From the NCBI RefSeq assembly GCF_009792355.1, contig NZ_CP047045.1, forward strand, positions 2,940,501-3,004,500: a DNA stretch of 64,000 nucleotides, read 5' to 3'. The notes under the pieces are model-generated. The model was not told where the DNA came from. It searched no databases and saw nothing but the letters and a program-made list of their open reading frames with translations. Made by a program: the position numbers and the translations under genes. This document shows positions 1 through 64,000 of the stretch, in pieces. The number at the start of each line of letters is the position of its first letter. The first letter of the stretch is position 1. Source of the DNA: Terricaulis silvestris. Lineage in GTDB: Bacteria > Pseudomonadota > Alphaproteobacteria > Caulobacterales > Aquidulcibacteraceae.

Positions 1-1
1 C

Positions 2-565
2 CGCTGCGTGGCGATGGGCCAGGTGGCCACGCTCGGCGGGCTCACCGCCGGCGCCATTGTGTGGGGGACGATCGCAACGCACGCGGATCTGGAGCCTGCG
101 CTGATCGCTTCCGGCCTCGCGCTGCTCGCCACGTTGCTGCTCGCAGGTGCGCTGCCCATACCCAACACCGACGCCCTGGATTGGAGCGTCGGCGCCCCCT
201 ACCCAATTGCCCGCCCCGGCGTGACCATCGACCCACGCTCCGGCCCGATCATTGTGACGATCGAGTACCGCATCGCTCGCGACAGCGCCGACGCCTTCCT
301 GCGAGCCATCCACGAGGTAGGCCGGATCCGGCAGCGCGACGGCGCGCGCCGTTGGAGCATCGCGCAAGACCTCGATGACCCGGAAATCTGGCGAGAGCGC
401 TATCAGAGCCCGACCTGGACCGAGCATTTGCGGCGCGTCAGCCGCGTCACCGCCGCCGACCAAGCCCTACGTGAGAGCGTTCTGCAGTTTCACGAAGGTC
501 CGCCTCCGGCGATTAAGCGCATGCTCGAACGGCCACCCGGGGCAACGCCCATCGCCGAACAATGA
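2..565 (+). CDS. MFS transporter, C-terminal part (5' truncated by window)
   Basis: The reading frame is open from the first bases, so the gene starts upstream. What remains is a last hydrophobic segment (about residues 10-50 of the visible part, rich in A, L, G and I) followed by a soluble domain of about 110 residues with the pattern VTIEYRI, then AFLRAIHEVGRIRQRDGA and RVTAADQALRESV. This layout is typical of the MFS_3 (enterobactin-exporter-like) family, whose members often end in a ferredoxin-fold domain resembling antibiotic-biosynthesis monooxygenases. Function as a small-molecule exporter is a family inference; the substrate cannot be told. The following gene is 121 bases away on the same strand, so they may or may not be cotranscribed. 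Confidence 0.75.
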   Translation, partial: RCVAMGQVATLGGLTAGAIVWGTIATHADLEPALIASGLALLATLLLAGALPIPNTDALDWSVGAPYPIARPGVTIDPRSGPIIVTIEYRIARDSADAFLRAIHEVGRIRQRDGARRWSIAQDLDDPEIWRERYQSPTWTEHLRRVSRVTAADQALRESVLQFHEGPPPAIKRMLERPPGATPIAEQ

Positions 566-686
566 TCGAGATGCCGATGTTTCCGCGGACCGATAGTGTT
601 TGGCGGGGATTGTGGTTCGAGTGGCCGCCCAAACAGGCTAAAATGCGTTTGGGTGCGCTGAGCGCCCCCAATGCAGCAGGTGTGGC

Positions 687-2243
687 ATGAGCGGTGGGTT
701 GCACGAACATACGTTGCCGAGCGTGCTCGAAGAGCTCTCCCGCGCGCGCGCAAATCACACCGCCTATATCGATGGCGCGGCGCGCATCACCTACAGCGAG
801 GCGCTTGAGCGCGCACATCGCCTCGCCAACGCTTGGCGAAAACTGGGTGTCGGCCCGGGCGATCGCGTGCTGTGGCTGGCCCAGAATTCCTACCGCATTG
901 TCGAAGGCGTCTGTGCGGCGTCGCTGATTGGGGCGATGTTCTGCCCGGCCAACTGGCGCCAGACCGCCGAAGAGATGGCGTTCGTCATCGACGACTTCTC
1001 ACCCAAGGTCGTGATCTGGCAGGACGAGGAGATCGGCGAAGCCGTGCGCGGCGCGCGCGGAATCGCAAGGCGGAGCGGCGCGACTTGGATCCAACATGAC
1101 GGGCCCGACGAGTACGAAGCCCTCCTGACCAGCGCCGACGCTTCACGCGTCGAACGCGCCATCGATGCCGCAGGCCCCACGCTCGTCGTTTACACAGCAG
1201 CCTTCGCCGGCGTCCCGAACGGCGCGATGCTCAGTCAACGCGCCATCCTCACGCAGAGCCTCGTCGTCCAGTTCGTTCAGCATCTGACGCCGGGCTCGGT
1301 GTTCTTGAACTCCGGCCCGATGTTTCACGTCGGTACGCTGATGACGACATTCGCGGTGTTCACGCAGGGCGGAACCAACGTGTTCGTGCGCCGCACCGAC
1401 GCCGAGCAGCTTTGCCAAGTCATCCATCAGGAGCGCTGCACCTTCGCGTTCCTGATGATGAAGGTCTGCGAGGACATCGTGCGCCTGAACAAGGACGGCC
1501 GTTACGACTTAAAATGCCTCACCTCGCCCGCCTTCTTTCCGGAATGGGACGCGATGGTGACGATCAATCCGCGTGACACGCGCAACACCGCCTACGGCTA
1601 CGGCCAGACCGAAGTGAACGGCCTCGTCACCTGGACGTTCTACGGCGCGCCCGGAGACAAAGGCGTGAGCGGCCGAAGCGCGCCGGGCACGCAGGTCCGC
1701 ATTTTCGATCCGGACGACAAGGAGGTCACGGACGGCCAAGTCGGCGAGATCGTCGTGCGCGGTCCGACGGTGATGTGCGGCTACTGGAACCGCGACGAAC
1801 TCAACGCCGAGCGCCAGCGCAACGGCTGGCACCACACCAACGATCTGGGACGCCGCGAGACCGACGGCTCACTCTCCTTCGTCGGCCCCAAGACGCAGAT
1901 GATCAAATCCGGCGCTGAAAACATCTATCCGGCTGAAGTGGAGGGCTGCCTGCGCCGCCACGCCGCCGTGGCCGACGCCGCCATCATCGGCATCCCCGAT
2001 CCGGTGTTCACGCAAAGCGTCAAGGCGATCGTGCAACTGCGCGAAGGCTCCGCCTGCGCACCAGCTGACCTGATCGAACACTGCCGCGCGCATCTCGCGT
2101 CGTATAAGAAGCCACGCATCGTGGAATTCATCGATGCACTGCCGCGCACCAAGCTGGGCGCGATCGACTACAAGGCGCTCGATGAGCGCTTCGGCGGCGG
2201 CAATTACCCGGGCCAAGCGTGGCAGACGGCCCAACGTGCTTGA
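687..2243 (+). CDS. AMP-dependent acyl-CoA synthetase/ligase
   Basis: A 518-residue adenylate-forming enzyme expected to activate a carboxylic acid to its CoA thioester in the cytoplasm. Visible motifs: YGYGQTE near residue 304 (A5), the hinge region HTNDLGRR...GAENIYPAEVE at about 381-415 (A7/A8), and the C-terminal catalytic lysine context PRTKLG near 486. The phosphate loop near residues 165-182 reads YTAAFAGVPNGAML, where most relatives have YTSGTTGxPKG, so the Ser/Thr-rich part and the Lys are missing. That variant occurs in a subgroup of FadD-like ligases, but it leaves activity less certain. First gene of a plus-strand run (ligase, DUF35, hydratase, SDR) with overlapping ends. Confidence 0.88.
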   Translation: MSGGLHEHTLPSVLEELSRARANHTAYIDGAARITYSEALERAHRLANAWRKLGVGPGDRVLWLAQNSYRIVEGVCAASLIGAMFCPANWRQTAEEMAFVIDDFSPKVVIWQDEEIGEAVRGARGIARRSGATWIQHDGPDEYEALLTSADASRVERAIDAAGPTLVVYTAAFAGVPNGAMLSQRAILTQSLVVQFVQHLTPGSVFLNSGPMFHVGTLMTTFAVFTQGGTNVFVRRTDAEQLCQVIHQERCTFAFLMMKVCEDIVRLNKDGRYDLKCLTSPAFFPEWDAMVTINPRDTRNTAYGYGQTEVNGLVTWTFYGAPGDKGVSGRSAPGTQVRIFDPDDKEVTDGQVGEIVVRGPTVMCGYWNRDELNAERQRNGWHHTNDLGRRETDGSLSFVGPKTQMIKSGAENIYPAEVEGCLRRHAAVADAAIIGIPDPVFTQSVKAIVQLREGSACAPADLIEHCRAHLASYKKPRIVEFIDALPRTKLGAIDYKALDERFGGGNYPGQAWQTAQRA

Positions 2244-2649
2244 AGCGCCGCTCACCACCTATGAATTGACGCCCACGCCGCTGACGCAGCCGTTCTGGGA
2301 CGCGGCGCGCGCGGGCAAACTGCTGGTGCAGCAGTGCAACGCGTGCGCCAAGAAATTCTTCCGCCCCGAAATCGCCTGCCCGCATTGCCGCTCCCGAGAT
2401 TGGGAATGGGTTGAGAGCAACGGCCGTGGAAAGCTTTACAGCTTCTCGGTGATGCACCGTGCGCCGTCGCCAGCGTTCAAGGCGCCGTTCATTTTCGCCG
2501 CCGTCGAAATGGATGAGGGTTGGACGCTTTTCTCCAACCTGATCGGTCTCGAAATAGAGGACGCAGCAATCGGCATGCCCCTGGAAGTCTGCTTCCACAA
2601 GCTCTCCGACGATTTGACTGTGCCTCTGTTCCGTCCCGCCGCACCATGA
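2236..2649 (+). CDS. Zn-ribbon/OB-fold (DUF35) protein
   Basis: 137 residues if started at GTG 2236, which overlaps the end of the ligase by 8 bases; an upstream ATG in the same frame at 2134 would bury about 100 bases in the ligase and adds an Arg-rich tail, so I prefer the GTG. The protein has a complete rubredoxin-like zinc ribbon (Cys34, Cys37, Cys48, Cys51) followed by an OB fold, the DUF35 architecture. DUF35 proteins partner thiolase-like enzymes or MaoC hydratases in steroid and acetoacetyl-CoA metabolism, serving as CoA-binding or scaffold subunits. No thiolase lies next to it here, so its partner may be encoded elsewhere, for example at 20,658. Confidence 0.85.
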   Translation: MLEAPLTTYELTPTPLTQPFWDAARAGKLLVQQCNACAKKFFRPEIACPHCRSRDWEWVESNGRGKLYSFSVMHRAPSPAFKAPFIFAAVEMDEGWTLFSNLIGLEIEDAAIGMPLEVCFHKLSDDLTVPLFRPAAP

Positions 2650-3473
2650 GCGTCACGGTTCGCGTTGAGCAGCGGATCGCGTTCGTCGCCATCGCCAATC
2701 CGCCCGTGAACGGCCTCAACCACACGGTGCGGGCGGGTCTTTTCCAGGCGTTCACACACATCAGCGCAGACAGCGCGATCGAAGGTGTCGTACTGCACGG
2801 CCACGGGGCCTGCTTCTCGGCCGGCGGAGACATTCGGGAGTTCGGCACGCCGCAAGCCGCTACTGACCCAGGGCTCTCGAAGGACGTTCATCCGGCGATC
2901 GAAAACTGCGGCCGAACGGTCGTCGCCGCAATTCACGGCTACGCCTTGGGCGGTGGATTGGAAACCGCCATGGCCTGCCATGTCCGCATTGCAACGCCGG
3001 ATGCGCGGCTGGGTCTACCGGAAGCGCGTCTGGGCGTGATCCCGCTCTCGGGCACGCAGCGCCTGCCCCGTCTCGTCGGCCTCGAAACCGCGATCGACAT
3101 GATCGCCACGGGCAGCGAGGTGCGCGCTGAGGATGCCCCGCCTGGCCTGGTGGGCGCGGTTGTCGTCGCCGGTGATTTGCTGACACGGGCGGCGGAGCTT
3201 GCGCGCGCGTCGCCACCGCCTCTTGCCCGAGACACGCCATTCCCAAGCAACGGCGCCGAGACCATTCTTGCGCGGGCGCGCGAGAAAATTGCAGCCGGCG
3301 CCTTCGTGCCCTTTGCCCAACATCTGCTCGAAGCGATCGAGGCGGGTGCGGCCACTGCATCGTTCGATGAAGGGCTCGCGAGAGCGCGCGCGATCTATGA
3401 CGCCACGGTCAGTTCACCAGAATCCAAAGCGGCGCGCGCCGCTTTTCTCGCAAAATCCAGGGAGCCCCGATGA
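2646..3473 (+). CDS. enoyl-CoA hydratase/isomerase family protein
   Basis: 275 residues from ATG 2646, which overlaps the preceding stop as ATGA. Crotonase fold with oxyanion-hole segments FSAGGDI and the run ALGGGLE, followed by LGLPEARLG. Both glutamates corresponding to the two catalytic residues of mitochondrial enoyl-CoA hydratase (in GLE and LPE) are present, so true hydratase activity is plausible. The C-terminal third (from about residue 190) resembles the linker helices seen in the N-terminal half of multifunctional FadB/FadJ proteins, and the protein parallels the N-terminal half of the 6779 product. An earlier ATG at 2520 would overlap the DUF35 gene and is unlikely. Confidence 0.85.
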   Translation: MSVTVRVEQRIAFVAIANPPVNGLNHTVRAGLFQAFTHISADSAIEGVVLHGHGACFSAGGDIREFGTPQAATDPGLSKDVHPAIENCGRTVVAAIHGYALGGGLETAMACHVRIATPDARLGLPEARLGVIPLSGTQRLPRLVGLETAIDMIATGSEVRAEDAPPGLVGAVVVAGDLLTRAAELARASPPPLARDTPFPSNGAETILARAREKIAAGAFVPFAQHLLEAIEAGAATASFDEGLARARAIYDATVSSPESKAARAAFLAKSREPR

Positions 3474-4231
3474 CCACCGATCTCCGCGGCCGCGTCGCCC
3501 TCGTCACCGGCGCCTCCTCTGGCCTCGGCGCTCGCTTCGTCGCGATTCTCGCCGCCGCGGGCGCGAAGGTGGCGGCGTGCGCGCGCCGAATCGACCGCTT
3601 GCAGGAACTTGCCGCGCGCGTTCGTCAATCGGGCGGCACGGTCGAGCCCATCGCGATGGATGTGGAGGATCCCGCCTCCGTCGTTACGGGATTTGACGCG
3701 GCGCAAGCCGCACTCGGCCCGATCGAAATCGCTATCGCCAACGCGGGACTGAACGCGCAGGGCGCCTCGACGGATCTTTCCCCCGAGGAATTAGGGCAAC
3801 TTGTGCGCGTCAATATCCAGGGCGCGTATCTCACGGCGCGCGAAGCAGCGAAACGCCTGATCGCCAGCCCAAACCCGGAACGCGGCCGCATCATTCTCTT
3901 GGGCTCCGTAGGCAGCCAAAAGCCGCTGGCGGGCCTTACCGCGTATTCGATGTCAAAGGCCGCCGTTGCGATGATGGGCAAGGGCTTTGCGCGCGAATGG
4001 GCGCGCAACGGCATCACCGTCAACACAATCTGCCCAGGCTGGATCGCCACCGAACTCAACTCGGAATGGCTCCAAAGCGAAGGCGGACAAAAGCTCGTGA
4101 AAACATTCCCGCGCCGCCGCGTCATGGATGCAGAAGGGCTCGACGGCCTCGTGCTCTTCCTCGCGTCGGACGCCTCCGCCTCCATTACAGGCGGTGTGTT
4201 CGCCGCCGACGAAGGCCAAGTGCTCGCCTAA
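3470..4231 (+). CDS. SDR family NAD(P)-dependent oxidoreductase
   Basis: 253 residues, classical short-chain dehydrogenase. The N-terminal nucleotide motif is VTGASSGLG, NAG appears as IANAGLN, and the catalytic Tyr-Lys pair is in YSMSK. Expected to oxidise a hydroxyacyl-CoA or hydroxy group, or to reduce a ketone, in the pathway encoded around it. The start overlaps the previous stop (ATGA). Its stop overlaps by four bases the stop of the convergent acyl-CoA dehydrogenase gene, which leaves no room for a terminator between the two operons. Confidence 0.88.
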   Translation: MTTDLRGRVALVTGASSGLGARFVAILAAAGAKVAACARRIDRLQELAARVRQSGGTVEPIAMDVEDPASVVTGFDAAQAALGPIEIAIANAGLNAQGASTDLSPEELGQLVRVNIQGAYLTAREAAKRLIASPNPERGRIILLGSVGSQKPLAGLTAYSMSKAAVAMMGKGFAREWARNGITVNTICPGWIATELNSEWLQSEGGQKLVKTFPRRRVMDAEGLDGLVLFLASDASASITGGVFAADEGQVLA

Positions 4232-5379
4232 ATCGGCGATAACTCTTCCTCGTTCTGCCCCTCGGCGCTCTCGGCGAAGCGCGTCAAATGCTGATCGGAG
4301 CTGCCATAGAGCCCGCGCACCAGCGCGAGCCGCTTGAAATAATGGCCCACGATGTACTCTTCCGTCACGCCGATACCGCCATGCAGCTGCACCGCTTGGC
4401 CCCCGACGAAAAACCCAGCCTCGCCGATCTGCGCCTTCGCGGCCGACACACCGCGCGCGCGTGCGCGTTTGTTGTCCAGCGAAAGCGCGGCAATACCGCG
4501 ATAGAGCATCGAGCGCGCCAATTCCGTTTCCACCAGCATGTCGGCCATGCGGTGCTGCAGCGCCTGAAAGGTGTTCAACGAAACACCGAACTGCTTGCGT
4601 GTTTTCAGGTAGTCGCGCGTGATCCAAAGCGCGGCGTCCATCGCGCCAACCGCTTCCGCGCATAGTCCGATGACGCCGTAGTCGAGCGCATAGTCGATGG
4701 CGTCCTGCGCCTCGCCTTCGTCACCGATCAGCGCATCGGCGGGGACTTCCACGTCCTTCAGCGTGATGTCGCTCACGCGCCGGCCATCGACCGCATGGTA
4801 GTTCACTCGCTCCAGCCCCTTCGCCTCGGCGGGGACCGCAAACAGACTAACGCCTCCCCCGCCAGTGGTCGCCGAGACCAGGAACAAATCGGCGGCCTGT
4901 CCGCCCAGCACGAATGTCTTGCGGCCGGTAAGTCGATATCCGCCCCCGCTCGCGGCGGCCTTCGTCTCGATATCCGGCGCGAACGCATGCTGGGCGGTTT
5001 CACCATGCGCGAGCGCCGCTATTCGTTCGCCCCCGATGAGCGGCGTAAGCAACGCCTCGCGCTGCGCGCCTGACGCAAGCTGCGCGATCGCCTGCGTCGC
5101 GATGACGGCGCTTGATAGGAAAGGCGCCACCGACAGTCCGCGCGCGAGCTGCTCCAAGATGATCGCGTTTTCAATCGGTCCGCCGCCGAAGCCACCTGCG
5201 TCTTCGGCGACCGCCGCGCCTAGCCAACCAAGTTCAGCGAACGTCGCCCAGTTCGCCCGATCGAACCCATCCTCGGTCTTAAGCAACGCCTGGCGTTTCT
5301 CGAAGGAATATTCTCGCTCACAGAAACGCTTCACGCTGTCCTGCAGGCTTTGCTGTTCGTCGGAATACGTGAAGTCCAT
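4228..5379 (-). CDS. acyl-CoA dehydrogenase, short-type subunit (pair 1)
   Basis: 383 residues. Acyl-CoA dehydrogenase fold with the C-terminal signatures RKQFGVSLNTFQALQHRMAD (flavin-facing helix) and QLHGGIGVTEEYIVGHYFKR. Nine bases downstream of another acyl-CoA dehydrogenase gene (5389-6570) on the same strand. Such side-by-side unequal pairs form alpha2beta2 heterotetramers in mycobacterial cholesterol side-chain degradation (the ChsE enzymes), where the two chains share one FAD site. By analogy, this chain probably works only together with its neighbour to introduce a 2,3-double bond into an acyl-CoA. Electron acceptor would be ETF. Start ATG 5379 follows the neighbour's stop closely. 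Confidence 0.88.
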   Translation of the reverse strand: MDFTYSDEQQSLQDSVKRFCEREYSFEKRQALLKTEDGFDRANWATFAELGWLGAAVAEDAGGFGGGPIENAIILEQLARGLSVAPFLSSAVIATQAIAQLASGAQREALLTPLIGGERIAALAHGETAQHAFAPDIETKAAASGGGYRLTGRKTFVLGGQAADLFLVSATTGGGGVSLFAVPAEAKGLERVNYHAVDGRRVSDITLKDVEVPADALIGDEGEAQDAIDYALDYGVIGLCAEAVGAMDAALWITRDYLKTRKQFGVSLNTFQALQHRMADMLVETELARSMLYRGIAALSLDNKRARARGVSAAKAQIGEAGFFVGGQAVQLHGGIGVTEEYIVGHYFKRLALVRGLYGSSDQHLTRFAESAEGQNEEELSPI

Positions 5380-5388
5380 GGTCCGCCC

Positions 5389-6570
5389 TTAGAGGCTCAA
5401 AACGGCTTTTGCGATGATGTTGCGTTGGATCTCGTTGCTGCCTCCGTAGATCGTGGTCGCGCGGCGGAACATGGAGCGCGCCAGCCATCCAACGGCGTGG
5501 TCAGGCCCCGGAGGCCGCGCTGCTGGATGGTCGGTCGCATCGTGGCCCGTCGGATCGGGATTCACGGCGAGCCCGACATTGCCAAGCGCCTCCACACCCA
5601 GTTCGGCCACGCGTTGACGCAGCTCGGCTCCGCGCAGCTTCAGCACGGACGCCACCGCGTCCTGCGCGCCGCCCTCCGCGTGCAGCACGCGCAGAACAGC
5701 GAATTCCAGCGCCATCAGGTCAACCTCCAACTTGGAGAGCTTCGCGCAAAAAAGCGGCTCGCACGCCTTCTCGCCGGCAAAGCCCTTGAGTTGGAGGAGA
5801 TCGGCGCGCGTGTGCGCGGTCTCAGCGCTCATCGCGCGCTCATTGGTGAGCAGAAACTTGGCGTAGCTCCAGCCCTTGTTGGGCTCGCCCACGATGTTCT
5901 CCGTTGGCACACGCACGTCATCGAAGAATACTTCGTTCACGCTGTGGCCTTCATCGATCGAGTAGATCGGCCGCACGCGAACACCCGGCGATTTCATGTC
6001 GATCAGCAGGAACGAAATGCCTGCTTGCGGGCGCGCCTCAGCGTCCGTCCGCACCAGCGCAAACATCATGTCCGCGCGTTGCGCGTCGGAGGTCCAGGTC
6101 TTTTGCCCGTTGACGACGTAGTGATCACCGTCAAGCACGGCGCGGGTGCGCAGCGACGCCAAATCAGAACCGGCGTTTGGCTCGGAGAAGCCCTGACACC
6201 AGAAGGTGTCGGCGTTCAGGATGCGCGGCAGGTGAACGCGTTTCTGCACCTCGTCGCCGAAGGTGTAGATCACAGGCCCGACGAGCTCCATCGCGGACTG
6301 GTCCTGCACCGGCGCGGCCGCCGCGCGGAGCTCCAGCTGGAACAGGTAGCGTTGCAGCGGTGTCCAGTTCGTGCCGCCATGCGCCTCAGGCCATGCGGGC
6401 GCGGCCCATCCCTTTGCATTCAGCCGACGCGTCCATGACTCGACGTCGCTCCGCGTCGCGTGAAATCCGCGACGTCCGCGCGTGGCGATTTCTGACGGCA
6501 AGGTCGCGCCGATCCACGCGCGCATGTCGCGGCGGAACGCTAGGTCGTCTGCGCCTATGACGAAGTCCAT
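5389..6570 (-). CDS. acyl-CoA dehydrogenase, long-type subunit (pair 1)
   Basis: 393 residues with the FAD/substrate region WCQGFSEPNAGSDLASLRTRA and a C-terminal IYGGSNEIQRN. Where medium-chain acyl-CoA dehydrogenase has its catalytic Glu (in YEGT), this protein has Gly, as do the long-type members of the other pairs in the window, so the base must sit elsewhere or on the partner chain. First gene of a two-gene minus-strand operon that reads away from the FadJ-type gene; the 208-base region between the two divergent starts carries two copies of a 14-bp motif. Confidence 0.88.
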   Translation of the reverse strand: MDFVIGADDLAFRRDMRAWIGATLPSEIATRGRRGFHATRSDVESWTRRLNAKGWAAPAWPEAHGGTNWTPLQRYLFQLELRAAAAPVQDQSAMELVGPVIYTFGDEVQKRVHLPRILNADTFWCQGFSEPNAGSDLASLRTRAVLDGDHYVVNGQKTWTSDAQRADMMFALVRTDAEARPQAGISFLLIDMKSPGVRVRPIYSIDEGHSVNEVFFDDVRVPTENIVGEPNKGWSYAKFLLTNERAMSAETAHTRADLLQLKGFAGEKACEPLFCAKLSKLEVDLMALEFAVLRVLHAEGGAQDAVASVLKLRGAELRQRVAELGVEALGNVGLAVNPDPTGHDATDHPAARPPGPDHAVGWLARSMFRRATTIYGGSNEIQRNIIAKAVLSL

Positions 6571-6778
6571 CTGTGCGTCCTAGCCGAACATACGGCGCAC
6601 CCAATGCAGCGCCTCTTCGCGCCCGGGTCAAATCGCATACATGATCCGCCCTCCCTGCGGCTTGCGCGCGTGTCTCAATCGTATGCACGATTTGTCCCAG
6701 CTTGCGGCGCCGGGGCGGCTTGGCGGGGGCCCGCTGACAGCTACACCAGGACGTGTTTGCAGCGGGAGTTCCAGACCA
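6571..6778. promoter_or_regulatory. divergent promoter region with two 14-bp palindromic motifs
   Basis: The 208 bases lie between the start codons of two diverging catabolic operons. Two near-identical 14-mers are present: ATCGCATACATGAT at 6632-6645 and ATCGTATGCACGAT at 6678-6691 (consensus ATCGYATRCAYGAT), 46 bases apart. The second has perfect 5-base arms (ATCGT/ACGAT). Related words occur at other promoters of this region, which suggests a shared repressor or activator. No convincing sigma-70 boxes were identified by eye. Confidence 0.5.
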
Positions 6779-8857
6779 ATGAGCGTCGATTATGCCATTG
6801 AGGGCGACGTCGCGGTACTGACAATCAACCACCCGCCGGTGAACGCGCTCAGCCTCGTCGTGCGCGAAGGCTTGAAGGCAGGCATCCAGAAAGGTCTCGC
6901 CGACCAAAACGTGAGGGCCATCGTCGTGCTTGGCGGCGGCAGAACTTTTATCGCCGGCGCCGATATCAGTGAATTTGGCACCGAGAAGAGCCGCCAGGGT
7001 CCGCGCCTACAGGATATCCAGCGCGCGCTCGAAACAAGCCCGAAACCAACCGTCGCAGCGATCCACGGCACGGCGCTCGGCGGGGGCCTCGAGATCGCGT
7101 TGGCGTGCCACTCGCGCGTGGCGGTCGCCAGCGCCAAGCTTGGACTTCCAGAAGTGAAGCTGGGGCTCCTGCCCGGCGCCGGTGGGACCGTGCGCACACC
7201 ACGCCTCATCGGCGTCGAGGCCGCGCTCAGCCTCGTGACGTCAGGCGACCACATACCCGCCGCCAAGGCACATTCACTCGGCCTCGTCGATGCGATCATC
7301 GACGATCTGCGCTCAGGCGGCGTCGCCTACGCGCGTAAGCTTGTCGCGGAAGGCGCCCCGCCCCCTGTCATCGAGCGCAACGAAAAGGTCACTGGCGTCG
7401 ATCCCGCCCTCTTCCGCGACTTCCGCGAGAAGACGGCCAAGAAGTCTCGCGGCCAGCTGGCGCCGGCTAAGATCATCGATTGCATTGAGGCAGCCTGCAC
7501 CAAGCCTGCTGCCGAGGCGCTCGCGTTCGAAACCGCGGCGTTTCAGGAACTGTTCCAGAGCGACCAGCGCAAGGCGCTCATCCACTATTTCTTCGCCGAG
7601 CGCGAAGCGCGCAAAATTCCGGACATTCCGGAGAGCGTACAACCGCAAAAAATCGGCAGCGTCGCCGTTATCGGCGCCGGCCTGATGGGCGGCGGCATTG
7701 GCATGGTGTTCGCAAACGCCGGCATCCCGGTGACGCTGCTCGACGTCAGCGATGAGGCAGTCGCGAAAGGGCGCGGCATCATCGAGAAGAACTACGCGAC
7801 CTCGGTCTCGCGCGGGTCGATGACGCAGGCGCGCATGGATGACGCGCTCGACCGCATGCGCTTTGTGACCAAATACGAAGACATCGGCCCGGTCGATCTC
7901 GTTGTCGAAGCCGCCTTCGAGGACATGGACCTGAAGAAGAAGATTTTCACCGAACTCGATCGTGTCATGCCGGACAAGACGATCCTCGGCAGCAACACCT
8001 CGTCACTCAATATCGACGAGATCGCCTCGGCCACCAAGCGCCCGGACAAAGTCGTCGGCGTTCACTTCTTTAGTCCAGCCAACGTCATGAAGCTTCAGGA
8101 GAACGTGCGCGGCAAAGCGACGTCGCACCAGACGCTGGCCGATGTCATGGCGCTAGCAAAGGACATCGGCAAAGTCGCCGTGCTCGCTGGCAATTGCGAC
8201 GGCTTCATCGGCAATCGCATGCTGCAATACTATACGGGCGAGGCCGAGTTCATGCTCGAAGAAGGCGCAACGCCCGAGCAGATTGACCGCGTCGCGGAAA
8301 GCTTTGGCATGGCCATGGGCCCGCTTGCGATGCGCGACCTCGCCGGAATGGACACCAGCGTCCGCATCCGCGCCATCCGCCGCAAAACACTGCCGCCGGA
8401 TGAACGCATGACCGACATCGTCGAGCGCTTGGTCGAAGCGGGCCGCTACGGGCAGAAAACCGGCAAGGGCTATTATCGCTACGAAGGGCGCACCCGCATC
8501 GCCGATCCGGAAGCCATCGCCATCATCGAAGACGCCTCGCGCGCAGCTGGCGTCAAGCGTCGCGCGTTCACCGATGAAGAGGTGCTCTATCGTCTCTTCT
8601 TCCCGATGGTGAACGAAGCCGCCAAGGAACTTGAGGAAGGGATAGCTATCCGCGCCAGCGATATCGATGTGGTGTGGGTCAACGGTTACGGCTTCCCCGC
8701 CCATCGCGGCGGCCCAATGTTCTGGGCCGAGCAGGTCGGGCTCGACAAAGTGCTCGACACGTCGCGCGAGCTTGCGCCGAGGCGCGGCGTCCGCTGGGCG
8801 CCGGCGAAGCTGCTTGAACGCCTCGTCGCCGAAGGCAAAGGCTGGTCGAAGGCCTGA
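6779..8857 (+). CDS. bifunctional enoyl-CoA hydratase/3-hydroxyacyl-CoA dehydrogenase (FadJ/MFE-1 type)
   Basis: 692 residues from ATG 6779; an in-frame ATG at 6641 would add 46 residues covering the promoter motifs and is rejected. Residues 1 to about 190 are a crotonase domain with both catalytic glutamates (ALGGGLE and LGLPEVKLG). From about residue 291 comes the NAD-binding Rossmann motif VAVIGAGLMGGG, followed by VGVHFFSPANVMKL and two C-terminal 3-hydroxyacyl-CoA dehydrogenase domains. It should hydrate an enoyl-CoA and oxidise the product to a 3-ketoacyl-CoA. No FadA partner is adjacent; the thiolase at 16,039 could complete the cycle. Heads a plus-strand operon with an acyl-CoA dehydrogenase pair. 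Confidence 0.93.
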   Translation: MSVDYAIEGDVAVLTINHPPVNALSLVVREGLKAGIQKGLADQNVRAIVVLGGGRTFIAGADISEFGTEKSRQGPRLQDIQRALETSPKPTVAAIHGTALGGGLEIALACHSRVAVASAKLGLPEVKLGLLPGAGGTVRTPRLIGVEAALSLVTSGDHIPAAKAHSLGLVDAIIDDLRSGGVAYARKLVAEGAPPPVIERNEKVTGVDPALFRDFREKTAKKSRGQLAPAKIIDCIEAACTKPAAEALAFETAAFQELFQSDQRKALIHYFFAEREARKIPDIPESVQPQKIGSVAVIGAGLMGGGIGMVFANAGIPVTLLDVSDEAVAKGRGIIEKNYATSVSRGSMTQARMDDALDRMRFVTKYEDIGPVDLVVEAAFEDMDLKKKIFTELDRVMPDKTILGSNTSSLNIDEIASATKRPDKVVGVHFFSPANVMKLQENVRGKATSHQTLADVMALAKDIGKVAVLAGNCDGFIGNRMLQYYTGEAEFMLEEGATPEQIDRVAESFGMAMGPLAMRDLAGMDTSVRIRAIRRKTLPPDERMTDIVERLVEAGRYGQKTGKGYYRYEGRTRIADPEAIAIIEDASRAAGVKRRAFTDEEVLYRLFFPMVNEAAKELEEGIAIRASDIDVVWVNGYGFPAHRGGPMFWAEQVGLDKVLDTSRELAPRRGVRWAPAKLLERLVAEGKGWSKA

Positions 8858-8860
8858 TCC

Positions 8861-9952
8861 ATGGCGCTGAGCTACACGGCCGACCAAGAGCAAATCCGAA
8901 ACGAGGCGCGGCGGTTTCTCGAAGACACTTTCGAGTCGGAGAAACAGCGCGAGCTTCTGCGCTCGCGCGGCAACTATGACAGCGCGCTCTGGAAAGCCTG
9001 CATCGACATGGGCTGGACCGGCGCTGGCGTTCCTGAAGACCATGGCGGCCTTGGCCTTAGCGCACTCGAAGTCTGCATCATCGCCGAAGAATGCGGCCGC
9101 GTCGTCGCCGCCATCCCTTTTCTCGCGCCAACTTACGCCGCCAGCATGGCGCTGCGTGAATTCGGCTCAGAGAAGCAAAGGTCGGAATTGCTGCCGCGCA
9201 TCGCGACCGGCGACGCGACTTTCGCCCTCGCGGTCTTCGAAGACGAAGACGGCCTGCCCGAGGCGCCGCTAACAACGTTCCAGGACAATCGTCTAACCGG
9301 CCGGAAGATTGCCGTCGCCGGTGGTGGAGCGGCTTCGCACGCCATCGTGCATGCGTCGAACGCCATTGTGCTTGTCGACTTGACGGCGTCCGGCGTGAAA
9401 CGCGAAACGGCCGACACGATCGACAACACACGTTGCGCGGCCGACATAAATTTCGACGGCGCTCCCGCGCAGACCCTCAACGCCAGCGACGCCTACGCGG
9501 CCGCGCTCCGCCTCATCGCCGTCCAGGCGACCATCGCCGCCTTCGAGCAGATCGGCGGCGCCGAGGGCGCCATGGATCGTGCGCGCGAGTACGCCAACAC
9601 GCGTGAGGCCTTCGGGCAGCTCATCGGCAAGTTCCAGGCGATCAAGCACCGGGTCGCGGAGATGTATGTCACGATTGAACTCGCCCGCGGCAATGCGCTC
9701 CGAGCCGCCGCAAGTTTGAACAGCGGCGCCGCTGATTTCGTCGCGCAAGCGGGTGCCGCGCGCCTCGCCGCGAGCCACGCCTTCGAGTTCTCGGTCGCGC
9801 ACGCAATCCAGACGCACGGCGCTATCGGCGTCACCTGGGAGCACGATCTGCATCTCTTCCTCCGCCGCGCCCGTGCGCTGGCGCTCGAATGCGGTGCGCG
9901 CCCGTTCTGGGAGGACGTGATCGTCGAAGCCCTCCAACGCGGTCGCGCATGA
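8861..9952 (+). CDS. acyl-CoA dehydrogenase, short-type subunit (pair 2)
   Basis: 363 residues, starting three bases after the FadJ-type gene. C-terminal signature QTHGAIGVTWEHDLHLFLRRAR and the flavin-side helix REAFGQLIGKFQAIKHRVAEMY identify it as the short chain of the unequal acyl-CoA dehydrogenase pairs. Its middle beta-domain is reduced (the region after LTGRK is short), as in partner chains that contribute little to FAD binding. Its stop overlaps the start of its long-type partner (ATGA), strong evidence for stoichiometric co-production. Confidence 0.88.
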   Translation: MALSYTADQEQIRNEARRFLEDTFESEKQRELLRSRGNYDSALWKACIDMGWTGAGVPEDHGGLGLSALEVCIIAEECGRVVAAIPFLAPTYAASMALREFGSEKQRSELLPRIATGDATFALAVFEDEDGLPEAPLTTFQDNRLTGRKIAVAGGGAASHAIVHASNAIVLVDLTASGVKRETADTIDNTRCAADINFDGAPAQTLNASDAYAAALRLIAVQATIAAFEQIGGAEGAMDRAREYANTREAFGQLIGKFQAIKHRVAEMYVTIELARGNALRAAASLNSGAADFVAQAGAARLAASHAFEFSVAHAIQTHGAIGVTWEHDLHLFLRRARALALECGARPFWEDVIVEALQRGRA

Positions 9953-11139
9953 CAACCACCGATCATCTCGGCACCTATCGCAGCAAGGCTCGCGCCTTTC
10001 TCGAAACGCATGCGGGTCAGTACGGCTGGGAAGCGCGCCGCAATCTGTCTCTTGCCGAAGAGGTCGCCCTCGCCAAACGCTGGCAAGGCGTCAAGGCCGC
10101 CAACGGCTACGCCGCCATCACCTGGCCCAAGGAATTTGGCGGCGCGGGCGGCACCGAACTAGAGAAGATAATCTTCTCGACGGAAGAGGCGCAGTTCGGC
10201 TTCCCCGCGGGCTTGCTGGCGATCACGCTCGGCATGCCCGTGCCGATGATGCTCCATCACGCCACGCCCGAACAAAAGCAGCGATACGTCCCGCCGGCGG
10301 TCCGCGGCGAAGAGATGTGGTGCCAGCTCTTTTCGGAGCCCGGCGCCGGTTCCGATCTCGCAGCCGCACGCCTCCGTGCACGCCGCGACGGCGACGATTG
10401 GCTGCTTGACGGCCAGAAAACCTGGACCAGCTACGCGCAGTTCTGCGACTTCGGCATCCTCGTCGCGCGCACCGATCCGGACGCGCCCAAGCACAAAGGC
10501 CTCACCTTCTTCTTCGTCGATATGAAGGCGCCGGGGGTCACCGTGCGGCCCATCAAGCTCCTGCACCAGCATGAGGACGTGAACGAAGTTTTCTTCGACA
10601 ATGTACGCATCCCGGACGCGAACCGCCTCGGCGCCGTGAATGACGGTTTCCGCATGGCGATCCTCACCTTGATGATGGAACGCTATGTCGCCGCGGCCTC
10701 CGACGATGGCCCGCCACTCCAAGCGCTCATCGACCTCGCCAATGCACGCAAACTGCGTGGCAGGCCGGCCATCGAGGACGGCCGGGTACGCGCAGCGATC
10801 GCCCACGCCTATGCAACGCAGCGCGGCCTCTCCGCGATCCACGAGCGTGCGCTGGAAGAACTCACCGCGGGCCGTGAACCCGGCGCCGAGGGCTCAATCC
10901 ACAAACTCGCCGCCGCGCGCGAGCGCCACGCCATGGCGACGCTGGCGCTTGATCTCATGGGTCCAAGCGGCGTGGCCTACGACTCTCACGCCAAGACGCG
11001 CACCGACTATATGATGTCCTGGATCGACGGTCCGACGCTGCGCATCGCCGGCGGCACCGACGAAATGCTGCTCAATACAATCGCGGAAAGGATTCTCGGC
11101 CTGCCGCAGGATCATCGCCCCGATAAAGCGCCGCGCTAA
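9949..11139 (+). CDS. acyl-CoA dehydrogenase, long-type subunit (pair 2)
   Basis: 396 residues from ATG 9949; an in-frame start at 9889 would overlap the previous gene by 64 bases and is not needed. Motifs: WCQLFSEPGAGSDLAAARLRA, TWTSYAQ, and C-terminal IAGGTDEMLLNTIAERILGL, again with Gly at the position of the medium-chain enzyme's catalytic Glu. Partner of the 8861 product. Its end is three bases from the end of the convergent SDR gene. Confidence 0.88.
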   Translation: MTTTDHLGTYRSKARAFLETHAGQYGWEARRNLSLAEEVALAKRWQGVKAANGYAAITWPKEFGGAGGTELEKIIFSTEEAQFGFPAGLLAITLGMPVPMMLHHATPEQKQRYVPPAVRGEEMWCQLFSEPGAGSDLAAARLRARRDGDDWLLDGQKTWTSYAQFCDFGILVARTDPDAPKHKGLTFFFVDMKAPGVTVRPIKLLHQHEDVNEVFFDNVRIPDANRLGAVNDGFRMAILTLMMERYVAAASDDGPPLQALIDLANARKLRGRPAIEDGRVRAAIAHAYATQRGLSAIHERALEELTAGREPGAEGSIHKLAAARERHAMATLALDLMGPSGVAYDSHAKTRTDYMMSWIDGPTLRIAGGTDEMLLNTIAERILGLPQDHRPDKAPR

Positions 11140-11142
11140 GAA

Positions 11143-12072
11143 TTAGGCTTGGCCGGTCGCCTTCTGGATCATGTTCCAATAGTCCGTCCCGTCGCGCGGC
11201 ACGCGCAGGTTGGCCGCATCGCGGATTACGCCCCAGTGCACGGCGACTTCCTCGGGCGTGTATTGGCTCAGCACAACGCCGTCGTTTACAGCCATCACTG
11301 TCCGGCTGATCCAGCCGCAGCCGGCGTTGAACACCTCTCCAGAACTCGGGCAGCTCTCGTGCGCGAGCGCCAGCACGAGTGGCGACACACGCCGCACGGA
11401 CATTGCGTCCGACGCAGGATCATCTTCGCCAGCCTGCTCTCCTGGCATGCCTGCCGTCGCCGTCAAGCGTGTTGCCGCAGTGGGCGCGAGCGCGTTGATC
11501 TTCACGCCGCCCTTCGCGCCTTCGATCGCAAGCGTGCGCATCAAGCCCACGATGCCCATCTTGGCCGCGCAGTAATTGGCCTGGCCAAAGCTGCCGAATA
11601 AACCTGACGGCGACGTCGTCACCACGATCGTGCCGCCGCCATTCTCGCGCATCCAGTTGAACGCCGGCTGCACCGTGAAGAACGTGCCGCGCAGGTGGAC
11701 ATCGAGAATGATGTCCAGTTCCTCCAGACTCATCTTTGCGAAGCTGCGGTCGCGCAGGATGCCCGCGTTTGCGATCACCGAATCGACGCGCCCGTAGGCC
11801 TCCAGCGCCGTCTTGAAGATGTTGGCGCCGCCCGCTTGCGTCGCCACGCTGTCGAAATTCGCGATAGCCTGGCCGCCCTTCGACTTGATCTCATCGACGA
11901 CCTTCTGCGCAGCGGCGGAATCGCTGCCTTTGCCATCGGTCGCGCCCCCCAGGTCGTTGACGACGACTTTACCGCCACGCTCCGCGATCTGCAGCGCATA
12001 GGCGCGACCCAGTCCATTACCGGCGCCGGTGACGATCACGACCTTGCCGTCAAATCGCATCGATTGCGTCAT
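11143..12072 (-). CDS. SDR 3-hydroxyacyl-CoA dehydrogenase, MFE-2/HSD17B4-like
   Basis: 309 residues from ATG 12072; a longer frame to 12201 would run into the upstream hydratase gene and adds an Arg-rich non-homologous tail. Motifs VTGAGNGLG, VVNDLGG and YCAAK: the NDLGG segment and the extra C-terminal region are characteristic of the (3R)-hydroxyacyl-CoA dehydrogenase domain of peroxisomal multifunctional enzyme type 2, which acts on branched and steroid-derived acyl-CoAs. Here it stands alone without the hydratase or SCP-2 domains. Last gene of a long minus-strand operon that begins near 19,357. Confidence 0.85.
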   Translation of the reverse strand: MTQSMRFDGKVVIVTGAGNGLGRAYALQIAERGGKVVVNDLGGATDGKGSDSAAAQKVVDEIKSKGGQAIANFDSVATQAGGANIFKTALEAYGRVDSVIANAGILRDRSFAKMSLEELDIILDVHLRGTFFTVQPAFNWMRENGGGTIVVTTSPSGLFGSFGQANYCAAKMGIVGLMRTLAIEGAKGGVKINALAPTAATRLTATAGMPGEQAGEDDPASDAMSVRRVSPLVLALAHESCPSSGEVFNAGCGWISRTVMAVNDGVVLSQYTPEEVAVHWGVIRDAANLRVPRDGTDYWNMIQKATGQA

Positions 12073-12094
12073 TCCGTGGCGTCTCCGTGCTCGA

Positions 12095-12907
12095 TCAGGT
12101 TTGCGTGAATTTGGGTTTGCGCTTTTCCCGCGCCGACGTGCGTTTCTCGGCCGCATCCGCCGTGGATTGGCTAGCGAGCACGGCGCGGTTCTCCAACTCA
12201 ATCGCCGCTTCGAGGCTGCCGGCGGCCTGGTTGAACCAAAGCGATTGCTTGGTCAGCCAGATTCCGATCGGGCTGTTCACCGCGATCGCGTCCGCCAGCG
12301 CCAACGCCTCGCTCATCAGCGCTTCGTCGGGAACGACCTTGAGCGCCAAACCGATGCGCGCAGCCTCGTCAGCGCCGACAGCGCGCGCGGTCAGCAACAA
12401 CTCCGCCGCGCGCTGCACGCCCACCGCGCGCGGCAGCATATAGCTCAAGCCCAGTTCGGCCCCGGTGCCTGCATTATGGATCACGTTGACGAACTTGGCC
12501 GATTGCGCCGCGAGACATAAGTCCGCGGCCAAAGCCAGCGCATAGCCGATGCCCGCCGCGGCGCCGTTCACCGCCGCGATGATCGGTTGCGGCATCGCCC
12601 GCATCAGCGGCGGAATAAGGCCGAGCTTCGCCATCGTGAACGCGCCAGTCTGAATGCGCCCGAGATCCGGCGCCACCCACCCGGGTTTCGAGCCGCCGCG
12701 CGTGTCATGGCCGCTGCAGAACCCCTTGCCCGCGCCGGTGATGATGATCACGCGCGCCTTCGGATCGTGACGCACCTGTTCCAGCGCGCCGATGAAGGCT
12801 TCGTACATCGGGAAGTCGAACGCATTGAGCACGTCGGGACGGTTCAACGTGATCCGTTTCACCCCTTCGGCCGGTTCGTCCATTTGTATGGAAACGCTCT
12901 CACTCAT
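12095..12907 (-). CDS. enoyl-CoA hydratase/isomerase family protein lacking both canonical glutamates
   Basis: 270 residues, crotonase fold with oxyanion-hole motif FCSGHDT and AAAGIGYALALA. The two glutamates of enoyl-CoA hydratase are not conserved: the first falls on Ala in GIGYALAL, the second on a non-acidic residue in AKFVNVIHNAG. A nearby GTGAELG offers an acidic residue as in some isomerase-type members. The reaction may therefore be isomerisation, a retro-Claisen step or another crotonase reaction. The gene sits 22 bases upstream of the MFE-2-like SDR gene and 18 bases downstream of an acyl-CoA dehydrogenase pair. Confidence 0.82.
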   Translation of the reverse strand: MSESVSIQMDEPAEGVKRITLNRPDVLNAFDFPMYEAFIGALEQVRHDPKARVIIITGAGKGFCSGHDTRGGSKPGWVAPDLGRIQTGAFTMAKLGLIPPLMRAMPQPIIAAVNGAAAGIGYALALAADLCLAAQSAKFVNVIHNAGTGAELGLSYMLPRAVGVQRAAELLLTARAVGADEAARIGLALKVVPDEALMSEALALADAIAVNSPIGIWLTKQSLWFNQAAGSLEAAIELENRAVLASQSTADAAEKRTSAREKRKPKFTQT

Positions 12908-12925
12908 AGTTCGTCTCCGTTGCGC

Positions 12926-14155
12926 TCAGCGCGGCAGGCCAAGCACACGCTCCGCGATCAAAGTCTTGATGATCTCATTGGCGCCGCCTGCGATGGTCCA
13001 AGAGTACGACCACATGAAATCCTGCAAGCGGTTTCCGGTCACATGCCCGCCGCCGGTCAGTGGCGGCGAATACTTTTGAGCCTCCAGCCCGCCCGCCTTG
13101 AGCCAGAAGTCGGTGTGCCGACGCAGCAGCTCAGACCATTGAACTTTGATAAGCGGAGGCAGCGAGGACGCGCCCGTCTCGGCGTTCGCTTCCAGCTCTC
13201 TTAGCATGCGCTGGATCATAAGCCGCAACGCCTGCAAGTCTCCGTAGTGCGCCACGAACGCTCGGCGCAGTTCGTCATCCTCCCACCACGCGGGCCGCGC
13301 CACACGCGCCGCCGCGATCTCGCGCTGAAAGGCGTCGTGCATACGTTCTGCTAGATCGAAAATGATGAGTCCGCGCTCCGCGGACAGCGTCGATTGCGCG
13401 ATCATCCAGCCCGCGTTCTCAGCGCCGATAAGATTCTCAGCCGGAATCTCGACGTTATCGAGAAAGATTTCGCAGAACTCGCTTTGTCCCGTCATCTGCT
13501 TGATGCGGCGAACAGTGACGCCCGGCGCCTTCATGTCGAGAATGAAGTAAGAGATGCCCGCTTGCTTCTTCGGCGCATTCACGTCCGTACGCGCCAACAG
13601 CAAGCAATAATCCGCATGCGCGGCGAATGACGACCAGACCTTTTGTCCGTTGACCACGAAGATGTCGTCGCGCCGCTCGGCGCGCGTACGCAGACTTGCC
13701 AAATCCGACCCCGCGTTCGGTTCGGAGAAACCTTGACACCAAATCTCGCCACGCTCGGTGACGCCCTTGAGATAGCGCTCGCGTTGCGCGGGCGAACCGT
13801 GCGCGAACAACGTCGCCGGCAAATGGTAGAGCGAGATGACGAAAAGATCCGGGTTCGGCGCGCCGGCGCGAACCATCTCCTCCGAGACGATGACCTGATG
13901 GCGAAGCGTCAGCTCTTCGCCGCCCCAATCCTTTGGCCAATGCGGCGTCGCCAGCCCCACTTTCTGCAACTCATCGAACCACCAACGCTGGAACGCGAGG
14001 TATTCGCCTTCGGGTGCACCCGCCGAGCGTGCGAACCAGCCCTCAGGCACAATCGCCTGGAGCCACGCCCGCACCTCGGCGCGAAACGCGTCGAGATCGT
14101 CGCGATGCGCCATCGGGCTGAAGCGGCGGCTTTTGTCTGCGGGGGCCATTGTCAT
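12926..14155 (-). CDS. acyl-CoA dehydrogenase, long-type subunit (pair 3)
   Basis: 409 residues from ATG 14155, which lies four bases after the stop of the upstream gene; the frame is open to 14194 but that start would overlap. Motifs: IWCQGFSEPNAGSDLASLRT, KVWSSFAAHADY, and C-terminal IAGGANEIIKTLIAERVLGL with Gly in place of the medium-chain catalytic Glu. The insert with WWEDDELRRAFVAHYGDLQALRL is typical of the long members. Partner of the 14160 product. Confidence 0.88.
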   Translation of the reverse strand: MTMAPADKSRRFSPMAHRDDLDAFRAEVRAWLQAIVPEGWFARSAGAPEGEYLAFQRWWFDELQKVGLATPHWPKDWGGEELTLRHQVIVSEEMVRAGAPNPDLFVISLYHLPATLFAHGSPAQRERYLKGVTERGEIWCQGFSEPNAGSDLASLRTRAERRDDIFVVNGQKVWSSFAAHADYCLLLARTDVNAPKKQAGISYFILDMKAPGVTVRRIKQMTGQSEFCEIFLDNVEIPAENLIGAENAGWMIAQSTLSAERGLIIFDLAERMHDAFQREIAAARVARPAWWEDDELRRAFVAHYGDLQALRLMIQRMLRELEANAETGASSLPPLIKVQWSELLRRHTDFWLKAGGLEAQKYSPPLTGGGHVTGNRLQDFMWSYSWTIAGGANEIIKTLIAERVLGLPR

Positions 14156-14159
14156 CGCC

Positions 14160-15224
14160 TCAGGCCGCCAACAACAAGCGCGCGGCCAAATCACGATGCG
14201 CGGCCGATCCGCCGAACAGCGCCTGGTTGAGCTTCGCGCGCTTCAGATAGAGGTGACACACATGCTCCCACGTGAAGCCGATGCCGCCGTGCAATTGCAC
14301 CGCATCCGTCGCCATCGCCGCATAGACATCGCACGCTAGCGCCTTGGCCAGCGGCGTCAGCAATGCAACACCGGGATCGTTCCGCGCCCAGTGAGCTACG
14401 GCCTCTTGCACAAGCGCATCCGCCGCTTCGATCGCCACCTTGTGCTCGGCGCATCTGTGCTTCAGTGCTTGGAATGATCCGATCGGCTTTCCGAACTGCT
14501 CGCGCGTCTTGAGATACGCGACCGTGAGGTCGAGCACCGCCTTCGCGCCGCCGACGGAATCGCACGCGATCGCCAGGCTCGCGTGCGTAAGCACGTCGGA
14601 CGCCACAATGTCTGGATCGGCGGTGAGCGCTGCGCCCTGCACGTTGTCGAACCGGGCTGTGGCGAGGCCTCGTGTGCGATCTACGAGCTCTTCAGTCTCA
14701 ACCGTCACGCCATCGGCCGCAGCAAGCACCCATCGCGCTGCATCGCCCTCGCGCGCCGCCACAACCAACAACGCAGCGGCGTCACTATCCAGCAATTCAC
14801 GCGCGTGACCCGTCAACGCGCCCGCGGCGAAGCGTGAGTCATCCCAGTTGGGCGCCACACCGCTTGCACTTAGCGCCGCCCCCTCGCCCGCCGCCAATCT
14901 TGGAAGCCAAGCCGCCTTCTGCGCGGCATCGCCATGCGCCGCAATGATCTCCGTGGCGATCATCGCGCCCATCATCGGCAACGGCGCGATCACGCGGCCA
15001 AGCTCCTCGTAGAGCGCCGCCGCCGCCGCGCGGCCAAGTCCAAGCCCGCCAAACGCCTCGGGCGTCATCAGTGAAAACCAACCGAGTTCGGCCGCCTTCG
15101 CGCACAGTGGTTCGCACCGCGCCGCGCCTGCATCGACATGCCGGCGGATATCGCCTGCCGCATCTTCGAGCACAGCCCGAAAGCTCGCTCGCAATTCTTC
15201 GATGTCGGCGTCCGTTTCGCTCAT
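14160..15224 (-). CDS. acyl-CoA dehydrogenase, short-type subunit (pair 3)
   Basis: 354 residues. Short-type chain with REQFGKPIGSFQALKHRCAEHKV and QLHGGIGFTWEHVCHLYLKRAK. Coupled by TGATG to the preceding hydratase gene (ATG 15224) and four bases ahead of its long partner. As in the other short chains, the middle domain is compact, which suggests a partial FAD site completed by the partner. Confidence 0.88.
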   Translation of the reverse strand: MSETDADIEELRASFRAVLEDAAGDIRRHVDAGAARCEPLCAKAAELGWFSLMTPEAFGGLGLGRAAAAALYEELGRVIAPLPMMGAMIATEIIAAHGDAAQKAAWLPRLAAGEGAALSASGVAPNWDDSRFAAGALTGHARELLDSDAAALLVVAAREGDAARWVLAAADGVTVETEELVDRTRGLATARFDNVQGAALTADPDIVASDVLTHASLAIACDSVGGAKAVLDLTVAYLKTREQFGKPIGSFQALKHRCAEHKVAIEAADALVQEAVAHWARNDPGVALLTPLAKALACDVYAAMATDAVQLHGGIGFTWEHVCHLYLKRAKLNQALFGGSAAHRDLAARLLLAA

Positions 15225-16039
15225 CAGAAATACGTCTTGTCGGGAAACTCAGGCGTGGATTTCTCGCTCACTGCCTTGATCGCCGCGCGCGATTCCGCGC
15301 CTTGGAAATTGATCATCTCCAGCGCCGCCGAAAGATCGAACACAGCCTGCTGCTGGCGTAGCCAATGATTTAGAACGTACTTCGTCATGCGCACCGCGGT
15401 TGGTGCGCTGCTGGCAAGCTTCTCCGCAACCTCCAGCGCCTTCGCCTGCAAGTCTGCCGCATCGACGGCAAGTGACACCAGGTTGTTCCGTTCGGCTTCC
15501 TCACCCGTCATCGTCTCATTAGTCAGCAGATAATATTTGGCCTTCGCCATGCCGCAGAGCAGCGGCCAGATCAGCGCCGCGTGATCGCCGGCGGTCACGC
15601 CGATGCGCACGTGGCCGTCAATCAGCTTGGCCTGTTTGGCGGCGATCGAGATGTCGGCGAGCAGCGCCACCGCCAGGCCCGCGCCAACAGCGGGACCATT
15701 TATCGCCGAAACGATCGGCTTCGAGGCGTTGACCATCCCCATCACCAGATTGGTCGCGCTGCGGAAGCTGCGCGCGCCTTCCTGGTTAGGATCGAGCGCC
15801 CCTCCTATCGGCATCGAGGCGAAATCGCCGCCGGCGCAAAACGCCTTGCCCGCGCCCGTGATGATCGAAACGCGCGCTTCGGGATCCGCATCGATCGCCG
15901 CCCAAACCCTCTCGAGCTGATCGTGCCCCTCGGCGTCTAGCGCATTCATTTTCTCCGGACGATTGATCGTCACCCGCAACACGTGCGGCGCGGGCCGGTC
16001 AAACGCGAGCCGGTCAAAGGAGGCGTAACGATCCACCAT
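15224..16039 (-). CDS. enoyl-CoA hydratase/isomerase family protein
   Basis: 271 residues from ATG 16039, which overlaps the thiolase stop as TGATG; a GTG one codon earlier (16042) is also possible. Crotonase motifs FCAGGDFAS and INGPAVGAGLAVALLAD are present, but the usual two catalytic glutamates are replaced (GLA, and DGHVRIG). The loop reads GVTAGDHAALIWP instead of the PGAGGTQ seen in hydratases, a pattern of EchA-like paralogues with unassigned chemistry. It stands between the thiolase and an acyl-CoA dehydrogenase pair. Confidence 0.84.
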   Translation of the reverse strand: MVDRYASFDRLAFDRPAPHVLRVTINRPEKMNALDAEGHDQLERVWAAIDADPEARVSIITGAGKAFCAGGDFASMPIGGALDPNQEGARSFRSATNLVMGMVNASKPIVSAINGPAVGAGLAVALLADISIAAKQAKLIDGHVRIGVTAGDHAALIWPLLCGMAKAKYYLLTNETMTGEEAERNNLVSLAVDAADLQAKALEVAEKLASSAPTAVRMTKYVLNHWLRQQQAVFDLSAALEMINFQGAESRAAIKAVSEKSTPEFPDKTYF

Positions 16040-17220
16040 CACAAAACCTCAAAGAGAGCAGCTGCGCCCATGCCGCCGCCCACACACATCGTCACCACCG
16101 CCCACTTGGCGCCGCGCCTTTTGCCTTCGATCAGCGCGTGCCCGGTGAGGCGCGAGCCGCTCATGCCGTACGGGTGCCCGATCGAAATAGCGCCGCCGTC
16201 GACATTGAGCCGCTCGTTCGGAATGCCGAGCCGATCGCGGCAATAGACAACTTGCACCGCGAACGCCTCATTCAACTCCCAAATGTCGATATCGTCGATC
16301 TTCAGCCCCGCCCGCGCGAGCAGTTTCGGCACGGCGAACACTGGGCCAATGCCCATCTCGTCGGGTTCACAGCCAGCGACTGCAAAACCGGCGAAGCGTC
16401 CCAAGGGCGCCAAGCCGCGCCGTGTCGCCTCATCTTCGGCCATCACCACGCAAACGCTAGCGCCATCTGAAAGCTGGCTCGCATTGCCGGCGGTAATGAA
16501 CGCATCCTCGCCCGCGACCGGCTTGAGCTTCGTGAGCCCTTCAAGCGTGGTATCGGGCCTATTTCCCTCGTCGCGTGCGAAGTGAAGCGTTTCCTCTCCG
16601 GTGATCGTTCCGGCCTTGTCGATCAACTGCTTCACAACATCGATGGCGACCATCTCCTGATCGACCCGGCCCGCGGCCTGAGCCGCGGCCGTCCGCCGCT
16701 GGCTTTCGAGCGAATACTCGTCTTGAACATCGCGGCCGATCTTGTAGCGCCGCGCGACGTTGTCCGCGGTGGCGATCATCGACCAATACAACTCCGGCTT
16801 GTGATCGTTGACCCAGGTGTCTCGTGCGTGGTGCCGATTGGCCTGGTTCTGCACCAACGACACGCTCTCCAAGCCGCCCGCGACGAACGTCTTGCCTTCG
16901 CCCGCCATCACACGTTGCGCCGCCAGCGCGATGCTTTGCAGGCCGGAAGAGCACTTCCGGTCGAGCGACATGCCCGCTACCGTCACCGGGCAGCCGGCGC
17001 GGATCGCCGATTGACGCGCGACATTGTTGCCGGTGGCGCCTTCGAGAAATGCCGCGCCGAGGATCACATCCTCCACTTCGCCGCCTTCGAGCCGCGCGCG
17101 ATCTAGCGCCGCGCGCACGACGTGGCCGCCCATTTCAACGCCATGGGTGTTGTTGAGCGCGCCACGGAACGCCTTGCCGATCGGCGTACGCGCCGTGGAA
17201 ACGATAAAAGCCGCACTCAT
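16039..17220 (-). CDS. acetyl-CoA acetyltransferase (thiolase)
   Basis: 393 residues, full-length degradative-type thiolase. The nucleophilic Cys is in [11 protein letters not shown], the catalytic His in [13 protein letters not shown], and the second Cys in [10 protein letters not shown], so all catalytic elements are intact. It would cleave a 3-ketoacyl-CoA with CoA to acetyl- or propionyl-CoA and a shortened acyl-CoA. The start overlaps the end of the upstream acyl-CoA dehydrogenase gene by four bases. This is the only thiolase in the window with the normal nucleophile. Confidence 0.93.
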
Positions 17221-18221
17221 GCCAGTTCACCTTTGCTATCGCCGCGCGCGGTCAAGAACGGCCAGAACGCCTCGGCGCCGCGCGCGCATACGTCCGCACC
17301 GAGCGTTTCAGCCCAATAGCGTTCGCCGCCGAACTCCGAACGCCACGAAACCAGCCGGCGTGTGTATTTGTGCAGATTGTGCTCCAGCGTGAAGCCGATC
17401 GCGCCGTGGACCTGGTGCGCTGTCGAAGCGCCGATGCTGGCGGCCATGTTCGCTCGCAGCTTCGCAGCCGCGATCTCGAAACCGCCGTCACCGCGGTCAA
17501 TCGCCAACGCCGCGGCCTGCGCGGCGCAGTTCACGGCGGCCGCCTCTTCCGCGAACACCGCCAAGCTCTGCTGAACCGCCTGGAACTTGCCGATAGGCTT
17601 GCCGAACTGGCTACGCTCATTCGCATAGTCGATCGACATAGCGAGCGCCGTGTCGAGCGCGCCGGCGATTTGCGCGATGCGCACAAACGCCCCTACCGCG
17701 AACACGCTCATCTGCGCCTCGCCGCGCTCTATCGGGACGCCATCGCACTCCAGTACGTCTCGCGGTTCACCGGCTGGGTTCTGGCGCTGCTCGACACGCC
17801 CATCCGTTCTCGCGACGCGCGCGACCGCGCCATCAAGGTCGAACACAACCGCCCCCGCGTCGCGCCCCCATGGCGCCGCTTCAATCCGGCCCGAGAACCG
17901 TCCACGCGGATCAATGCTTCCTTTGGCGCGTGAGGCGATCGTGGTGACGCCCGCCACATCGGAGAACCCGGCGCTCTCGCAAAGCCACGCCGCGACAATC
18001 GCCTCTCCCACCGGCGCTGCAACAGCGTGCGCGCCGGCTAGGCGCATCACCGCGAACGCATCAACCCAATCGCCGCCGAAGCCGCCTCGACCTTCGCCGA
18101 CAAGCAAACCATCGAGGCCGATCTCGGCGACCTTCGCCCACCCATCGCCGCCATCGGCGCGCACTAACTCGGCGAACAGACGCTCCGCGGTTTCGAGCAG
18201 CAGGGGCTGGCTCTCGCTCAT
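17217..18221 (-). CDS. acyl-CoA dehydrogenase, short-type subunit (pair 4)
   Basis: 334 residues, the shortest of the set. The N-terminal domain is reduced and the middle domain shortened, but [21 protein letters not shown] and [21 protein letters not shown] are clear. Likely the FAD-poor partner of the product encoded at 18218. Overlaps both neighbours by four bases, so translation is coupled on each side. Confidence 0.86.
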
Positions 18222-19357
18222 CTCAGCCCCAATCCCCGCGCGATGATCCCGCGCAGAATTTCTCGCGTTCCACCGCGCAGCGAAAAAGATGGCGAAACTT
18301 GCAGCAAGAACGCCAGTGCCCGCGCGAAATCACTATCCGCGGCGAGATCGACGTCACTCGCGGCCTGCACCAATCGCGGCAGCGCCTGCTCGAAGCTGTT
18401 GCCAAGATCCTTGACGATCGCCGCATCCAGCGCCGGATCCTCCCCGCTCGCCAGCTTCGCAGCCGTCGATCGCGACATCTGCCGCAACGTCCACAACTCG
18501 GCCGTCAGCTGACCGATTAGCGCCGCGGCCGCCGACGCAGGGCTTGGTCCCGAGATCCGGATAAATTCCAGCAGCAGCGAGAGGCTTGAAAGATAGCGCT
18601 CCGGTCCGGAGCGTTCGAGCGACAATTCCGCCGTCACTTGCTTCCAGCCCGCGCCGTCATCGCCGACGCGCAAGCTATCGGGCACCAGCACATCATCGAG
18701 AAACACTTCGTTGAAATCGTGCCCACCGACGAGATCGATGATCGGGCGCACGCTGACGCCCGGCGCCTTCAGATCGATCAAAAACTGCGTCAACCCTTCC
18801 TGGCGCTGGCTATCCTCGCCGGTGCGCACCAGCGCGATCATGTAGTGCGCGTTGTGCGCGTTGGTGGTCCACACCTTTTGGCCGCTGATGCGCCAGCCTT
18901 CCGGCGTACGCCTGCCGCGCGTGCGCACCGAAGCGAGATCAGAGCCGCTGCCGGGCTCGCTCATGCCGATGCAGGTATAAAGCTCGCCGGCCGCCATGCG
19001 CGGCAGGAACTCTGCGCGTTGTCCTTCCGTACCATAGCGCAGCAGCAGCGGCCCGCCTTGGCGATCAGCGATCCAATGCATGCCAACAGGCGCGCCCGCG
19101 GCCAGCAACTCTTCCAGCACGATGTAGCGTTCGAGCGGGTGGCGCGCGCCGCCGCCATACTTCCTCGGCCAGATCATGCCGACATACCCGGCCTTGGCGA
19201 GCGCCTTGGTGAAGTCCGCGTCCGCAACCGCCCAACTGTTCGCGCGCGACGCCGCGTCAGCCTTGGGCTGATGCTTCGAGAGGAACGCACGCACCTCCTT
19301 GCGCAGCGCCGCCGCATCGACGGGCGGCTCAAACGGGCGGATGGAGAACGTCTGCAC
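18218..19357 (-). CDS. acyl-CoA dehydrogenase, long-type subunit (pair 4)
   Basis: 379 residues. Motifs YTCIGMSEPGSGSDLASVRTRG, VWTTNAHNAHY, and C-terminal [20 protein letters not shown]. First gene of the seven- or eight-gene minus-strand run extending to 11,143 (two acyl-CoA dehydrogenase pairs, thiolase, two crotonases, SDR). The 155-base upstream region separates it from a divergent hydratase operon. Confidence 0.88.
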   Translation of the reverse strand: MQTFSIRPFEPPVDAAALRKEVRAFLSKHQPKADAASRANSWAVADADFTKALAKAGYVGMIWPRKYGGGARHPLERYIVLEELLAAGAPVGMHWIADRQGGPLLLRYGTEGQRAEFLPRMAAGELYTCIGMSEPGSGSDLASVRTRGRRTPEGWRISGQKVWTTNAHNAHYMIALVRTGEDSQRQEGLTQFLIDLKAPGVSVRPIIDLVGGHDFNEVFLDDVLVPDSLRVGDDGAGWKQVTAELSLERSGPERYLSSLSLLLEFIRISGPSPASAAAALIGQLTAELWTLRQMSRSTAAKLASGEDPALDAAIVKDLGNSFEQALPRLVQAASDVDLAADSDFARALAFLLQVSPSFSLRGGTREILRGIIARGLGLR

Positions 19358-19512
19358 GTCGTGAAATTGCCCTCGCGTGCGATCCGAACAAAGCGATCAG
19401 AGCTCGCCCGCAGACGCTATCGCAGCCGCGATATGCCCTGCGCGTGGATAGCACGCCTGTCACGCCGTCGGCGAAGGTAGTAAGCACCAACCCAAGTCAT
19501 TGGAGCCGTCGC
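19358..19512. promoter_or_regulatory. divergent promoter region with ATCGC-N4-GCGAT palindrome
   Basis: The region lies between the minus-strand operon starting at 19357 and the plus-strand gene starting at 19513. It contains TATCGC-AGCC-GCGATA at 19418-19433, a perfect inverted repeat with 6-base arms, matching the architecture of the motifs in the 6571-6778 promoter. Promoter boxes were not resolved by eye. Confidence 0.45.
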
Positions 19513-20283
19513 ATGGGCATTGAGTACAGCGTTTCCGAGGGTGTCGCGACCATCACGATCAACCGCCCCGAGCGGAAGAACGCAATTCTGCTGGCGATGC
19601 GCACCGACATCCAGCACGCCTTCGAGAAGGCTCAAGACGACGATGAGGTGCGCGCAATTATCCTCACAGGCGCTGGCTCTGACTTCAGCGCCGGCGCCGA
19701 CATCAGCGAAATGGGCGGCGGCGGCACGCGCGGCGCGCTCATGCGCATGCGCCACATGCATCGCATGAGCCGCGCCGTGGCGATGACGAATAAGCCGGTA
19801 ATCGCCGCCGTTCGGGGCGTATGCATCGGCATGTCCTGGTCGCTCGCGTTGTCATGCGACATGATCGTCGCGGCCGAGGACGCGCGCTTTCAGTTCGCGT
19901 TCCGCCATATCGGACTTGCGCCCGACGGCGGCGCCGCCTTCTTGCTGACGCGCCATGTGCCGCTGCAGCGGGCCAAGGAAATTCTCTACTCGGGGCGCTT
20001 CGTCAGCGGCGCGGAAGCCCAGCAGCTCGGCTTGGCGCTTTACGCACTGCCCGCCGATGACGTGTTCGCCAAAGCGCAAGAGCTTGCACAGGGCTTCGCG
20101 CAATCGCCCACGATCGCGCTTGGCATGGCGAAACGGCTGCTCGACGCCGCGCCCGCGCAAACTTTCGAACAGGCGCTGGATTTCGAAGCCAACATCCAAC
20201 CGCTGATGGTGACGACCGACGATTTCAAGGAAGGCACAACCGCCTTCAAGGAAAAGCGCAAGCCCACCTATCGCGGGGGCTGA
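19513..20283 (+). CDS. enoyl-CoA hydratase/isomerase family protein
   Basis: 256 residues from ATG 19513. The frame is open to a GTG at 19444, but the added 23 residues are not crotonase-like and would cover the promoter. Motifs NRPERKNAI, FSAGADISEMGGGG and LAPDGGAAFLLTRHV: the acidic residue is Asp in APDGG, as in isomerase-type members such as PaaG, rather than the two-Glu hydratase pattern. It opens a three-gene operon with a DUF35 protein and a thiolase-like protein. Confidence 0.86.
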   Translation: MGIEYSVSEGVATITINRPERKNAILLAMRTDIQHAFEKAQDDDEVRAIILTGAGSDFSAGADISEMGGGGTRGALMRMRHMHRMSRAVAMTNKPVIAAVRGVCIGMSWSLALSCDMIVAAEDARFQFAFRHIGLAPDGGAAFLLTRHVPLQRAKEILYSGRFVSGAEAQQLGLALYALPADDVFAKAQELAQGFAQSPTIALGMAKRLLDAAPAQTFEQALDFEANIQPLMVTTDDFKEGTTAFKEKRKPTYRGG

Positions 20284-20286
20284 GCC

Positions 20287-20661
20287 GTGGCCGATGCAGG
20301 GCCGGACGAACAGTTTCGCGCCTTCCTGCGGGAAGGCCGCTTCATGCTGCAGCGCGCCGCAAGCGACGGGCGCTTTGTCTTCTATCCGCGCGCGGTCGCA
20401 CCGGGCGACGGTGCGGCGCTTGAATGGGTCGAAGCCTCGGGGCGCGGACGCGTCTATTCAACCACGGTCGTTCGCAAGAAACCGCCTGAACCAAGCTACA
20501 ACGTCGCCCTCATCGATCTCGCCGAAGGCCCGCGCATGATGAGCCGCGTCGAAGGCGTCGCGCCCGAGGACGTAAAGATCGGCATGGCCGTGCGCGCCAG
20601 GATCGTGGTCAGCGGCGATGAACCCTTTGTCGTGTTTGAACCAGAGGTCGACGCGGAATGA
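20287..20661 (+). CDS. DUF35 OB-fold protein with lost zinc ribbon
   Basis: 124 residues from GTG 20287, three bases after the hydratase gene. The OB-fold half (from about residue 45: LEWVEASGRGRVYSTTVVRK) is clearly DUF35, and the N-terminal helix and strand layout aligns with the 2236 protein, but the protein contains no cysteine at all, so the rubredoxin-like zinc site is gone. It overlaps the following thiolase-like gene as ATGA. DUF35 plus Cys-less thiolase is the composition of the Ltp2-ChsH2 retro-aldolase of mycobacterial cholesterol side-chain degradation, which is the best model for its role. Confidence 0.82.
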   Translation: MADAGPDEQFRAFLREGRFMLQRAASDGRFVFYPRAVAPGDGAALEWVEASGRGRVYSTTVVRKKPPEPSYNVALIDLAEGPRMMSRVEGVAPEDVKIGMAVRARIVVSGDEPFVVFEPEVDAE

Positions 20662-21812
20662 GCGACGCCTTCCCACGCGGACGCACCGCCATCGTCGGCG
20701 CGGCGACGTTCGGCATCGGCAAAGCGCCCGGCTTTGAGGCTTCCGACCTCGCCGCCAAGGCGAGCATCGCGGCGCTCGCGCAAGCTGGCCTGAAGCCGAG
20801 CGATGTAGATGGGCTTTTCTTCTGCCACCCCACCGACACGCTCGGCGGCCTCTCCTTCGCTCAATATCTCGGCATCCAGCCAAAATTCGTCGATAACAAC
20901 CGCCTCGGCGGCTCGTCCTTCCAGGCCTATGTGGAGCTTGCCGCCTGGCTGCTCGCGGCCGGCGCGATCGAAGTCGCGCTCATCGCGTATGGCAGCAACC
21001 AGGCCACCGCATCCGGCAAGCTGGTCAACACCGTGCGGCCGATGACCTACGAGGCGCCCTATGCACCGCTCAATCCGGTGAGTTCGTATGCGCTCGCGGC
21101 GGCGCGCTACATGCACGAATTCGGCGCGCGACGTGAGCAATTGGGCGAGGTTGCGTTGGCTGCGCGCGGGTGGGCGCAACTGAATCCGGAAGCCTTCAAG
21201 CGCGATCCGTTGACGATGGAGACCTATCTCGCCTCGCGCATGGTCTCCGATCCGTTGTCGGTGCTCGATTGCTGCCTAGTCACGGACGGTGCCGGCGCCC
21301 TGGTGATGACGCGCACCGATCGCGCGCGCGACATCGCCGCCAAACCGGTCTTCGTGCTTGGCGCGGCAAGCGAAACAACACACCGCGAAATCGCTTGGAT
21401 GCCCGATCTCACCACCACAGGCGCCGCGCGCGCCGGCGCCCGGGCTTATGCTCAGGCCGGCGTCAAGGCGTCGGACATCGACGTGGCTGAGACCTATGAC
21501 GCGTTCACGATCAACACGATCTTGTTCTTGGAAGATTTGGGATTCTGCCCGAAGGGCGAAGGCGCGCGCTTCGTCGAGGGCGGGGCGATCGCGCCCGGCG
21601 GCGCCCTGCCGGTCAACACCCACGGCGGCGGTTTGTCCTGCGTTCACCCCGGCATGAACGGCATTTTCACGCTGATAGAAGCGGTGCGCCAGCTGCGTGG
21701 TGAAGGCGGAGACCGCCAGATCACCGGCGCAAAGCTCGCGCTGGCGCACGGCAACGGCGGCGTCTTGTCCAGCCAGTCCGTAGTGATCCTGGGCGCTCCA
21801 GAAACACTCTGA
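20658..21812 (+). CDS. thiolase-like lipid-transfer protein (possible retro-aldolase subunit)
   Basis: 384 residues with thiolase fold. The nucleophile position reads RLGGSSFQAYVELA, with Ser where thiolases have Cys; other motifs are VAETYDAFTI, VNTHGGGLSCVHPGMNG and LAHGNGG. Such SCP-x/Ltp2-type proteins do not act as Claisen thiolases, and Ltp2 with its DUF35 partner cleaves a beta-hydroxyacyl-CoA by retro-aldol reaction, releasing propionyl- or acetyl-CoA and a ketone or aldehyde. The coupled DUF35 gene upstream supports this reading. The end lies 16 bases from the convergent IclR gene's end. Confidence 0.86.
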   Translation: MSDAFPRGRTAIVGAATFGIGKAPGFEASDLAAKASIAALAQAGLKPSDVDGLFFCHPTDTLGGLSFAQYLGIQPKFVDNNRLGGSSFQAYVELAAWLLAAGAIEVALIAYGSNQATASGKLVNTVRPMTYEAPYAPLNPVSSYALAAARYMHEFGARREQLGEVALAARGWAQLNPEAFKRDPLTMETYLASRMVSDPLSVLDCCLVTDGAGALVMTRTDRARDIAAKPVFVLGAASETTHREIAWMPDLTTTGAARAGARAYAQAGVKASDIDVAETYDAFTINTILFLEDLGFCPKGEGARFVEGGAIAPGGALPVNTHGGGLSCVHPGMNGIFTLIEAVRQLRGEGGDRQITGAKLALAHGNGGVLSSQSVVILGAPETL

Positions 21813-21828
21813 AGCGCCCAAACCCGGA

Positions 21829-22635
21829 TCAGCCCATCATTTGCATCGGCACACGTTCCGCGACGCGTGTCGGCGCGTAGCGCTGCGCAGGCGCCTTCAC
21901 CGCCAAGCGCGCGACCGCGCCGCGCAGCAATTGCACGAAATACTCCGGTTGAGTCTCGTGCTGCTCCTGCGTCAGCAGCATGCCGAGCGCGAGACCATCG
22001 TCCTGGCCGCCGTGCGAAAGCAGCATGGCGATCATGCGCCCGCCATGCTCGCTGGCGGTGGCGAAGCCTCGCCCGCTGGTTTCGTCACACTCTTGCGCGG
22101 CGTCCTCGAACGACACGCGCTGCTCTGCTTCACTCTCCGCGTTGATGCGATGCAGGAGCTTGCGCATGTAGTTGCGGTCCATGGATGCCAGCACCGCTTG
22201 GCCCATCGCCGAATGAGTGAGCGACGCCGCTTCGCCCTCAGAGACGTTCATTTGCAGCCCTGGCGGCGCCACAGCGTGAATGTACTGGATCTCGAGGCCT
22301 ACGCGATTTCCGAGCACGACAGTCGTGCCAGCTTCGCGCGCGAGTTCATCCATCGCCGGCAGCAAACGCCCTTCGCGAAACAGATTGGGCTGTACCCAAG
22401 CGCCAAGCACGGCGACGCGCGCCGTCGGCCGATATGTTCTCGCGGAGCGATCGCGCGTGAGATAACCGAGCGCGACAAGGCAACTCAGCAGCTCAGACGT
22501 GCTCGACTGCGGGTAGCCCATCGAACGGGCGATATCCATCACGGTGGCCTCGGCGCGGCCGCCTCGGAAATACTCAAGCACTTCAAGCGCGCGCTGCGCT
22601 GACTTGATCTTCTTGGGGTCCAGAGACCGTGCCAT
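21829..22635 (-). CDS. IclR family transcriptional regulator
   Basis: 268 residues from ATG 22635, which is preceded at seven bases by a good GGAGG ribosome site (22642-22646, complement); an ATG further upstream at 22677 would put the palindrome inside the gene. N-terminal winged helix (about residues 10-65: SAQRALEVLEYF, ARSMGYPQSSTSELLSCLVALGYL) and C-terminal GAF-like effector domain (VLGNRVGLEIQYIHAV, SLTHSAMGQAVLASM). Probably senses a pathway intermediate and controls neighbouring catabolic operons; which ones is inferred only from position. Confidence 0.9.
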   Translation of the reverse strand: MARSLDPKKIKSAQRALEVLEYFRGGRAEATVMDIARSMGYPQSSTSELLSCLVALGYLTRDRSARTYRPTARVAVLGAWVQPNLFREGRLLPAMDELAREAGTTVVLGNRVGLEIQYIHAVAPPGLQMNVSEGEAASLTHSAMGQAVLASMDRNYMRKLLHRINAESEAEQRVSFEDAAQECDETSGRGFATASEHGGRMIAMLLSHGGQDDGLALGMLLTQEQHETQPEYFVQLLRGAVARLAVKAPAQRYAPTRVAERVPMQMMG

Positions 22636-22739
22636 TTTTTTCCTCCCATGGCATTTATTATGACGGCATGTTGTCATAACAACTCAAGGGACGGCAAGAG
22701 CTTTCGACAGATTTTTTGAATGGGGCGCCGTTTTTCGAA
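22636..22739. promoter_or_regulatory. IclR promoter with TTATGAC-N8-GTCATAA inverted repeat
   Basis: A perfect 7-base inverted repeat (22658-22664 and 22673-22679, 8-base spacer) lies 23-44 bases upstream of the IclR start, in AT-rich sequence unlike its surroundings. Its position fits an autoregulatory operator or the core promoter. The GntR gene upstream ends at 22740, so the interval is otherwise empty. Confidence 0.55.
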
Positions 22740-23486
22740 CTAAACGATCCGGGGCTTCGCGACGAAGTCGATGGAATACCGGTACCGTTCGGGGTGGTTG
22801 CGCGCGACAATCATTTCTACCGGCGCGCCAGTCATGTCGTAATAGATCCGAGTCACCTTCAGCACCGGTGTATTTTCCTGCAAGTTCAAATACTTCGAAG
22901 CAATCGGCCCCGCGATGTCGGCCTCCAGAAACTGCTCGGCGCGCACAACCCGTGCGCCTGCTTTGCCCTCGACCATTCGGATCACTGGCAGCTTCTGGCC
23001 AACGTCGACGGGTTTGATCTTCCGCCCGATCGCCAAGGGCAGATAGAGATTGTGGTATCCGAGCGGGGCATCTTCCAAAAAACTTAGCAAATCCAAGCGC
23101 GTGCAGGCTTCTCCTGGCGCCAGGCGCAAGCCACGAACCGCCTCGTCCGGCGCTTGAATCTCCTGCATGGAGAGCACCTTCGTGGCCAGCGCGCCGGCCG
23201 AAGCCAGAAATTCGTCCAACGAACCCGACAAGCGCACGGACCGCACACCTGATTCCGGCGGCGGCGTCACAAATGTGCCAACGCCGCGGCGCTTGGTAAT
23301 CAGCCCCTCGGCGATCAGCGTTTCCAGCGCACGACGCACGGTGATGCGGCTCACGCCGTATTCCCCACAGATTCGCTCCTCAGTAGGCAGCGCTTCGCCG
23401 GCCTTGAATTCACGCGCGTTGATGCGCTCGCGCAGATCCTGCTCAAGCTGATGATAAAGCGGAACCGGGCCGGGACTGAGCGTCAT
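22740..23486 (-). CDS. GntR family transcriptional regulator (HutC/UTRA type)
   Basis: 248 residues from ATG 23486; the frame stays open to 23636 and a GTG at 23498 is also possible, so the start is uncertain. N-terminal winged helix with PLYHQLEQDLRERI, LPTEERICGEYGVSRITVRRAL and the wing KRRGVGTFV, then a C-terminal UTRA effector domain (from about residue 85) ending in YYDMTGAPVEMIVARNHPERYRY. HutC-type regulators usually repress nearby catabolic genes until a small acid binds. The gene diverges from the acyl-CoA ligase at 23676 and lies just upstream of IclR, in the same direction. Confidence 0.9.
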   Translation of the reverse strand: MTLSPGPVPLYHQLEQDLRERINAREFKAGEALPTEERICGEYGVSRITVRRALETLIAEGLITKRRGVGTFVTPPPESGVRSVRLSGSLDEFLASAGALATKVLSMQEIQAPDEAVRGLRLAPGEACTRLDLLSFLEDAPLGYHNLYLPLAIGRKIKPVDVGQKLPVIRMVEGKAGARVVRAEQFLEADIAGPIASKYLNLQENTPVLKVTRIYYDMTGAPVEMIVARNHPERYRYSIDFVAKPRIV

Positions 23487-23675
23487 TTGCTTTCGCACGA
23501 TCTTCTCGTCTCTCACGCCTGTAGGAGTGACTACGCTATCGCATGCCTCGCGTCGAGCCGACGTGCGCCAGCCATCCATCGCATCAGCGATTGGCGCTCC
23601 GACGCCAATCGCGCCAAGCTTGGCGCGATCATGCAACGAATTGGTGAAACCTTGCGCCGAACAAGCTGAAGTCGC
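23487..23675. promoter_or_regulatory. divergent GntR/ligase control region with nested palindromes
   Basis: Contains ATCGC-ATCA-GCGAT at 23578-23591, then GCGATTGGCG-ctccga-CGCCAATCGC (perfect 10-base arms, 23587-23596 and 23603-23612), immediately followed by the 16-base palindrome GCGCCAAGCTTGGCGC at 23611-23626. A further copy of the core (CGCCAAGCTTGGCG) lies at 23714-23727 inside the ligase gene. Together these give six CGCCAA/TTGGCG half-sites within 140 bases, a strong candidate for cooperative binding by the GntR protein. Confidence 0.6.
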
Positions 23676-25151
23676 GTGACCTTTCCTGACCTGCTCCTTG
23701 ATTCATCAGGCGCCGCCAAGCTTGGCGCGCCGCTTGCGCTCCTTCTCGGGGCGCAAGCACAACGCGCGCCCACGCGTGACGCGCTGACGCTGCCCGACGC
23801 CCAGCTCACGCGGCTTGATCTCGACCGGCGCTCCAATCAGCGCGCACGCCAACTCGAACGAGCCGGCGCCGGTCACGACGACATTGTCCTCATCGCGATC
23901 CCCAACAGCGCCGCCTACTACGAGTTCGTCTACGGCGCCTGGAAACTCGGCGCGACGCCCATGCACGTCTCGCATAAGCTGACGCCAAGGGAGTTCGCCG
24001 AAATCGTCGCGCTGGCGGAGCCAAAGCTCGTGATCGACGCCACCTCGCCGCTGCTTGATCGGCAACGCGATTCACGCTCCGACGCGCCGCTTCCGTTGCG
24101 CATTGCGACGCGATGGAAAATCTCCACCAGCGGGGGCAGCACGGGCCGACCGAAACTCATCGTTGACCCCAATCCGGCGCTATGGAGCATCGAGAAACAA
24201 GCGCACCGCCGCCATCCGGACGCAACCATCATCAACCCCGGTCCGCTCTACCACAGCGCCCCGTTCGGCCAGATGATTCCAGCGCTCTGCGAAGGCGCGC
24301 ACGTCGTCGAGATGGGTAAATTCGATGCCGAGAGATACATAGCGCTCGTCGCGCGCCACCGCGCCACATGGGCTTATCTAGTGCCCACAATGATGGCGCG
24401 CATTGCCAACCTGCCGCCTGAGACACGCGCGCGTTACGACATTTCCTCGCTCGACACCGTCGTCCACATGGCCGCGATCTGCCCGCCGCCGGTGAAACGC
24501 GCATGGATCGCCATGCTCGGCGCCGACGCCATCTGGGAGATCTATGGCGGCACCGAACGCATCGGCTCCACCATCATCGGTGGCGCGGATTGGCTCGACC
24601 GTCCGGGCTCGGTCGGGCGCCCGCGCGAAGGCATCGAAGCCCGCGTGCTCGACGAGCATGGCTCAGAGCTTCCGCCCGACGCGGTTGGTGAAATTTATTT
24701 TCGGCGCGCAGGCGGACCCGAATCCACCTTCCGCTACATCGGCGCTGACGTACGCCAACGTGGCGATTGGGCCTCGTTCGGCGATCTGGGCTGGCTCGAT
24801 CAGGACGGCTACTTGTTCATCGCCGACCGCCGCACCGACATGATCGTCAGCGGCGGCGTCAATCTCTATCCCGCCGAAATCGAAGCGCAAATTGATGCGA
24901 TCCCCGGTATTGCCGACAGCGTCGTCGTCGGCGCGCCACACGCGGATTTGGGCGCTGTCCCGCATGCGTTCGTTCAAGTGCGAGAGGCGTCGAAATGGAG
25001 TGAAATGCGCCTTCTCAATGCGCTACGCGAACGGCTCGCCCCCTACAAATTGCCCCGTGGCGCAACATTCATAGAGGAATCCATCCGCGACGACTCCGGC
25101 AAGATTCGCCGCGTCGCTTGGCGCGACCGCCTGATCGCTCAATCGAGCTGA
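23676..25151 (+). CDS. acyl-CoA ligase (AMP-forming), bile-acid/coumarate-CoA ligase-like
   Basis: 491 residues from GTG 23676. Motifs in order: phosphate loop STSGGSTGRPKLIVD near residue 150, EIYGGTERIG near 288, the hinge DLGWLDQDGYLFIADRRTDMIVSGGVNLYPAEIE at about 370-402, and the terminal lysine in DDSGKIRRV. The motif set is complete, so activity is likely. The SGGST form of the phosphate loop and compact size recall BaiB-type bile acid-CoA ligases. Its 3' end overlaps the end of the convergent MaoC gene by 13 bases. Confidence 0.88.
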   Translation: MTFPDLLLDSSGAAKLGAPLALLLGAQAQRAPTRDALTLPDAQLTRLDLDRRSNQRARQLERAGAGHDDIVLIAIPNSAAYYEFVYGAWKLGATPMHVSHKLTPREFAEIVALAEPKLVIDATSPLLDRQRDSRSDAPLPLRIATRWKISTSGGSTGRPKLIVDPNPALWSIEKQAHRRHPDATIINPGPLYHSAPFGQMIPALCEGAHVVEMGKFDAERYIALVARHRATWAYLVPTMMARIANLPPETRARYDISSLDTVVHMAAICPPPVKRAWIAMLGADAIWEIYGGTERIGSTIIGGADWLDRPGSVGRPREGIEARVLDEHGSELPPDAVGEIYFRRAGGPESTFRYIGADVRQRGDWASFGDLGWLDQDGYLFIADRRTDMIVSGGVNLYPAEIEAQIDAIPGIADSVVVGAPHADLGAVPHAFVQVREASKWSEMRLLNALRERLAPYKLPRGATFIEESIRDDSGKIRRVAWRDRLIAQSS

Positions 25152-25561
25152 ACCAGCCCCTCGCCCGTCAGCGTGACCGTGCCGTCGCTCAGCGTTGTTT
25201 TGAGCTTGAGCCGAGCAAGGCGCAATCCGCCTTCGGTAACGATCTCCGCCACTGTTCCGCTACACATCACCACCGAGCGCAGCGGCGTGATGGAGATGAA
25301 GCGAGTGGTAAACTCTCGGATGCGCTCAGGCGGCGCCCAGTTCGACAACAACCGGCCGAGATAGGCCATCGACAGCATGCCGTGGGCAAACACGTCATCG
25401 AAGCCGTTCGCTGCAGCGAATTGGCGGTCGAGATGGATTGGATTGTGATCGCCCGAGCCGCCGGCGAACAAGGCGAGCGTCAGCGGCTCGATCGGCGGCG
25501 TCACAAGCAGCGGCAGCTCTGCGCCGGACGCAGCTTCGCGATAGGTGGCGGCGATGGTCAT
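25139..25561 (-). CDS. MaoC-like hydratase subunit (hot-dog fold, catalytic half)
   Basis: 140 residues from ATG 25561; the frame is open to 25603 but that start would overlap the upstream gene. The hydratase-2 motif is visible as GSGDHNPIHLD (Asp and His of the catalytic pair), followed by the hot-dog helix FAHGMLSMAYLGRLL. Only one hot-dog domain is present, half the size of a full R-specific hydratase 2, and the upstream gene encodes the other half. In mycobacterial cholesterol degradation ChsH1 and ChsH2 form such a split enzyme; an equivalent heteromer is likely here. Confidence 0.85.
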   Translation of the reverse strand: MTIAATYREAASGAELPLLVTPPIEPLTLALFAGGSGDHNPIHLDRQFAAANGFDDVFAHGMLSMAYLGRLLSNWAPPERIREFTTRFISITPLRSVVMCSGTVAEIVTEGGLRLARLKLKTTLSDGTVTLTGEGLVQLD

Positions 25562-25563
25562 CT

Positions 25564-26007
25564 TCAGTTCCGCAGCACGGCGACGGTGCGCATGGTGGCG
25601 CACAATTCGTCGTCTTGGTTGGTGGCGCTCGTTTCCAGGACCACGAACTCGAGTGCGCCGCCCTTCTTGTCATAAATGTCGATGATTCGTTGCCGCAGGC
25701 GAATGCGATCGCCCACATAGATCGGCTTCACCTGCGTAAAGCTCTGTTCGCCGTGCAGCATGCGGCCGAGATCAGCGCCCAACACGCCGATCACCAGATC
25801 GATCTTCGCAGGAGCGAGGTTCGCAAGCACCGAAGCATAAGTCGGCGGCGTCGGGATGGCGCGGTAGCCCGCGTCGCGCGCTGCGTTCTGGTCGCGATAG
25901 ATCGGATTGGTTTCGCCGACGGCTTGGCAAAACAGCGCAAGCATGCCTGCTTCCACTGCGATCTCGCGTTCTTCGGTCTCGGCGCCGATTTTTCCTTTGT
26001 CGAGCAT
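25564..26007 (-). CDS. MaoC N-terminal-like dehydratase subunit (hot-dog fold)
   Basis: 147 residues with the FAS1-type dehydratase N-domain pattern: FCQAVGETNPIYRD, AIPTPPTYASVLANL, MLHGEQSFTQVKPIYVGD and ELCATMRTVAVLRN. Two bases separate its stop from the next MaoC gene's start and three bases separate it from the P450 gene. It supplies the substrate-shaping half of the split hydratase and has an Asn (GETNP) where the catalytic half has the DHNP motif. Confidence 0.85.
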   Translation of the reverse strand: MLDKGKIGAETEEREIAVEAGMLALFCQAVGETNPIYRDQNAARDAGYRAIPTPPTYASVLANLAPAKIDLVIGVLGADLGRMLHGEQSFTQVKPIYVGDRIRLRQRIIDIYDKKGGALEFVVLETSATNQDDELCATMRTVAVLRN

Positions 26008-26010
26008 GGC

Positions 26011-27231
26011 TCAGCCCCAAGCCACCGGCAGCTTCACTCTGCCCCAATGCATCCACGACCCGATGCGCTCCGTCGGCCCATCGAGCCGCAGCTTCGGCAG
26101 CGCCTTGGCCAACTTGCCGAACGCGATCTTTGCCTCCAGCCGCGCCACCGGAGCGCCCAAGCAGAAGTGGACGCCCGCACCGAAGGAGAGATGCTTGCGC
26201 GCCTCGGTCAACGGCCGATCGATTCGGAACGTCTCCGCGTCCTCGAACACGGCTGGATCGCGATTGGCGCCGACGATCGAGAACATCAATTTCGATCGCT
26301 CCGGTAATTCCTCGCCGTGCATCGCGACCGGGCACAAGCTGGTGCGGAAGTGCGCCAGCACTGGCGGATCGAAGCGCAAGCTTTCCTCCACGGCATTTTC
26401 CACGAGTTCTGGCTCTTGCTTCAGGCCTTCCCACAGCGCCGGCGTCTCCAGTAAACGCCACATCAGGTTGGCAATCAGCGAAATCGTCGTCTCCTGCCCG
26501 CCAGTGAGGAAGGCGAGGCAAACATTTAGCTGCTCGTCGCGCGTCAGCGGCCGCCCTTCCACGCGAGCGATCAGCGTTCGCGACATGAAATCGTTCGGCA
26601 ACACCTCGCCCAGCGCCGACAAATCCGGCTCAGTTATTCCAGCCGCGTCCAGCTTGGCCTGACGGGCGTCCAGGTGGCTGTTGAAGTGGGGATATATTTC
26701 CTTGAGGATCGGTTCGAACGAGCCGGGTTTCGGATCGTGGAACAACATATCCTGTAGGATATCGGCCCAGTGCTTGTAGTGGAGATTGTCCGCCTCAGGC
26801 GCGCCTAGCATCACGCACATGATCCGCGACGGCAGCGGCAGCGCGAAGAGATCATGAAAATCCCCGCGTCCTTCTGGCATGGCGAGCATCTTGGCGATCA
26901 GTTCGTCGCAAATGCGCTCGATATCGCCTTCGTACGTTTTCAACTGGCGCGGCGCGAAGCCGGACGCGAGCGACGCGCGAAACGCCATGTGAAACGGCGG
27001 GTCCGATTTAAAGCCGACGTCGCTGATCGTATCCTTCGCCGCGTTGCCGAAGCGAAAGCTCCAAGTCGGATTGTCCTGGAGGATTTCCTCCTTGATTTCG
27101 CGATAGTCGCTGGTGATCGCGAACTTGAAATCCGGGCCGTCATAACGATGAAACGGACATTTCGCGCGCAGCTCGGAATAGGCCGCGCCCGGATTCTCCA
27201 GCGTCTCCGGCGACATCGGATCGAATTTCAT
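26011..27231 (-). CDS. cytochrome P450
   Basis: 406 residues, soluble class I bacterial P450. Visible elements: I-helix GGQETT (residues 244-249), the ExxR pair Glu283-Arg286, and the heme loop [12 protein letters not shown] with axial Cys357. It needs a ferredoxin and reductase; no ferredoxin gene is seen nearby. Within an operon of MaoC hydratases, an aldo/keto reductase and SDRs, it probably hydroxylates the substrate, for example a terminal methyl or ring carbon, before CoA activation. The start overlaps the aldo/keto reductase stop as ATGA. Family number cannot be given from sequence alone. Confidence 0.93.
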
Positions 27232-28268
27232 GCCTGACCTGCGGTGGATGCTGCTAGTCCGTCTTTAATCTTGGCGTCCGTGAGGCGAGCGTTGAACCAA
27301 TGGGGATAGATCGCAGTCGGCGCCGTCAGCTCATCTAGCTTCGCCGTGATCGCCGGATCGAGCTTCACGGCCGCCGCGCCTATATTGTCTTCGAGCTGGC
27401 TGAGCTTCGCTGAGCCGATCAGCACGCTCGTCACCACGGGCTTGGTCAGCAGCCACGCCAGCGCCAATTGCGCCACCGTGCAGTCGGCGCGCTGAGCCAA
27501 CGGCCGCATCGCGTCCACCAGAGCGAAGCCCTTTTCGCGATCGAACGGCACGATATCGAACGCCGCGTGGCGGCCCTCTTTTGTGATGTTCTCGCGCGTA
27601 TACTTGCCGCTCAAAAATCCTCCGCCAAGAGGGCTCCACACCAGCATGCCCAACCCGCCGGCGCGAAGGAATGGCGCCAGATCGTGTTCCACTTCCCGGT
27701 TGAGCAGTGAATAGTGCAGCTGCCCCGAGACGAACCTCGCCCAACCGCGCTCCTTCTGCATTTGCAACGCGGTCGCCGCGCGCCACGACGCCCAATTCGA
27801 AAAGCCGAGGTAGCGAACCTTGCCCGCCCGCACGAGCCGATCGAACGCTTCGAGCGTCTCTTCCAGCGGCGTAAGCGCGTCTTCCTTGTGCGCTTGGTAA
27901 AGGTCGATGTAGTCGGTGTTGAGCCGCTTCAGGCTGGCTTCACACGCCGCAATCACATTGTGACGCGAAAGTCCCGCATCCGTGATGGCCGGGCCAACAC
28001 GAAAGCCAAGCTTGGTCGCGATCACGACATCCTTGCGGCGCGCGCCGAGCGCCCGACCCAGCATTTCCTCGGACTGCCCGCCCGAATATACATTCGCCGT
28101 GTCGAAAAAGTTGATCCCGGCCTCGATCGCCGCATTGACCATCACGGTCGCGCCATCCTGATCGACCTTGCCCAGAGCGGCGTTCACGGTGTTCACACCG
28201 AAAGTCATCACGCCCATGCACAGGCGCGAGACGATCAATCCCGTATCGCCGAGTTTTGAGTACTGCAT
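27228..28268 (-). CDS. aldo/keto reductase
   Basis: 346 residues from ATG 28268; the open frame to 28451 would overlap the NmrA-like gene and is not conserved-looking. TIM-barrel aldo/keto reductase with tetrad elements Asp and Tyr in FFDTANVYSGG, Lys in IATKLG, and His in LYQAHKED, plus the NADPH-binding C-terminal IGSAKLSQLEDN. It may interconvert a keto and hydroxy group or an aldehyde formed after P450 oxidation. A 14-bp palindrome lies about 53 bases upstream, inside the 3' end of the neighbouring gene. Confidence 0.9.
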   Translation of the reverse strand: MQYSKLGDTGLIVSRLCMGVMTFGVNTVNAALGKVDQDGATVMVNAAIEAGINFFDTANVYSGGQSEEMLGRALGARRKDVVIATKLGFRVGPAITDAGLSRHNVIAACEASLKRLNTDYIDLYQAHKEDALTPLEETLEAFDRLVRAGKVRYLGFSNWASWRAATALQMQKERGWARFVSGQLHYSLLNREVEHDLAPFLRAGGLGMLVWSPLGGGFLSGKYTRENITKEGRHAAFDIVPFDREKGFALVDAMRPLAQRADCTVAQLALAWLLTKPVVTSVLIGSAKLSQLEDNIGAAAVKLDPAITAKLDELTAPTAIYPHWFNARLTDAKIKDGLAASTAGQA

Positions 28269-28318
28269 GCGAGCGATAGTGCCCACGCAACCGCGCATCG
28301 CGCCAGCGCGACGCCACG

Positions 28319-29218
28319 TCATCGCATCGGCGATGCCTGACGCCCCTGCAACCAGCGAGAAAATGGCGTCGGTTGCAAGCCAATCTCTTCCATGTGGGAA
28401 GGGCGCGCAGGGTAGCCGAACTCGTTCAGCCACTGCTGACTCAGCACCCACCCCGCACTCCGCCCTCGCGCGATCTCCGCGTCCGGCGATTTGGTTTCTG
28501 CCACGACCGGCGTGCCGCTAGCGGCTGTGAGCAGCGCCGCGACCTGCGGCAGCGTCAACACGTCACCTGCAAGCTCCAGCGCGCCTCCGGAAAAGCGTGA
28601 TGGTTTGGCGATTGCGGCCGCAACGGCGCTGCCGATGTCATCGGCGGCGACCAGCGCGAGCGGTGTATCCTCGCATATCGCTGAAACAATTCGCCGCTCT
28701 GACAGCTCAGGGAACATACGCTCCACCTTGGGCGACGCGAAGTTCTCCATCATGAACGCCGGACGAAGCACGATTGTAGCTGCGAAGCCGGCGCCAAGCG
28801 CCATATCCTCCACGGCGGCCTTGTTGTCCCAATACACGTCGTCCCATTGCGCGCCCCGCCATGTGTTCCGATCATCGACACCAGACACGGATGTTTGCAC
28901 GAACGTGCGGACACTTGCGGCTAGCCCGGCCTCTATCAAAGCCTGCGCATGGATTCGCTCCGTCGAAGCGCTGCCGGGGTTGTAGAGCTGAACTGAAAAG
29001 ATCGCGTCCGCGCCGCCAGCGGCGGCGGCCAGAGAGTCCGCATCGTCGAAAGAACCCTCAACCAGCTCCACGCCGGCGCCAACAAGCGCTTGGGCGCCCG
29101 GGCTCGATGCATTTCTGACCAACGCGCGCACGCGCATACCATTCGCCAGAAGCGCGCGCGCCACAGCGCCGCCCTGGGCGCCAGTTGCCCCTGTCACCAG
29201 AACGCGTGCAGTGGTCAC
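28319..29218 (-). CDS. NmrA-like NAD(P)-binding protein
   Basis: 299 residues from GTG 29218. Atypical extended SDR with N-terminal VLVTGATGAQGGAVARALL; NmrA/HSCARG family features include RALVRNASSPGAQAL and the hydrophobic IVLRPAFMMENF. Members act as redox sensors or as reductases of quinones and related compounds; there is no canonical YxxxK, so enzymatic activity is uncertain. One base separates it from the upstream SDR stop. Confidence 0.85.
   Translation of the reverse strand: MTTARVLVTGATGAQGGAVARALLANGMRVRALVRNASSPGAQALVGAGVELVEGSFDDADSLAAAAGGADAIFSVQLYNPGSASTERIHAQALIEAGLAASVRTFVQTSVSGVDDRNTWRGAQWDDVYWDNKAAVEDMALGAGFAATIVLRPAFMMENFASPKVERMFPELSERRIVSAICEDTPLALVAADDIGSAVAAAIAKPSRFSGGALELAGDVLTLPQVAALLTAASGTPVVAETKSPDAEIARGRSAGWVLSQQWLNEFGYPARPSHMEEIGLQPTPFSRWLQGRQASPMR
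28320..28335. promoter_or_regulatory. candidate operator CATCGC-ATCG-GCGATG
   Basis: A perfect 6-base inverted repeat with a 4-base spacer overlaps the stop end of the NmrA-like gene and lies 52-67 bases upstream of the aldo/keto reductase start. It matches the ATCGC-N4-GCGAT architecture found at other promoters in the first 32 kb. Because it falls partly in coding sequence it may be accidental. Confidence 0.3.
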
Positions 29219-29219
29219 G

Positions 29220-29894
29220 CTAGACTTGCCCCACCACAGGAACCAGTGCGCCCGTGATCGCGCGCGCTTCCGCGCTCGCCAAGAACAGCATCACCGCGGC
29301 CAGGTCATCCGGCGTCACCCATTTGGAAAAGTCAGCATCCGGCATGTCCTTGCGGTTGGCTGGCGTGTCGATGATCGAGGGCAGCACGGCATTGACTGTC
29401 ACGCCGCGCCCCTTGAGTTCCTCGGCCAGACTTTCCGTCAGCCGCATCACACCGGCCTTCGACGCCGCATAGGCGCCCATGCCGGCGGCGGCCTTCAGCG
29501 CCCCGGCAGCGCCAACATTGACGATGCGCCCGTCACCGCTCGCCAGGAGGTGGGGCAACGCCGCCTTGCATGCTGTCGCCGCTGTCTTCACGTTGAGATT
29601 GTAGAGCACGTCCCAGCCCGCGAGATCGCCGTCTTCCAAGGTCTGCCACCGAAAGCCGCCTGCGATATTTAGCAGTGCGTCGAGCCGGCCGGTCTTGGCC
29701 TTCGCCTCATCCATCGCCTGCTTCGCCGAGGCGAGGTTAGTGAGATCGACATGGCCAAACCGAAGGCCAGGTCCTTCCGGCAGAGCCGTTACATCGACGA
29801 GCACTACTGTGGCGCCGCGCGCCTCCGCGACGCGGCCGACCGCGCTACCCAACACGCCGCCGCCGCCCGTGATCACCACCGTCTTGCCCTGCAT
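29220..29894 (-). CDS. SDR family oxidoreductase
   Basis: 224 residues from ATG 29894; a longer frame to 29999 would cover the divergent promoter. Rossmann motif VVITGGGGVLG, LNIAGGF at the NAG position, and catalytic Tyr-Lys in GAYAASK. Slightly short for a classical SDR (usually about 250) but with all core elements. First gene of a six-gene minus-strand operon: SDR, NmrA-like, aldo/keto reductase, P450 and two MaoC proteins. Confidence 0.88.
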   Translation of the reverse strand: MQGKTVVITGGGGVLGSAVGRVAEARGATVVLVDVTALPEGPGLRFGHVDLTNLASAKQAMDEAKAKTGRLDALLNIAGGFRWQTLEDGDLAGWDVLYNLNVKTAATACKAALPHLLASGDGRIVNVGAAGALKAAAGMGAYAASKAGVMRLTESLAEELKGRGVTVNAVLPSIIDTPANRKDMPDADFSKWVTPDDLAAVMLFLASAEARAITGALVPVVGQV

Positions 29895-29968
29895 GTCCCC
29901 TCGCGTTTTCACCCGCTCATCTGACGCAATGACGCCAGTGACGCCAGAGCCGTTCCATCGCATATGAG
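29895..29968. promoter_or_regulatory. divergent promoter with TGACGC repeats and ATC-N8-GAT site
   Basis: Only 74 bases separate two divergent start codons. Three TGACGC words start at 29922, 29930 and 29939, the last two as the direct repeat TGACGCCAG. At 29955-29972 lies CCATC-gcatatga-GATGG, which contains ATCGCATATGAGAT, a weaker relative of the recurring 14-bp motif, and overlaps the ligase start codon, a position expected for a repressor. Confidence 0.4.
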
Positions 29969-31897
29969 ATGGCGCGACCGCCGGACAAACCCGCGCCATT
30001 GGCCGGCGTCGGGCCGCACGCTACCGTGACAAATGTGACCAACCTCGCCGATCCAAGCGCGTCCGTCCCGACACGACCGGTGCGCCTCGCGCCCAAATCC
30101 GGCCGCGCCGAGATGCGATCGGACGGCGCAATCGTGCTCACGTCCACGGCGCCGCTAGCGCCCTATCCTCAGAGTTGGAACGCCAAGATCGAGCAATGGG
30201 CGCAAGAAGCCCCCTCACGGGTTTTCTTGACAGAATCGGATGGCGCTGGAGGCCGCCGCACAATCACCTATGCCGAAACGCTCGCAGCCGTAGAGAGCAT
30301 CGGCGAAGGCCTGCTCAACCTCGGTCTTAACGCGGAAACGCCGCTCGCTGTTCTCGCCGAGAACAGCATCGAATGCGCGCTCATCACTCTCGCCGCCATG
30401 TGGGTGGGTGTACCCGCGTCGCCGGTGTCGCCGCCCTACGCGCTCAAAGCCACGGACTTCACCAAGCTGTCTGGCGTGTTCGCAGCGCTCCAGCCGGGCG
30501 CAATCTACGTCGCCGATGGCGCGCGCTATGGCGCCGCCATCCAAGCCGCCGCGCCTGTTGACGCCGTCATCATTTCCGGACGCGCGCCGATACCCGGGCG
30601 CGAGACAATCGCGTTGACCGATCTGCGAAATTCGACGCCGAGCGCGCGCACAGCGAAAGCCAATGCGGCCGTCACCGGAGACACGATTGCGAAGATACTG
30701 TTCACGTCCGGCTCCAGCGGCGCGCCCAAGCCGGTAATCCTCCCGCATGGCATGCTCGCCGTGAACCGCCAGCAATGCGCCCAGGCTTACGCCTTCTTGA
30801 ACGACGGGCCGCCGGTCATGGTCGATTGGCTGCCATGGCATCACACCTTCGGCGGCAACAACAATCTGGGTCAAATCCTCTGGTGTGGCGGCGAACTACA
30901 CATTGATGATGGCGGGCCAACGCCCGCCGGCATTGGCCGAACGGTTGAGTTGCTCCGCGCTCATCCGCCGACTTTCTACATCAACACGCCAGGCGCCTTC
31001 GAAGCGCTCTTGCCGTATCTGCGCAATGACAAGCATTTCGCACAACGTTTTTTCTCGCGCCTGCAATTGCTCCAGTACGGCGGCGCCTTGCTCGCCCAGC
31101 ATGTCTGGCGCGCGATTGATGAGATCGCCGTCGCCACAACCGGTGAACGCATCCTCATGGTCTCCGGTCTCGGGTCCACCGAATGCGGCCCGACGCCGGT
31201 GCAAAGCACGTGGGAGCAGCATCGCAAACCGGAAGCCGGGCTGCCGTTAGCTGGCGTTGAAGCAAAGCTGGTCCCAGTGGAAACGACATGGGAGCTTAGA
31301 TTGCGAGGCCCGTGCGTCACGCCCGGCTATTGGCGCCGTCCAGATCTCACCGCCGCCGCGTTCGACGATGAAGGCTTCTTCAAAACCGGCGACGCCGTCC
31401 TCCCACTCGACCCTGAAGATTTCTCTCAAGGCCTGCTCTTCGATGGGCGCATCTCGGAGAACTTCAAGCTCAGCTCCGGAACCTGGGTGCAAGCGGTCGC
31501 GCTGCGCACGCGCCTGCTAGCGGCTCTGGCGCCGTTGGTGAACGACGCCGTGATCACTGGACACAACCAAGGCCAAGTCGGCGCCATCGCCTTCCCCGAC
31601 ATGAACGTCGCCCGCAAAATCGCGAGCGCGCATACGGACTTGACGGATGAAGAGGTGCTCGCCGCCCCGGCGCTTCGCGATTGGGTGCAAACGCGGGTCA
31701 GCACGCTTGCCGGCAGCGCAGTCGGCGCCAGCGAACGTATCGCCAGGCTTGCCCTCGAAACGGAGGCGCCGTCCTTCGACAATGGAGAACTCACCGACAA
31801 GGGCGCAGCGGCTTCGCGCATTGTCCTGTCGCGGCGTATCGACGTCGTGACGGCGCTACACGCTGTGACGCCGCCTGCCGCCATCTTCATCGCGTGA
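29969..31897 (+). CDS. feruloyl-CoA synthase-like acyl-CoA ligase
   Basis: 642 residues. The order and wording of motifs match the feruloyl-CoA synthase family: APYPQSWNAKIEQWA near the N-terminus, ILFTSGSSGAPKPVILPHGML (phosphate loop, near residue 250), VMVDWLPWHHTFGGNNNLG, SGLGSTECGP near 405, and a C-terminal FDNGELTDKG followed by an arginine-rich helix. These enzymes activate aromatic or other bulky acids to CoA thioesters. ATG 29969 gives a 45-residue leader before homology begins, so a later start cannot be excluded. Diverges from the P450 operon. Confidence 0.88.
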   Translation: MARPPDKPAPLAGVGPHATVTNVTNLADPSASVPTRPVRLAPKSGRAEMRSDGAIVLTSTAPLAPYPQSWNAKIEQWAQEAPSRVFLTESDGAGGRRTITYAETLAAVESIGEGLLNLGLNAETPLAVLAENSIECALITLAAMWVGVPASPVSPPYALKATDFTKLSGVFAALQPGAIYVADGARYGAAIQAAAPVDAVIISGRAPIPGRETIALTDLRNSTPSARTAKANAAVTGDTIAKILFTSGSSGAPKPVILPHGMLAVNRQQCAQAYAFLNDGPPVMVDWLPWHHTFGGNNNLGQILWCGGELHIDDGGPTPAGIGRTVELLRAHPPTFYINTPGAFEALLPYLRNDKHFAQRFFSRLQLLQYGGALLAQHVWRAIDEIAVATTGERILMVSGLGSTECGPTPVQSTWEQHRKPEAGLPLAGVEAKLVPVETTWELRLRGPCVTPGYWRRPDLTAAAFDDEGFFKTGDAVLPLDPEDFSQGLLFDGRISENFKLSSGTWVQAVALRTRLLAALAPLVNDAVITGHNQGQVGAIAFPDMNVARKIASAHTDLTDEEVLAAPALRDWVQTRVSTLAGSAVGASERIARLALETEAPSFDNGELTDKGAAASRIVLSRRIDVVTALHAVTPPAAIFIA

Positions 31898-31901
31898 CGC
31901 T

Positions 31902-31915
31902 ATCGCATTGACGAT
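31902..31915. promoter_or_regulatory. candidate operator ATCGCATTGACGAT
   Basis: This 14-mer lies 71-84 bases upstream of the VOC gene and matches ATCGYATRCAYGAT at 12 of 14 positions. It sits in the 88-base gap after the ligase, which suggests that the VOC gene has its own promoter under the same control as the catabolic operons. Confidence 0.35.
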
Positions 31916-31985
31916 CCCTGCCTAAAGCGTCTCGTTCCGGCCCCTCGGACTGCTAGCTTCGCGACCGCAGAGAGCGGAGGCTGGC

Positions 31986-32411
31986 ATGGTTGGGATGCGT
32001 TTGCTCCATTTTGGTTTCAAAGTGCACGACATCGAGCGCACGATGCAGGCGTACAATGAGTTGTTCGGCATCGATTGGGATCCTGTCGCCGAATTCGCCC
32101 TGCCACGCGGTGACAACAACGCGCAACTCAGCCGCACGAAAGTGACCCATGGCAAGACGGGCGATGGCGTCGAGATCGAACTCGTTCAGTACGTCGAGGG
32201 TCCGCCTGTCGATGACATGGTGATGGGCGAGCGCGAGGGCATCTCGCACGTCGCTTTCCTTGTCGACGATCTCGCTGCCGAACGCGCCAAGGCCGAGGCC
32301 AAGGGCATTGCCATCGTCAACGAGGGCACGGCGCCCCGCGCATCATGGATTTTCCTGCACGACCACCGGCTCGGCGGTGCGCTGGTGCAACTGGTGCAGC
32401 TCAACAAATAG
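31986..32411 (+). CDS. VOC (glyoxalase/bleomycin-resistance) family protein
   Basis: 141 residues with a GGAGG ribosome site about six bases before ATG 31986. One pair of beta-alpha-beta-beta-beta units: HFGFKVHDIERTMQAYNELFG and ISHVAFLVDDLAAERAKAEAKG. Candidate metal ligands are His8 (LLHFGF), the Glu in IELVQYV, and the second-repeat His in ISHVAF. Methylmalonyl-CoA epimerase and ring-cleaving enzymes share this fold; an epimerase-like role would fit propionyl-CoA released by the pathway but is only a suggestion. Confidence 0.8.
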   Translation: MVGMRLLHFGFKVHDIERTMQAYNELFGIDWDPVAEFALPRGDNNAQLSRTKVTHGKTGDGVEIELVQYVEGPPVDDMVMGEREGISHVAFLVDDLAAERAKAEAKGIAIVNEGTAPRASWIFLHDHRLGGALVQLVQLNK

Positions 32412-32930
32412 ATCTTGGGGCGCGGCGCGCTTCGACTTTGCTCGCGCAGAAGTGGGATCGCAGGGTTGCCGGACGCGTCGGGTGACTCGTTATCGGCGCC
32501 TGCGTCGCGGTACTCGTTCCGGCTTCGCCGGCGCCGGCGCTACCAATTCCCAGTTGTCAGCTTCGTCCTGCCGCGCCCACACTTTGTTTCAGGTCGTTTC
32601 CCGACGTTCCGTTCGTTTCCGCTTTTCGCCGGGGCGGACACCCAGAAATTGCGTCTTGTTGCCAAAGAGCGATCAGAGGCGTTCCGCATTTGTTGGGCTC
32701 GTTCGTCTTAGGCGCGGCATGTTGGAAAGCTCTAGGTTTGGGCGTCGCCGCCCTTGGCGCGACAGGATCTCGCGCCGTGCGCGGTGTCGCGAAGCGTCGC
32801 CAGGCATGGCGCAAAGCGTCATGTAGTGGCCGCTCCGTCTCATCCACCGACGGTGGACCGACGTCGCGCGTGCTGTTAGGTGCGAGGTTCTCGGCGAGTA
32901 AGCCTCAGATAGCGAAGTATTGGCGAATTC
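32412..32930. other. 519-base gene-free region
   Basis: No frame here looks protein-like; the open frames are Arg- and Ser-rich shadows. It contains an array of GTTTC/GTTCC words at 32586-32624 and the promoter of the Rrf2 gene near its right end. No tRNA-like cloverleaf or small-RNA structure was recognised. Confidence 0.6.
32586..32624. repeat. GTTTC-type direct-repeat array, about 10-bp period
   Basis: Units start at 32586 (GTTTCAGGTC), 32596 (GTTTCCCGAC), 32606 (GTTCCGTTC) and 32615 (GTTTCCGCTT), giving spacings of 10, 10 and 9 bases, close to one DNA helical turn. The array resembles the longer one at 46840-46890. It sits about 310 bases upstream of the Rrf2 gene. Confidence 0.5.
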
Positions 32931-33362
32931 ATGCTCACCAGCAAAACCAAGTACGCGCTGCGCGCCATGATAGATTTGGCGCGCGCTGCGGCCACCCGTC
33001 CGGGCCAGCCGGTCGTGATCGGCGACATTGCCGAGCGGCAAAGCATTCCGCCGCGCTTTCTAGAGGCCATCCTGCTTGAACTGCGCGGCAACGCGTTGGT
33101 CACCAGTCAGCGCGGCAAGGCGGGCGGCTATCAGCTTGCAAAACCTGCGTCTGCAATCAGCTTCGCCGACGTCATCCGCGCCATCGAAGGCCCATTGGCG
33201 CCCACGCCTTGCACCAGTCTGACGGCGTACAAACGCTGCGCTGATTGCTTGGATGAAGGCGAATGTGCGCTCCGCAAGACCTTACAAAAGGTGCGCGACG
33301 CGAGCGCTGCAATTTTGGAAAAGGCGACACTCGCTTCTGCATTGCGCGGCGCAATGCGCTGA
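32931..33362 (+). CDS. Rrf2 family transcriptional regulator
   Basis: 143 residues. Rrf2 winged helix: MLTSKTKYALRAMIDLA, IAERQSIPPRFLEAILLELR, and the wing SQRGKAGGYQLAKP. Four cysteines (94, 103, 106, 112) lie in the loop where IscR and NsrR hold an Fe-S cluster with three cysteines, but the spacing (8, 2 and 5 residues between them) differs from both. It may sense iron-sulfur, redox or cysteine status. The sulfate assimilation operon lies 12 kb away but in the same section, so control of sulfur genes, as by CymR, is a reasonable guess. Confidence 0.9.
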   Translation: MLTSKTKYALRAMIDLARAAATRPGQPVVIGDIAERQSIPPRFLEAILLELRGNALVTSQRGKAGGYQLAKPASAISFADVIRAIEGPLAPTPCTSLTAYKRCADCLDEGECALRKTLQKVRDASAAILEKATLASALRGAMR

Positions 33363-33577
33363 CTTCTTTAGGTTTCAGCTGCGCGAAAACGTCGGTTCAA
33401 CGGCGCGCTTAAGCCAGACTTTAGTAAATCCCCATTGCTCCAGTCGAGATTAAAGGTTGCAGTCCGATTACCCGGTCGGGTGCGGCGCAACTCTCTCCCT
33501 CGTCCTTGCGCTGCCAACTAGGCCCGCGCTCCCCGTCGGAGCGCGGGCCTAGTTGGGGACATGGTTGGGGACGTCGC
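33363..33577. promoter_or_regulatory. leader region of TonB receptor gene
   Basis: The 215-base gap contains AT-richer promoter-like sequence (33400-33460) and ends with a very strong inverted repeat whose right arm finishes 21 bases before the start codon. The likely ribosome site is the GGGGAC just before ATG 33578, outside the stem. Confidence 0.5.
33514..33556. repeat. perfect 19-bp inverted repeat (hairpin) before TonB receptor gene
   Basis: The left arm (33514-33532, beginning CCAACTAGGCCC) and right arm (33538-33556, ending GGGCCTAGTTGG) are exact complements with a 5-base loop (33533-33537). As RNA this would be an extremely stable GC-rich hairpin in the leader. There is no T-run after it, so it does not look like a simple intrinsic terminator. 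Confidence 0.9.
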
Positions 33578-36169
33578 ATGAAGAAAAGATTGGCCACGGC
33601 GGTTGGCGTCGCTGCGCTGCTTTGGACGCCACACGCCTTCGCGCAAACCCCGCCCGATGGCGCCGCTGCTTCAGATGATCAGGCCATCGTCGTCACCGCG
33701 CGCCGCGTCGAAGAAAACCTGCAAGATGTTCCCATACCCATTTCGGTCATCAACGGCGAACTTCTCTCCGACAGCGGCGCCTCGAATGTTCTTCAGATCG
33801 AACAGCTCGTGCCATCGGTGCAGATTTTCTCGTCAAACCCGCGCAACACCGCACTCAATATTCGGGGTCTCGGCACCACGTTCGGGCTCACCAATGACGG
33901 CGTTGAAATCGGTGTCGGGCTCTATGTCGATGGCGTCTTCTGGGCGCGCCCGGGCCAGGCCGCGCTGGACTTCATCGACGTCGAACGCGTCGAAGTACTG
34001 CGCGGACCACAAGGCGTCCTGTACGGCAAGAACACCACGGCCGGCGCGATAAATGTCACGACACGCCGCCCGAGCTTTGCGCCGGAAACCAACGTTGAGA
34101 TTTCCTTCGGCGATTATGGGTATCTGGCGACCCGCGCTTCGATCACTGGTCTCCTCATCGGCGACCGCGTCGCCGGGCGGCTCTCTTTCTCCGCCTCGCA
34201 GCGCGATGGCTTCCTTGACCAAGTTAATCGCGGGCTTGGAGACGCGAACAATTTCGGCGACGATCTCAATGACCTGAACAATATCGGCGTGCGCGGCCAA
34301 TTGCTTTTCCAGGCGAGCAATGACCTCGATATCGTCGCCGCGGTCGACTACACGCAACAGCGTCCCGAAGGGTATGCGCAAGTCCCAGTGCGCGTCGCAC
34401 CGACCTATCGCACGCCCAACAGGCAGTTCTTCGGTATCATCGACTCAATTAACGCCACCATTCCGGGCACGAATTACGCCGTGCCGGTCGATGAAACCTA
34501 TCGGGAGATCATCCCGGTAGTCACGCAAGTGGTGAATATCGCAGGCTCCAATGTGAACCTGCAGCAAGCGCCAGCGGGCATCTACGCAGAATTCAACGCG
34601 TTCGAGCGCGTCAGTGACGCCGACGTTCCTCATCGGTCGTATCAAAACGTCGACGGCGAATCCCTAACCGTCAATTGGGGCATCGGACCGGGGACGTTGA
34701 CCTCGATCACCGCGCGGCGATTCTGGGACTGGTTCCCGTCCAACGATCGCGACTTCATTGGCCTACCGATTACCACGGCCTCCAACAACCGCTCCTCACA
34801 AGAGCAATGGTCCCAGGAGATCCGCTACGCGGGCGATCTCTCAGAGACCCTCAGCTTTGTGACGGGGCTCTTTTATTTCACGCAAGAGATCGAGACGCAC
34901 AATCTGCAGTCCCAAGGTTGGGCGGCCTCGCGCTGGCTGATCGATCCGCGCGCATCCAACGTCTATACCGGCAGCGACAGCACCACGATCGCCGGCAACG
35001 TGGCGGCTTTTATTCCAGAACTGCTGGATGGGCTGACGCAGATCCAAAACGTCTACACCCAAACCACGAGTGCGGCGGTGTTTGGTCAAGCCGAATGGTC
35101 CGTCACCGACCGGCTACGCATCATTCCCGGCATCCGCTTCAACTACGATGAAAAGTCGGTGGATTACGATTCTCCGGTGACGGGCGGTCTTGTCCCCGCT
35201 GATCGCCCCGACCTCGGCGCCGGCGCGATCCGCGCCGCGCAGAACTCAATCCTATCGCGTCAGACCTATGCGGCGAACACCGACGACACCAACATCTCCG
35301 GGCAGCTTACCGTCGCCTACGATGTAACCGACGACGTCAATGCCTACGCAACCTATGCGACCAGCTTTAAGTCGTTCGGCCTCAACGTTGCGGGCGTGCC
35401 GGCCAACACACCCGTCGTTGTCGAACCCGAAAGCGTCACGCACTACGAAGTTGGATTGAAAACGCAACCTTTCGATGGCGTCACGTTCAACATTACAGCC
35501 TACAACACCAACATCGAGGACTATCAAACCTCGGTCGTCGCCAATGTCGTTGGCACATTGCGCGGCTATCTGGCCAACGCCGAAGAGGTCCGCGTCCGCG
35601 GCGTCGAGATCGACACCGCCGCGCGCATCGGCGAAGGGCTTTCGCTCTATGCAGCGGCTGCCTGGACGGATGGCGAGTATGTCAGCTTCCCCAACTCGCC
35701 GCTGCCGATCGAACAAACCGGGCGGCCCATTCCCAACCCGGCGCGCATTGCCGATCCGAGCAACACCAGTTTGCCGCTCACCATCACTGCACCATTCACC
35801 GATATCTCAGGAGAGCGGCTGCCGGGCATCTCTGAATGGTCGGCTTCAGTTGGCGGAGAGTACGAGTTTCCAGACGCGTTCTTCGGCCGCAACGGCGATT
35901 TCTTCATCGGCGCGGACGTGAGCTGGCGCACCGACTTCTCTTCCGACCCGGCGGGCTCGGACTATCTAGAAATCGAGGGCTACGCGCTGATCAATGCGCG
36001 GTTAGGCTTCAAGGCCGCTGACGGCTGGGATGTCTTTGTGTGGGGACGCAATCTCGCGGACACCGAGTATTACGAGATCCTCGCTGCTCAATCGGGCGGC
36101 TCGGGTCTGGTCGTTGGCTCACTAGGCGATCCGCGCACGTTGGGCGTCACGCTGCGCGGCACGTTCTAG
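33578..36169 (+). CDS. TonB-dependent outer-membrane receptor
   Basis: 863 residues from ATG 33578, which begins a clear signal peptide (MKKRLATAVGVAALLWTPHAFA, cleaved near residue 22-24). Plug domain about residues 40-165 with DQAIVVTARRVEENLQDVPI (TonB-box-like and plug start), LNIRGLGTTFG and VEVLRGPQGVLYGKNTTAGAINV; the beta-barrel follows and ends with a terminal Phe (LGVTLRGTF), as outer-membrane proteins require. It imports a ligand unknown from sequence; siderophores, vitamins, terpenoid or sulfonated compounds are possible. Confidence 0.93.
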   Translation: MKKRLATAVGVAALLWTPHAFAQTPPDGAAASDDQAIVVTARRVEENLQDVPIPISVINGELLSDSGASNVLQIEQLVPSVQIFSSNPRNTALNIRGLGTTFGLTNDGVEIGVGLYVDGVFWARPGQAALDFIDVERVEVLRGPQGVLYGKNTTAGAINVTTRRPSFAPETNVEISFGDYGYLATRASITGLLIGDRVAGRLSFSASQRDGFLDQVNRGLGDANNFGDDLNDLNNIGVRGQLLFQASNDLDIVAAVDYTQQRPEGYAQVPVRVAPTYRTPNRQFFGIIDSINATIPGTNYAVPVDETYREIIPVVTQVVNIAGSNVNLQQAPAGIYAEFNAFERVSDADVPHRSYQNVDGESLTVNWGIGPGTLTSITARRFWDWFPSNDRDFIGLPITTASNNRSSQEQWSQEIRYAGDLSETLSFVTGLFYFTQEIETHNLQSQGWAASRWLIDPRASNVYTGSDSTTIAGNVAAFIPELLDGLTQIQNVYTQTTSAAVFGQAEWSVTDRLRIIPGIRFNYDEKSVDYDSPVTGGLVPADRPDLGAGAIRAAQNSILSRQTYAANTDDTNISGQLTVAYDVTDDVNAYATYATSFKSFGLNVAGVPANTPVVVEPESVTHYEVGLKTQPFDGVTFNITAYNTNIEDYQTSVVANVVGTLRGYLANAEEVRVRGVEIDTAARIGEGLSLYAAAAWTDGEYVSFPNSPLPIEQTGRPIPNPARIADPSNTSLPLTITAPFTDISGERLPGISEWSASVGGEYEFPDAFFGRNGDFFIGADVSWRTDFSSDPAGSDYLEIEGYALINARLGFKAADGWDVFVWGRNLADTEYYEILAAQSGGSGLVVGSLGDPRTLGVTLRGTF

Positions 36170-36283
36170 CGGGACGCAAAAGCACAGGCTTCGATGCTCG
36201 CCCTTGGTGCGTTCAAAACCTTAAGTCGGCACGACCGCGCCAATCTGAACCCTCATCTGAGCACGGATCCGAAAGCGGCATTC

Positions 36284-37285
36284 TCACTTTAACCACGGCG
36301 GCAGCGGCAAGTCCTTGGATGCCAGGAACTCAGGATCGAACAGCCGTGATGCATAGCGGTTGGCGTAGTCACACAGCACGGTGACGATGGTCTTTCCCGG
36401 CCCGAGCTTCTTTGCCAGCGCGATCGCGCCCAGCACGTTGAGCGCCGAAGAACCACCGAGTGAAAGCCCCTCGTCCTGGATCAGATCATAGAGCACCGGC
36501 AGCCACTCACGGTCCTCGAAGCGGAACGCCTCATCGACTTCGACGCCTTCCAGGTTGGCGGTTACGCGGCCTTGGCCGATGCCTTCGGTAATAGACGTCC
36601 CTTCCGCGTGGAGCTCGCCGTTCTTGTACCAGGAATAAAGAGCGGCCCCCGCCGGATCGGCGATGCCGATCACGACATTCTTGTTGCGCGCTTTCAGCGC
36701 CATCGAAACGCCGCCCAATGTGCCCCCCGAACCGACGGCGCAGATAAAACCATCCACCGCGCCATCGGTATCGCGCCAGATCTCGGGCCCCGTAGTCTCA
36801 AGGTGACCCTGACGGTTGGCGATGTTGTCAAACTGGTTGGCCCAGATCGCACCGGCAGGATGGGTCTTGGCCTTCTCCTCCGCGATACGGCGCGCCACCT
36901 TCGGATAGTGATTTTCACTCGCCGCCGGCGCCGCATCGACCTCCACCAGCTCGGCGCCGAGCGCAATGACGGCGTCCTTTTTCTCTTGGCTCTGTGTGCG
37001 CGGCATCACCACGATCACGCGATAGCCCTTGGCGGCGCCGATCAGCGCAAGCCCGATGCCGGTATTGCCAGCCGTGCCTTCGACGATGATGCCGCCAGGC
37101 TGCAACTGCCCCTTGGCTTCGGCGTCCTCGACGATCGACAGCGCCGCGCGGTCCTTCACGGATTGGCCTGGGTTTAGAAACTCTGCCTTGCCCAGAATGG
37201 TCGAGCCCGTCAGCTCCGACGCGCGCTTTAGCTTAATCAACGGCGTATTGCCGATGGCGTCGAGGACGGAGGCATAGGACTTCAT
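36284..37285 (-). CDS. cysK: cysteine synthase (O-acetylserine sulfhydrylase)
   Basis: 333 residues from ATG 37285; the open frame to 37378 would overlap fpr. PLP-dependent fold II enzyme: the Schiff-base lysine is Lys44 in GQSVKDRAA, the phosphate-binding loop is EGTAGNTGIG (69-78), and GSGGTLGG follows near 182. It makes L-cysteine from O-acetylserine and sulfide. It is the last gene of the minus-strand sulfate assimilation operon, 46 bases after fpr. The loop reads GTAG where most CysK have PTSG, a variant seen in related enzymes, so the acceptor could differ. Confidence 0.92.
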   Translation of the reverse strand: MKSYASVLDAIGNTPLIKLKRASELTGSTILGKAEFLNPGQSVKDRAALSIVEDAEAKGQLQPGGIIVEGTAGNTGIGLALIGAAKGYRVIVVMPRTQSQEKKDAVIALGAELVEVDAAPAASENHYPKVARRIAEEKAKTHPAGAIWANQFDNIANRQGHLETTGPEIWRDTDGAVDGFICAVGSGGTLGGVSMALKARNKNVVIGIADPAGAALYSWYKNGELHAEGTSITEGIGQGRVTANLEGVEVDEAFRFEDREWLPVLYDLIQDEGLSLGGSSALNVLGAIALAKKLGPGKTIVTVLCDYANRYASRLFDPEFLASKDLPLPPWLK

Positions 37286-37331
37286 TTTTAACGACCCTCG
37301 GCGCGCAGGCTTAGTGCTGACGCCATCTCGT

Positions 37332-38141
37332 TTAAGACCCTGCGAACGCGCGCTCAATGACAAAGCTTCCGGGCTCATGATTCGAGCCTTCGATGAACCC
37401 GGCGCCCAGCGCGATCGCCTTTAGATCCTGCAGCATCGGCGCCGAGCCGCAGATCATCATCCGATCAAGCGCCGGATCGAATGACCGCCCCCTGAACGAC
37501 CGGAATAGCTCGCCATTTGCAATCAACGCCGTCACACGGCCCTCAACCGGATGCGCTTGGCGCGTCAGACTAGTCACCAACCGGAGCTTGGACTTGGCTT
37601 CCTCGCTAACCAGTGGATCGGCGTAGGTATCAGCAACAATTTCGCGGCTGTAGTTCAGCTCAGCATCGGTACGGCAGGTGTGGGTGACAATCACCTCGTC
37701 GTAGCGCTCATACGTTTCCGGCTCCCGGATCAGGCTGGCGAATGGCGCTACGCCGGTTCCCGTCGATAACAGAAAGAGACGCTTAGCCGGCGTCAGCGCG
37801 TCAAGCACGAGCGTACCGGTCGGCTTGCGGCCGATCAGGATCTCAGCGCCCGGTTCGACATGCTGCAACTTGCTGGTGAGCGGACCGTCTGGGACTTTGA
37901 TCGAATAGAACGATAACCGATCATCCCAAGCCGGGCTCGCAATCGAGTACGCACGCAACAACGGCCGCTCACCATTCATCAGCCCGATCATCACGAACTC
38001 GCCGGAGCGGAACCGAAACGCAGCCGGTCGCTCGCACGTGAACGCGAACAGCTTGTCAGTGTAGTGTCGAACGCTCTCAACGCGGGCGACGTAAAGGTTA
38101 GGCGGCGGCGCGGCGCGAGCGGCCGTGGATTGGTCAGACAT
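37332..38141 (-). CDS. fpr: ferredoxin/flavodoxin-NADP+ reductase
   Basis: 269 residues. FAD-binding LLRAYSIASPAWDDRLSFYSIKV and NADP-binding STGTGVAPFASLIREPETY are typical of the bacterial Fpr type, which ends in an aromatic-containing tail such as FVIERAF seen here. It transfers electrons from NADPH to ferredoxin or flavodoxin, and inside this operon it probably feeds the sulfite reductase, which lacks a CysJ partner in the window. Confidence 0.93.
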   Translation of the reverse strand: MSDQSTAARAAPPPNLYVARVESVRHYTDKLFAFTCERPAAFRFRSGEFVMIGLMNGERPLLRAYSIASPAWDDRLSFYSIKVPDGPLTSKLQHVEPGAEILIGRKPTGTLVLDALTPAKRLFLLSTGTGVAPFASLIREPETYERYDEVIVTHTCRTDAELNYSREIVADTYADPLVSEEAKSKLRLVTSLTRQAHPVEGRVTALIANGELFRSFRGRSFDPALDRMMICGSAPMLQDLKAIALGAGFIEGSNHEPGSFVIERAFAGS

Positions 38142-38148
38142 GGGAGGA

Positions 38149-38934
38149 TCACCCAGCCGGGTGCGCGAAAGCGGACAGGAACGTCATCTGAGGGTCTATG
38201 GCGACGGCAATCTGCCAAAGCGACAGCGACACAACGAAGCAACCAATGCTGCCCATCAGGACACGCGGTTTCGTAATGCTTACCGCAAACGCGGCGACCG
38301 GCGCCGCCAGCACGCCCCCAATCAGCAGGCCGAGGATGTCGGTCCAGCGCACGCTACCAAGCGTCAAGAAGAACGACGCCGAGATCGCCGCCGTTACCAG
38401 GAACTCCGAAGTGTTCACGCTGCCCACGGCGTGCCGTGCGCCGTGCCCGCGGCCGAGCAACGACGTCGTCACCACCGGACCCCAACCACCCCCGCCCGCC
38501 GCATCAAGAAAGCCGCCGATCAATCCAATTTTCCGCACACCCTTCGGCTCATCCGGCGCCGCCTTCGGCCCACGCAGCGCCATGCGCACGACAGCCACGC
38601 CCATAATCAGCAGGTACAGTGACACCACCGGTTTCATGATCGACACCGGCAGGTATGAAACGGTGAGCGCTCCAGCGATGCCGCCCGCGATACCGGCCGG
38701 CGCCAGACGCCACACCAAGTCCCACTTCACGTTCTTGCGCCAAATGTGCGCGGCGCCCGATGCCCCAGTGGTGAACATCTCAGCGGTGTGAACCGCAGCG
38801 CTCGCTGCCGCGGGCGGTACGCCGAAGGCCAGCAGGAACGATGTCGACACCAAGCCGTAAGCCATCCCCAGCGCGCCATCGACGAGCTGCGCTATGAAAC
38901 CCACGAGCATGGATTGCCAGAAAAACGGATCCAT
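38149..38934 (-). CDS. TauE/SafE family membrane transporter
   Basis: 261 residues, highly hydrophobic with about seven to eight predicted membrane segments. Family features: N-terminal GFIAQLVDGALGMAYG and the internal repeat GFLDAAGGGGWGPVVTTSLL. TauE/SafE proteins move sulfite, sulfonates, sulfate or related anions. Located eight bases before fpr in the sulfur operon, it is likely a sulfate or sulfite carrier; direction of transport is not known. Confidence 0.9.
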   Translation of the reverse strand: MDPFFWQSMLVGFIAQLVDGALGMAYGLVSTSFLLAFGVPPAAASAAVHTAEMFTTGASGAAHIWRKNVKWDLVWRLAPAGIAGGIAGALTVSYLPVSIMKPVVSLYLLIMGVAVVRMALRGPKAAPDEPKGVRKIGLIGGFLDAAGGGGWGPVVTTSLLGRGHGARHAVGSVNTSEFLVTAAISASFFLTLGSVRWTDILGLLIGGVLAAPVAAFAVSITKPRVLMGSIGCFVVSLSLWQIAVAIDPQMTFLSAFAHPAG

Positions 38935-38946
38935 GAACCCCAGCCC

Positions 38947-39495
38947 TCAAACCAAACCGTGATGCGCAAGCCGCGCACGTGCGTCCGCCACCAGTGTCTC
39001 AAACGCAGCGCCATCGCTCCGCAGCACAGCACGCGCTTCGGCAATTTCGACGAGCGCATCCCCCCACACTTTCGGAAATGCTTCTTCCAGTCGCTCGCGC
39101 GCCGCGCGAGCGACTGCTGGACTGGCGCCCCCCGTTCCCGCCGTCAGCGTCAGCTGACCGCGCCGCACGACGGCCGGCGTATGGAAATCACAAAGCGGGA
39201 TCACATCCTCGACATTCACCAACACGCCCGCAGCGCGCGCCCACTGCGCTAGCGTCGCCGCTTCCTGTTCGAGATCAGCGATCCAGATGGCGTGGTAGCC
39301 TTCGATGTCCGTCTGCTTCGGCAAACGCGGCGAAAGCTCAGGGCTTGCAGCAGCAAGATCAATTGAAGGCGCATCCGACCATACATCCGGCTTGGCGCCG
39401 CCCTCTCTCAGCCAGGCCAAGCGCCGCACTGTCAGGCGCCCGCGCCCAACCAACGCGATGCGCGTTGCCGCCGGATTGAGGTAGATCGGGATCAT
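38947..39495 (-). CDS. precorrin-2 dehydrogenase/ferrochelatase (Met8/CysG N-domain type)
   Basis: 182 residues. NAD-binding start IYLNPAATRIALVGRGRLTVRRL corresponds to the CysG N-terminal domain, and the active-site Asp context is VLVNVEDVIPLCDFHTPAVV followed by GGASPAVARAARERLE. It oxidises precorrin-2 to sirohydrochlorin and may insert iron, giving siroheme for the sulfite reductase in the same operon. In enteric bacteria this domain is fused to the methyltransferase; here the two are separate genes joined by an ATGA overlap. Confidence 0.9.
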   Translation of the reverse strand: MIPIYLNPAATRIALVGRGRLTVRRLAWLREGGAKPDVWSDAPSIDLAAASPELSPRLPKQTDIEGYHAIWIADLEQEAATLAQWARAAGVLVNVEDVIPLCDFHTPAVVRRGQLTLTAGTGGASPAVARAARERLEEAFPKVWGDALVEIAEARAVLRSDGAAFETLVADARARLAHHGLV

Positions 39496-40235
39496 GCCGC
39501 GTCCGCGGCGGCGATTACGGCGCGCGCTTCGGCCACCGCCTCGCCGATGACCATGATCGCGGGGCCTTCACCCAGTTCTCGCGCTAGTTCGACCAATTCA
39601 TGCAGCGCGCCCCGAACGATGCGCTCGCCAACCAGAGAAGCACTCTCAACGAGAGCAACGGGGCGATGCGCCGGGACGCCGCGCGCCAGCAACGCATCGC
39701 GCACGCGCTCCGCTTGCAACGCGCCCATGTAGATGACAGCGGTCTCCGCGGCAGCCGCCGCTTCAGCCCAATGAGCGGTCTCGACACCATCGCGCGCTAC
39801 GGTCGGCGTCACGAACGCCACCGAGCGCGAAACGCCGCGCGCCGTCAGCGAAACACCGAGAGATGAGGCCGCCGCGAATCCCGCGCTAATGCCGGGGACG
39901 CTAACCACCGGCACGCCCGCCGCTCGGCACGCGCGCGTCTCTTCGGTCGCACGGCCGAACAAGTTTGGATCGCCACCCTTCAGGCGAACGACCACACCGT
40001 GCCGCCCAGCCAACCGCACCAACAAGCGGCAAATAAAGCGCTGATCTACAGAGGGCCGGTTTGCGCGCTTGCCGACATTGTAGAGTTTGGCTTGCGGCGC
40101 TAGCGCCAACACCTCGGCGCCAATCAAAGCGTCATGGACGACGACATCGGCCTGCCCCAACAGCCGCGCCGCACGCACCGTCAGCAAATCCGCCGCGCCT
40201 GGGCCTGCGCCCACAAGATAAACGGCGCCGCTCAC
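39492..40235 (-). CDS. cobA: uroporphyrinogen-III C-methyltransferase
   Basis: 247 residues. SUMT motifs: VYLVGAGPGAADLLTVRAARLLGQADVVVHDALI, VVRLKGGDPNLFGRATEE, and VPGISAGFAAASSLGVSLTARG. Uses S-adenosylmethionine twice to convert uroporphyrinogen III to precorrin-2, the first siroheme step. Overlaps cysN upstream and the Met8-like gene downstream, so it is certainly part of the sulfur operon. Confidence 0.94.
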   Translation of the reverse strand: MSGAVYLVGAGPGAADLLTVRAARLLGQADVVVHDALIGAEVLALAPQAKLYNVGKRANRPSVDQRFICRLLVRLAGRHGVVVRLKGGDPNLFGRATEETRACRAAGVPVVSVPGISAGFAAASSLGVSLTARGVSRSVAFVTPTVARDGVETAHWAEAAAAAETAVIYMGALQAERVRDALLARGVPAHRPVALVESASLVGERIVRGALHELVELARELGEGPAIMVIGEAVAEARAVIAAADAA

Positions 40236-41494
40236 GGAAACACCTCCCAGATCATGCCGGCGCCGCAGGTCTGGTTGGATTGCGGATCAAACAATGCAAA
40301 CGCGCCAGTACCCACCGAGTCCGCATAGAGGTCGGCCAGCACCGGATCGCGTGTCGCGATCCGCACGCGTGCTATGTCGTTCAAAGCCAGCGCCGAGGCT
40401 GCCGCGCTGCGCGAGAAGTCCGCGATATCGTGGATGAAGCTGATTTCTTCGATCAGCGCTTGCGTCTCCAGCGTGCCCTGACGCAAGACATAACGGCGGC
40501 CCTTCACGAGAGGCGCTTCGTCCAGCCAGCACAAATCCGCGGCGAACGTGCGCACATAGTCAACATCAGCGCTCGCAATCACATCGCCGCGCGTGACATC
40601 GTGCTCACCGGTGAACTCAATGGTAACGGCAGCGCCCGCCTTCGCCGCGGGCACGCTCCTCCCGCCAACGCGAACCGTTGCAACCGTTGCTGCCTGACGT
40701 CGCGGCCCGATCACAACCTGGTCGCCAGGGCGCACCGCGCCTTGCTCAACGCGCCCGGCGTAGTAGCGCGTCTGCACGTCGCGCAACACCGCCTGTACCG
40801 GAATGCGCAACGCGCGCTCCGTTTGCGCGCGCGGCGCGCGGCTTTGATTAATCACCTCCGTCAACGTCGAGCCACGCCACCAAGGCGCCGCGCCCGCGAA
40901 GACCACATTGGCGCCGCTCCGCGCCGAAATCGGGACACATGTCACCGCGCCTATCTTCAGCGACGCTGCAAGATCGCCGAACGCTGTCTCCACGTCCCGA
41001 AACCGCTCTTCGGACCAGCCAAGCAGATCCATCTTGTTCACGGCGACGATGAGATCGAGCCCCATTAGCGCTGCGATCGCGGCATGACGGCGCGTCTGCG
41101 GCTTCAACAGGCCGGAACGCACGCCAGTCGCATCGATGACAATCACCGCCACGTCCGAATTGCTGGCCGCGGTGACCATATTGCGCGTGTATTGCTCGTG
41201 CCCCGGCGCATCGGCGATCAGAAAGCTCGCCTCCGGGGTCTCAAAGTAGCGATAGGCCACGTCAATGGTGATGCCCTGCGCGCGTTCGGCCTCGAGGCCA
41301 TCGGTAAGTTCGGCCAACCCTTCCGGATTATTGTCGTGAATGCTCGCGGCCTGGTCGCGCATCAACACGCCGGAATCTAGCAACAAACGCCCGATCAGCG
41401 TCGACTTGCCGTCGTCCACGCTGCCCGCCGTCATGAAGCGGATCTGGCGCGGCCCGGCGCTTAGTCTCGAATGCTGGAGCACTCCGCCATCCAT
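40232..41494 (-). CDS. cysN: sulfate adenylyltransferase, GTPase subunit
   Basis: 420 residues. GTPase motifs: GSVDDGKST (G1, residues 24-32), DAPGHEQYTRNM (G3) and NKMDLLGW (G4), followed by beta-barrel domains. Works with CysD to form APS from sulfate and ATP, driven by GTP hydrolysis. No APS kinase domain is fused at the C-terminus, and no cysC occurs in the window. The start overlaps the cysD stop as TGATG. Confidence 0.95.
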   Translation of the reverse strand: MDGGVLQHSRLSAGPRQIRFMTAGSVDDGKSTLIGRLLLDSGVLMRDQAASIHDNNPEGLAELTDGLEAERAQGITIDVAYRYFETPEASFLIADAPGHEQYTRNMVTAASNSDVAVIVIDATGVRSGLLKPQTRRHAAIAALMGLDLIVAVNKMDLLGWSEERFRDVETAFGDLAASLKIGAVTCVPISARSGANVVFAGAAPWWRGSTLTEVINQSRAPRAQTERALRIPVQAVLRDVQTRYYAGRVEQGAVRPGDQVVIGPRRQAATVATVRVGGRSVPAAKAGAAVTIEFTGEHDVTRGDVIASADVDYVRTFAADLCWLDEAPLVKGRRYVLRQGTLETQALIEEISFIHDIADFSRSAAASALALNDIARVRIATRDPVLADLYADSVGTGAFALFDPQSNQTCGAGMIWEVFP

Positions 41495-42414
41495 CAGAAG
41501 TAGCCCTCGATCTTGCGGCGTTCCATCGCCGCGGCGTTGGCGCGATCATCCATGCGCGTGGCGCCGCGCTCGGACACGGTCGCCGCCAACGTTTCGGTCA
41601 GCACCTCCTCCGGCGTACGCGCTTCGCTCTCGACCGGGCATGTGCAGGTGACGTCGCCGACCGTTCTGAACCGCACCGACACGTGCTCGATCGCGTCGCC
41701 CTCAGCGGCCGGCGTCAGTTCCGTGACGGGGAAGAGTAATCCATCGCGTCGGATTACGTTGCGCGGGTGCGCGTAATAGAGGCTGGGCAGCGCGATCGCT
41801 TCTTGCGCGATGTAGCGCCAGACATCGGCTTCGGTCCAATTCGAGAGCGGGAACACGCGCATGTGTTCGCCCACGCCAAGCCGGCCGTTATAGAGCCCCC
41901 ACAATTCCGGACGTTGCGCGCGCGGGCGCCAGCTGCCGAACGTATCGCGGTGCGAGAACACGCGCTCCTTCGCCCGCGCCTTCTCCTCATCCCGGCGTGC
42001 GCCACCGATCAGCGCGTCAAACTCGAATTCCTGCTGCGCCTCGAGCAACGTCACCGCCTGGGCCGCGTTGCGGCTGGCGTCTTCCGCCACCTGAACACTA
42101 CCGCGGCGGATCGAATCCTCCACGCTCCGCACGATCAGCGGCAATCCGGTTTCCTTGGCGCGCGTGTCACGGAAGCTCAGGACCTCCGCGAAATTGTGCC
42201 CGGTATCGACGTGCAACAGCTTGAACGGCGGCTTGACCGGCGCAAACGCCTTCATCGCCAAATGCAATAGAACGGCAGAATCCTTGCCGCCGGAAAACAG
42301 CAAAGCGGGCCGCACGAACAACGACAGTTCCCGCAGAATGTAGATCGCCTCCGCCTCCAAACGGGCGAGGCGCGCCGCGGCCGGCGCTTCATTCAGAACC
42401 CCCGCGCCAGCCAT
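41494..42414 (-). CDS. cysD: sulfate adenylyltransferase, small (ATP sulfurylase) subunit
   Basis: 306 residues from ATG 42414, chosen because it overlaps the cysH stop as TGATG, the pattern of the whole operon; ATG 42447 would add 11 residues and overlap cysH by 34 bases. PP-loop ATPase motif FSGGKDSAVLLHLA, LLHVDTGHNFAEVL and RRDEEKARAKER are all present. Adenylylates sulfate to APS together with CysN. Confidence 0.94.
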   Translation of the reverse strand: MAGAGVLNEAPAAARLARLEAEAIYILRELSLFVRPALLFSGGKDSAVLLHLAMKAFAPVKPPFKLLHVDTGHNFAEVLSFRDTRAKETGLPLIVRSVEDSIRRGSVQVAEDASRNAAQAVTLLEAQQEFEFDALIGGARRDEEKARAKERVFSHRDTFGSWRPRAQRPELWGLYNGRLGVGEHMRVFPLSNWTEADVWRYIAQEAIALPSLYYAHPRNVIRRDGLLFPVTELTPAAEGDAIEHVSVRFRTVGDVTCTCPVESEARTPEEVLTETLAATVSERGATRMDDRANAAAMERRKIEGYF

Positions 42415-43655
42415 CAGCGCGTCGTCGAATTTGTGTGCAGGCCGCATTCTCTACTCTCTTGATTTTCCCACCACCAACGTCCCGCGCGCGGGTCCTCGCC
42501 CGGGCGGATCGCTTTCGTGCAGGGTTCACATCCAATCGAGACGTAGCCGCGCGCGTAAAGCTGGCTCATTGGGATATCGAAGCGCTCGGCATAAGCGCGG
42601 ACATCATCCCACCGCCAAACTGCAAGCGGATTGTACTTTTCCATGCCGCGTTCGGCGTCGTGCTCGGTCTCCGATAACGCGGCGCGAGTCACTCCCTGTT
42701 CACGGCGCTGCCCCGAGATCCATGCATCACGCCCGACCAACGCCCGCGCCAGCGGCTCTACCTTGCGGATCGCGCAGCATTGTTTGCGTAGCGCGACGCT
42801 CTCGTAGAACGCGTCGGCGCCACGTGCTCGGGTGTAGGCTGCCACATCCGCCGCGTTCGGCTCAAACACCTCAAGCGCGATGCCATAGTGCGCGCGCGTC
42901 TGTTCGATCAGCTCGACCGTCTCTTGATGCAGCCGCCCTGTGTTCAGCGTGAACACATCTATTGGTAACTTCAACCGCGCGATCACATCCGTGATCACCA
43001 TGTCTTCGGCCGAAAGGCTTGACGCCAAGGCCGGGCGTTCGTGCGCCGCGGCGATCTCTGTCAGTTGTCGCTCAAGCAGCCGCACCAACGCGTTGAAGTT
43101 GGCGGCGTCGCGATCGAGGATGGCGCCCGCGCGTTGTGGCGTGCCTTGATAGGGCACGGCGAACGTGTTCACCGCGGCCAACGCCGTCTCGGCGTCTTGG
43201 TCGGCACGCAAGCCAAACGAGGTGAAGCCAACGCGCGTCAGCGCATACACTTGATCCGCCGTCACCGCACCGACAGCGCGAAGCGGGCCGGCGTATCCAA
43301 GCCGCTCACGCAGCAACACCGCATGCGAATAGCCACGCCCGTCGCCGATGCGCGGAAAGTCCACCGCAATCAGCGCGACGCCGTCTAAGCGCTCCGCGAG
43401 AGCGAACGTATCATCCGCCGGCTGCAGCAAGATGGCAGCGCCGTCCTCCGGCGACTCCAACCACTGCGCCAACGAGAGGTAAGCGCCGCCTTCCCAGTGC
43501 GTCGCCGAAGGCCCCGCGGGCGGCTTGATGACCGGCACGATCTTCTTACGCACATCGCCGTGGCCTTCGTTCGCGGGCTTCGCCGGCACCGCCGCAGCAC
43601 GCTCGCTCTTGCCTTCGACATGCAGGCCACGATTGAAATCGATCAGGACGCTCAT
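42414..43655 (-). CDS. cysH: DUF934 - adenylyl-sulfate (APS) reductase fusion
   Basis: 413 residues. About 36-175 is a DUF934 domain (YLSLAQWL, VDFPRIGDGRGYSHAVLLRERLGY), normally a separate small protein beside sulfite reductase. About 176-413 is the reductase: SLSAEDMVITDVI, LNTGRLHQETVELI, the Fe-S cysteines Cys293-Cys294 and Cys376/Cys379 (GCEPC), and the catalytic Cys404 in ECGLH. The CC plus CxxC cluster marks APS-reducing enzymes, whereas PAPS-specific enterobacterial CysH lacks it. It reduces APS to sulfite with thioredoxin. The start overlaps the cysI stop. Confidence 0.93.
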   Translation of the reverse strand: MSVLIDFNRGLHVEGKSERAAAVPAKPANEGHGDVRKKIVPVIKPPAGPSATHWEGGAYLSLAQWLESPEDGAAILLQPADDTFALAERLDGVALIAVDFPRIGDGRGYSHAVLLRERLGYAGPLRAVGAVTADQVYALTRVGFTSFGLRADQDAETALAAVNTFAVPYQGTPQRAGAILDRDAANFNALVRLLERQLTEIAAAHERPALASSLSAEDMVITDVIARLKLPIDVFTLNTGRLHQETVELIEQTRAHYGIALEVFEPNAADVAAYTRARGADAFYESVALRKQCCAIRKVEPLARALVGRDAWISGQRREQGVTRAALSETEHDAERGMEKYNPLAVWRWDDVRAYAERFDIPMSQLYARGYVSIGCEPCTKAIRPGEDPRAGRWWWENQESRECGLHTNSTTR

Positions 43656-45304
43656 GCCGCGGCCACCTCTCCGGCTTCGAGCGCGGCCTTGAACGCCGCT
43701 GCGCCCGTGCGTTCGACGGTGTCGATGAAACGCTCGTTCGCGTGCCGCACCGCCAAGTAATGACGCGCCAGCCGCGAGATGAGGCCCGGCACCGCGTCAC
43801 CGCGCACCGACTTGCCGATCAGCACGGCCAACTTGCCCTCGCCATCGGCGCGGCCGCCGAGCATGATTTGATACCAGTCCTCGCCCGCCTTCTCGACGCC
43901 GAGCACGCCAATGTGGCCGACGTGATGGTGACCGCACGCATTGATGCAGCCGGACACCTTGATCGCGAGCGGACCCAGATCGTCTTCGATGTCGTCAAGC
44001 GCGTCCGCGATCGCCGCCGAGAGCGGGATCGATTTGGCGTTTGCCAACGAGCAGAAATCACCGCCCGGGCAGCAGATGATGTCTGACGCGAGCCCGATAT
44101 TGCCGCGCGCCAGATTCAGGGCATCCAGCTCGGCCCACAGCGCAGGCAGCGCCGCGCGCTGAACATACGGCAACACCAGGTTTTGCGTGTGCGCCACGCG
44201 CAACTCGCCGTGACTGTACCGATCCGCGAGATCGGCGATGGCGTCCATCTCGTCAGCCGTCGCATCGCCCGGCGCAACGCCTTCACGCTTCAGGCTAAGC
44301 GTAACCGCCGCGTAATCCGGATGACGGTGCGGAGCGACGTTACGGCTCTTCCAGCCACGGAAACGCGGATCGATCGAGAGCGACGTCGACGGCGCCTCAG
44401 CCCACGCAGCCAAATCCGGATCAACGAAGTGCGCCGCGACGCGCGCGAACGCCTCGTCGGTCAACGCGTTCGGCCCGTCACGCAGCGCCGCCCAATCTTC
44501 TTCAACAAGCCGCCCGAACTCATCGGCGCCCAATGCTTCGACTTGGATCTTGATGCGCGCCTTGAAGATGTTGTCCCGCCGGCCGAGGCGATTGTACGTG
44601 CGTAGCACCGCCTCGCTGTAGGTCAGCATCTCGCGCCAGTGCAGGTCACGCTTGATGATCGAGGCGATGCGCGGCGTGCGGCCCTGCCCGCCGCCGACTT
44701 TCACGACAAGCCGAACCTCGTCCGCGTCATCGCGATAAAGATCAAACGCCAGATCGTGCACCGGCGTCGCCGCGCGATCTTCCTTGGCGCCGTTGAACGC
44801 CACTTTGAACTTGCGCGGCAGATGCGCGAATTCCGGATGGATCGTCGACCATTGACGCATCAGCTCGCAGTACGGCCGCGGATCTACGATCTCGTCCGCC
44901 GCGACGCCGGCGAACACATCCGTCGTCACATTGCGCACGCACGAGCCGCTGGTCTGGATCGCGTGCATGCTGACCTTGGCGAGATCAGCCAAGATGTCCG
45001 GCACCTCTTCGACCTTCACCCAATTGAACTGAATGTTTTGCCGCGTGGTGAAGTGGCCGTAGCTGCGGTCATACGTGCGCGCGATAGTGGCGAGCGCACG
45101 CAGTTGCTCTGACGAGAGCACGCCATACGGGATGGCGATGCGCAGCATCGGCGCATAGCGCTGAATGTAGAGCCCGTTCTGCAGCCTCAGCGGCTTGAAG
45201 GCGTCTTCGTCGAGCAGACCAGCAAGATAGCGCTGGGTTTGATCGCGGTACTGCGCCACGCGTTCCTCGACAACGAGGCGATCGACGGCGTCATAGCGAT
45301 ACAT
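43652..45304 (-). CDS. cysI: sulfite reductase hemoprotein (siroheme/4Fe-4S)
   Basis: 550 residues. Two repeats of the sulfite/nitrite reductase fold; siroheme-anion residues occur in TTRQNIQFNW, and the 4Fe-4S/siroheme cysteines are Cys412, Cys418 (CCPGGDFC) and Cys453, Cys457 (GCINACGHHHVGHIG). Reduces sulfite to sulfide with six electrons. There is no CysJ flavoprotein gene, so ferredoxin through Fpr is the probable donor. First gene of the nine-gene sulfur operon. A nitrite reductase would look similar, but the cys gene neighbourhood decides. Confidence 0.94.
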   Translation of the reverse strand: MYRYDAVDRLVVEERVAQYRDQTQRYLAGLLDEDAFKPLRLQNGLYIQRYAPMLRIAIPYGVLSSEQLRALATIARTYDRSYGHFTTRQNIQFNWVKVEEVPDILADLAKVSMHAIQTSGSCVRNVTTDVFAGVAADEIVDPRPYCELMRQWSTIHPEFAHLPRKFKVAFNGAKEDRAATPVHDLAFDLYRDDADEVRLVVKVGGGQGRTPRIASIIKRDLHWREMLTYSEAVLRTYNRLGRRDNIFKARIKIQVEALGADEFGRLVEEDWAALRDGPNALTDEAFARVAAHFVDPDLAAWAEAPSTSLSIDPRFRGWKSRNVAPHRHPDYAAVTLSLKREGVAPGDATADEMDAIADLADRYSHGELRVAHTQNLVLPYVQRAALPALWAELDALNLARGNIGLASDIICCPGGDFCSLANAKSIPLSAAIADALDDIEDDLGPLAIKVSGCINACGHHHVGHIGVLGVEKAGEDWYQIMLGGRADGEGKLAVLIGKSVRGDAVPGLISRLARHYLAVRHANERFIDTVERTGAAAFKAALEAGEVAAA

Positions 45305-45418
45305 GTCGTGGAAGTCCCAAGAGGACGGGTCTCTGGCCCCAGCAGGACAGGACTGTCGGCGCGCGCAGCACGACGAGAAAGACGGCCAGGCTAAAGTGTG
45401 CCTTTAGCTCAGCGGCGC
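45305..45418. promoter_or_regulatory. cys operon promoter region with GCTAAAG-N5-CTTTAGC
   Basis: A perfect inverted repeat (45390-45396 and 45402-45408, spacer TGTGC) lies 86-104 bases upstream of the cysI start and directly after the LysR gene's end. Related words (CTTTAGC, TTTAGCG) recur upstream of the LysR gene, so this is a candidate LysR-protein site controlling cysI. Confidence 0.5.
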
Positions 45419-46447
45419 TTAGGCGGTTTGGTCCGCGACAGAATCGCCCTCAATCACCTGCTCGCGCAACCACGACAGAAACGCACCTTGCGCAGGCTCA
45501 AACCGGCGTCCACGCGGCCACACCAGCCAATAGGCAAAGCTCAGCGGGGCATCACCCTCCTGCAGCGGCGTGACGAGCCGACCTTGGCTAATGTCGCGCA
45601 ACGCCAGCTGACGCTTGGCTAGCACCAGACCCTTGCCGGCGACTGCAGCCTCAAGAGCGAGGCCAGAGTGATTAAAGCGCAGGCCGCGCTCGGCTTCCTC
45701 GCGGCGCTCACCCCGCGCCGCAAACCACATCGACCAAGTCGGGCAGGAAGGATCGCGCTCTGGCGCTTCGTCGTGGATCAACGGCAGACTGAGCAAATCA
45801 GCCGCGGTTTTCACTGACTCGCGCCCATCCAGCAGTCGGGGGCTCGCCACCACCACCACCGATTCCGACATCAGCCGCTCGCAATGCAGCCCTTCGTAGC
45901 CGCCGGGCCCATAGCGAATAGCCAAATCGATATCGCTGCCGGCAAAGTCCACCAAAGTCATGTCTGCCGACATGCGGACTTCAACGTCTGGAAAGCTCTC
46001 CTGGAATTTGCCGAGGCGCGGGATCAGCCATTTTGACGCGAAAGACGGCGCCGTGGACAACGAGATCCGGCGTCCACGCAAGCTCGCACGCATGGCGCGT
46101 CCAGCTTGCAGCATCTCGGCCATCGCTGCGTTCGCGTGCCCGTACGCAGCTCGACCTGCGTCTGTCAGCTCAACACCGCGCCCGAGCCTGCGAAACATGG
46201 TCTGCCCCGCAAACTCTTCAAGCACGCGGATGTGCTGGCTGACGGCGCCGGCAGTGATGCGCAATTCTTCAGCCGCGCGCGTGAAGTTACCGAGCCGGGC
46301 GGCCGCCTCGAACACGCGCAGGCTCAAAAACGGGGGCAGGAGTTCGCCGGGTTCAACCGACCCCTCGCTCCTCGACCGTGTGGACTTGAGGATGGGATTT
46401 CCGGCCACGGTTTCTAAAGGCGGCGTGAATGAAGACTCGCGCGTCAT
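45419..46447 (-). CDS. LysR family transcriptional regulator (GcvA-like)
   Basis: 342 residues from ATG 46447; the frame is open further upstream, but the extra sequence is Arg-rich and not LysR-like. Homology begins about residue 33 with PPFLSLRVFEAAARLGNFTRAAEELRITAGAVSQHIRVLEEFAG (winged helix), so a later non-ATG start is possible. Effector domain: LSTAPSFASKWLIPRLGKFQESFPDVEV, DIDLAIRYGPGGYEGLHCERL. It is GcvA-like rather than CysB-like, but its position, 115 bases upstream of cysI on the same strand, suggests a role in sulfur gene control or self-control. Confidence 0.88.
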   Translation of the reverse strand: MTRESSFTPPLETVAGNPILKSTRSRSEGSVEPGELLPPFLSLRVFEAAARLGNFTRAAEELRITAGAVSQHIRVLEEFAGQTMFRRLGRGVELTDAGRAAYGHANAAMAEMLQAGRAMRASLRGRRISLSTAPSFASKWLIPRLGKFQESFPDVEVRMSADMTLVDFAGSDIDLAIRYGPGGYEGLHCERLMSESVVVVASPRLLDGRESVKTAADLLSLPLIHDEAPERDPSCPTWSMWFAARGERREEAERGLRFNHSGLALEAAVAGKGLVLAKRQLALRDISQGRLVTPLQEGDAPLSFAYWLVWPRGRRFEPAQGAFLSWLREQVIEGDSVADQTA

Positions 46448-46990
46448 GCCCGGCCCCGCCGCGCACGTCGCTCGCCCAACCTGAACCCGGCCAATAGGCG
46501 TCTTTGCACACTCATAGCCACGCTCCTCGTGCGACGATCCTTTCACATGGGGCTTGCGGGCGGAGGGCGGCGTGCAATCCACGCTTCGCCTTCGCTTTAG
46601 CGGCATTTTTAACGCGCCCGCAAGCTGAGCTTCAAATCGGCGCAACCCATGCCTTACCTGAGGGCGTGCACTTTGCAAGCGCATGTGCCGCATTCAGGGC
46701 TGCGCTAATGTGACAGTTTAGCGCCACTTAACGCTACTGCCGAAAACAGCGGCGGAGGGATGGTCTGATAGACGCGCCTCGCATGGACGACTGTAGCCGC
46801 CCTTTGTCGCGGCGATCAGGTGCGTGCCTCCGCGTCCACGTTCCCGGAAGTTTCCGCTCGTTCCCGATTGTTTCCGGGGAGTTTCGTGACACGAACTCAG
46901 TGCTCTTCCGATCCATCCCGTGACTGTGTGGATACGCGAACCGGTTTAGCCTGTCGGCATGATGTCGGAGGGCGACATCGGCCAGTTAAT
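46448..46990. other. 543-base gene-free region
   Basis: No convincing gene. It holds two related words, TTTAGCGGCATTTTTAACGC at 46596-46615 and TTTAGCGCCACTTAACGC at 46717-46734, possible LysR sites 121 bases apart, and the GTTYCCG array at 46840-46890. It separates the sulfur section from the galactan section. Confidence 0.6.
46840..46890. repeat. GTTYCCG direct-repeat array, 10-bp period
   Basis: Four consecutive units start at 46840 (GTTCCCGGAA), 46850 (GTTTCCGCTC), 46860 (GTTCCCGATT) and 46870 (GTTTCCGGGG), exactly 10 bases apart, and a partial fifth unit (GTTTCGTGAC) starts at 46881. Each unit keeps the first seven bases and varies in the last three, which indicates selection on a motif on one face of the helix rather than simple slippage. 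On the minus strand it reads CGGRAAC toward the LysR gene. Confidence 0.75.
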
Positions 46991-47410
46991 TCAAGGCGAA
47001 GATCGCACGCAGCAGATGCTCTTTCCGGGATGTCTCGATGATCGGACGCAACTGGGCGCGCCAACGTTGGCTGAGCGGTCCAAGAAGTTATCAGAGAATG
47101 TCAGGCCTGCCGCTTCGAGATTACCGCGAGCATAGGCGATCCTTAGACGCTCATAGGCGTCACTGAGGCGCTCGTCTGCTTGCGGCGACGGCAAACTGCG
47201 CCCGAGGCCCGCCGTGTCGAGCAGTAGCAACGCATCCCAAGCCGCACCGCGCAGGCCCGCATAGGTCTGGTTCGTAAACACGAAAACGGCGAGCTTTCGG
47301 TCGGGCGAGAGCAAGACAACGACTGGCGCATCCTGGACGCCGAAGCTCGCCACCGCGCGTTCATGAATCAGTCGTTGCAGCACAGCGCGCAGCCTGACAC
47401 GCCGCGCCAC
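46991..47410 (-). pseudogene. remnant of a beta-lactamase-fold serine hydrolase
   Basis: The 139-codon frame begins abruptly and contains only what looks like the C-terminal end of a serine hydrolase: APVVVLLSPDRKLAVFVFTNQTYAGLRGAAWDALL, then a helix region and NFLDRSANVGA. After that point the frame turns into Cys/Ser/Arg-rich sequence, while another frame continues sensibly (AQLRPIIETSRKEHLLRAIFALN, stop near 46989), so a frameshift near 47060 is likely. The N-terminal catalytic part with SxxK is missing. The family call is tentative. Confidence 0.5.
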
Positions 47411-47442
47411 TATCGATTGCGTCTTCGGGGCCTCGTTGTTGC

Positions 47443-48849
47443 TCAGTTGGAAAGAGTGAATGAGAGCGTCGTCGGTCCGTCCGACACCCGTACCACGACC
47501 GCGCGCGTCGTTGCTTCGGTGGGCGCGATCAAACCCTCGCCGAGCGGCAGCCGATCGTAGACCTGGAAGCGCACTTCTTCCCCGGCGCGCAGCCTCGTCT
47601 CGTAGACGAAGGCGCCATCGGCGCCGCGAGGCACCGACGCGACGAACTGACGCGAGCCGAGGAAATCACCCCAGAGGTAGAGCCGCTCTACGCCTCCGGC
47701 CACACCTTCAAAACGGAATGTCACCGGCTGCAGCCACTCGTACTGATGGCGTGCGTAGAGCGCTGCCGGCAGCAATTCGTTGTTGCGATGGAAGTCGAAA
47801 TAGGTCGCGTTCTCCCAGTGCGAGCCTTCGCCCCATCGCGTGCTGCAGCGGGTGGAGACCCAGGCCGGCTCCCAGTACACGACGCCGATGCCGCCGTTCG
47901 AGATCACGGTCTGGGTGATATCGACCATGTAGCGGCGCTGGCCTTCGATCGTCGCGGGGTAGCCTTCGAGGAGCGTATCAGGCCCAAGCAGATTGGCTGC
48001 GTTGTCGGCACTGTCTTGCGTCCAGGGGTAAGACGTCTCCACCAGGATGACGCCCTTGTTGTAGCGATGGCGCACGCGGTTGATGACTTGGCCGAGGCCA
48101 TCGGGTCCCTGCGTGGACCATTTGCGATAATAAGAAATGCCGATGAGATCGTAGTCGGTGACGCCGGCCTGCGTGGCGGCCACGAACCAGGGCTCGACAT
48201 TCTCGGGCTGCGCGACGTGCAACATGATCAGCGGCTGCGCCGATGCGCCTCGGCTCGCTTCGCGCACGCCGCGAATGCCGGCGTTCAGAATGGCGGCGTT
48301 GCGCGTCCAATCGATCGGGCGATTGGCCCAGTCCCAGTCGGCGCGGCCGAGCATCTCGCGGTTGGTCTCGTTGCCGACCTGAACCATTTCAGGCATCAGG
48401 CCTTCGGCATTCAGCGTCTGCAGCGTTTGCAGCGTGTAATCATAAACCGCCTGCGCCAATTCTTCCGTCGTCGCGATATTCGCCCATGCGGCCGGAATCC
48501 ATTGCTTCTCGCCGTCGGCCCAATCGTCCGAGTAGTGGAAGTCGAGCAGCACTTCCATGCCGGTGGCGCGGGCGCGGCGAATGCTGCGGCGGACATCGTC
48601 GAGCGTGCTGTAGCTGGTCCAAGTCGGCGTGTGGAAGAGACGCAGGCGGACCAAATTGTGGCCGCTGGCATGGAAAATCTCGTACGGATCGCGCTGGACA
48701 CCGTCGACGCGATAGGTTGCGCCGCAATCCTCCATCTCGTTCACATAAGAAAGATCGGCGCCGAAGTAGAAGTCTTCGGCGCGCGCAGTTGGAGGGTGAA
48801 CGAAGAGAGCGAGAGCGAGGATGAGCGCGCGACAATCGAAGTGAAGCAT
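47443..48849 (-). CDS. arabinogalactan endo-beta-1,4-galactanase (GH53)
   Basis: 468 residues from ATG 48849, preceded by GAGGAG; an upstream start at 48915 would overlap the TonB gene. Signal peptide: MLHFDCRALILALALFVHPPTARA. The TIM-barrel GH53 domain (about 27-370) has GADLSYVNEMEDCGATY, LLDFHYSDDWADGEKQ, the acid/base Glu161 in QVGNETN and the nucleophile Glu271 in ILVETSYPW. The C-terminal 95 residues form an extra beta-rich domain, perhaps carbohydrate-binding. It cuts beta-1,4-galactan, the side chain of pectin (type I arabinogalactan), outside the cytoplasm. It follows the TonB receptor gene by 16 bases. Confidence 0.93.
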   Translation of the reverse strand: MLHFDCRALILALALFVHPPTARAEDFYFGADLSYVNEMEDCGATYRVDGVQRDPYEIFHASGHNLVRLRLFHTPTWTSYSTLDDVRRSIRRARATGMEVLLDFHYSDDWADGEKQWIPAAWANIATTEELAQAVYDYTLQTLQTLNAEGLMPEMVQVGNETNREMLGRADWDWANRPIDWTRNAAILNAGIRGVREASRGASAQPLIMLHVAQPENVEPWFVAATQAGVTDYDLIGISYYRKWSTQGPDGLGQVINRVRHRYNKGVILVETSYPWTQDSADNAANLLGPDTLLEGYPATIEGQRRYMVDITQTVISNGGIGVVYWEPAWVSTRCSTRWGEGSHWENATYFDFHRNNELLPAALYARHQYEWLQPVTFRFEGVAGGVERLYLWGDFLGSRQFVASVPRGADGAFVYETRLRAGEEVRFQVYDRLPLGEGLIAPTEATTRAVVVRVSDGPTTLSFTLSN

Positions 48850-48865
48850 CGCGCGCTCCTCGCCC

Positions 48866-51502
48866 CTAATTAATGCGGTAGGTGAAATCGAGCAGGTAAC
48901 GGCGGCCGTAGACATCGTAGCGGCCGAGCCGGTCAGGATCGTTGTCGCGATAGATGCGAGCGACCTCGTCGAATAAATTGTTCACTTGGAAGCGAACACC
49001 CAAGCGGTCGGTGAACTGGTATGACGCGCTTGCATCCCAGATCGACTCTTCTTCCAACGTGCGCACATCGGAGCCATTCCAGCCGGCGATGACCGTGAAC
49101 GGGCTGTGGTACTTGTAGCCGAGTCGCGCTTCGAACGGTCCGTTGTTGTACCAGAGGTCGACTGTCGCGGTGTGTTCGGCAAAACCGCTGCCATCGACCG
49201 GATCGTAGAAGGGATAGAATTCCTGGATGTCGGAATCCACGAACGCGTAGTTCGAATAGATACCGAAATCGTCCATGCCCGGTATGAAGTAGAACGGCGT
49301 TTGGAAGGTGAGTTCGACACCGGTGATCCGACCGCCGTCGCCATTGGCTGGGCCAGTCATCTGATAGATGTCGCCATCGATATCCACCGGCGAGGTGAAG
49401 TAGCCGATATTGGTCTCGACATCCTTCACATAGACGGCGACCGCCGCGAGCGCTTCCTCGTGGAAGTAATACTCGAGCGACAGATCGGCCTGATTTGCAA
49501 GCAGCGGATCGAGCTGCGGGTTGCCGCCGAAACCGGTGAGCGGCGGCGGATCGCCGGGATCCTCGATCGAACGGCCGGCGCGCAACTCGTCAAGCGGCGG
49601 ACGCGCAATGACGCGCGCCAAGCCCAAGCGCAAGAGCAGATCGTCATTGAGCTCCCAGGTGACATTCAAGCTTGGCAGCGCTTCAGCATAGTCGTGTTCG
49701 ATCGTCAGCGGCTGTAGCGGATCGCCGCCAACGGACTCGAAACCCGAACTGCTGGTCTCGACGCTGACAAACCGCACACCGACATTGCCGCGCATCGGCG
49801 CGCCGAAGTTGTCGGAGGCGAACTCCGCCATGGCGAAGCCCTCGACCACCTCCTCATCGACAGACCAGCGATCTGCGAGATTTTCCACCGGTGTGGTGAC
49901 GGTGTACAAATCCCAGATCGCGTTGAAGTCGCCATCGAGAATCGCCGGTACGGTGAAGGCGTCGATTTGGTAGTTCCACAACAGATCGGATGGAATTGGC
50001 GTGTACGCAGCGACGCTCGCCGTGGCTGAAAAGCGATTATGCGCCTTGGTGCGCGTCGATACGCGAAGACCCCCGTCGAACCCGGAGAAGAGATTTCCGT
50101 CACCGAGGTCGTAACTCACCGTCAGCGCAGCGGCCGTCAGTTCGTCGGAGACCGACTCGGGGCCGTCGTGGCTGCCATTGCGCCAAGTCTGTAGCGCTTG
50201 GATCGACGTGTCAGCGGGATTTGAGCTCGTTGTCACGAACGGCGTGATGCCCGCGCGCGTGTCGAAACTCATCGAAGCTGGAAACACCGGCGATTGAATT
50301 GCGCGCCACGTATTGTCGCGCTGTGCCTCCGAATAAGAGAGATCGCCGACAATCGTCCACGGCCCGTTCGTCCATTCACCGTTCAGGCCGGTGACAAACA
50401 GTGTCTTGTCCTCATCGTACTGGGCGATGATGTTGTTGACCTGCGCAAACGAGTTCGCCAGCGTCGCGGCGACGACGTTGCCATCGCTATCGAACGTGTA
50501 GGACGAGCCCGGCGCGTTGTAGTTGCCAAAGTTGCCGTTGGCCCAGTTTCCGCACGTGCCGTCGCAATACCACGCCTGGTTCTGGTGTTCGTTGATTGTC
50601 ACCTCGGACCACAGCGCATCGAACTGCAGTTCGAAATTGCTGCTCGGACGCCATTGCGCGCCGCCCATGAAGGCGGTGCGCTGCTCTTCGAGCATCTTGA
50701 TCTCGGTTTGCATGCCCCACGGCGTGTAATCGAGGACAAGGTCGCCGTTGAGGTCGCCCGGATTGCCGCCGAGACGATCGTCGTTGTAGCCCCAGCCTTG
50801 GAACGACGCGTAGCCGTTCTGCTGATCCTGGAACGTGGCGCCGAAGACAACGGCGAATTCATCACTCAAACGCGCGACGTACGAACCGCTGATCCGGCTG
50901 CCCCAATTGTCGTAGTTCGGGAATTCCACGCCGCCGTCGTAATAGACAGGACCGGCGCGCAGCACGGCGCTCGGGCCTTCGTAGTCGAGCGGCGCCAATG
51001 TGCGGATGTTCACGGTGCCGGCGACGCCGCCGGCGATGAGGTTGGCGGATTGCGCCTTGTAGACTTCGACGCCGTTGACGACCTCGGAGGGATAGATTTC
51101 CCACCGAATGTTGCGGTCGGGCTCCGACGACGCGACTTCGCGGCCGTTCACGAGGCCAAACACAAGGCGCGGGCCAAGACCGCGAATGGCCGCTTGGCTC
51201 GAATTGCCGCGATCGCGCGACCCGTTGAGGCCGGGCAGGCGCACCAGCGACTCAGCGATGGTCACGTCCGGCAACTGGCCGATGTCCGCCGAAGAGATCG
51301 CCTCCATCACCAGCGGCGACTCGCGCTTCACTTCGATGGCGTCACGCAAACTGGCGCGGACGCCGGTGATGACAATGTCGTTGCCATCTTCCGCGGCCTC
51401 GGCCGGCTGAGGCGCATCTTGCGCGAAGGCTGGGCTGGCGAGCGCCGCCGCCAATACAAACAAACTGCTCGCGCTAAACCGCGCGGCGCGGGAACGCCCC
51501 AT
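48866..51502 (-). CDS. TonB-dependent receptor, carbohydrate type
   Basis: 878 residues with a signal peptide (SSLFVLAAALASPAFAQ, cleaved near 27) and a good GGGAGGAAAG ribosome site. The plug reads DIVITGVRASLRDAIEVKRES, ADIGQLPDVTIAESLVRLPGL and AIRGLGPRLVFGLVNGREVASSEPDR, the form of large sugar-import receptors found in Caulobacter, Xanthomonas and relatives; the barrel ends in LLDFTYRIN. It probably takes up galacto-oligosaccharides released by the GH53 enzyme encoded next to it. Confidence 0.93.
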   Translation of the reverse strand: MGRSRAARFSASSLFVLAAALASPAFAQDAPQPAEAAEDGNDIVITGVRASLRDAIEVKRESPLVMEAISSADIGQLPDVTIAESLVRLPGLNGSRDRGNSSQAAIRGLGPRLVFGLVNGREVASSEPDRNIRWEIYPSEVVNGVEVYKAQSANLIAGGVAGTVNIRTLAPLDYEGPSAVLRAGPVYYDGGVEFPNYDNWGSRISGSYVARLSDEFAVVFGATFQDQQNGYASFQGWGYNDDRLGGNPGDLNGDLVLDYTPWGMQTEIKMLEEQRTAFMGGAQWRPSSNFELQFDALWSEVTINEHQNQAWYCDGTCGNWANGNFGNYNAPGSSYTFDSDGNVVAATLANSFAQVNNIIAQYDEDKTLFVTGLNGEWTNGPWTIVGDLSYSEAQRDNTWRAIQSPVFPASMSFDTRAGITPFVTTSSNPADTSIQALQTWRNGSHDGPESVSDELTAAALTVSYDLGDGNLFSGFDGGLRVSTRTKAHNRFSATASVAAYTPIPSDLLWNYQIDAFTVPAILDGDFNAIWDLYTVTTPVENLADRWSVDEEVVEGFAMAEFASDNFGAPMRGNVGVRFVSVETSSSGFESVGGDPLQPLTIEHDYAEALPSLNVTWELNDDLLLRLGLARVIARPPLDELRAGRSIEDPGDPPPLTGFGGNPQLDPLLANQADLSLEYYFHEEALAAVAVYVKDVETNIGYFTSPVDIDGDIYQMTGPANGDGGRITGVELTFQTPFYFIPGMDDFGIYSNYAFVDSDIQEFYPFYDPVDGSGFAEHTATVDLWYNNGPFEARLGYKYHSPFTVIAGWNGSDVRTLEEESIWDASASYQFTDRLGVRFQVNNLFDEVARIYRDNDPDRLGRYDVYGRRYLLDFTYRIN

Positions 51503-51606
51503 GACTTTCCTCCCCTACAATTCGCTCTCCGGGCCTTCGGCCACTTACCGCGAACTCATTTATCATATTAATCTGTCATAAGGCGTCAAGCACTGGTTTT
51601 CCCCTT
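51503..51606. promoter_or_regulatory. promoter of TonB-galactanase operon with TTTATCATATTAAT
   Basis: AT-rich stretch between the GH2 stop and the TonB receptor start. TTTATCATATTAAT at 51559-51572 has a 13-of-14 match in the divergent promoter at 57,629-57,642, and GTCATAA follows at 51575-51581. A shared operator for the galactan genes is likely, with the GntR protein from 61,834 as the obvious candidate. Confidence 0.55.
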
Positions 51607-54102
51607 TTAAATTGCGGGGCGCGCGCGTGTCCGCGTTGCAGCAATGGTCAAATTGGCGGGCGCAAGTCCCGGAGCGGACGCTGTAATCCTAATTCTGCCG
51701 GCAGCCTTTCGCGCTTGCACAATGGCCATGCAGAGCCCGTTGAAGGCCCGGCGCGCTTGCGCTTTGTCCGGCTCGAGGCTGGTCGGATTGCCATTGCCAA
51801 CGCCGATGATCGCGCCCGGGCCGCGCACCGCGAAACTCACTTCGTGGTCCGCGCGTGGAGCGATGCGGCCTTGCGCATCCACCACTTGAACGCTGACAAC
51901 GCTGCAATCCTCGCCATCGCCCGCAATCGAAGCGCGATCGGCGCTCAGCACAAGGCGCGCAGCGGGCCCCGCGGTTTCGCGGCGAACAGTTTGCACCAAC
52001 GCGCCATTGCGGAAGCCGCGCGCTTCGAGCGAGCCCGGCGCATACGGCACGCGCCATTCGGCGTGACCGTTGCGCGGCACGGGATGCGACCCGAGCGGCG
52101 CGCCGTTCAGGAAGAGTTCAACGGTGTCGCAATTCGAATGGCACCAGACCTCGATCTCCTGACCTTCGCGCCCTTCCCAGTTCCAGTGCGGCAGCACATG
52201 CAACACCGGCTCACGCGACCACCAAGCCTTGTAATAATAGTAATTGTCCTTCGGGAATCCGCACGTATCCATCACACCGAAATACGATGAGATCGACGGG
52301 AATTGATTGAACGGCGTGGGTTCGCCGCGATAGTCGAACCCGGTCCAGATGAAGCCGCCTGCGTTGAACGGCTGGTCTGCGATGATCTTCCACCAGAACT
52401 CTGCCGTCGTCGCCCACCACGGATGCTCGCGGTCATACGCGGGCAGAATGTGGCGCACATCGTCGCGCGCATACTCGCCGCGTGTGCACACCGTGCTGCC
52501 AGTTTCCGAGCCGTAGATGGGCTGGTTCGGCACACGCTCGTGATAACCGGCCATCAGTTGCGTGCGATAATTGAAGCCGCGCACATCAACGACGGGCGAG
52601 GCGCCTTCAATGTTATCGTTGTCGATCGCGATCGTCGTCAGTCGCGTGTCGTCCAGCGCGTTCACCAGCCGCTTCATGCTCGCAGCGATGCGCGCGCCGC
52701 GCTCTGTGGTCTGGTGGTTCTGCTCTTCGTTGCCGATCGACCACAGGATCACAGACGGATGATTGCGGTCGCGCCGGATCAGGCGTTCGAGCTGATCCAT
52801 CCCTTCAGGCGAGGATGTCATCGGCCGCGTTTCGTCGATCACCAGCATGCCGAGCTGGTCGCAAGCATCGAGCAATTCAGGCGTCGGCGGGTTATGGGCT
52901 GCGCGATAGGCGTTCGAACCCATCTCTTTGAGCTTGCGGATGCGGAAATCCTGCAGCGCGTCTGGCAAGGCCGAGCCGACGCCCGCGTGATCCTGATGGT
53001 TGCAGGTGCCCAATAGCTTCAGCGGCTGTTCGTTCAGGAAGAAGCCCTGTTGTGCATCAAAGCGGATGGTGCGCACGCCGAACGGCGTCGTGACCACGTC
53101 GATCAACGCGCCATTCGTCCAGATTTCCGTGCGCAGTGAATACAGGTACGGCTCTTCAAGCGTCCAGAGCCGCGCGCCTTCGATGCGCGTGCGCTGCTCA
53201 ACCGCACTGTTTCCCCAGGCTTCCAACCGGGAGCCTTGCCTGGCGTCCGCTACGACACGCCCAGTCGCATCGTGCACGACACAGCGCACCTCGCAGACGC
53301 GCGGCACATCGCATTCGTTCGTGAGATCAGTGGTGACAAGGATCTCTGCACCACCCGCCCGCGGCACGGCGCGCACAAACACGCCCCATTGCGGTACGTG
53401 TAGCGGATCGGTCTTGGTCAGCCAGACGTGCCGATAGATGCCGGCGCCCTCGTAAAACCAGCCCTCACCTAAAGTGGCGTCGGCACGAACGGCGAGCACG
53501 TTGGCGCCGCCACAATTGGCGAAGTCAGTGATATCGACGCGGAATGGCGCATAACCGCTTTGGTTGCGGTGAACGGCGTAGCCGTTGAACATCACGAGAG
53601 CATCGCGAAACACGCCATCGAACTCGATCGCGATGCGCTTACCCCGATCGTTTTGGGGAAGATCGAACGTCTTGCGGTACCAACCGACGCTGGTATCGGG
53701 AAATTCACGCCCGAGAGGCTTGAAGCCATGATCGGCGCGCGGGTCCCACTCCGGAATTTCGCCCGTACTTGGAACGAACGGCAGTTCAACGGCCCAATCG
53801 TGCGGTAGCTGGATGGCCCGCCAAGCGCTGTCGTCGAAATCGGCGGCAGCTGCTGCGGAGACGCTCACGCCCTGCTTGGCGAACGTCCGTTGATTGAGGC
53901 CGAAATCGAAATCACGTGCGATGTCCGATGCGTGGCCAAGCGCGAAGCGCCAGTCGAAATCCATCAGCAGACGTTCGCGGCGACCATTCGCGCCCGCTGC
54001 TCCGCGCCGGGTCTGCGCTTGTGCGCTCGCGGGGCCTTGCGCACCAAGCGCGCCGATCGCGGCGCTAGAGCCAATCAAACCGCGTCGGGTGATCTTGCCC
54101 AT
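51607..54102 (-). CDS. beta-galactosidase (GH2)
   Basis: 831 residues from ATG 54102 (TGATG with the permease stop). The N-terminus MGKITRRGLIGSSAAIGALGAQGPASA looks like a Tat-type signal. Domain order: sugar-binding (about 45-225), immunoglobulin-like (about 230-345), TIM barrel (about 346-640) with acid/base Glu459 in ILWSIGNEEQ and nucleophile Glu533 in YGSETGST, then C-terminal beta domains resembling DUF4982 and an invasin-like module (APGSLEARGF, VVSVQVVDAQGRIAPRADHEV). It should release galactose from galacto-oligosaccharides in the periplasm. Confidence 0.9.
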   Translation of the reverse strand: MGKITRRGLIGSSAAIGALGAQGPASAQAQTRRGAAGANGRRERLLMDFDWRFALGHASDIARDFDFGLNQRTFAKQGVSVSAAAAADFDDSAWRAIQLPHDWAVELPFVPSTGEIPEWDPRADHGFKPLGREFPDTSVGWYRKTFDLPQNDRGKRIAIEFDGVFRDALVMFNGYAVHRNQSGYAPFRVDITDFANCGGANVLAVRADATLGEGWFYEGAGIYRHVWLTKTDPLHVPQWGVFVRAVPRAGGAEILVTTDLTNECDVPRVCEVRCVVHDATGRVVADARQGSRLEAWGNSAVEQRTRIEGARLWTLEEPYLYSLRTEIWTNGALIDVVTTPFGVRTIRFDAQQGFFLNEQPLKLLGTCNHQDHAGVGSALPDALQDFRIRKLKEMGSNAYRAAHNPPTPELLDACDQLGMLVIDETRPMTSSPEGMDQLERLIRRDRNHPSVILWSIGNEEQNHQTTERGARIAASMKRLVNALDDTRLTTIAIDNDNIEGASPVVDVRGFNYRTQLMAGYHERVPNQPIYGSETGSTVCTRGEYARDDVRHILPAYDREHPWWATTAEFWWKIIADQPFNAGGFIWTGFDYRGEPTPFNQFPSISSYFGVMDTCGFPKDNYYYYKAWWSREPVLHVLPHWNWEGREGQEIEVWCHSNCDTVELFLNGAPLGSHPVPRNGHAEWRVPYAPGSLEARGFRNGALVQTVRRETAGPAARLVLSADRASIAGDGEDCSVVSVQVVDAQGRIAPRADHEVSFAVRGPGAIIGVGNGNPTSLEPDKAQARRAFNGLCMAIVQARKAAGRIRITASAPGLAPANLTIAATRTRARPAI

Positions 54103-55061
54103 CAGGCCGCTCCGGGTTTCGCCTTCGCTTGCGTGCGCATGCGCTGACGCATCTGATCGAGGATGACGGCAAGCAGCAGAATGCCGCCGCGCACGACGTA
54201 TTGGTAGAACGTTGGCACATCGAGCAGATTGAGCGCATTCTGCGCCGCCCCCATGATCAGCACGCCGACGATGACGCCGCCGATCGTCGCCACGCCGCCC
54301 GACAACGAAACACCGCCCAGCACGCACGCCGAGATCACTTGCAGTTCGAGTCCAAGCGAAGTGTTAGGTTGACCGCTGGTGATGCGCGCGGCGAGCACGA
54401 TGCCGGCAAGCGCCGTCACCAGGCCGTGCACCGTGAAAACAATAATCTTGACCCGATCGACCGGCACGCCCGCCAAGCGCGCGGCTTCCGCGTTGCCGCC
54501 AATCGCCAGCACGTTGCGCCCGAACACCGTTGCGTTCAGCACAAAGCCAAAAGCGAGAAAGCACATCAGCGTGATCCAAACTGGATACGCGATACCCACG
54601 AACGTCCCGGTGCCGAGCACATAGAAGCTCTCCTCCGGGATCGCCACCGCCTCGCCGCCGGAGACGAGGAAGGCCAAGCCGCGCACGATCTCCATCATCG
54701 CCAGCGTCGCAATCAGCGAATTGATTTTCAGCCGCGCGACGACGAAGCCGTTGATCAGCCCCACAACTGCGCCAGCGCCCAGCCCAGCCACGACGCCCAG
54801 CGCCACGCTGCCTGTGTTGGACATCACCTCCGCGGCCAGCACACCCGAGAGCGCCACCAGTGAACCCACGGAGAGATCCACTTCGCGCATCGCTAGCACG
54901 AGCATCATGGTGGTCGCCACCGCGCCGACGAGGCTCACGGCGAGCACCAGGCCCTGCGCGTTGCGGAACGAGAGGAAATCCGGAACGAAAATCGAGAGCG
55001 CCGCCATCAGGACGACGAGCACGGCCAGCGGGCCCAACGCGGTCGTGAATCCAGCCTTCAT
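54102..55061 (-). CDS. araH: ABC transporter permease, AraH type
   Basis: 319 residues with eight to ten membrane segments. Highly like E. coli AraH in segments such as VDLSVGSLVALSGV, LINGFVVARLKINSLIATLAMMEIVRGLAFLVS, GRNVLAIGGNAEAARLAGVPV and ARITSGQPNTSLGLELQVISACVLGGVSLSGG. Inner-membrane channel of a monosaccharide importer. Although AraFGH carries L-arabinose in E. coli, the surrounding galactanase, galactosidase and Dgo enzymes suggest galactose, perhaps with arabinose, here. Confidence 0.93.
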   Translation of the reverse strand: MKAGFTTALGPLAVLVVLMAALSIFVPDFLSFRNAQGLVLAVSLVGAVATTMMLVLAMREVDLSVGSLVALSGVLAAEVMSNTGSVALGVVAGLGAGAVVGLINGFVVARLKINSLIATLAMMEIVRGLAFLVSGGEAVAIPEESFYVLGTGTFVGIAYPVWITLMCFLAFGFVLNATVFGRNVLAIGGNAEAARLAGVPVDRVKIIVFTVHGLVTALAGIVLAARITSGQPNTSLGLELQVISACVLGGVSLSGGVATIGGVIVGVLIMGAAQNALNLLDVPTFYQYVVRGGILLLAVILDQMRQRMRTQAKAKPGAA

Positions 55062-56566
55062 GCGCGCACCGCCGTCCGTTCATCGGGCAGCGCCAGCCTC
55101 AGCAAAGCGTCTTGCGTCGCTTCATCCCGCTTCAGTTCGCCGGCGATGCGTCCCTCGCGCATGACGATCACGCGATCGCACAAGCCCAAAATCTCCGGCG
55201 TATCGCTCGACGCCACGAGGATCGTCCTCCCCTCTTCGGCCAACTTGAACAGCAGCGCGTAGATTTCGCTGCGCGCGCCGACATCGATGCCGCGCGTCGG
55301 CTCGTCCATCAGGAAGATGTCCGCGCCCGCCGCGAGCCAGCGCGCCAGCACGACTTTCTGCTGATTGCCGCCGGAAAGTGTGCTGATCGCCGCCTCGGCA
55401 GATGATGTTTTCACCTTGAGCGCGGCAATGCTTTCCGCCGCCTGCTTGCGTTCGCGCGCTGGATTGCGGAGAGCGCTGTGCTTGGCCGCGTTGCGATCGG
55501 CGAGCACCAGATTCTCGCGCACCGACAAAAGCGGCACAATGCCCTCGTCCTTCCGATCCTCGGGACAGAGCGCGAGACCCGCCGCGATCGCCTCGCGCGG
55601 ATGAGTGAAGAGCGCCTCCTTACCGTGTACGCGCAGCATGCCACCCTTGGCGCGCTCCGCGCCAAAGATCAGCTTGAACAACTCGGAGCGCCCGGCGCCG
55701 ACCAAGCCGAAAAAGCCCAAAATCTCGCCCTTGTGCGCCGTGAACGAGACCGGCGCCGCCAAACCCGGCCCCATCAAGTTCAGCGCCTCCAGCGCCGCCT
55801 CACCATGCGTACGCGCGCGATAAGCATAGATGTCGGCGATCTCACGGCCCGCCATTTCGGAGATCAAGCGATCCTTGCTGACTTGCGCGAGCACATCGTG
55901 GTTCGCCACCAGCCGCCCGTCGCGCAGCACTGAAGCGCTATCACACAGCGCGAAAATCTCCTCCAACCGATGGCTGACATAGAGGATGGCGCGGCCCTCC
56001 TGTTTCAGATCGCGCACGATCCGCATCAGCGTCTCGGTTTCGCGAGCAGAAAGCGAAGAGGTCGGCTCGTCGAAAGCAATCACGCGCGCATCGCGCAGCA
56101 GCGCCTTGCCGATCTCGACCATCTGCCGACGCCCGATCGGCAAGCTCTTGACCAGCGCGCGCGGATCAATGTCTTCGCCCAGTCGTTGGAGCACCGCGCC
56201 CGCGCGTCGGTGCATTTCTCCGGCATCCAGAAATCCGCCGCGCGCTGGCATCGCCCCCAGCATCAGGTTTTCCGCAACGCTCATGTCCGGTGCAAGTTGC
56301 AGCTCTTGGTGGATCACCGCGATCCCCGCGCCCGCTGAAGCGCGAGGACCGGCGAAAACGCGCGCCTCGCCCGAGACGCGCAGCACGCCGCTGTCAGGCT
56401 TGTGCTCGCCGGAGAGAATCTTCAGCAGCGTCGACTTGCCGGCGCCGTTTTCGCCCATCAGCGCGCGTATTTCGCCGTCGCGCACCTGAAGCGACACGCT
56501 GTCCAGCGCCATGACGCCGGGAAACCGCTTGCCGACGCCTGCAAGCTCGAGCCGCGGCGTGCTCAC
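55058..56566 (-). CDS. araG: ABC transporter ATP-binding protein, AraG type
   Basis: 502 residues, the length of E. coli AraG. Two nucleotide-binding halves: first Walker A MGENGAGKST (about 38-47), Walker B VIAFDEPTSSLSARE; second half with the degenerate Walker A GLVGAGRSEL, signature LSGGNQQKVVLARWL and Walker B IFLMDEPTRGIDVGA. One intact and one degenerate site is normal for sugar importers of this class. Start and stop overlap neighbouring genes by four bases. Confidence 0.95.
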   Translation of the reverse strand: MSTPRLELAGVGKRFPGVMALDSVSLQVRDGEIRALMGENGAGKSTLLKILSGEHKPDSGVLRVSGEARVFAGPRASAGAGIAVIHQELQLAPDMSVAENLMLGAMPARGGFLDAGEMHRRAGAVLQRLGEDIDPRALVKSLPIGRRQMVEIGKALLRDARVIAFDEPTSSLSARETETLMRIVRDLKQEGRAILYVSHRLEEIFALCDSASVLRDGRLVANHDVLAQVSKDRLISEMAGREIADIYAYRARTHGEAALEALNLMGPGLAAPVSFTAHKGEILGFFGLVGAGRSELFKLIFGAERAKGGMLRVHGKEALFTHPREAIAAGLALCPEDRKDEGIVPLLSVRENLVLADRNAAKHSALRNPARERKQAAESIAALKVKTSSAEAAISTLSGGNQQKVVLARWLAAGADIFLMDEPTRGIDVGARSEIYALLFKLAEEGRTILVASSDTPEILGLCDRVIVMREGRIAGELKRDEATQDALLRLALPDERTAVRA

Positions 56567-57546
56567 GCCGCCTGCTCCGCCTTTAACGTTTCCCAGTTCT
56601 CGCGCGTCATCACCTTGCCGTCAGTATAGGTCAGCAGCGGCGGCTCGACGTTTTCAGTGATCCAGCGATACATGGCGAGCGTGGTTTCGAAGCCGTGGCG
56701 GCGCGCATCGAGCAGGATCGAGGCGAAGAACGCGGTCGGCTGCGCCTTCTGGAATTCGCCCTGCGCGCTGGCAGAACCATTGATGCCGACGGCGATGACG
56801 TCCGCCGCGCCAAGGCCTGCGCCTTCGGTTGCACGCACCGCGCCCAACACGGTCTCGTCATTCATGCCAACGACCGCCCATCGCCGGATCGCGCCTTGGC
56901 GCATCAGCACCGGATTGGCCGCGTTGAAGCCGCCTTCGGTGTCGCTGGTGCGCATTGGCGCATCGAACACACGCGCAGCCGGCAGCCCAGATTCGATTAG
57001 AGCATCGCGCGCGCCGTCTGTCCGCTGTCGCGCTGTTTCAAGATTGTCGAACGTCGTGCGCAGCAGGCCGATCTCGCTCAGAGCCCAGCCGCGCTGCGCT
57101 GCCTCGGCCGCGATGGTTTCGCCAACCTGGCGGCCGATCTGTGTGGCCGAGATGCCGACATGGGGGATGCTTTCGATCGGCAGTTCATCGGCGCCGAGCA
57201 AGCGATCGTCCACCGACATCAGTTTCAACTGGTTCGCGGTCGCGCGCTGCTGGATCGCTGCGCCAAGACGCGTATCCGGCGCACAAATGATCATGCCTTG
57301 CGCGCCGCGCGCGCCAAGATTGTCGATCCCCGCCAGCACGCGCTCGCCGTCAGTGCCGCCAATCTTGATCAGCTCGAAATTGTTTTCTCTCGCGGCGCGT
57401 TCGGCGAAACGCCACTCGGTCTGGAACCACGGCTCTTCAGGCTGCTTGACGATGAAGCCGATCTTCGTTGTCGCCGCATTGCGATTGCATGCAGTTGCGG
57501 CGAGGCTCGCAAAGGCCGCGCCGATGAAGCGCTTGCGTGTCAGCAT
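56563..57546 (-). CDS. araF: sugar ABC transporter substrate-binding protein, AraF type
   Basis: 327 residues from ATG 57546, preceded by a GGGAGG site; the longer open frame covers the promoter. N-terminal MLTRKRFIGAAFASLAATAC is a lipoprotein signal with Cys20 as the anchor, unlike the free periplasmic AraF of E. coli. The mature part shows strong AraF likeness: IGFIVKQPEEPWFQTEWRFAERAA, GMIICAPDTRLGAAI, VVGMNDETVLGAVRATEGAGL and IAVGINGSASA. First gene of the importer-galactosidase operon. Confidence 0.93.
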   Translation of the reverse strand: MLTRKRFIGAAFASLAATACNRNAATTKIGFIVKQPEEPWFQTEWRFAERAARENNFELIKIGGTDGERVLAGIDNLGARGAQGMIICAPDTRLGAAIQQRATANQLKLMSVDDRLLGADELPIESIPHVGISATQIGRQVGETIAAEAAQRGWALSEIGLLRTTFDNLETARQRTDGARDALIESGLPAARVFDAPMRTSDTEGGFNAANPVLMRQGAIRRWAVVGMNDETVLGAVRATEGAGLGAADVIAVGINGSASAQGEFQKAQPTAFFASILLDARRHGFETTLAMYRWITENVEPPLLTYTDGKVMTRENWETLKAEQAA

Positions 57547-57697
57547 GCGTCCCTCCCACCGTTGCGCTCTTGCGGCGCTGACCGGTCTCCTTCGCCGCAT
57601 AAGATACGCCCAGTTGCGCGTCAACGCTTTTATCATATAAATGACTCGAGCCGGGCTTGGGCGCCCGATTGGGCGAACGCGGCGGCAGGAGAAACGC
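57547..57697. promoter_or_regulatory. divergent araF/dehydratase promoter with TTTATCATATAAAT
   Basis: This 151-base region separates the importer operon from the catabolic operon. TTTATCATATAAAT (57629-57642) almost repeats the motif at 51559. An ATG inside it (57641) is in frame with the dehydratase but has no ribosome site, whereas AGGAG at 57687-57691 stands six bases before TTG 57698. Confidence 0.55.
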
Positions 57698-59419
57698 TTG
57701 AAGGACGGCAAGCCTCTTCGATCTCAGGCTTGGTTCGGCGGCGCCGATCGGGACGGCTTCATCCATCGCAGCTGGATGAAGAATAGCGGCCTGCCCGACG
57801 ACGCGTTCGACGGTCGTCCCATCATCGGCATCTGCAACACCTTCTCAGAACTGACGCCTTGCAACGCGCACTTCCGCGGCCTCGCCGAACACGTGAAGCG
57901 CGGCGTGCTGGAGGCTGGCGGCGTGCCTTTCGAATTTCCAGTGTTCTCATGTGGCGAAACCAACCTACGCCCCACGGCAATGCTGTTCCGCAACCTCGCA
58001 TCTATGGACGTTGAGGAATCCATCCGCGGCAATCCGATCGACGGCGTGGTGCTGCTGGCGGGCTGCGACAAGACCACGCCCTCGCTCCTGATGGGCGCCG
58101 CGAGCTGCGATCTGCCGACGATTCTGGTATCTGGCGGGCCCATGCTGAACGGACGCTTCCGCGGCCGCACGCTGGGCTCCGGCACCGACGTGTGGCGCTT
58201 CTCGGAAGAAGTCCGCGCCGGCAGCATGACGCAAGCCGATTTCGCCGCTGCCGAAGACGGCATGTCGCGCTCGGCCGGCCATTGCATGACGATGGGCACG
58301 GCCTCGACCATGGCCTCGCTCGCCGAAGCGCTGGGCATGACGCTGCCGTACAACGCGGCTTTCCCTGCCGCCGATGCGCGCCGAAACAGGCTGGCGCAGC
58401 TCTCAGGACGGCGCATCGTGGACATGGTGCGCGAAGATATTCGTCCGTCGCAGATCATGACTCGCGAGGCATTTGCGAACGCCGTCCGCGTCACCGGCGC
58501 AATCGGCGGTTCGACCAACGCCGTCGTGCATTTGCTCGCGATTGCAGGCCGCGTCGGCGTCGATCTCTCACTCGATGATTGGGACAAACTCGGACGCAAT
58601 GTGCCGACGCTGCTCGATCTCATGCCGTCGGGACGATTCCTCATGGAGGAGTTCTGCTATGCGGGCGGTTTGCCAGCGCTCATGAAAGAAATCGCCGACT
58701 TGCTCGATCTTGACGCTATGACCGCCAACGGTCGCACCATCGGTGAAAACATCGCGGACGCTGAAGTCTACGACCGCGAGGTGATCCGCACACGCGACAA
58801 CCCGATCGCCGCACAAGGCGGCCTCGCCGTGCTTCGTGGCAATCTCGCGCCGCAAGGCGCGGTGCTGAAACCCTCGGCGGCCAGCCCCCACCTGCTCAAG
58901 CATCGCGGTCGCGCCATCGTGTTCGAGACCATCGAGCACTACAAATCGCGCATCGACGATCCCGATCTCGACGTGGATGAAGACTCCGTCCTGGTGTTGA
59001 AAAATTGCGGCCCGAAAGGGTATCCGGGCATGCCGGAAGTCGGCAACATGGCGCTGCCAAGGAAGCTTCTGAAGCGCGGCGTGCGCGACATGCTGCGCAT
59101 TTCGGACGCGCGCATGTCCGGCACCGCGTTCGGCACGGTGGTGCTTCATGTCGCACCGGAAGCGGCGATTGGCGGACCGCTCGGGCTGGTGCGCGACGGC
59201 GACATGATCGCGCTTGATGTCGAAAAACGCACGTTGGAGCACAACATTTCCGCCGTCGAGCTCGAACGCCGCCGCGCCAAGTGGAGCGCGCCTGAGCCTG
59301 CAATGAAGGGCGGCTACCAAAGCTTGTACGTCGAGCGTGTGCTGCAGGCCGATCGCGGCGCCGATTTCGACTTTCTCGTCGGCTGCCGAGGCGCCGACAT
59401 TCCACGCGAGAGCCATTGA
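57698..59419 (+). CDS. IlvD/Edd family sugar-acid dehydratase (galactonate/arabonate type)
   Basis: 573 residues from TTG 57698, chosen for the AGGAG six bases ahead; the ATG at 57641 would add 19 Arg-rich residues and overlap the operator. The protein starts KDGKPLRSQAWFGG, normal for this subfamily. Fe-S ligands are the Cys residues in SELTPCNAH, LLAGCDKTTP and SAGHCMTMG. L-arabonate dehydratases of this family also accept D-galactonate, producing 2-keto-3-deoxy acids. With DgoK and DgoA downstream, D-galactonate is the probable main substrate. DHAD (IlvD) itself is less likely given the neighbours. Confidence 0.9.
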   Translation: MKDGKPLRSQAWFGGADRDGFIHRSWMKNSGLPDDAFDGRPIIGICNTFSELTPCNAHFRGLAEHVKRGVLEAGGVPFEFPVFSCGETNLRPTAMLFRNLASMDVEESIRGNPIDGVVLLAGCDKTTPSLLMGAASCDLPTILVSGGPMLNGRFRGRTLGSGTDVWRFSEEVRAGSMTQADFAAAEDGMSRSAGHCMTMGTASTMASLAEALGMTLPYNAAFPAADARRNRLAQLSGRRIVDMVREDIRPSQIMTREAFANAVRVTGAIGGSTNAVVHLLAIAGRVGVDLSLDDWDKLGRNVPTLLDLMPSGRFLMEEFCYAGGLPALMKEIADLLDLDAMTANGRTIGENIADAEVYDREVIRTRDNPIAAQGGLAVLRGNLAPQGAVLKPSAASPHLLKHRGRAIVFETIEHYKSRIDDPDLDVDEDSVLVLKNCGPKGYPGMPEVGNMALPRKLLKRGVRDMLRISDARMSGTAFGTVVLHVAPEAAIGGPLGLVRDGDMIALDVEKRTLEHNISAVELERRRAKWSAPEPAMKGGYQSLYVERVLQADRGADFDFLVGCRGADIPRESH

Positions 59420-60300
59420 TGGCCGCGCTAGCGCCAACACCGGCATCCGCGATCACGTACACATGGCCCGTGCGCGCGACGCTTGGAGAAGGTCCGGTCT
59501 ACGATGCTCGTGAGGATGCGCTCTATTTCGTCGACATCAAAGGAAAGCGTCTGCATCGCCTGACGCTCAAGGGCCGCGCGCAAACGACATGGGACATGCC
59601 GGAAGCGATCGGGTGGGTGCTGCCGCGTGCGACTCGCCCCGGTTTCATCGCGGGCTTCAAGAGCGGATTCGCCGCGCTGACGCTGGATCCGCTCACGATC
59701 CATCGGATCGGCTCGCCAGAACCCGATCGCGCGAACAATCGCCTCAACGACGCCAAGGTCGATGCTCACGGCCGCATCTGGGCCGGCTCGATGGATGACG
59801 ACGAGAAGCAATCTTCCGGCGCACTCTATCGTCTCGATCCCTCAATGCACTGGACGCGCATGGACGATGGGTACGGCGTCGCCAACGGCCCAACCTTCAG
59901 TCCTGACGGCGCCACGCTCTATCACACCGATAGCGCGCGCCGCATCGTCTACCGCTTCGCACTGTCGCGCGACGGCGCGTTGTCGGAGCGCGGTGTCTTC
60001 GTGCGCTTCAAGGATGAATGGGGCTATCCGGACGGCATGACCACAGACAGCGAAGGCGGCGTTTGGATCGCGCACTGGGACGGTGCGCGCATCAGCCGCT
60101 TCACGCCTGACGGCGCACTGGACCGCTCGATTGCACTGCCTGTCTCGCGCCCAACGAGCTGCGTGTTCGCCGGCGAGGCGCTCAACCGGATGTTCGTCAC
60201 GTCCGCCTCGATTGGCCGCGAGGGCGAACCGCTCGCCGGCGGCCTGTTCGAAGTGGACGCCGGCGCGCGCGGCGCTCCATCATTTGCGTTCGCGGGGTAA
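59419..60300 (+). CDS. SMP-30/gluconolactonase family sugar lactonase
   Basis: 293 residues from ATG 59419 (TGATG overlap with the dehydratase). Six-bladed propeller: RATLGEGPVYDARED carries the metal-binding Glu, NNRLNDAKVDAHGRIWAGSMDDDE gives the substrate and metal Asn/Asp residues, and WGYPDGMTTDSEGGVWIAHWDG the catalytic Asp. It hydrolyses galactono- or arabinono-lactone to the free aldonic acid, the step between the 62629 dehydrogenase and the dehydratase. Confidence 0.92.
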   Translation: MAALAPTPASAITYTWPVRATLGEGPVYDAREDALYFVDIKGKRLHRLTLKGRAQTTWDMPEAIGWVLPRATRPGFIAGFKSGFAALTLDPLTIHRIGSPEPDRANNRLNDAKVDAHGRIWAGSMDDDEKQSSGALYRLDPSMHWTRMDDGYGVANGPTFSPDGATLYHTDSARRIVYRFALSRDGALSERGVFVRFKDEWGYPDGMTTDSEGGVWIAHWDGARISRFTPDGALDRSIALPVSRPTSCVFAGEALNRMFVTSASIGREGEPLAGGLFEVDAGARGAPSFAFAG

Positions 60301-60302
60301 GC

Positions 60303-61214
60303 ATGGCGAAGCCATCGATCGTGGGCGTGGACTGGGGCTCCACCAACCTTCGCGCCTTCCGTTTCGACGCCGAAGGCGAGATCGCTGAAGTGCGCCGGGC
60401 CGAATCCGGCGCGCGCACGCTTCGGGGCGCGGCGTTTGCCGACGTCCTGGAAACCCTCATCAGTGATTGGATCGACGATCAGAGCCGCATCGTAACGTGC
60501 GGCATGGCCGGCGGACGCGAGGGGTGGACCGAGGCGCCGTACGCCAATTGCCCCGTCGATATGCACGCTCTCGCCGGCTCGGTTATCCGCGCGCCCGCCA
60601 AGTTCGCCGACGTCTGGATCGTGCCGGGCGCAAAATCGATCCGCGACGACGGGCGCGTTGAAGTGATGCGGGGCGAGGAGACGCAAATCCTCGGCGGCCT
60701 CGAGAACGAGCGCGCGCCAGCCATCGTGATCGCGCCCGGCACACATTCGAAGTGGGCTCGTGTCGAAAACGGCCGGCTCGTGAGCTTCCGCACTTACATG
60801 ACCGGCGAATTGTTCGCGCTGCTGAAGGCGCACTCCATCCTCGGCCGCACCATGGATGTCTCGGCGCCGCACGATGCGGCCGCGTTTGATCTCGGCGTCC
60901 ACCGCGCGCTCGAAGACAAGGGCTTGCTCAATTTGATCTTCAGCACGCGCTCGGAAGTGTTGTTCGAGCATCTCTCTCCCGCGGCAGCGCCCTCATACCT
61001 CTCTGGGGTGCTGCTCGGCGCCGAGGTCGGCGAAGCGCTGGATCGCACGCCTTTCACCCGCGATACGCCCATCTTCCTGGTCGGCGATCCCGGCCTTGCC
61101 GGCCGCTACGCCCAAGCGCTTGCCATTGCCGGCCACAATCAGGTGCAAACACTCGACGGTGAACGCGCCGCAGCGCGAGGCCTCTGGCGCATCGCGCTGG
61201 AGCGCGGCGCATGA
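60303..61214 (+). CDS. dgoK: 2-dehydro-3-deoxygalactonokinase
   Basis: 303 residues. Actin-like sugar kinase of the DgoK family: N-terminal phosphate loop IVGVDWGSTNLRAFRF, CGMAGGREGWTEAPY, IVPGAKS, VMRGEETQILGGL and APGTHSKWARVENG are all characteristic. Phosphorylates 2-keto-3-deoxygalactonate to its 6-phosphate. The start is two bases after the lactonase stop and the stop overlaps dgoA (ATGA). Confidence 0.95.
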   Translation: MAKPSIVGVDWGSTNLRAFRFDAEGEIAEVRRAESGARTLRGAAFADVLETLISDWIDDQSRIVTCGMAGGREGWTEAPYANCPVDMHALAGSVIRAPAKFADVWIVPGAKSIRDDGRVEVMRGEETQILGGLENERAPAIVIAPGTHSKWARVENGRLVSFRTYMTGELFALLKAHSILGRTMDVSAPHDAAAFDLGVHRALEDKGLLNLIFSTRSEVLFEHLSPAAAPSYLSGVLLGAEVGEALDRTPFTRDTPIFLVGDPGLAGRYAQALAIAGHNQVQTLDGERAAARGLWRIALERGA

Positions 61215-61837
61215 ACCTAGCGCACATCATTGAGGTGATGCCGCTCGTTGCGATTCTGCGCGGGCTCACCCCCGCGGACGCAGTGCCCGTCGCCGCATCG
61301 TTGCAGCGTGCGGGCATCATCTGTCTGGAAGTGCCGCTCAACTCGCCGCAGCCGTTCGACAGCATCGCCGCCATTCGCACAAAATTTGGAGACGCCTTGT
61401 TCGTCGGCGCTGGCACCGTGCTCGCCACCGAGCAAGTCACCGAAGCCGCCGCCGCCGGTGCGGAATTCATCGTGTCCCCAAATACGGATATCGAGGTCAT
61501 TCAGAATACAAAGGCGCGCGGCCTTTCGAGCGTACCAGGCTTCTTCACACCGACGGAGGCGCTGACAGCCGCAAAAGCGGGTGCCGACGCGCTGAAGCTT
61601 TTTCCCGCAGACGGCGCGAGCCCCGCGCATCTGAAATCAATGAAGGCCGTGCTGCGGGGCGATTTGCCTGTTCTCGCGGTCGGCGGCGTCAGCGAGTCAA
61701 GCATGGCCGATTGGATGGCTGGCGGCGCTGCCGGTTTCGGCATCGGCGGCGCGCTCTATAGGCCCGGCGCCTCGCCGGAAGACGTCGAAGCCAAGGCCCG
61801 CGCCCTTGTCGCGGCCTTCAAGGCGACATGCAAATGA
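61211..61837 (+). CDS. dgoA: 2-dehydro-3-deoxy-6-phosphogalactonate aldolase
   Basis: 208 residues, small TIM-barrel aldolase. Motifs: MPLVAILRGLTPADAVPVA, LEVPLNSPQPF (catalytic Glu), VGAGTVL, IVSPNTDIEVI, PGFFTPTEA and the Schiff-base Lys in GADALKLFPA. It splits KDPGal into pyruvate and glyceraldehyde 3-phosphate. The PLNSPQP wording distinguishes DgoA from the glucose-type Eda aldolase. Confidence 0.95.
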   Translation: MNLAHIIEVMPLVAILRGLTPADAVPVAASLQRAGIICLEVPLNSPQPFDSIAAIRTKFGDALFVGAGTVLATEQVTEAAAAGAEFIVSPNTDIEVIQNTKARGLSSVPGFFTPTEALTAAKAGADALKLFPADGASPAHLKSMKAVLRGDLPVLAVGGVSESSMADWMAGGAAGFGIGGALYRPGASPEDVEAKARALVAAFKATCK

Positions 61838-62625
61838 GGCCCTCGCCTCACTCCCCCCGTCGCGCTAAACTGCCCGCCCCTAAGGGACAATCCGTGCCGA
61901 GTCATCCTCCCACCCAGAACTTGACGACCAGTATCGTCAACGACTTGGGCATCGCCATCGTTACCGGAAAATACTCGGAACAGAATCCGTTCCCGGTCGA
62001 GGGCGAACTGTGCAAGCAATATAAGGCGAGCCGCAGTGTGTTGCGCGAAGCCGTCAAGATGCTGACGGCGAAGGGCCTGCTCAAAGCGCGGCCGCGTCAG
62101 GGCACCTGGGTGCAAAGCGAAGAGCACTGGAACCTGCTCGACCCGGACGTGCTGCGTTGGATGCTCGAGCGCAAATTTTCACTTCGGCTGCTCATCGAGT
62201 TCACGCAGATCCGCCTGGCGGTCGAACCCGGCGCCGCTGCGCTCGCGGCTCAATTGGCCGGCCCGGCCGAACAGGCCGCCATCACGCGCGGCATCGAACG
62301 CATGCTCGCCGCCGACCGCGGCGAAGACGATCCACTCGATTCCGACATCGCCTTCCACTCGTCCGTTCTGCGCGCGAGCGGAAATCCCTTTTATGCGCAG
62401 CTGCGCGAGTTGATCGAGACAGCTCTCCGCTTCTCAATCCGCCGCACCAATACTTACAAAGGCGTGAAGTTCGCGAGCGTGCTTGACCATAAGCGGGTCG
62501 CCGACGCCATCATTGCAGGCGATGCGACGGGCGCCGAGCGGTTCATGCGAGCGCTGATCCAAGAGGCGCTGGATCTGATGATGGCCGAGGAGCGCAAACG
62601 CAAACGCGACCGGCGCTCCGCCTAA
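61834..62625 (+). CDS. GntR family regulator (FadR/FCD type), DgoR-like
   Basis: 263 residues from ATG 61834, which overlaps the dgoA stop as ATGA; ATG 61828 two codons earlier is the alternative. Winged helix from about residue 35 (IVNDLGIAIVTGKYSEQ, LCKQYKASRSVLREAVKMLTAKGLLKARPRQGTWV) and a C-terminal FCD effector domain (LIEFTQIRLAVEPGAAALAA, DIAFHSSVLRASGNPFYAQLRE, DHKRVADAIIAGD) with the metal-binding Asp and His residues. Most likely the repressor of this operon and of the importer and TonB operons, relieved by galactonate or a keto-deoxy acid. Confidence 0.92.
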   Translation: MRPSPHSPRRAKLPAPKGQSVPSHPPTQNLTTSIVNDLGIAIVTGKYSEQNPFPVEGELCKQYKASRSVLREAVKMLTAKGLLKARPRQGTWVQSEEHWNLLDPDVLRWMLERKFSLRLLIEFTQIRLAVEPGAAALAAQLAGPAEQAAITRGIERMLAADRGEDDPLDSDIAFHSSVLRASGNPFYAQLRELIETALRFSIRRTNTYKGVKFASVLDHKRVADAIIAGDATGAERFMRALIQEALDLMMAEERKRKRDRRSA

Positions 62626-62628
62626 AGC

Positions 62629-63552
62629 ATGATCAAGCTCGGCCTCGTCGGCGTCGGCAAGATCGCACGCGACCAGCATTTGCCGGTCATTGCCGCGAGC
62701 GCCGAGTTCGAACTCGTGGCCGCCGCAAGCCGCAACGCTTCGGTTGAAGGCGTCCGCAACTACGCCTCGCTCGAAGCCATGCTCACTGCCGAACCGTCGG
62801 TCGACGCGGTGACACTCTGCACGCCGCCTGGCCCGCGCGAAGCGGACGCGCGACTCGCGCTGGCGCGCGGGCTTCACGTGCTGCTTGAGAAGCCTCCGGC
62901 CGCGACGGTAGCGGCGGCGCACGATCTCGTTTCCCGCGCGAACGGATGCGCGTTGCACGCCTCCTGGCATTCACGCCACGCCCCGGGTGTCACGCCGGCC
63001 CGCGACTGGCTGCACGGCCGCCGCATCCAAAGCGTGGAGATCGTCTGGAAAGAGGACATCCGCCGCTGGCATCCGGGCCAGGACTGGATTCTGGCGCCGG
63101 GAGGCATGGGCGTGTTCGATCCCGGCATCAACGCGCTCTCGATCCTAACCGAGATCATCCCGTCGAGGATCAACCTAATCAGCGCCGAACTGGACATCCC
63201 CACAAATCGCGAGATGCCGATCGCCGCGCGTTTGCTGGCGCATACGAGCGATGGCGCCGCTATCAGCGCTAAGTTCGATTTTCTGCAGACCGGCGATCAA
63301 ATCTGGGAGATTGCGATCGAAACCGATCGCGGCGTGCTTCGTCTCATCGACGGCGGAGACCGGCTCTTGATCGATAACAACGAGCAAGTGCTTGGAACGC
63401 TCAGTCGCCATCACGAGTATGCTGGAGTCTACCAGCACTTCGCCACCCTCATACGCGAACACCGCGTCGATTTTGATTTGCGCCCGCTTGAACTCGTCGC
63501 GGGCGCTTTCACCTTTGGTCGTCGCAACGAAAAGCCCAATTTCGAGTTCTAG
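62629..63552 (+). CDS. D-galactose/L-arabinose 1-dehydrogenase (Gfo/Idh/MocA family)
   Basis: 307 residues. Rossmann motif GLVGVGKIARDQHLPVI (5-21), the family Lys in EKPP (87-90), and a long conserved block WKEDIRRWHPGQDW...GVFDPGINALSILTEI, which is shared with the galactose dehydrogenase of Pseudomonas fluorescens and the arabinose/galactose dehydrogenase of Azospirillum brasilense. Oxidises the sugar to its lactone with NAD(P)+, the first cytoplasmic step. It follows the regulator by three bases. Confidence 0.92.
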   Translation: MIKLGLVGVGKIARDQHLPVIAASAEFELVAAASRNASVEGVRNYASLEAMLTAEPSVDAVTLCTPPGPREADARLALARGLHVLLEKPPAATVAAAHDLVSRANGCALHASWHSRHAPGVTPARDWLHGRRIQSVEIVWKEDIRRWHPGQDWILAPGGMGVFDPGINALSILTEIIPSRINLISAELDIPTNREMPIAARLLAHTSDGAAISAKFDFLQTGDQIWEIAIETDRGVLRLIDGGDRLLIDNNEQVLGTLSRHHEYAGVYQHFATLIREHRVDFDLRPLELVAGAFTFGRRNEKPNFEF

Positions 63553-63668
63553 TTGGCGAATAAATGTTTCCGAGGGCCGTTTCTACACGGAGGGCCGAAC
63601 AATTATCTGCCCACGGACTCCACGGTGTTTCCTGCCCGTTCCGCGCACAATTTCAGGATCCAGCGCCG
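63553..63668. promoter_or_regulatory. intergenic region with GTTTCC words
   Basis: The 116-base gap before the last gene contains GTTTCCG at 63566, GTTTCT at 63579, GTTTCCT at 63627 and GTTCCG at 63638. The last two form GTTT-N7-GTTC with an 11-base period, close to the alphaproteobacterial LexA box GTTC-N7-GTTC. Spacing of the set is less regular than at 46840. Confidence 0.4.
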
Positions 63669-64000
63669 ATGGCGGAAATGTTCTACGCGCAGGTCGCGGA
63701 AACATCGGTGCTTCGCTACCACGGTGAGACCAGCCGCATTTCGCGCGGCGTCAACGAGCTCGCAGCCGCGACACCGGACAATCTCGCAATCCTCGCCTAC
63801 GATGAGTCCGTCGATCTCGTGGAAGGAGGCCAGCGCCTCTCTCTGAGGCCCGGCGATCTTTATCTTTATCATCCTAGCCGGCCGGTCGAGGTCATCGGCG
63901 ACGACTGCCTGGGCCTCAGCGCGTTCTGCGTGGCGACAGGGCTGATCGAGTCTGCGCATGCCGAGATGTGGAGCCCGTCAGGCGCTGTGCTCCATCGCGA
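63669..64000 (+). CDS. partial ORF, cupin-like N-terminal domain (possible AraC-type regulator)
   Basis: An open frame of about 110 codons runs from ATG 63669 off the window end without a stop. The visible protein starts MAEMFYAQVAETSVLRYHGE and includes RLSLRPGDLYLYHPSRPVEVIG, the LxPGDxxLxxP pattern of cupin domains. AraC regulators of sugar genes often begin this way, followed by helix-turn-helix domains that would lie outside the window; a stand-alone cupin enzyme is also possible. Codon use matches the neighbouring genes. Confidence 0.6.
   Translation, partial: MAEMFYAQVAETSVLRYHGETSRISRGVNELAAATPDNLAILAYDESVDLVEGGQRLSLRPGDLYLYHPSRPVEVIGDDCLGLSAFCVATGLIESAHAEMWSPSGAVLHR

Follow-up and report, generated by a model that had tools for sequence, protein, structure and literature searches.

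A short palindrome, ATCGY-N4-RCGAT (here called motif B), marks a catabolic regulon of about twenty operons that extends from about position 2,873,500 to about 2,972,400 of the genome, in a lipid-degradation island of around 100 kb. The reading of motif B as the mark of a regulon rests on its regulon-like distribution and on its conservation in relatives. The island codes for two neighboring regulators, of which the IclR-family protein probably reads motif B, while a second palindrome, element A, follows the presence of the GntR-family protein. Anonymous acyl-CoA genes are thereby gathered into a defined regulon, for which there are about twenty candidate operators, a pair of candidate regulators, and a proposed wiring, and the motif B operator can be used to search other genomes for this pathway.

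Motif B in the window

The window, i.e., the whole stretch of 64,000 nucleotides that was analyzed, covers positions 2940501-3004500 of a single contig of 3,864,763 bases. A preliminary description of this DNA had listed seven palindromes of the form ATCGY-N4-RYGAT, and all seven were found (window coordinates):

6632..6645, plus strand: motif B site between an acyl-CoA dehydrogenase gene (5389-6570, minus strand) and a FadB-like gene (6779-8857, plus strand)
6678..6691, plus strand: second motif B site, in the divergent promoter shared with 6632
19419..19432, plus strand: motif B site between an acyl-CoA dehydrogenase operon (18218-19357, minus strand) and a hydratase operon (19513-20283, plus strand)
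23578..23591, plus strand: motif B site between gntR (minus strand) and an acyl-CoA ligase gene (23676-25151, plus strand)
28321..28334, plus strand: motif B site 52 bp upstream of an aldo/keto reductase-P450 operon (27228-28268, minus strand)
29957..29970, plus strand: motif B site between an SDR gene (29220-29894, minus strand) and an acyl-CoA ligase gene (29969-31897, plus strand)
31902..31915, plus strand: motif B site upstream of a glyoxalase-family gene (31995-32411, plus strand), at the right end of the regulon

Genes were called with a simple codon-usage script, and start codons and short genes are approximate. By these calls six of the seven sites are intergenic, as had been described, the exception being 28321, which overlaps the stop codon of an NmrA-like ORF (28319-29218, minus strand). 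Four divergent intergenic regions together hold five sites (6632 with 6678, 19419, 23578, and 29957), and the genes that flank 28321 and 31902 run in tandem. Site 29957 shares 2 bp with the called start codon of the ligase ORF at 29969, a start that is uncertain. The original formula suits all the listed sites except 29957, which ends in GAGAT, and the list itself was incomplete, as the window contains eight exact matches to ATCGY-N4-RYGAT, including two unlisted ones at 15702 and 48938, both within genes. Sites 6632 and 29957 depart from the TCG-N6-CGA consensus core, and the spacers of the motif B sites are mixed. With at most one mismatch, ATCGYNNNNRCGAT has 42 matches in the window versus 19.9 expected, a number reached by none of 100 shuffles. 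Some operons of the region have no motif B site of their own, iclR among them.

Distribution in the genome

The position of the matches sets the island apart from the rest of the genome. There are 23 places with ATCGCATNNNNGAT genome-wide; seven of them fall within the island (104 kb, 2,870,001-2,974,000), six in noncoding DNA plus site 28321, versus 16 outside it, all in coding frames (Fisher p 7e-5). The pattern ATCGYN4RCGAT is found at 135 places per strand of the genome, and 28 of the first 30 by position are coding. A first matrix, built from the seven window sites and run over 204 kb around the window, recovered additional high-scoring promoter sites to the left of the window (genome coordinates):

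2873544: motif B site at a TetR gene, followed by a TonB receptor gene; the farthest site, 67 kb past the left end of the window
2878758: motif B site, MFS / acyl-CoA ligase
2881440: motif B site, hydratase-like (by similarity) / flavin oxidoreductase
2895518: motif B site, DUF1214 / SDR
2907255: motif B site, TonB plug protein / PaaK-like ligase
2915363: motif B site, MFS / MFS
2931189: motif B site, AraC / protein without family match, then a LuxC-resembling protein

The site-to-called-start gap is 50 to 135 bp in 28 of 33 site-gene rows. A PDB search with the protein at 2931313 gave no match.

A second, symmetrical matrix was built from these seven sites together with the seven of the window and applied with a threshold of 13. 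Its matches in the island were 19 intergenic and 10 genic. The remaining 100 kb of the 204 kb yielded 7 and five 20-kb stretches sampled elsewhere yielded 9, all of these genic. Expressed by length, these are 19 intergenic matches in 5.9 kb of intergenic island DNA versus none in the 21.6 kb sampled elsewhere, and the intergenic share of matches is 19/29 in the island versus 0/16 outside (p 1e-5). The island count is partly circular, as 13 of its 19 intergenic matches are training sites of the matrix. Column-permuted matrices (n = 200) gave a mean of 0.09 and a maximum of 5 intergenic island matches. This is a lenient control, because ATCG and CGAT are common words and in genes and control stretches, too, the real matrix gives several times as many matches as permuted ones (in those of the relatives, 20 genic matches versus 2.6 and 3 intergenic versus 0.5), so the intergenic share was taken as the fairer measure. 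The pattern read backwards was a poor control, owing to its dinucleotide content.

Between 33 and 64 kb of the window, the matrix at a score of at least 13 found no intergenic and two genic matches, in agreement with the earlier remark that the sulfur and galactan promoters there lack the motif. Control of the whole region by a single regulator, also suggested then, is well supported for the catabolic operons; the proposed limits of 32 kb do not hold, since the farthest site lies well beyond the left end of the window. The scan for matches in genes or upstream of unrelated genes and the comparison with the same promoters of close relatives, both named in that description and both run in part, came out on its side: the matches examined elsewhere are almost only inside genes, and in relatives about one ortholog row in two has a site in the corresponding promoter.

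Conservation in relatives

Orthologs of the window GntR were located by a search of named contigs in six of them, belonging to a Hyphomonadaceae MAG, an uncultured Sphingomonas, Novosphingobium cyanobacteriorum, Sphingomonas yantingensis, Novosphingobium taihuense, and Sphingobium cyanobacteriorum. A search of the order returned matches in 23 of 299 genomes, 17 of which showed only 32-37% identity, and placed orthologs in five genomes besides our own, one being the same Hyphomonadaceae MAG. In the annotated plasmids searched there was one distant match only (32%).

The sequences of relatives were kept out of matrix training. Around the GntR orthologs, in a total of 433 kb of eleven genomes that have both regulators (G510 and G650 among them), we counted 60 intergenic and 27 genic motif B matches, versus 3 and 20 in 200 kb of control stretches from the relatives (p 2e-6). 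The clusters are uneven, with 8 of 9 matches intergenic in G025, 7 of 8 in contig 24 of G146, and only 3 of 12 in G077. Gene by gene, a site scoring at least 13 between 300 bp upstream of and 40 bp inside the ortholog start was kept in 47 of 91 ortholog rows of site-led genes versus 15 of 127 rows of other island genes. Some of these rows are duplicates, either because L064 and G256 belong to a single genome or because a promoter with two sites was entered twice; a hand count without them changes the former figure to 40 of 81, with the 127 other-gene rows left unreduced.

Conservation also varies among promoters. Both sides of the 19419 promoter counted, the site is kept in 13/13 rows. The 28321 site is kept in 3/3, two of which come from the same genome. 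For the 6632 promoter, a site of at least 13 precedes the FadB-like ortholog in 4/7 rows and the dehydrogenase ortholog in 1/1; for the 23578 promoter, it precedes the gntR ortholog in 7/12 rows and the ligase ortholog in 3/3. No site was kept in the ortholog rows of the 29957 promoter (0/2), the ligase at genome position 2878899 (0/2), the GMC oxidoreductase at 2882839 (0/6), or the gene at 2931313 (0/4). The hydratase at 2924465 has none of at least 13 in its eight rows, each of which nevertheless shows a weaker match (9.9 to 12.8) at a comparable position. The 31902 promoter contributed no ortholog row.

Regulator genes and element A

Two regulator genes and a second palindrome lie side by side in the window:

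21829..22635, minus strand: IclR-family regulator, proposed reader of motif B (HTH_IclR PF09339, 3.4e-14; IclR_C PF01614, 7.4e-10)
22671..22682 (genome 2963171-2963182), minus strand: element A, TTGTTATGACAA, proposed GntR operator, in the gap between gntR and iclR
22740..23486, minus strand: GntR/UTRA (HutC-type) regulator, proposed reader of element A (GntR PF00392, 2.3e-21; UTRA PF07702, 1e-21)

The first protein combines an N-terminal IclR HTH with a C-terminal IclR effector domain and the second a GntR winged HTH with a UTRA domain, the architectures by which they were classed as IclR and HutC-type, respectively. The genes are neighbors, and across the 299 genomes of the order their orthologs are confined to an identical set of 6, so co-occurrence in the order cannot separate IclR from GntR as the reader of motif B.

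Palindrome A follows the presence of GntR. An exact copy of TTGTYATRACAA occurs only once in the 3.86-Mb genome, in the iclR promoter, and four further places match with one mismatch. In a first set, element A was found within 250 bp upstream of iclR in 12 of 13 GntR-positive genomes versus 0 of 13 unpaired promoters (p 3e-6), the lone miss being G304, with 9/12 letters. The unpaired promoters were those of ten IclR-only genomes, the second G418 homolog, and two paralogs in GntR-positive genomes. The ten genomes came from the Sphingomonadaceae, where at the thresholds used an IclR homolog is present in 13 of 347 genomes and GntR in 3 of 347; a search of these ten at 1e-15 detected GntR homologs of 28-33% identity in G464 and G398 and none in the other eight. 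Of three genomes that came later, G848 and G863 have both GntR and element A (12/12 and 11/12 letters) and G894 has neither, so that at 10 or more of 12 letters, a threshold chosen after the first comparison, the element precedes iclR in 14/15 GntR-positive genomes versus 0/14 GntR-unpaired promoters. Four of the 12 A-positive promoters of the first set score 10 or 11, near the range that shuffled sequence reaches (up to 9/300).

The reader of motif B

The IclR protein (21829-22635) is likely to be the reader of motif B. We favor it over GntR because element A tracks GntR and motif B occurs at iclR in genomes without this GntR. In three such genomes (G398, G464, and G418), motif B scores 13.9, 17.2, and 16.8, respectively, in the iclR promoter; the scores are 10.8 to 11.7 in G645, G478, and G524 and at most 10.5 in the other eight, which makes only 3/14 GntR-unpaired promoters with at least 13 and 6/14 with at least 10.8. 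Matches around iclR genes without this GntR are intergenic in 5 of 7 cases in G626 and 3 of 6 in G894. Against this assignment stand our own iclR promoter, which has no motif B site, the pooled ten IclR-only neighborhoods, where 17/53 matches are intergenic versus 3/23 in controls (p 0.10; none in G645 and G478), the low intergenic share of G077 (3/12), and a TetR gene in the iclR neighborhood of G626. By eye, a classical IclR-type site, GTTCGA-N4-TCGAAC or a near copy, is present in the GntR-unpaired iclR promoters of G418, G645, G478, G524, and G894. It shares TCG-N6-CGA with motif B, which is compatible with one protein reading both, but in those five genomes motif B may have another reader than IclR.

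The recognition helix of IclR, PQSSTSELL, is identical in all the GntR-positive IclR proteins seen and also in G626, G475, and the G418 clade. Its variants are PQSSASELL (G398, G464, and G525), PQSSTSALL (G500), and PQSSTSVLL (the second G418 protein). Covariation of the helices with A or B was tried as a discriminator and proved uninformative, both helices being nearly invariant. In our own alignment PQSSTSELL has Ser and Glu at two positions with published preferences for even-length motifs, one strong and one weak (PMC8222616). When mapped on a tree of 26 IclR proteins, the state of being GntR-positive requires three changes, which suggests that the GntR-negative iclR cases probably do not go back to one single event.

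The reverse assignment, in which GntR/UTRA would bind motif B and regulate its own operon together with the catabolic operons while IclR would bind TTGTTATGACAA and control itself, appears unlikely. Autoregulation is common, and this arrangement fits it. As it would predict, motif B precedes gntR at 10 of 12 loci (9 of 11 distinct genomes), none of at least 12 lies upstream of 19 more distant GntR homologs, and our own iclR promoter has element A without motif B. However, gntR lacks a good site in G077, G025, G510, G650, and G863, the last three being later genomes that lower the link; motif B occurs at iclR homologs of genomes without this GntR and does not contain GT-N4-AC. On the side of element A, its absence from all 14 GntR-unpaired promoters implies that IclR does not need it, and IclR would be left with one exact site in the genome. 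GntR was the preferred reader of motif B at an early stage and lost ground once element A was seen in the iclR promoter and found to track GntR. The local IclR or GntR protein had been named as a possible regulator in the preliminary description; IclR is the one favored here, and GntR, tracked by a different palindrome, is probably not the reader of motif B.

It is quite improbable that a third protein reads motif B, be it the AraC-type (genome 2930173-2931177) or the TetR-type regulator (2872881-2873534) or one encoded elsewhere; the candidates compared were those encoded within the island. Sites adjoin both genes (2931189 and 2873544, respectively), and an AraC homolog was detected at 1e-20 in 9 of the 12 genomes searched, but these homologs are at most 45% identical and absent from G222, G300, and G302, which have motif B sites, and TetR homologs occur in only 3 of the 12, including our own, the others at 29-33% identity. 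Both regulators were set aside as weakly conserved. Finally, that motif B is a functionless by-product of the words ATCG and CGAT in a GC-rich genome has a practically negligible probability, for although the many, mostly coding, genomic matches and the excess over permuted matrices in control stretches are what it would produce, we reject it on the intergenic position of the island sites and their conservation in the promoters of relatives.

With IclR as the reader of motif B, dimers of this protein would be bound at about twenty sites, a single site frequently serving two divergent start codons, and would switch together the genes for uptake (TonB receptors and MFS transporters), activation (acyl-CoA ligases), and breakdown (paired acyl-CoA dehydrogenases, hydratases, thiolases, the OB-fold protein, and P450). 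The site before gntR would put this gene under IclR control, and GntR, binding TTGTTATGACAA between the two genes, would set the level of iclR, so that motif B before gntR and element A before iclR would form a loop in which each regulator adjusts the gene of the other. The effectors are probably pathway acids or CoA esters.

Comparison with known systems

Even-length IclR operators of group 1 have the consensus NGTYCRAW4TYGRACN (PMC8222616). Motif B resembles them in being a palindrome with the YCR-N6-YGR core, here TCG-N6-CGA, in serving catabolic regulons, and in its position upstream of start codons; it differs in lacking the outer GT/AC, in a four-base center that is not A/T-rich, and in having C or T beside the spacer where the group 1 operators have A (PMC8222616). 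In most HutC-type GntR operators, four bases separate GT from AC (PMC4494728). Element A (TTGTYATRACAA) has this GT-N4-AC arrangement and adjoins the gene of a HutC-type protein, whereas the consensus of motif B has no GT and AC at this spacing; element A is found at one promoter only in our own genome.

Among sphingomonads, PheR of Sphingobium is an IclR-family repressor of phenanthrene catabolism (PMC13273656), similar to the proposed system in the control of a hydrophobic-substrate pathway by this family in a sphingomonad, but the shortest sequence it is stated to recognize is GCAACG, found upstream of a single operon (PMC13273656). In Caenibius tardaugens, estradiol catabolism is repressed by the TetR-type protein EdcR, which is likewise encoded inside the cluster it controls and has a palindromic operator and divergent operons, but it belongs to a different family than IclR and its operator, TnnCnnTACnAnTnGTAnnGnnA, is longer than motif B and unrelated to it (PMC8700777). 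Sphingomonad regulators of steroid and PAH degradation (PMC12882949, PMC8700777, and PMC13273656) were discarded as a match, as other operators are described for them. A literature search by topic, with few subscription journals covered, gave no match for such regulators, for this regulator pair, or for a catabolic cluster with sulfation genes.

Pathway content

The island encodes pairs of PimC/PimD-like dehydrogenases, a P450, and an OB-fold ChsH2_C protein next to a Thiolase_C_1 thiolase, a set that we take to resemble the side-chain catabolism of steroids or similar molecules. With regard to a steroid cluster, the proteins of our own genome that were scanned showed only generic families.

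Other members were unexpected: a PAPS-reductase-domain protein, an EF-Tu-like/APS-kinase fusion, an inositol-monophosphatase-like protein, three sulfotransferases, a sulfatase, and a TauD dioxygenase. The phosphatase-like gene is the first of this series and has a motif B site at 2886641 (score 16.2) 84 bp upstream, and its G146 ortholog keeps one. The other two sulfotransferase genes belong, by gene order, to runs that start at weaker sites (13.9 and 13.3). The regulon seems to include sulfate-activation and sulfotransferase genes, which is unexpected for lipid catabolism, and a gene list with these functions points to a degradation route. We tentatively propose that interlocked IclR (acting through ATCGY-N4-RCGAT) and GntR (through TTGTYATRACAA at iclR) may govern a 100-kb pathway common to bacteria of two alphaproteobacterial groups, our organism's own family and the sphingomonads, in which a dedicated supply of the sulfate donor PAPS and several sulfotransferases under the same operator would make sulfation of the substrate or of an intermediate a step of degradation, a combination that we regard as possible rather than probable. 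Homologs of the PAPS-reductase-domain protein and of the fusion are found in the iclR neighborhood of G626, at 76 and 69% identity, respectively.

Further genes of the catabolic island

The lipid-type catabolic island, whose proposed operator is the palindrome ATCGY-N4-RCGAT (B), also holds genes for sulfate activation (phosphatase-like, a PAPS-reductase domain and an APS-kinase fusion), three sulfotransferases and one sulfatase, all left of the window.

Genome 2886739-2890393, 2890646-2891674, 2897891-2899051, 2902457-2904751 and 2918962-2920131 (stretches L054 and L055): sulfur-gene set

These genes apparently share the operator of the catabolic island. Another B site precedes a pair of genes.

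Genome 2931313-2934041 (L056:10813-13541): two-gene pair downstream of a B site

The 461-aa product resembles the long-chain acyl-CoA reductase LuxC (3e-38, under the curated cut-off). For the 448-aa product, searches of Pfam, NCBIfam and the PDB found nothing within the cut-offs applied. Novosphingobium cyanobacteriorum encodes relatives of both proteins, with 55-63% identity.

Surroundings of iclR in relatives

Near the iclR homolog of relative G626 lies a gene whose product belongs to a family that includes ketosteroid dehydrogenases, which hints at a steroid-type substrate.

G626, L176:6569-8257: FAD_binding_2 protein, 562 aa

Two kinds of palindrome were seen by eye 5' of iclR. The classical IclR-type palindrome, or a near copy, occurs in G418, G645, G478, G524 and G894.

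L163, L166, L168, L170, L203 and neighbours: iclR promoters with a GTTCGA-N4-TCGAAC-like palindrome

The other, around GTGTCGACAC, is found in G077, G025, G398, G464 and G525, and by the same inspection its carriers include genomes both with and without the GntR.
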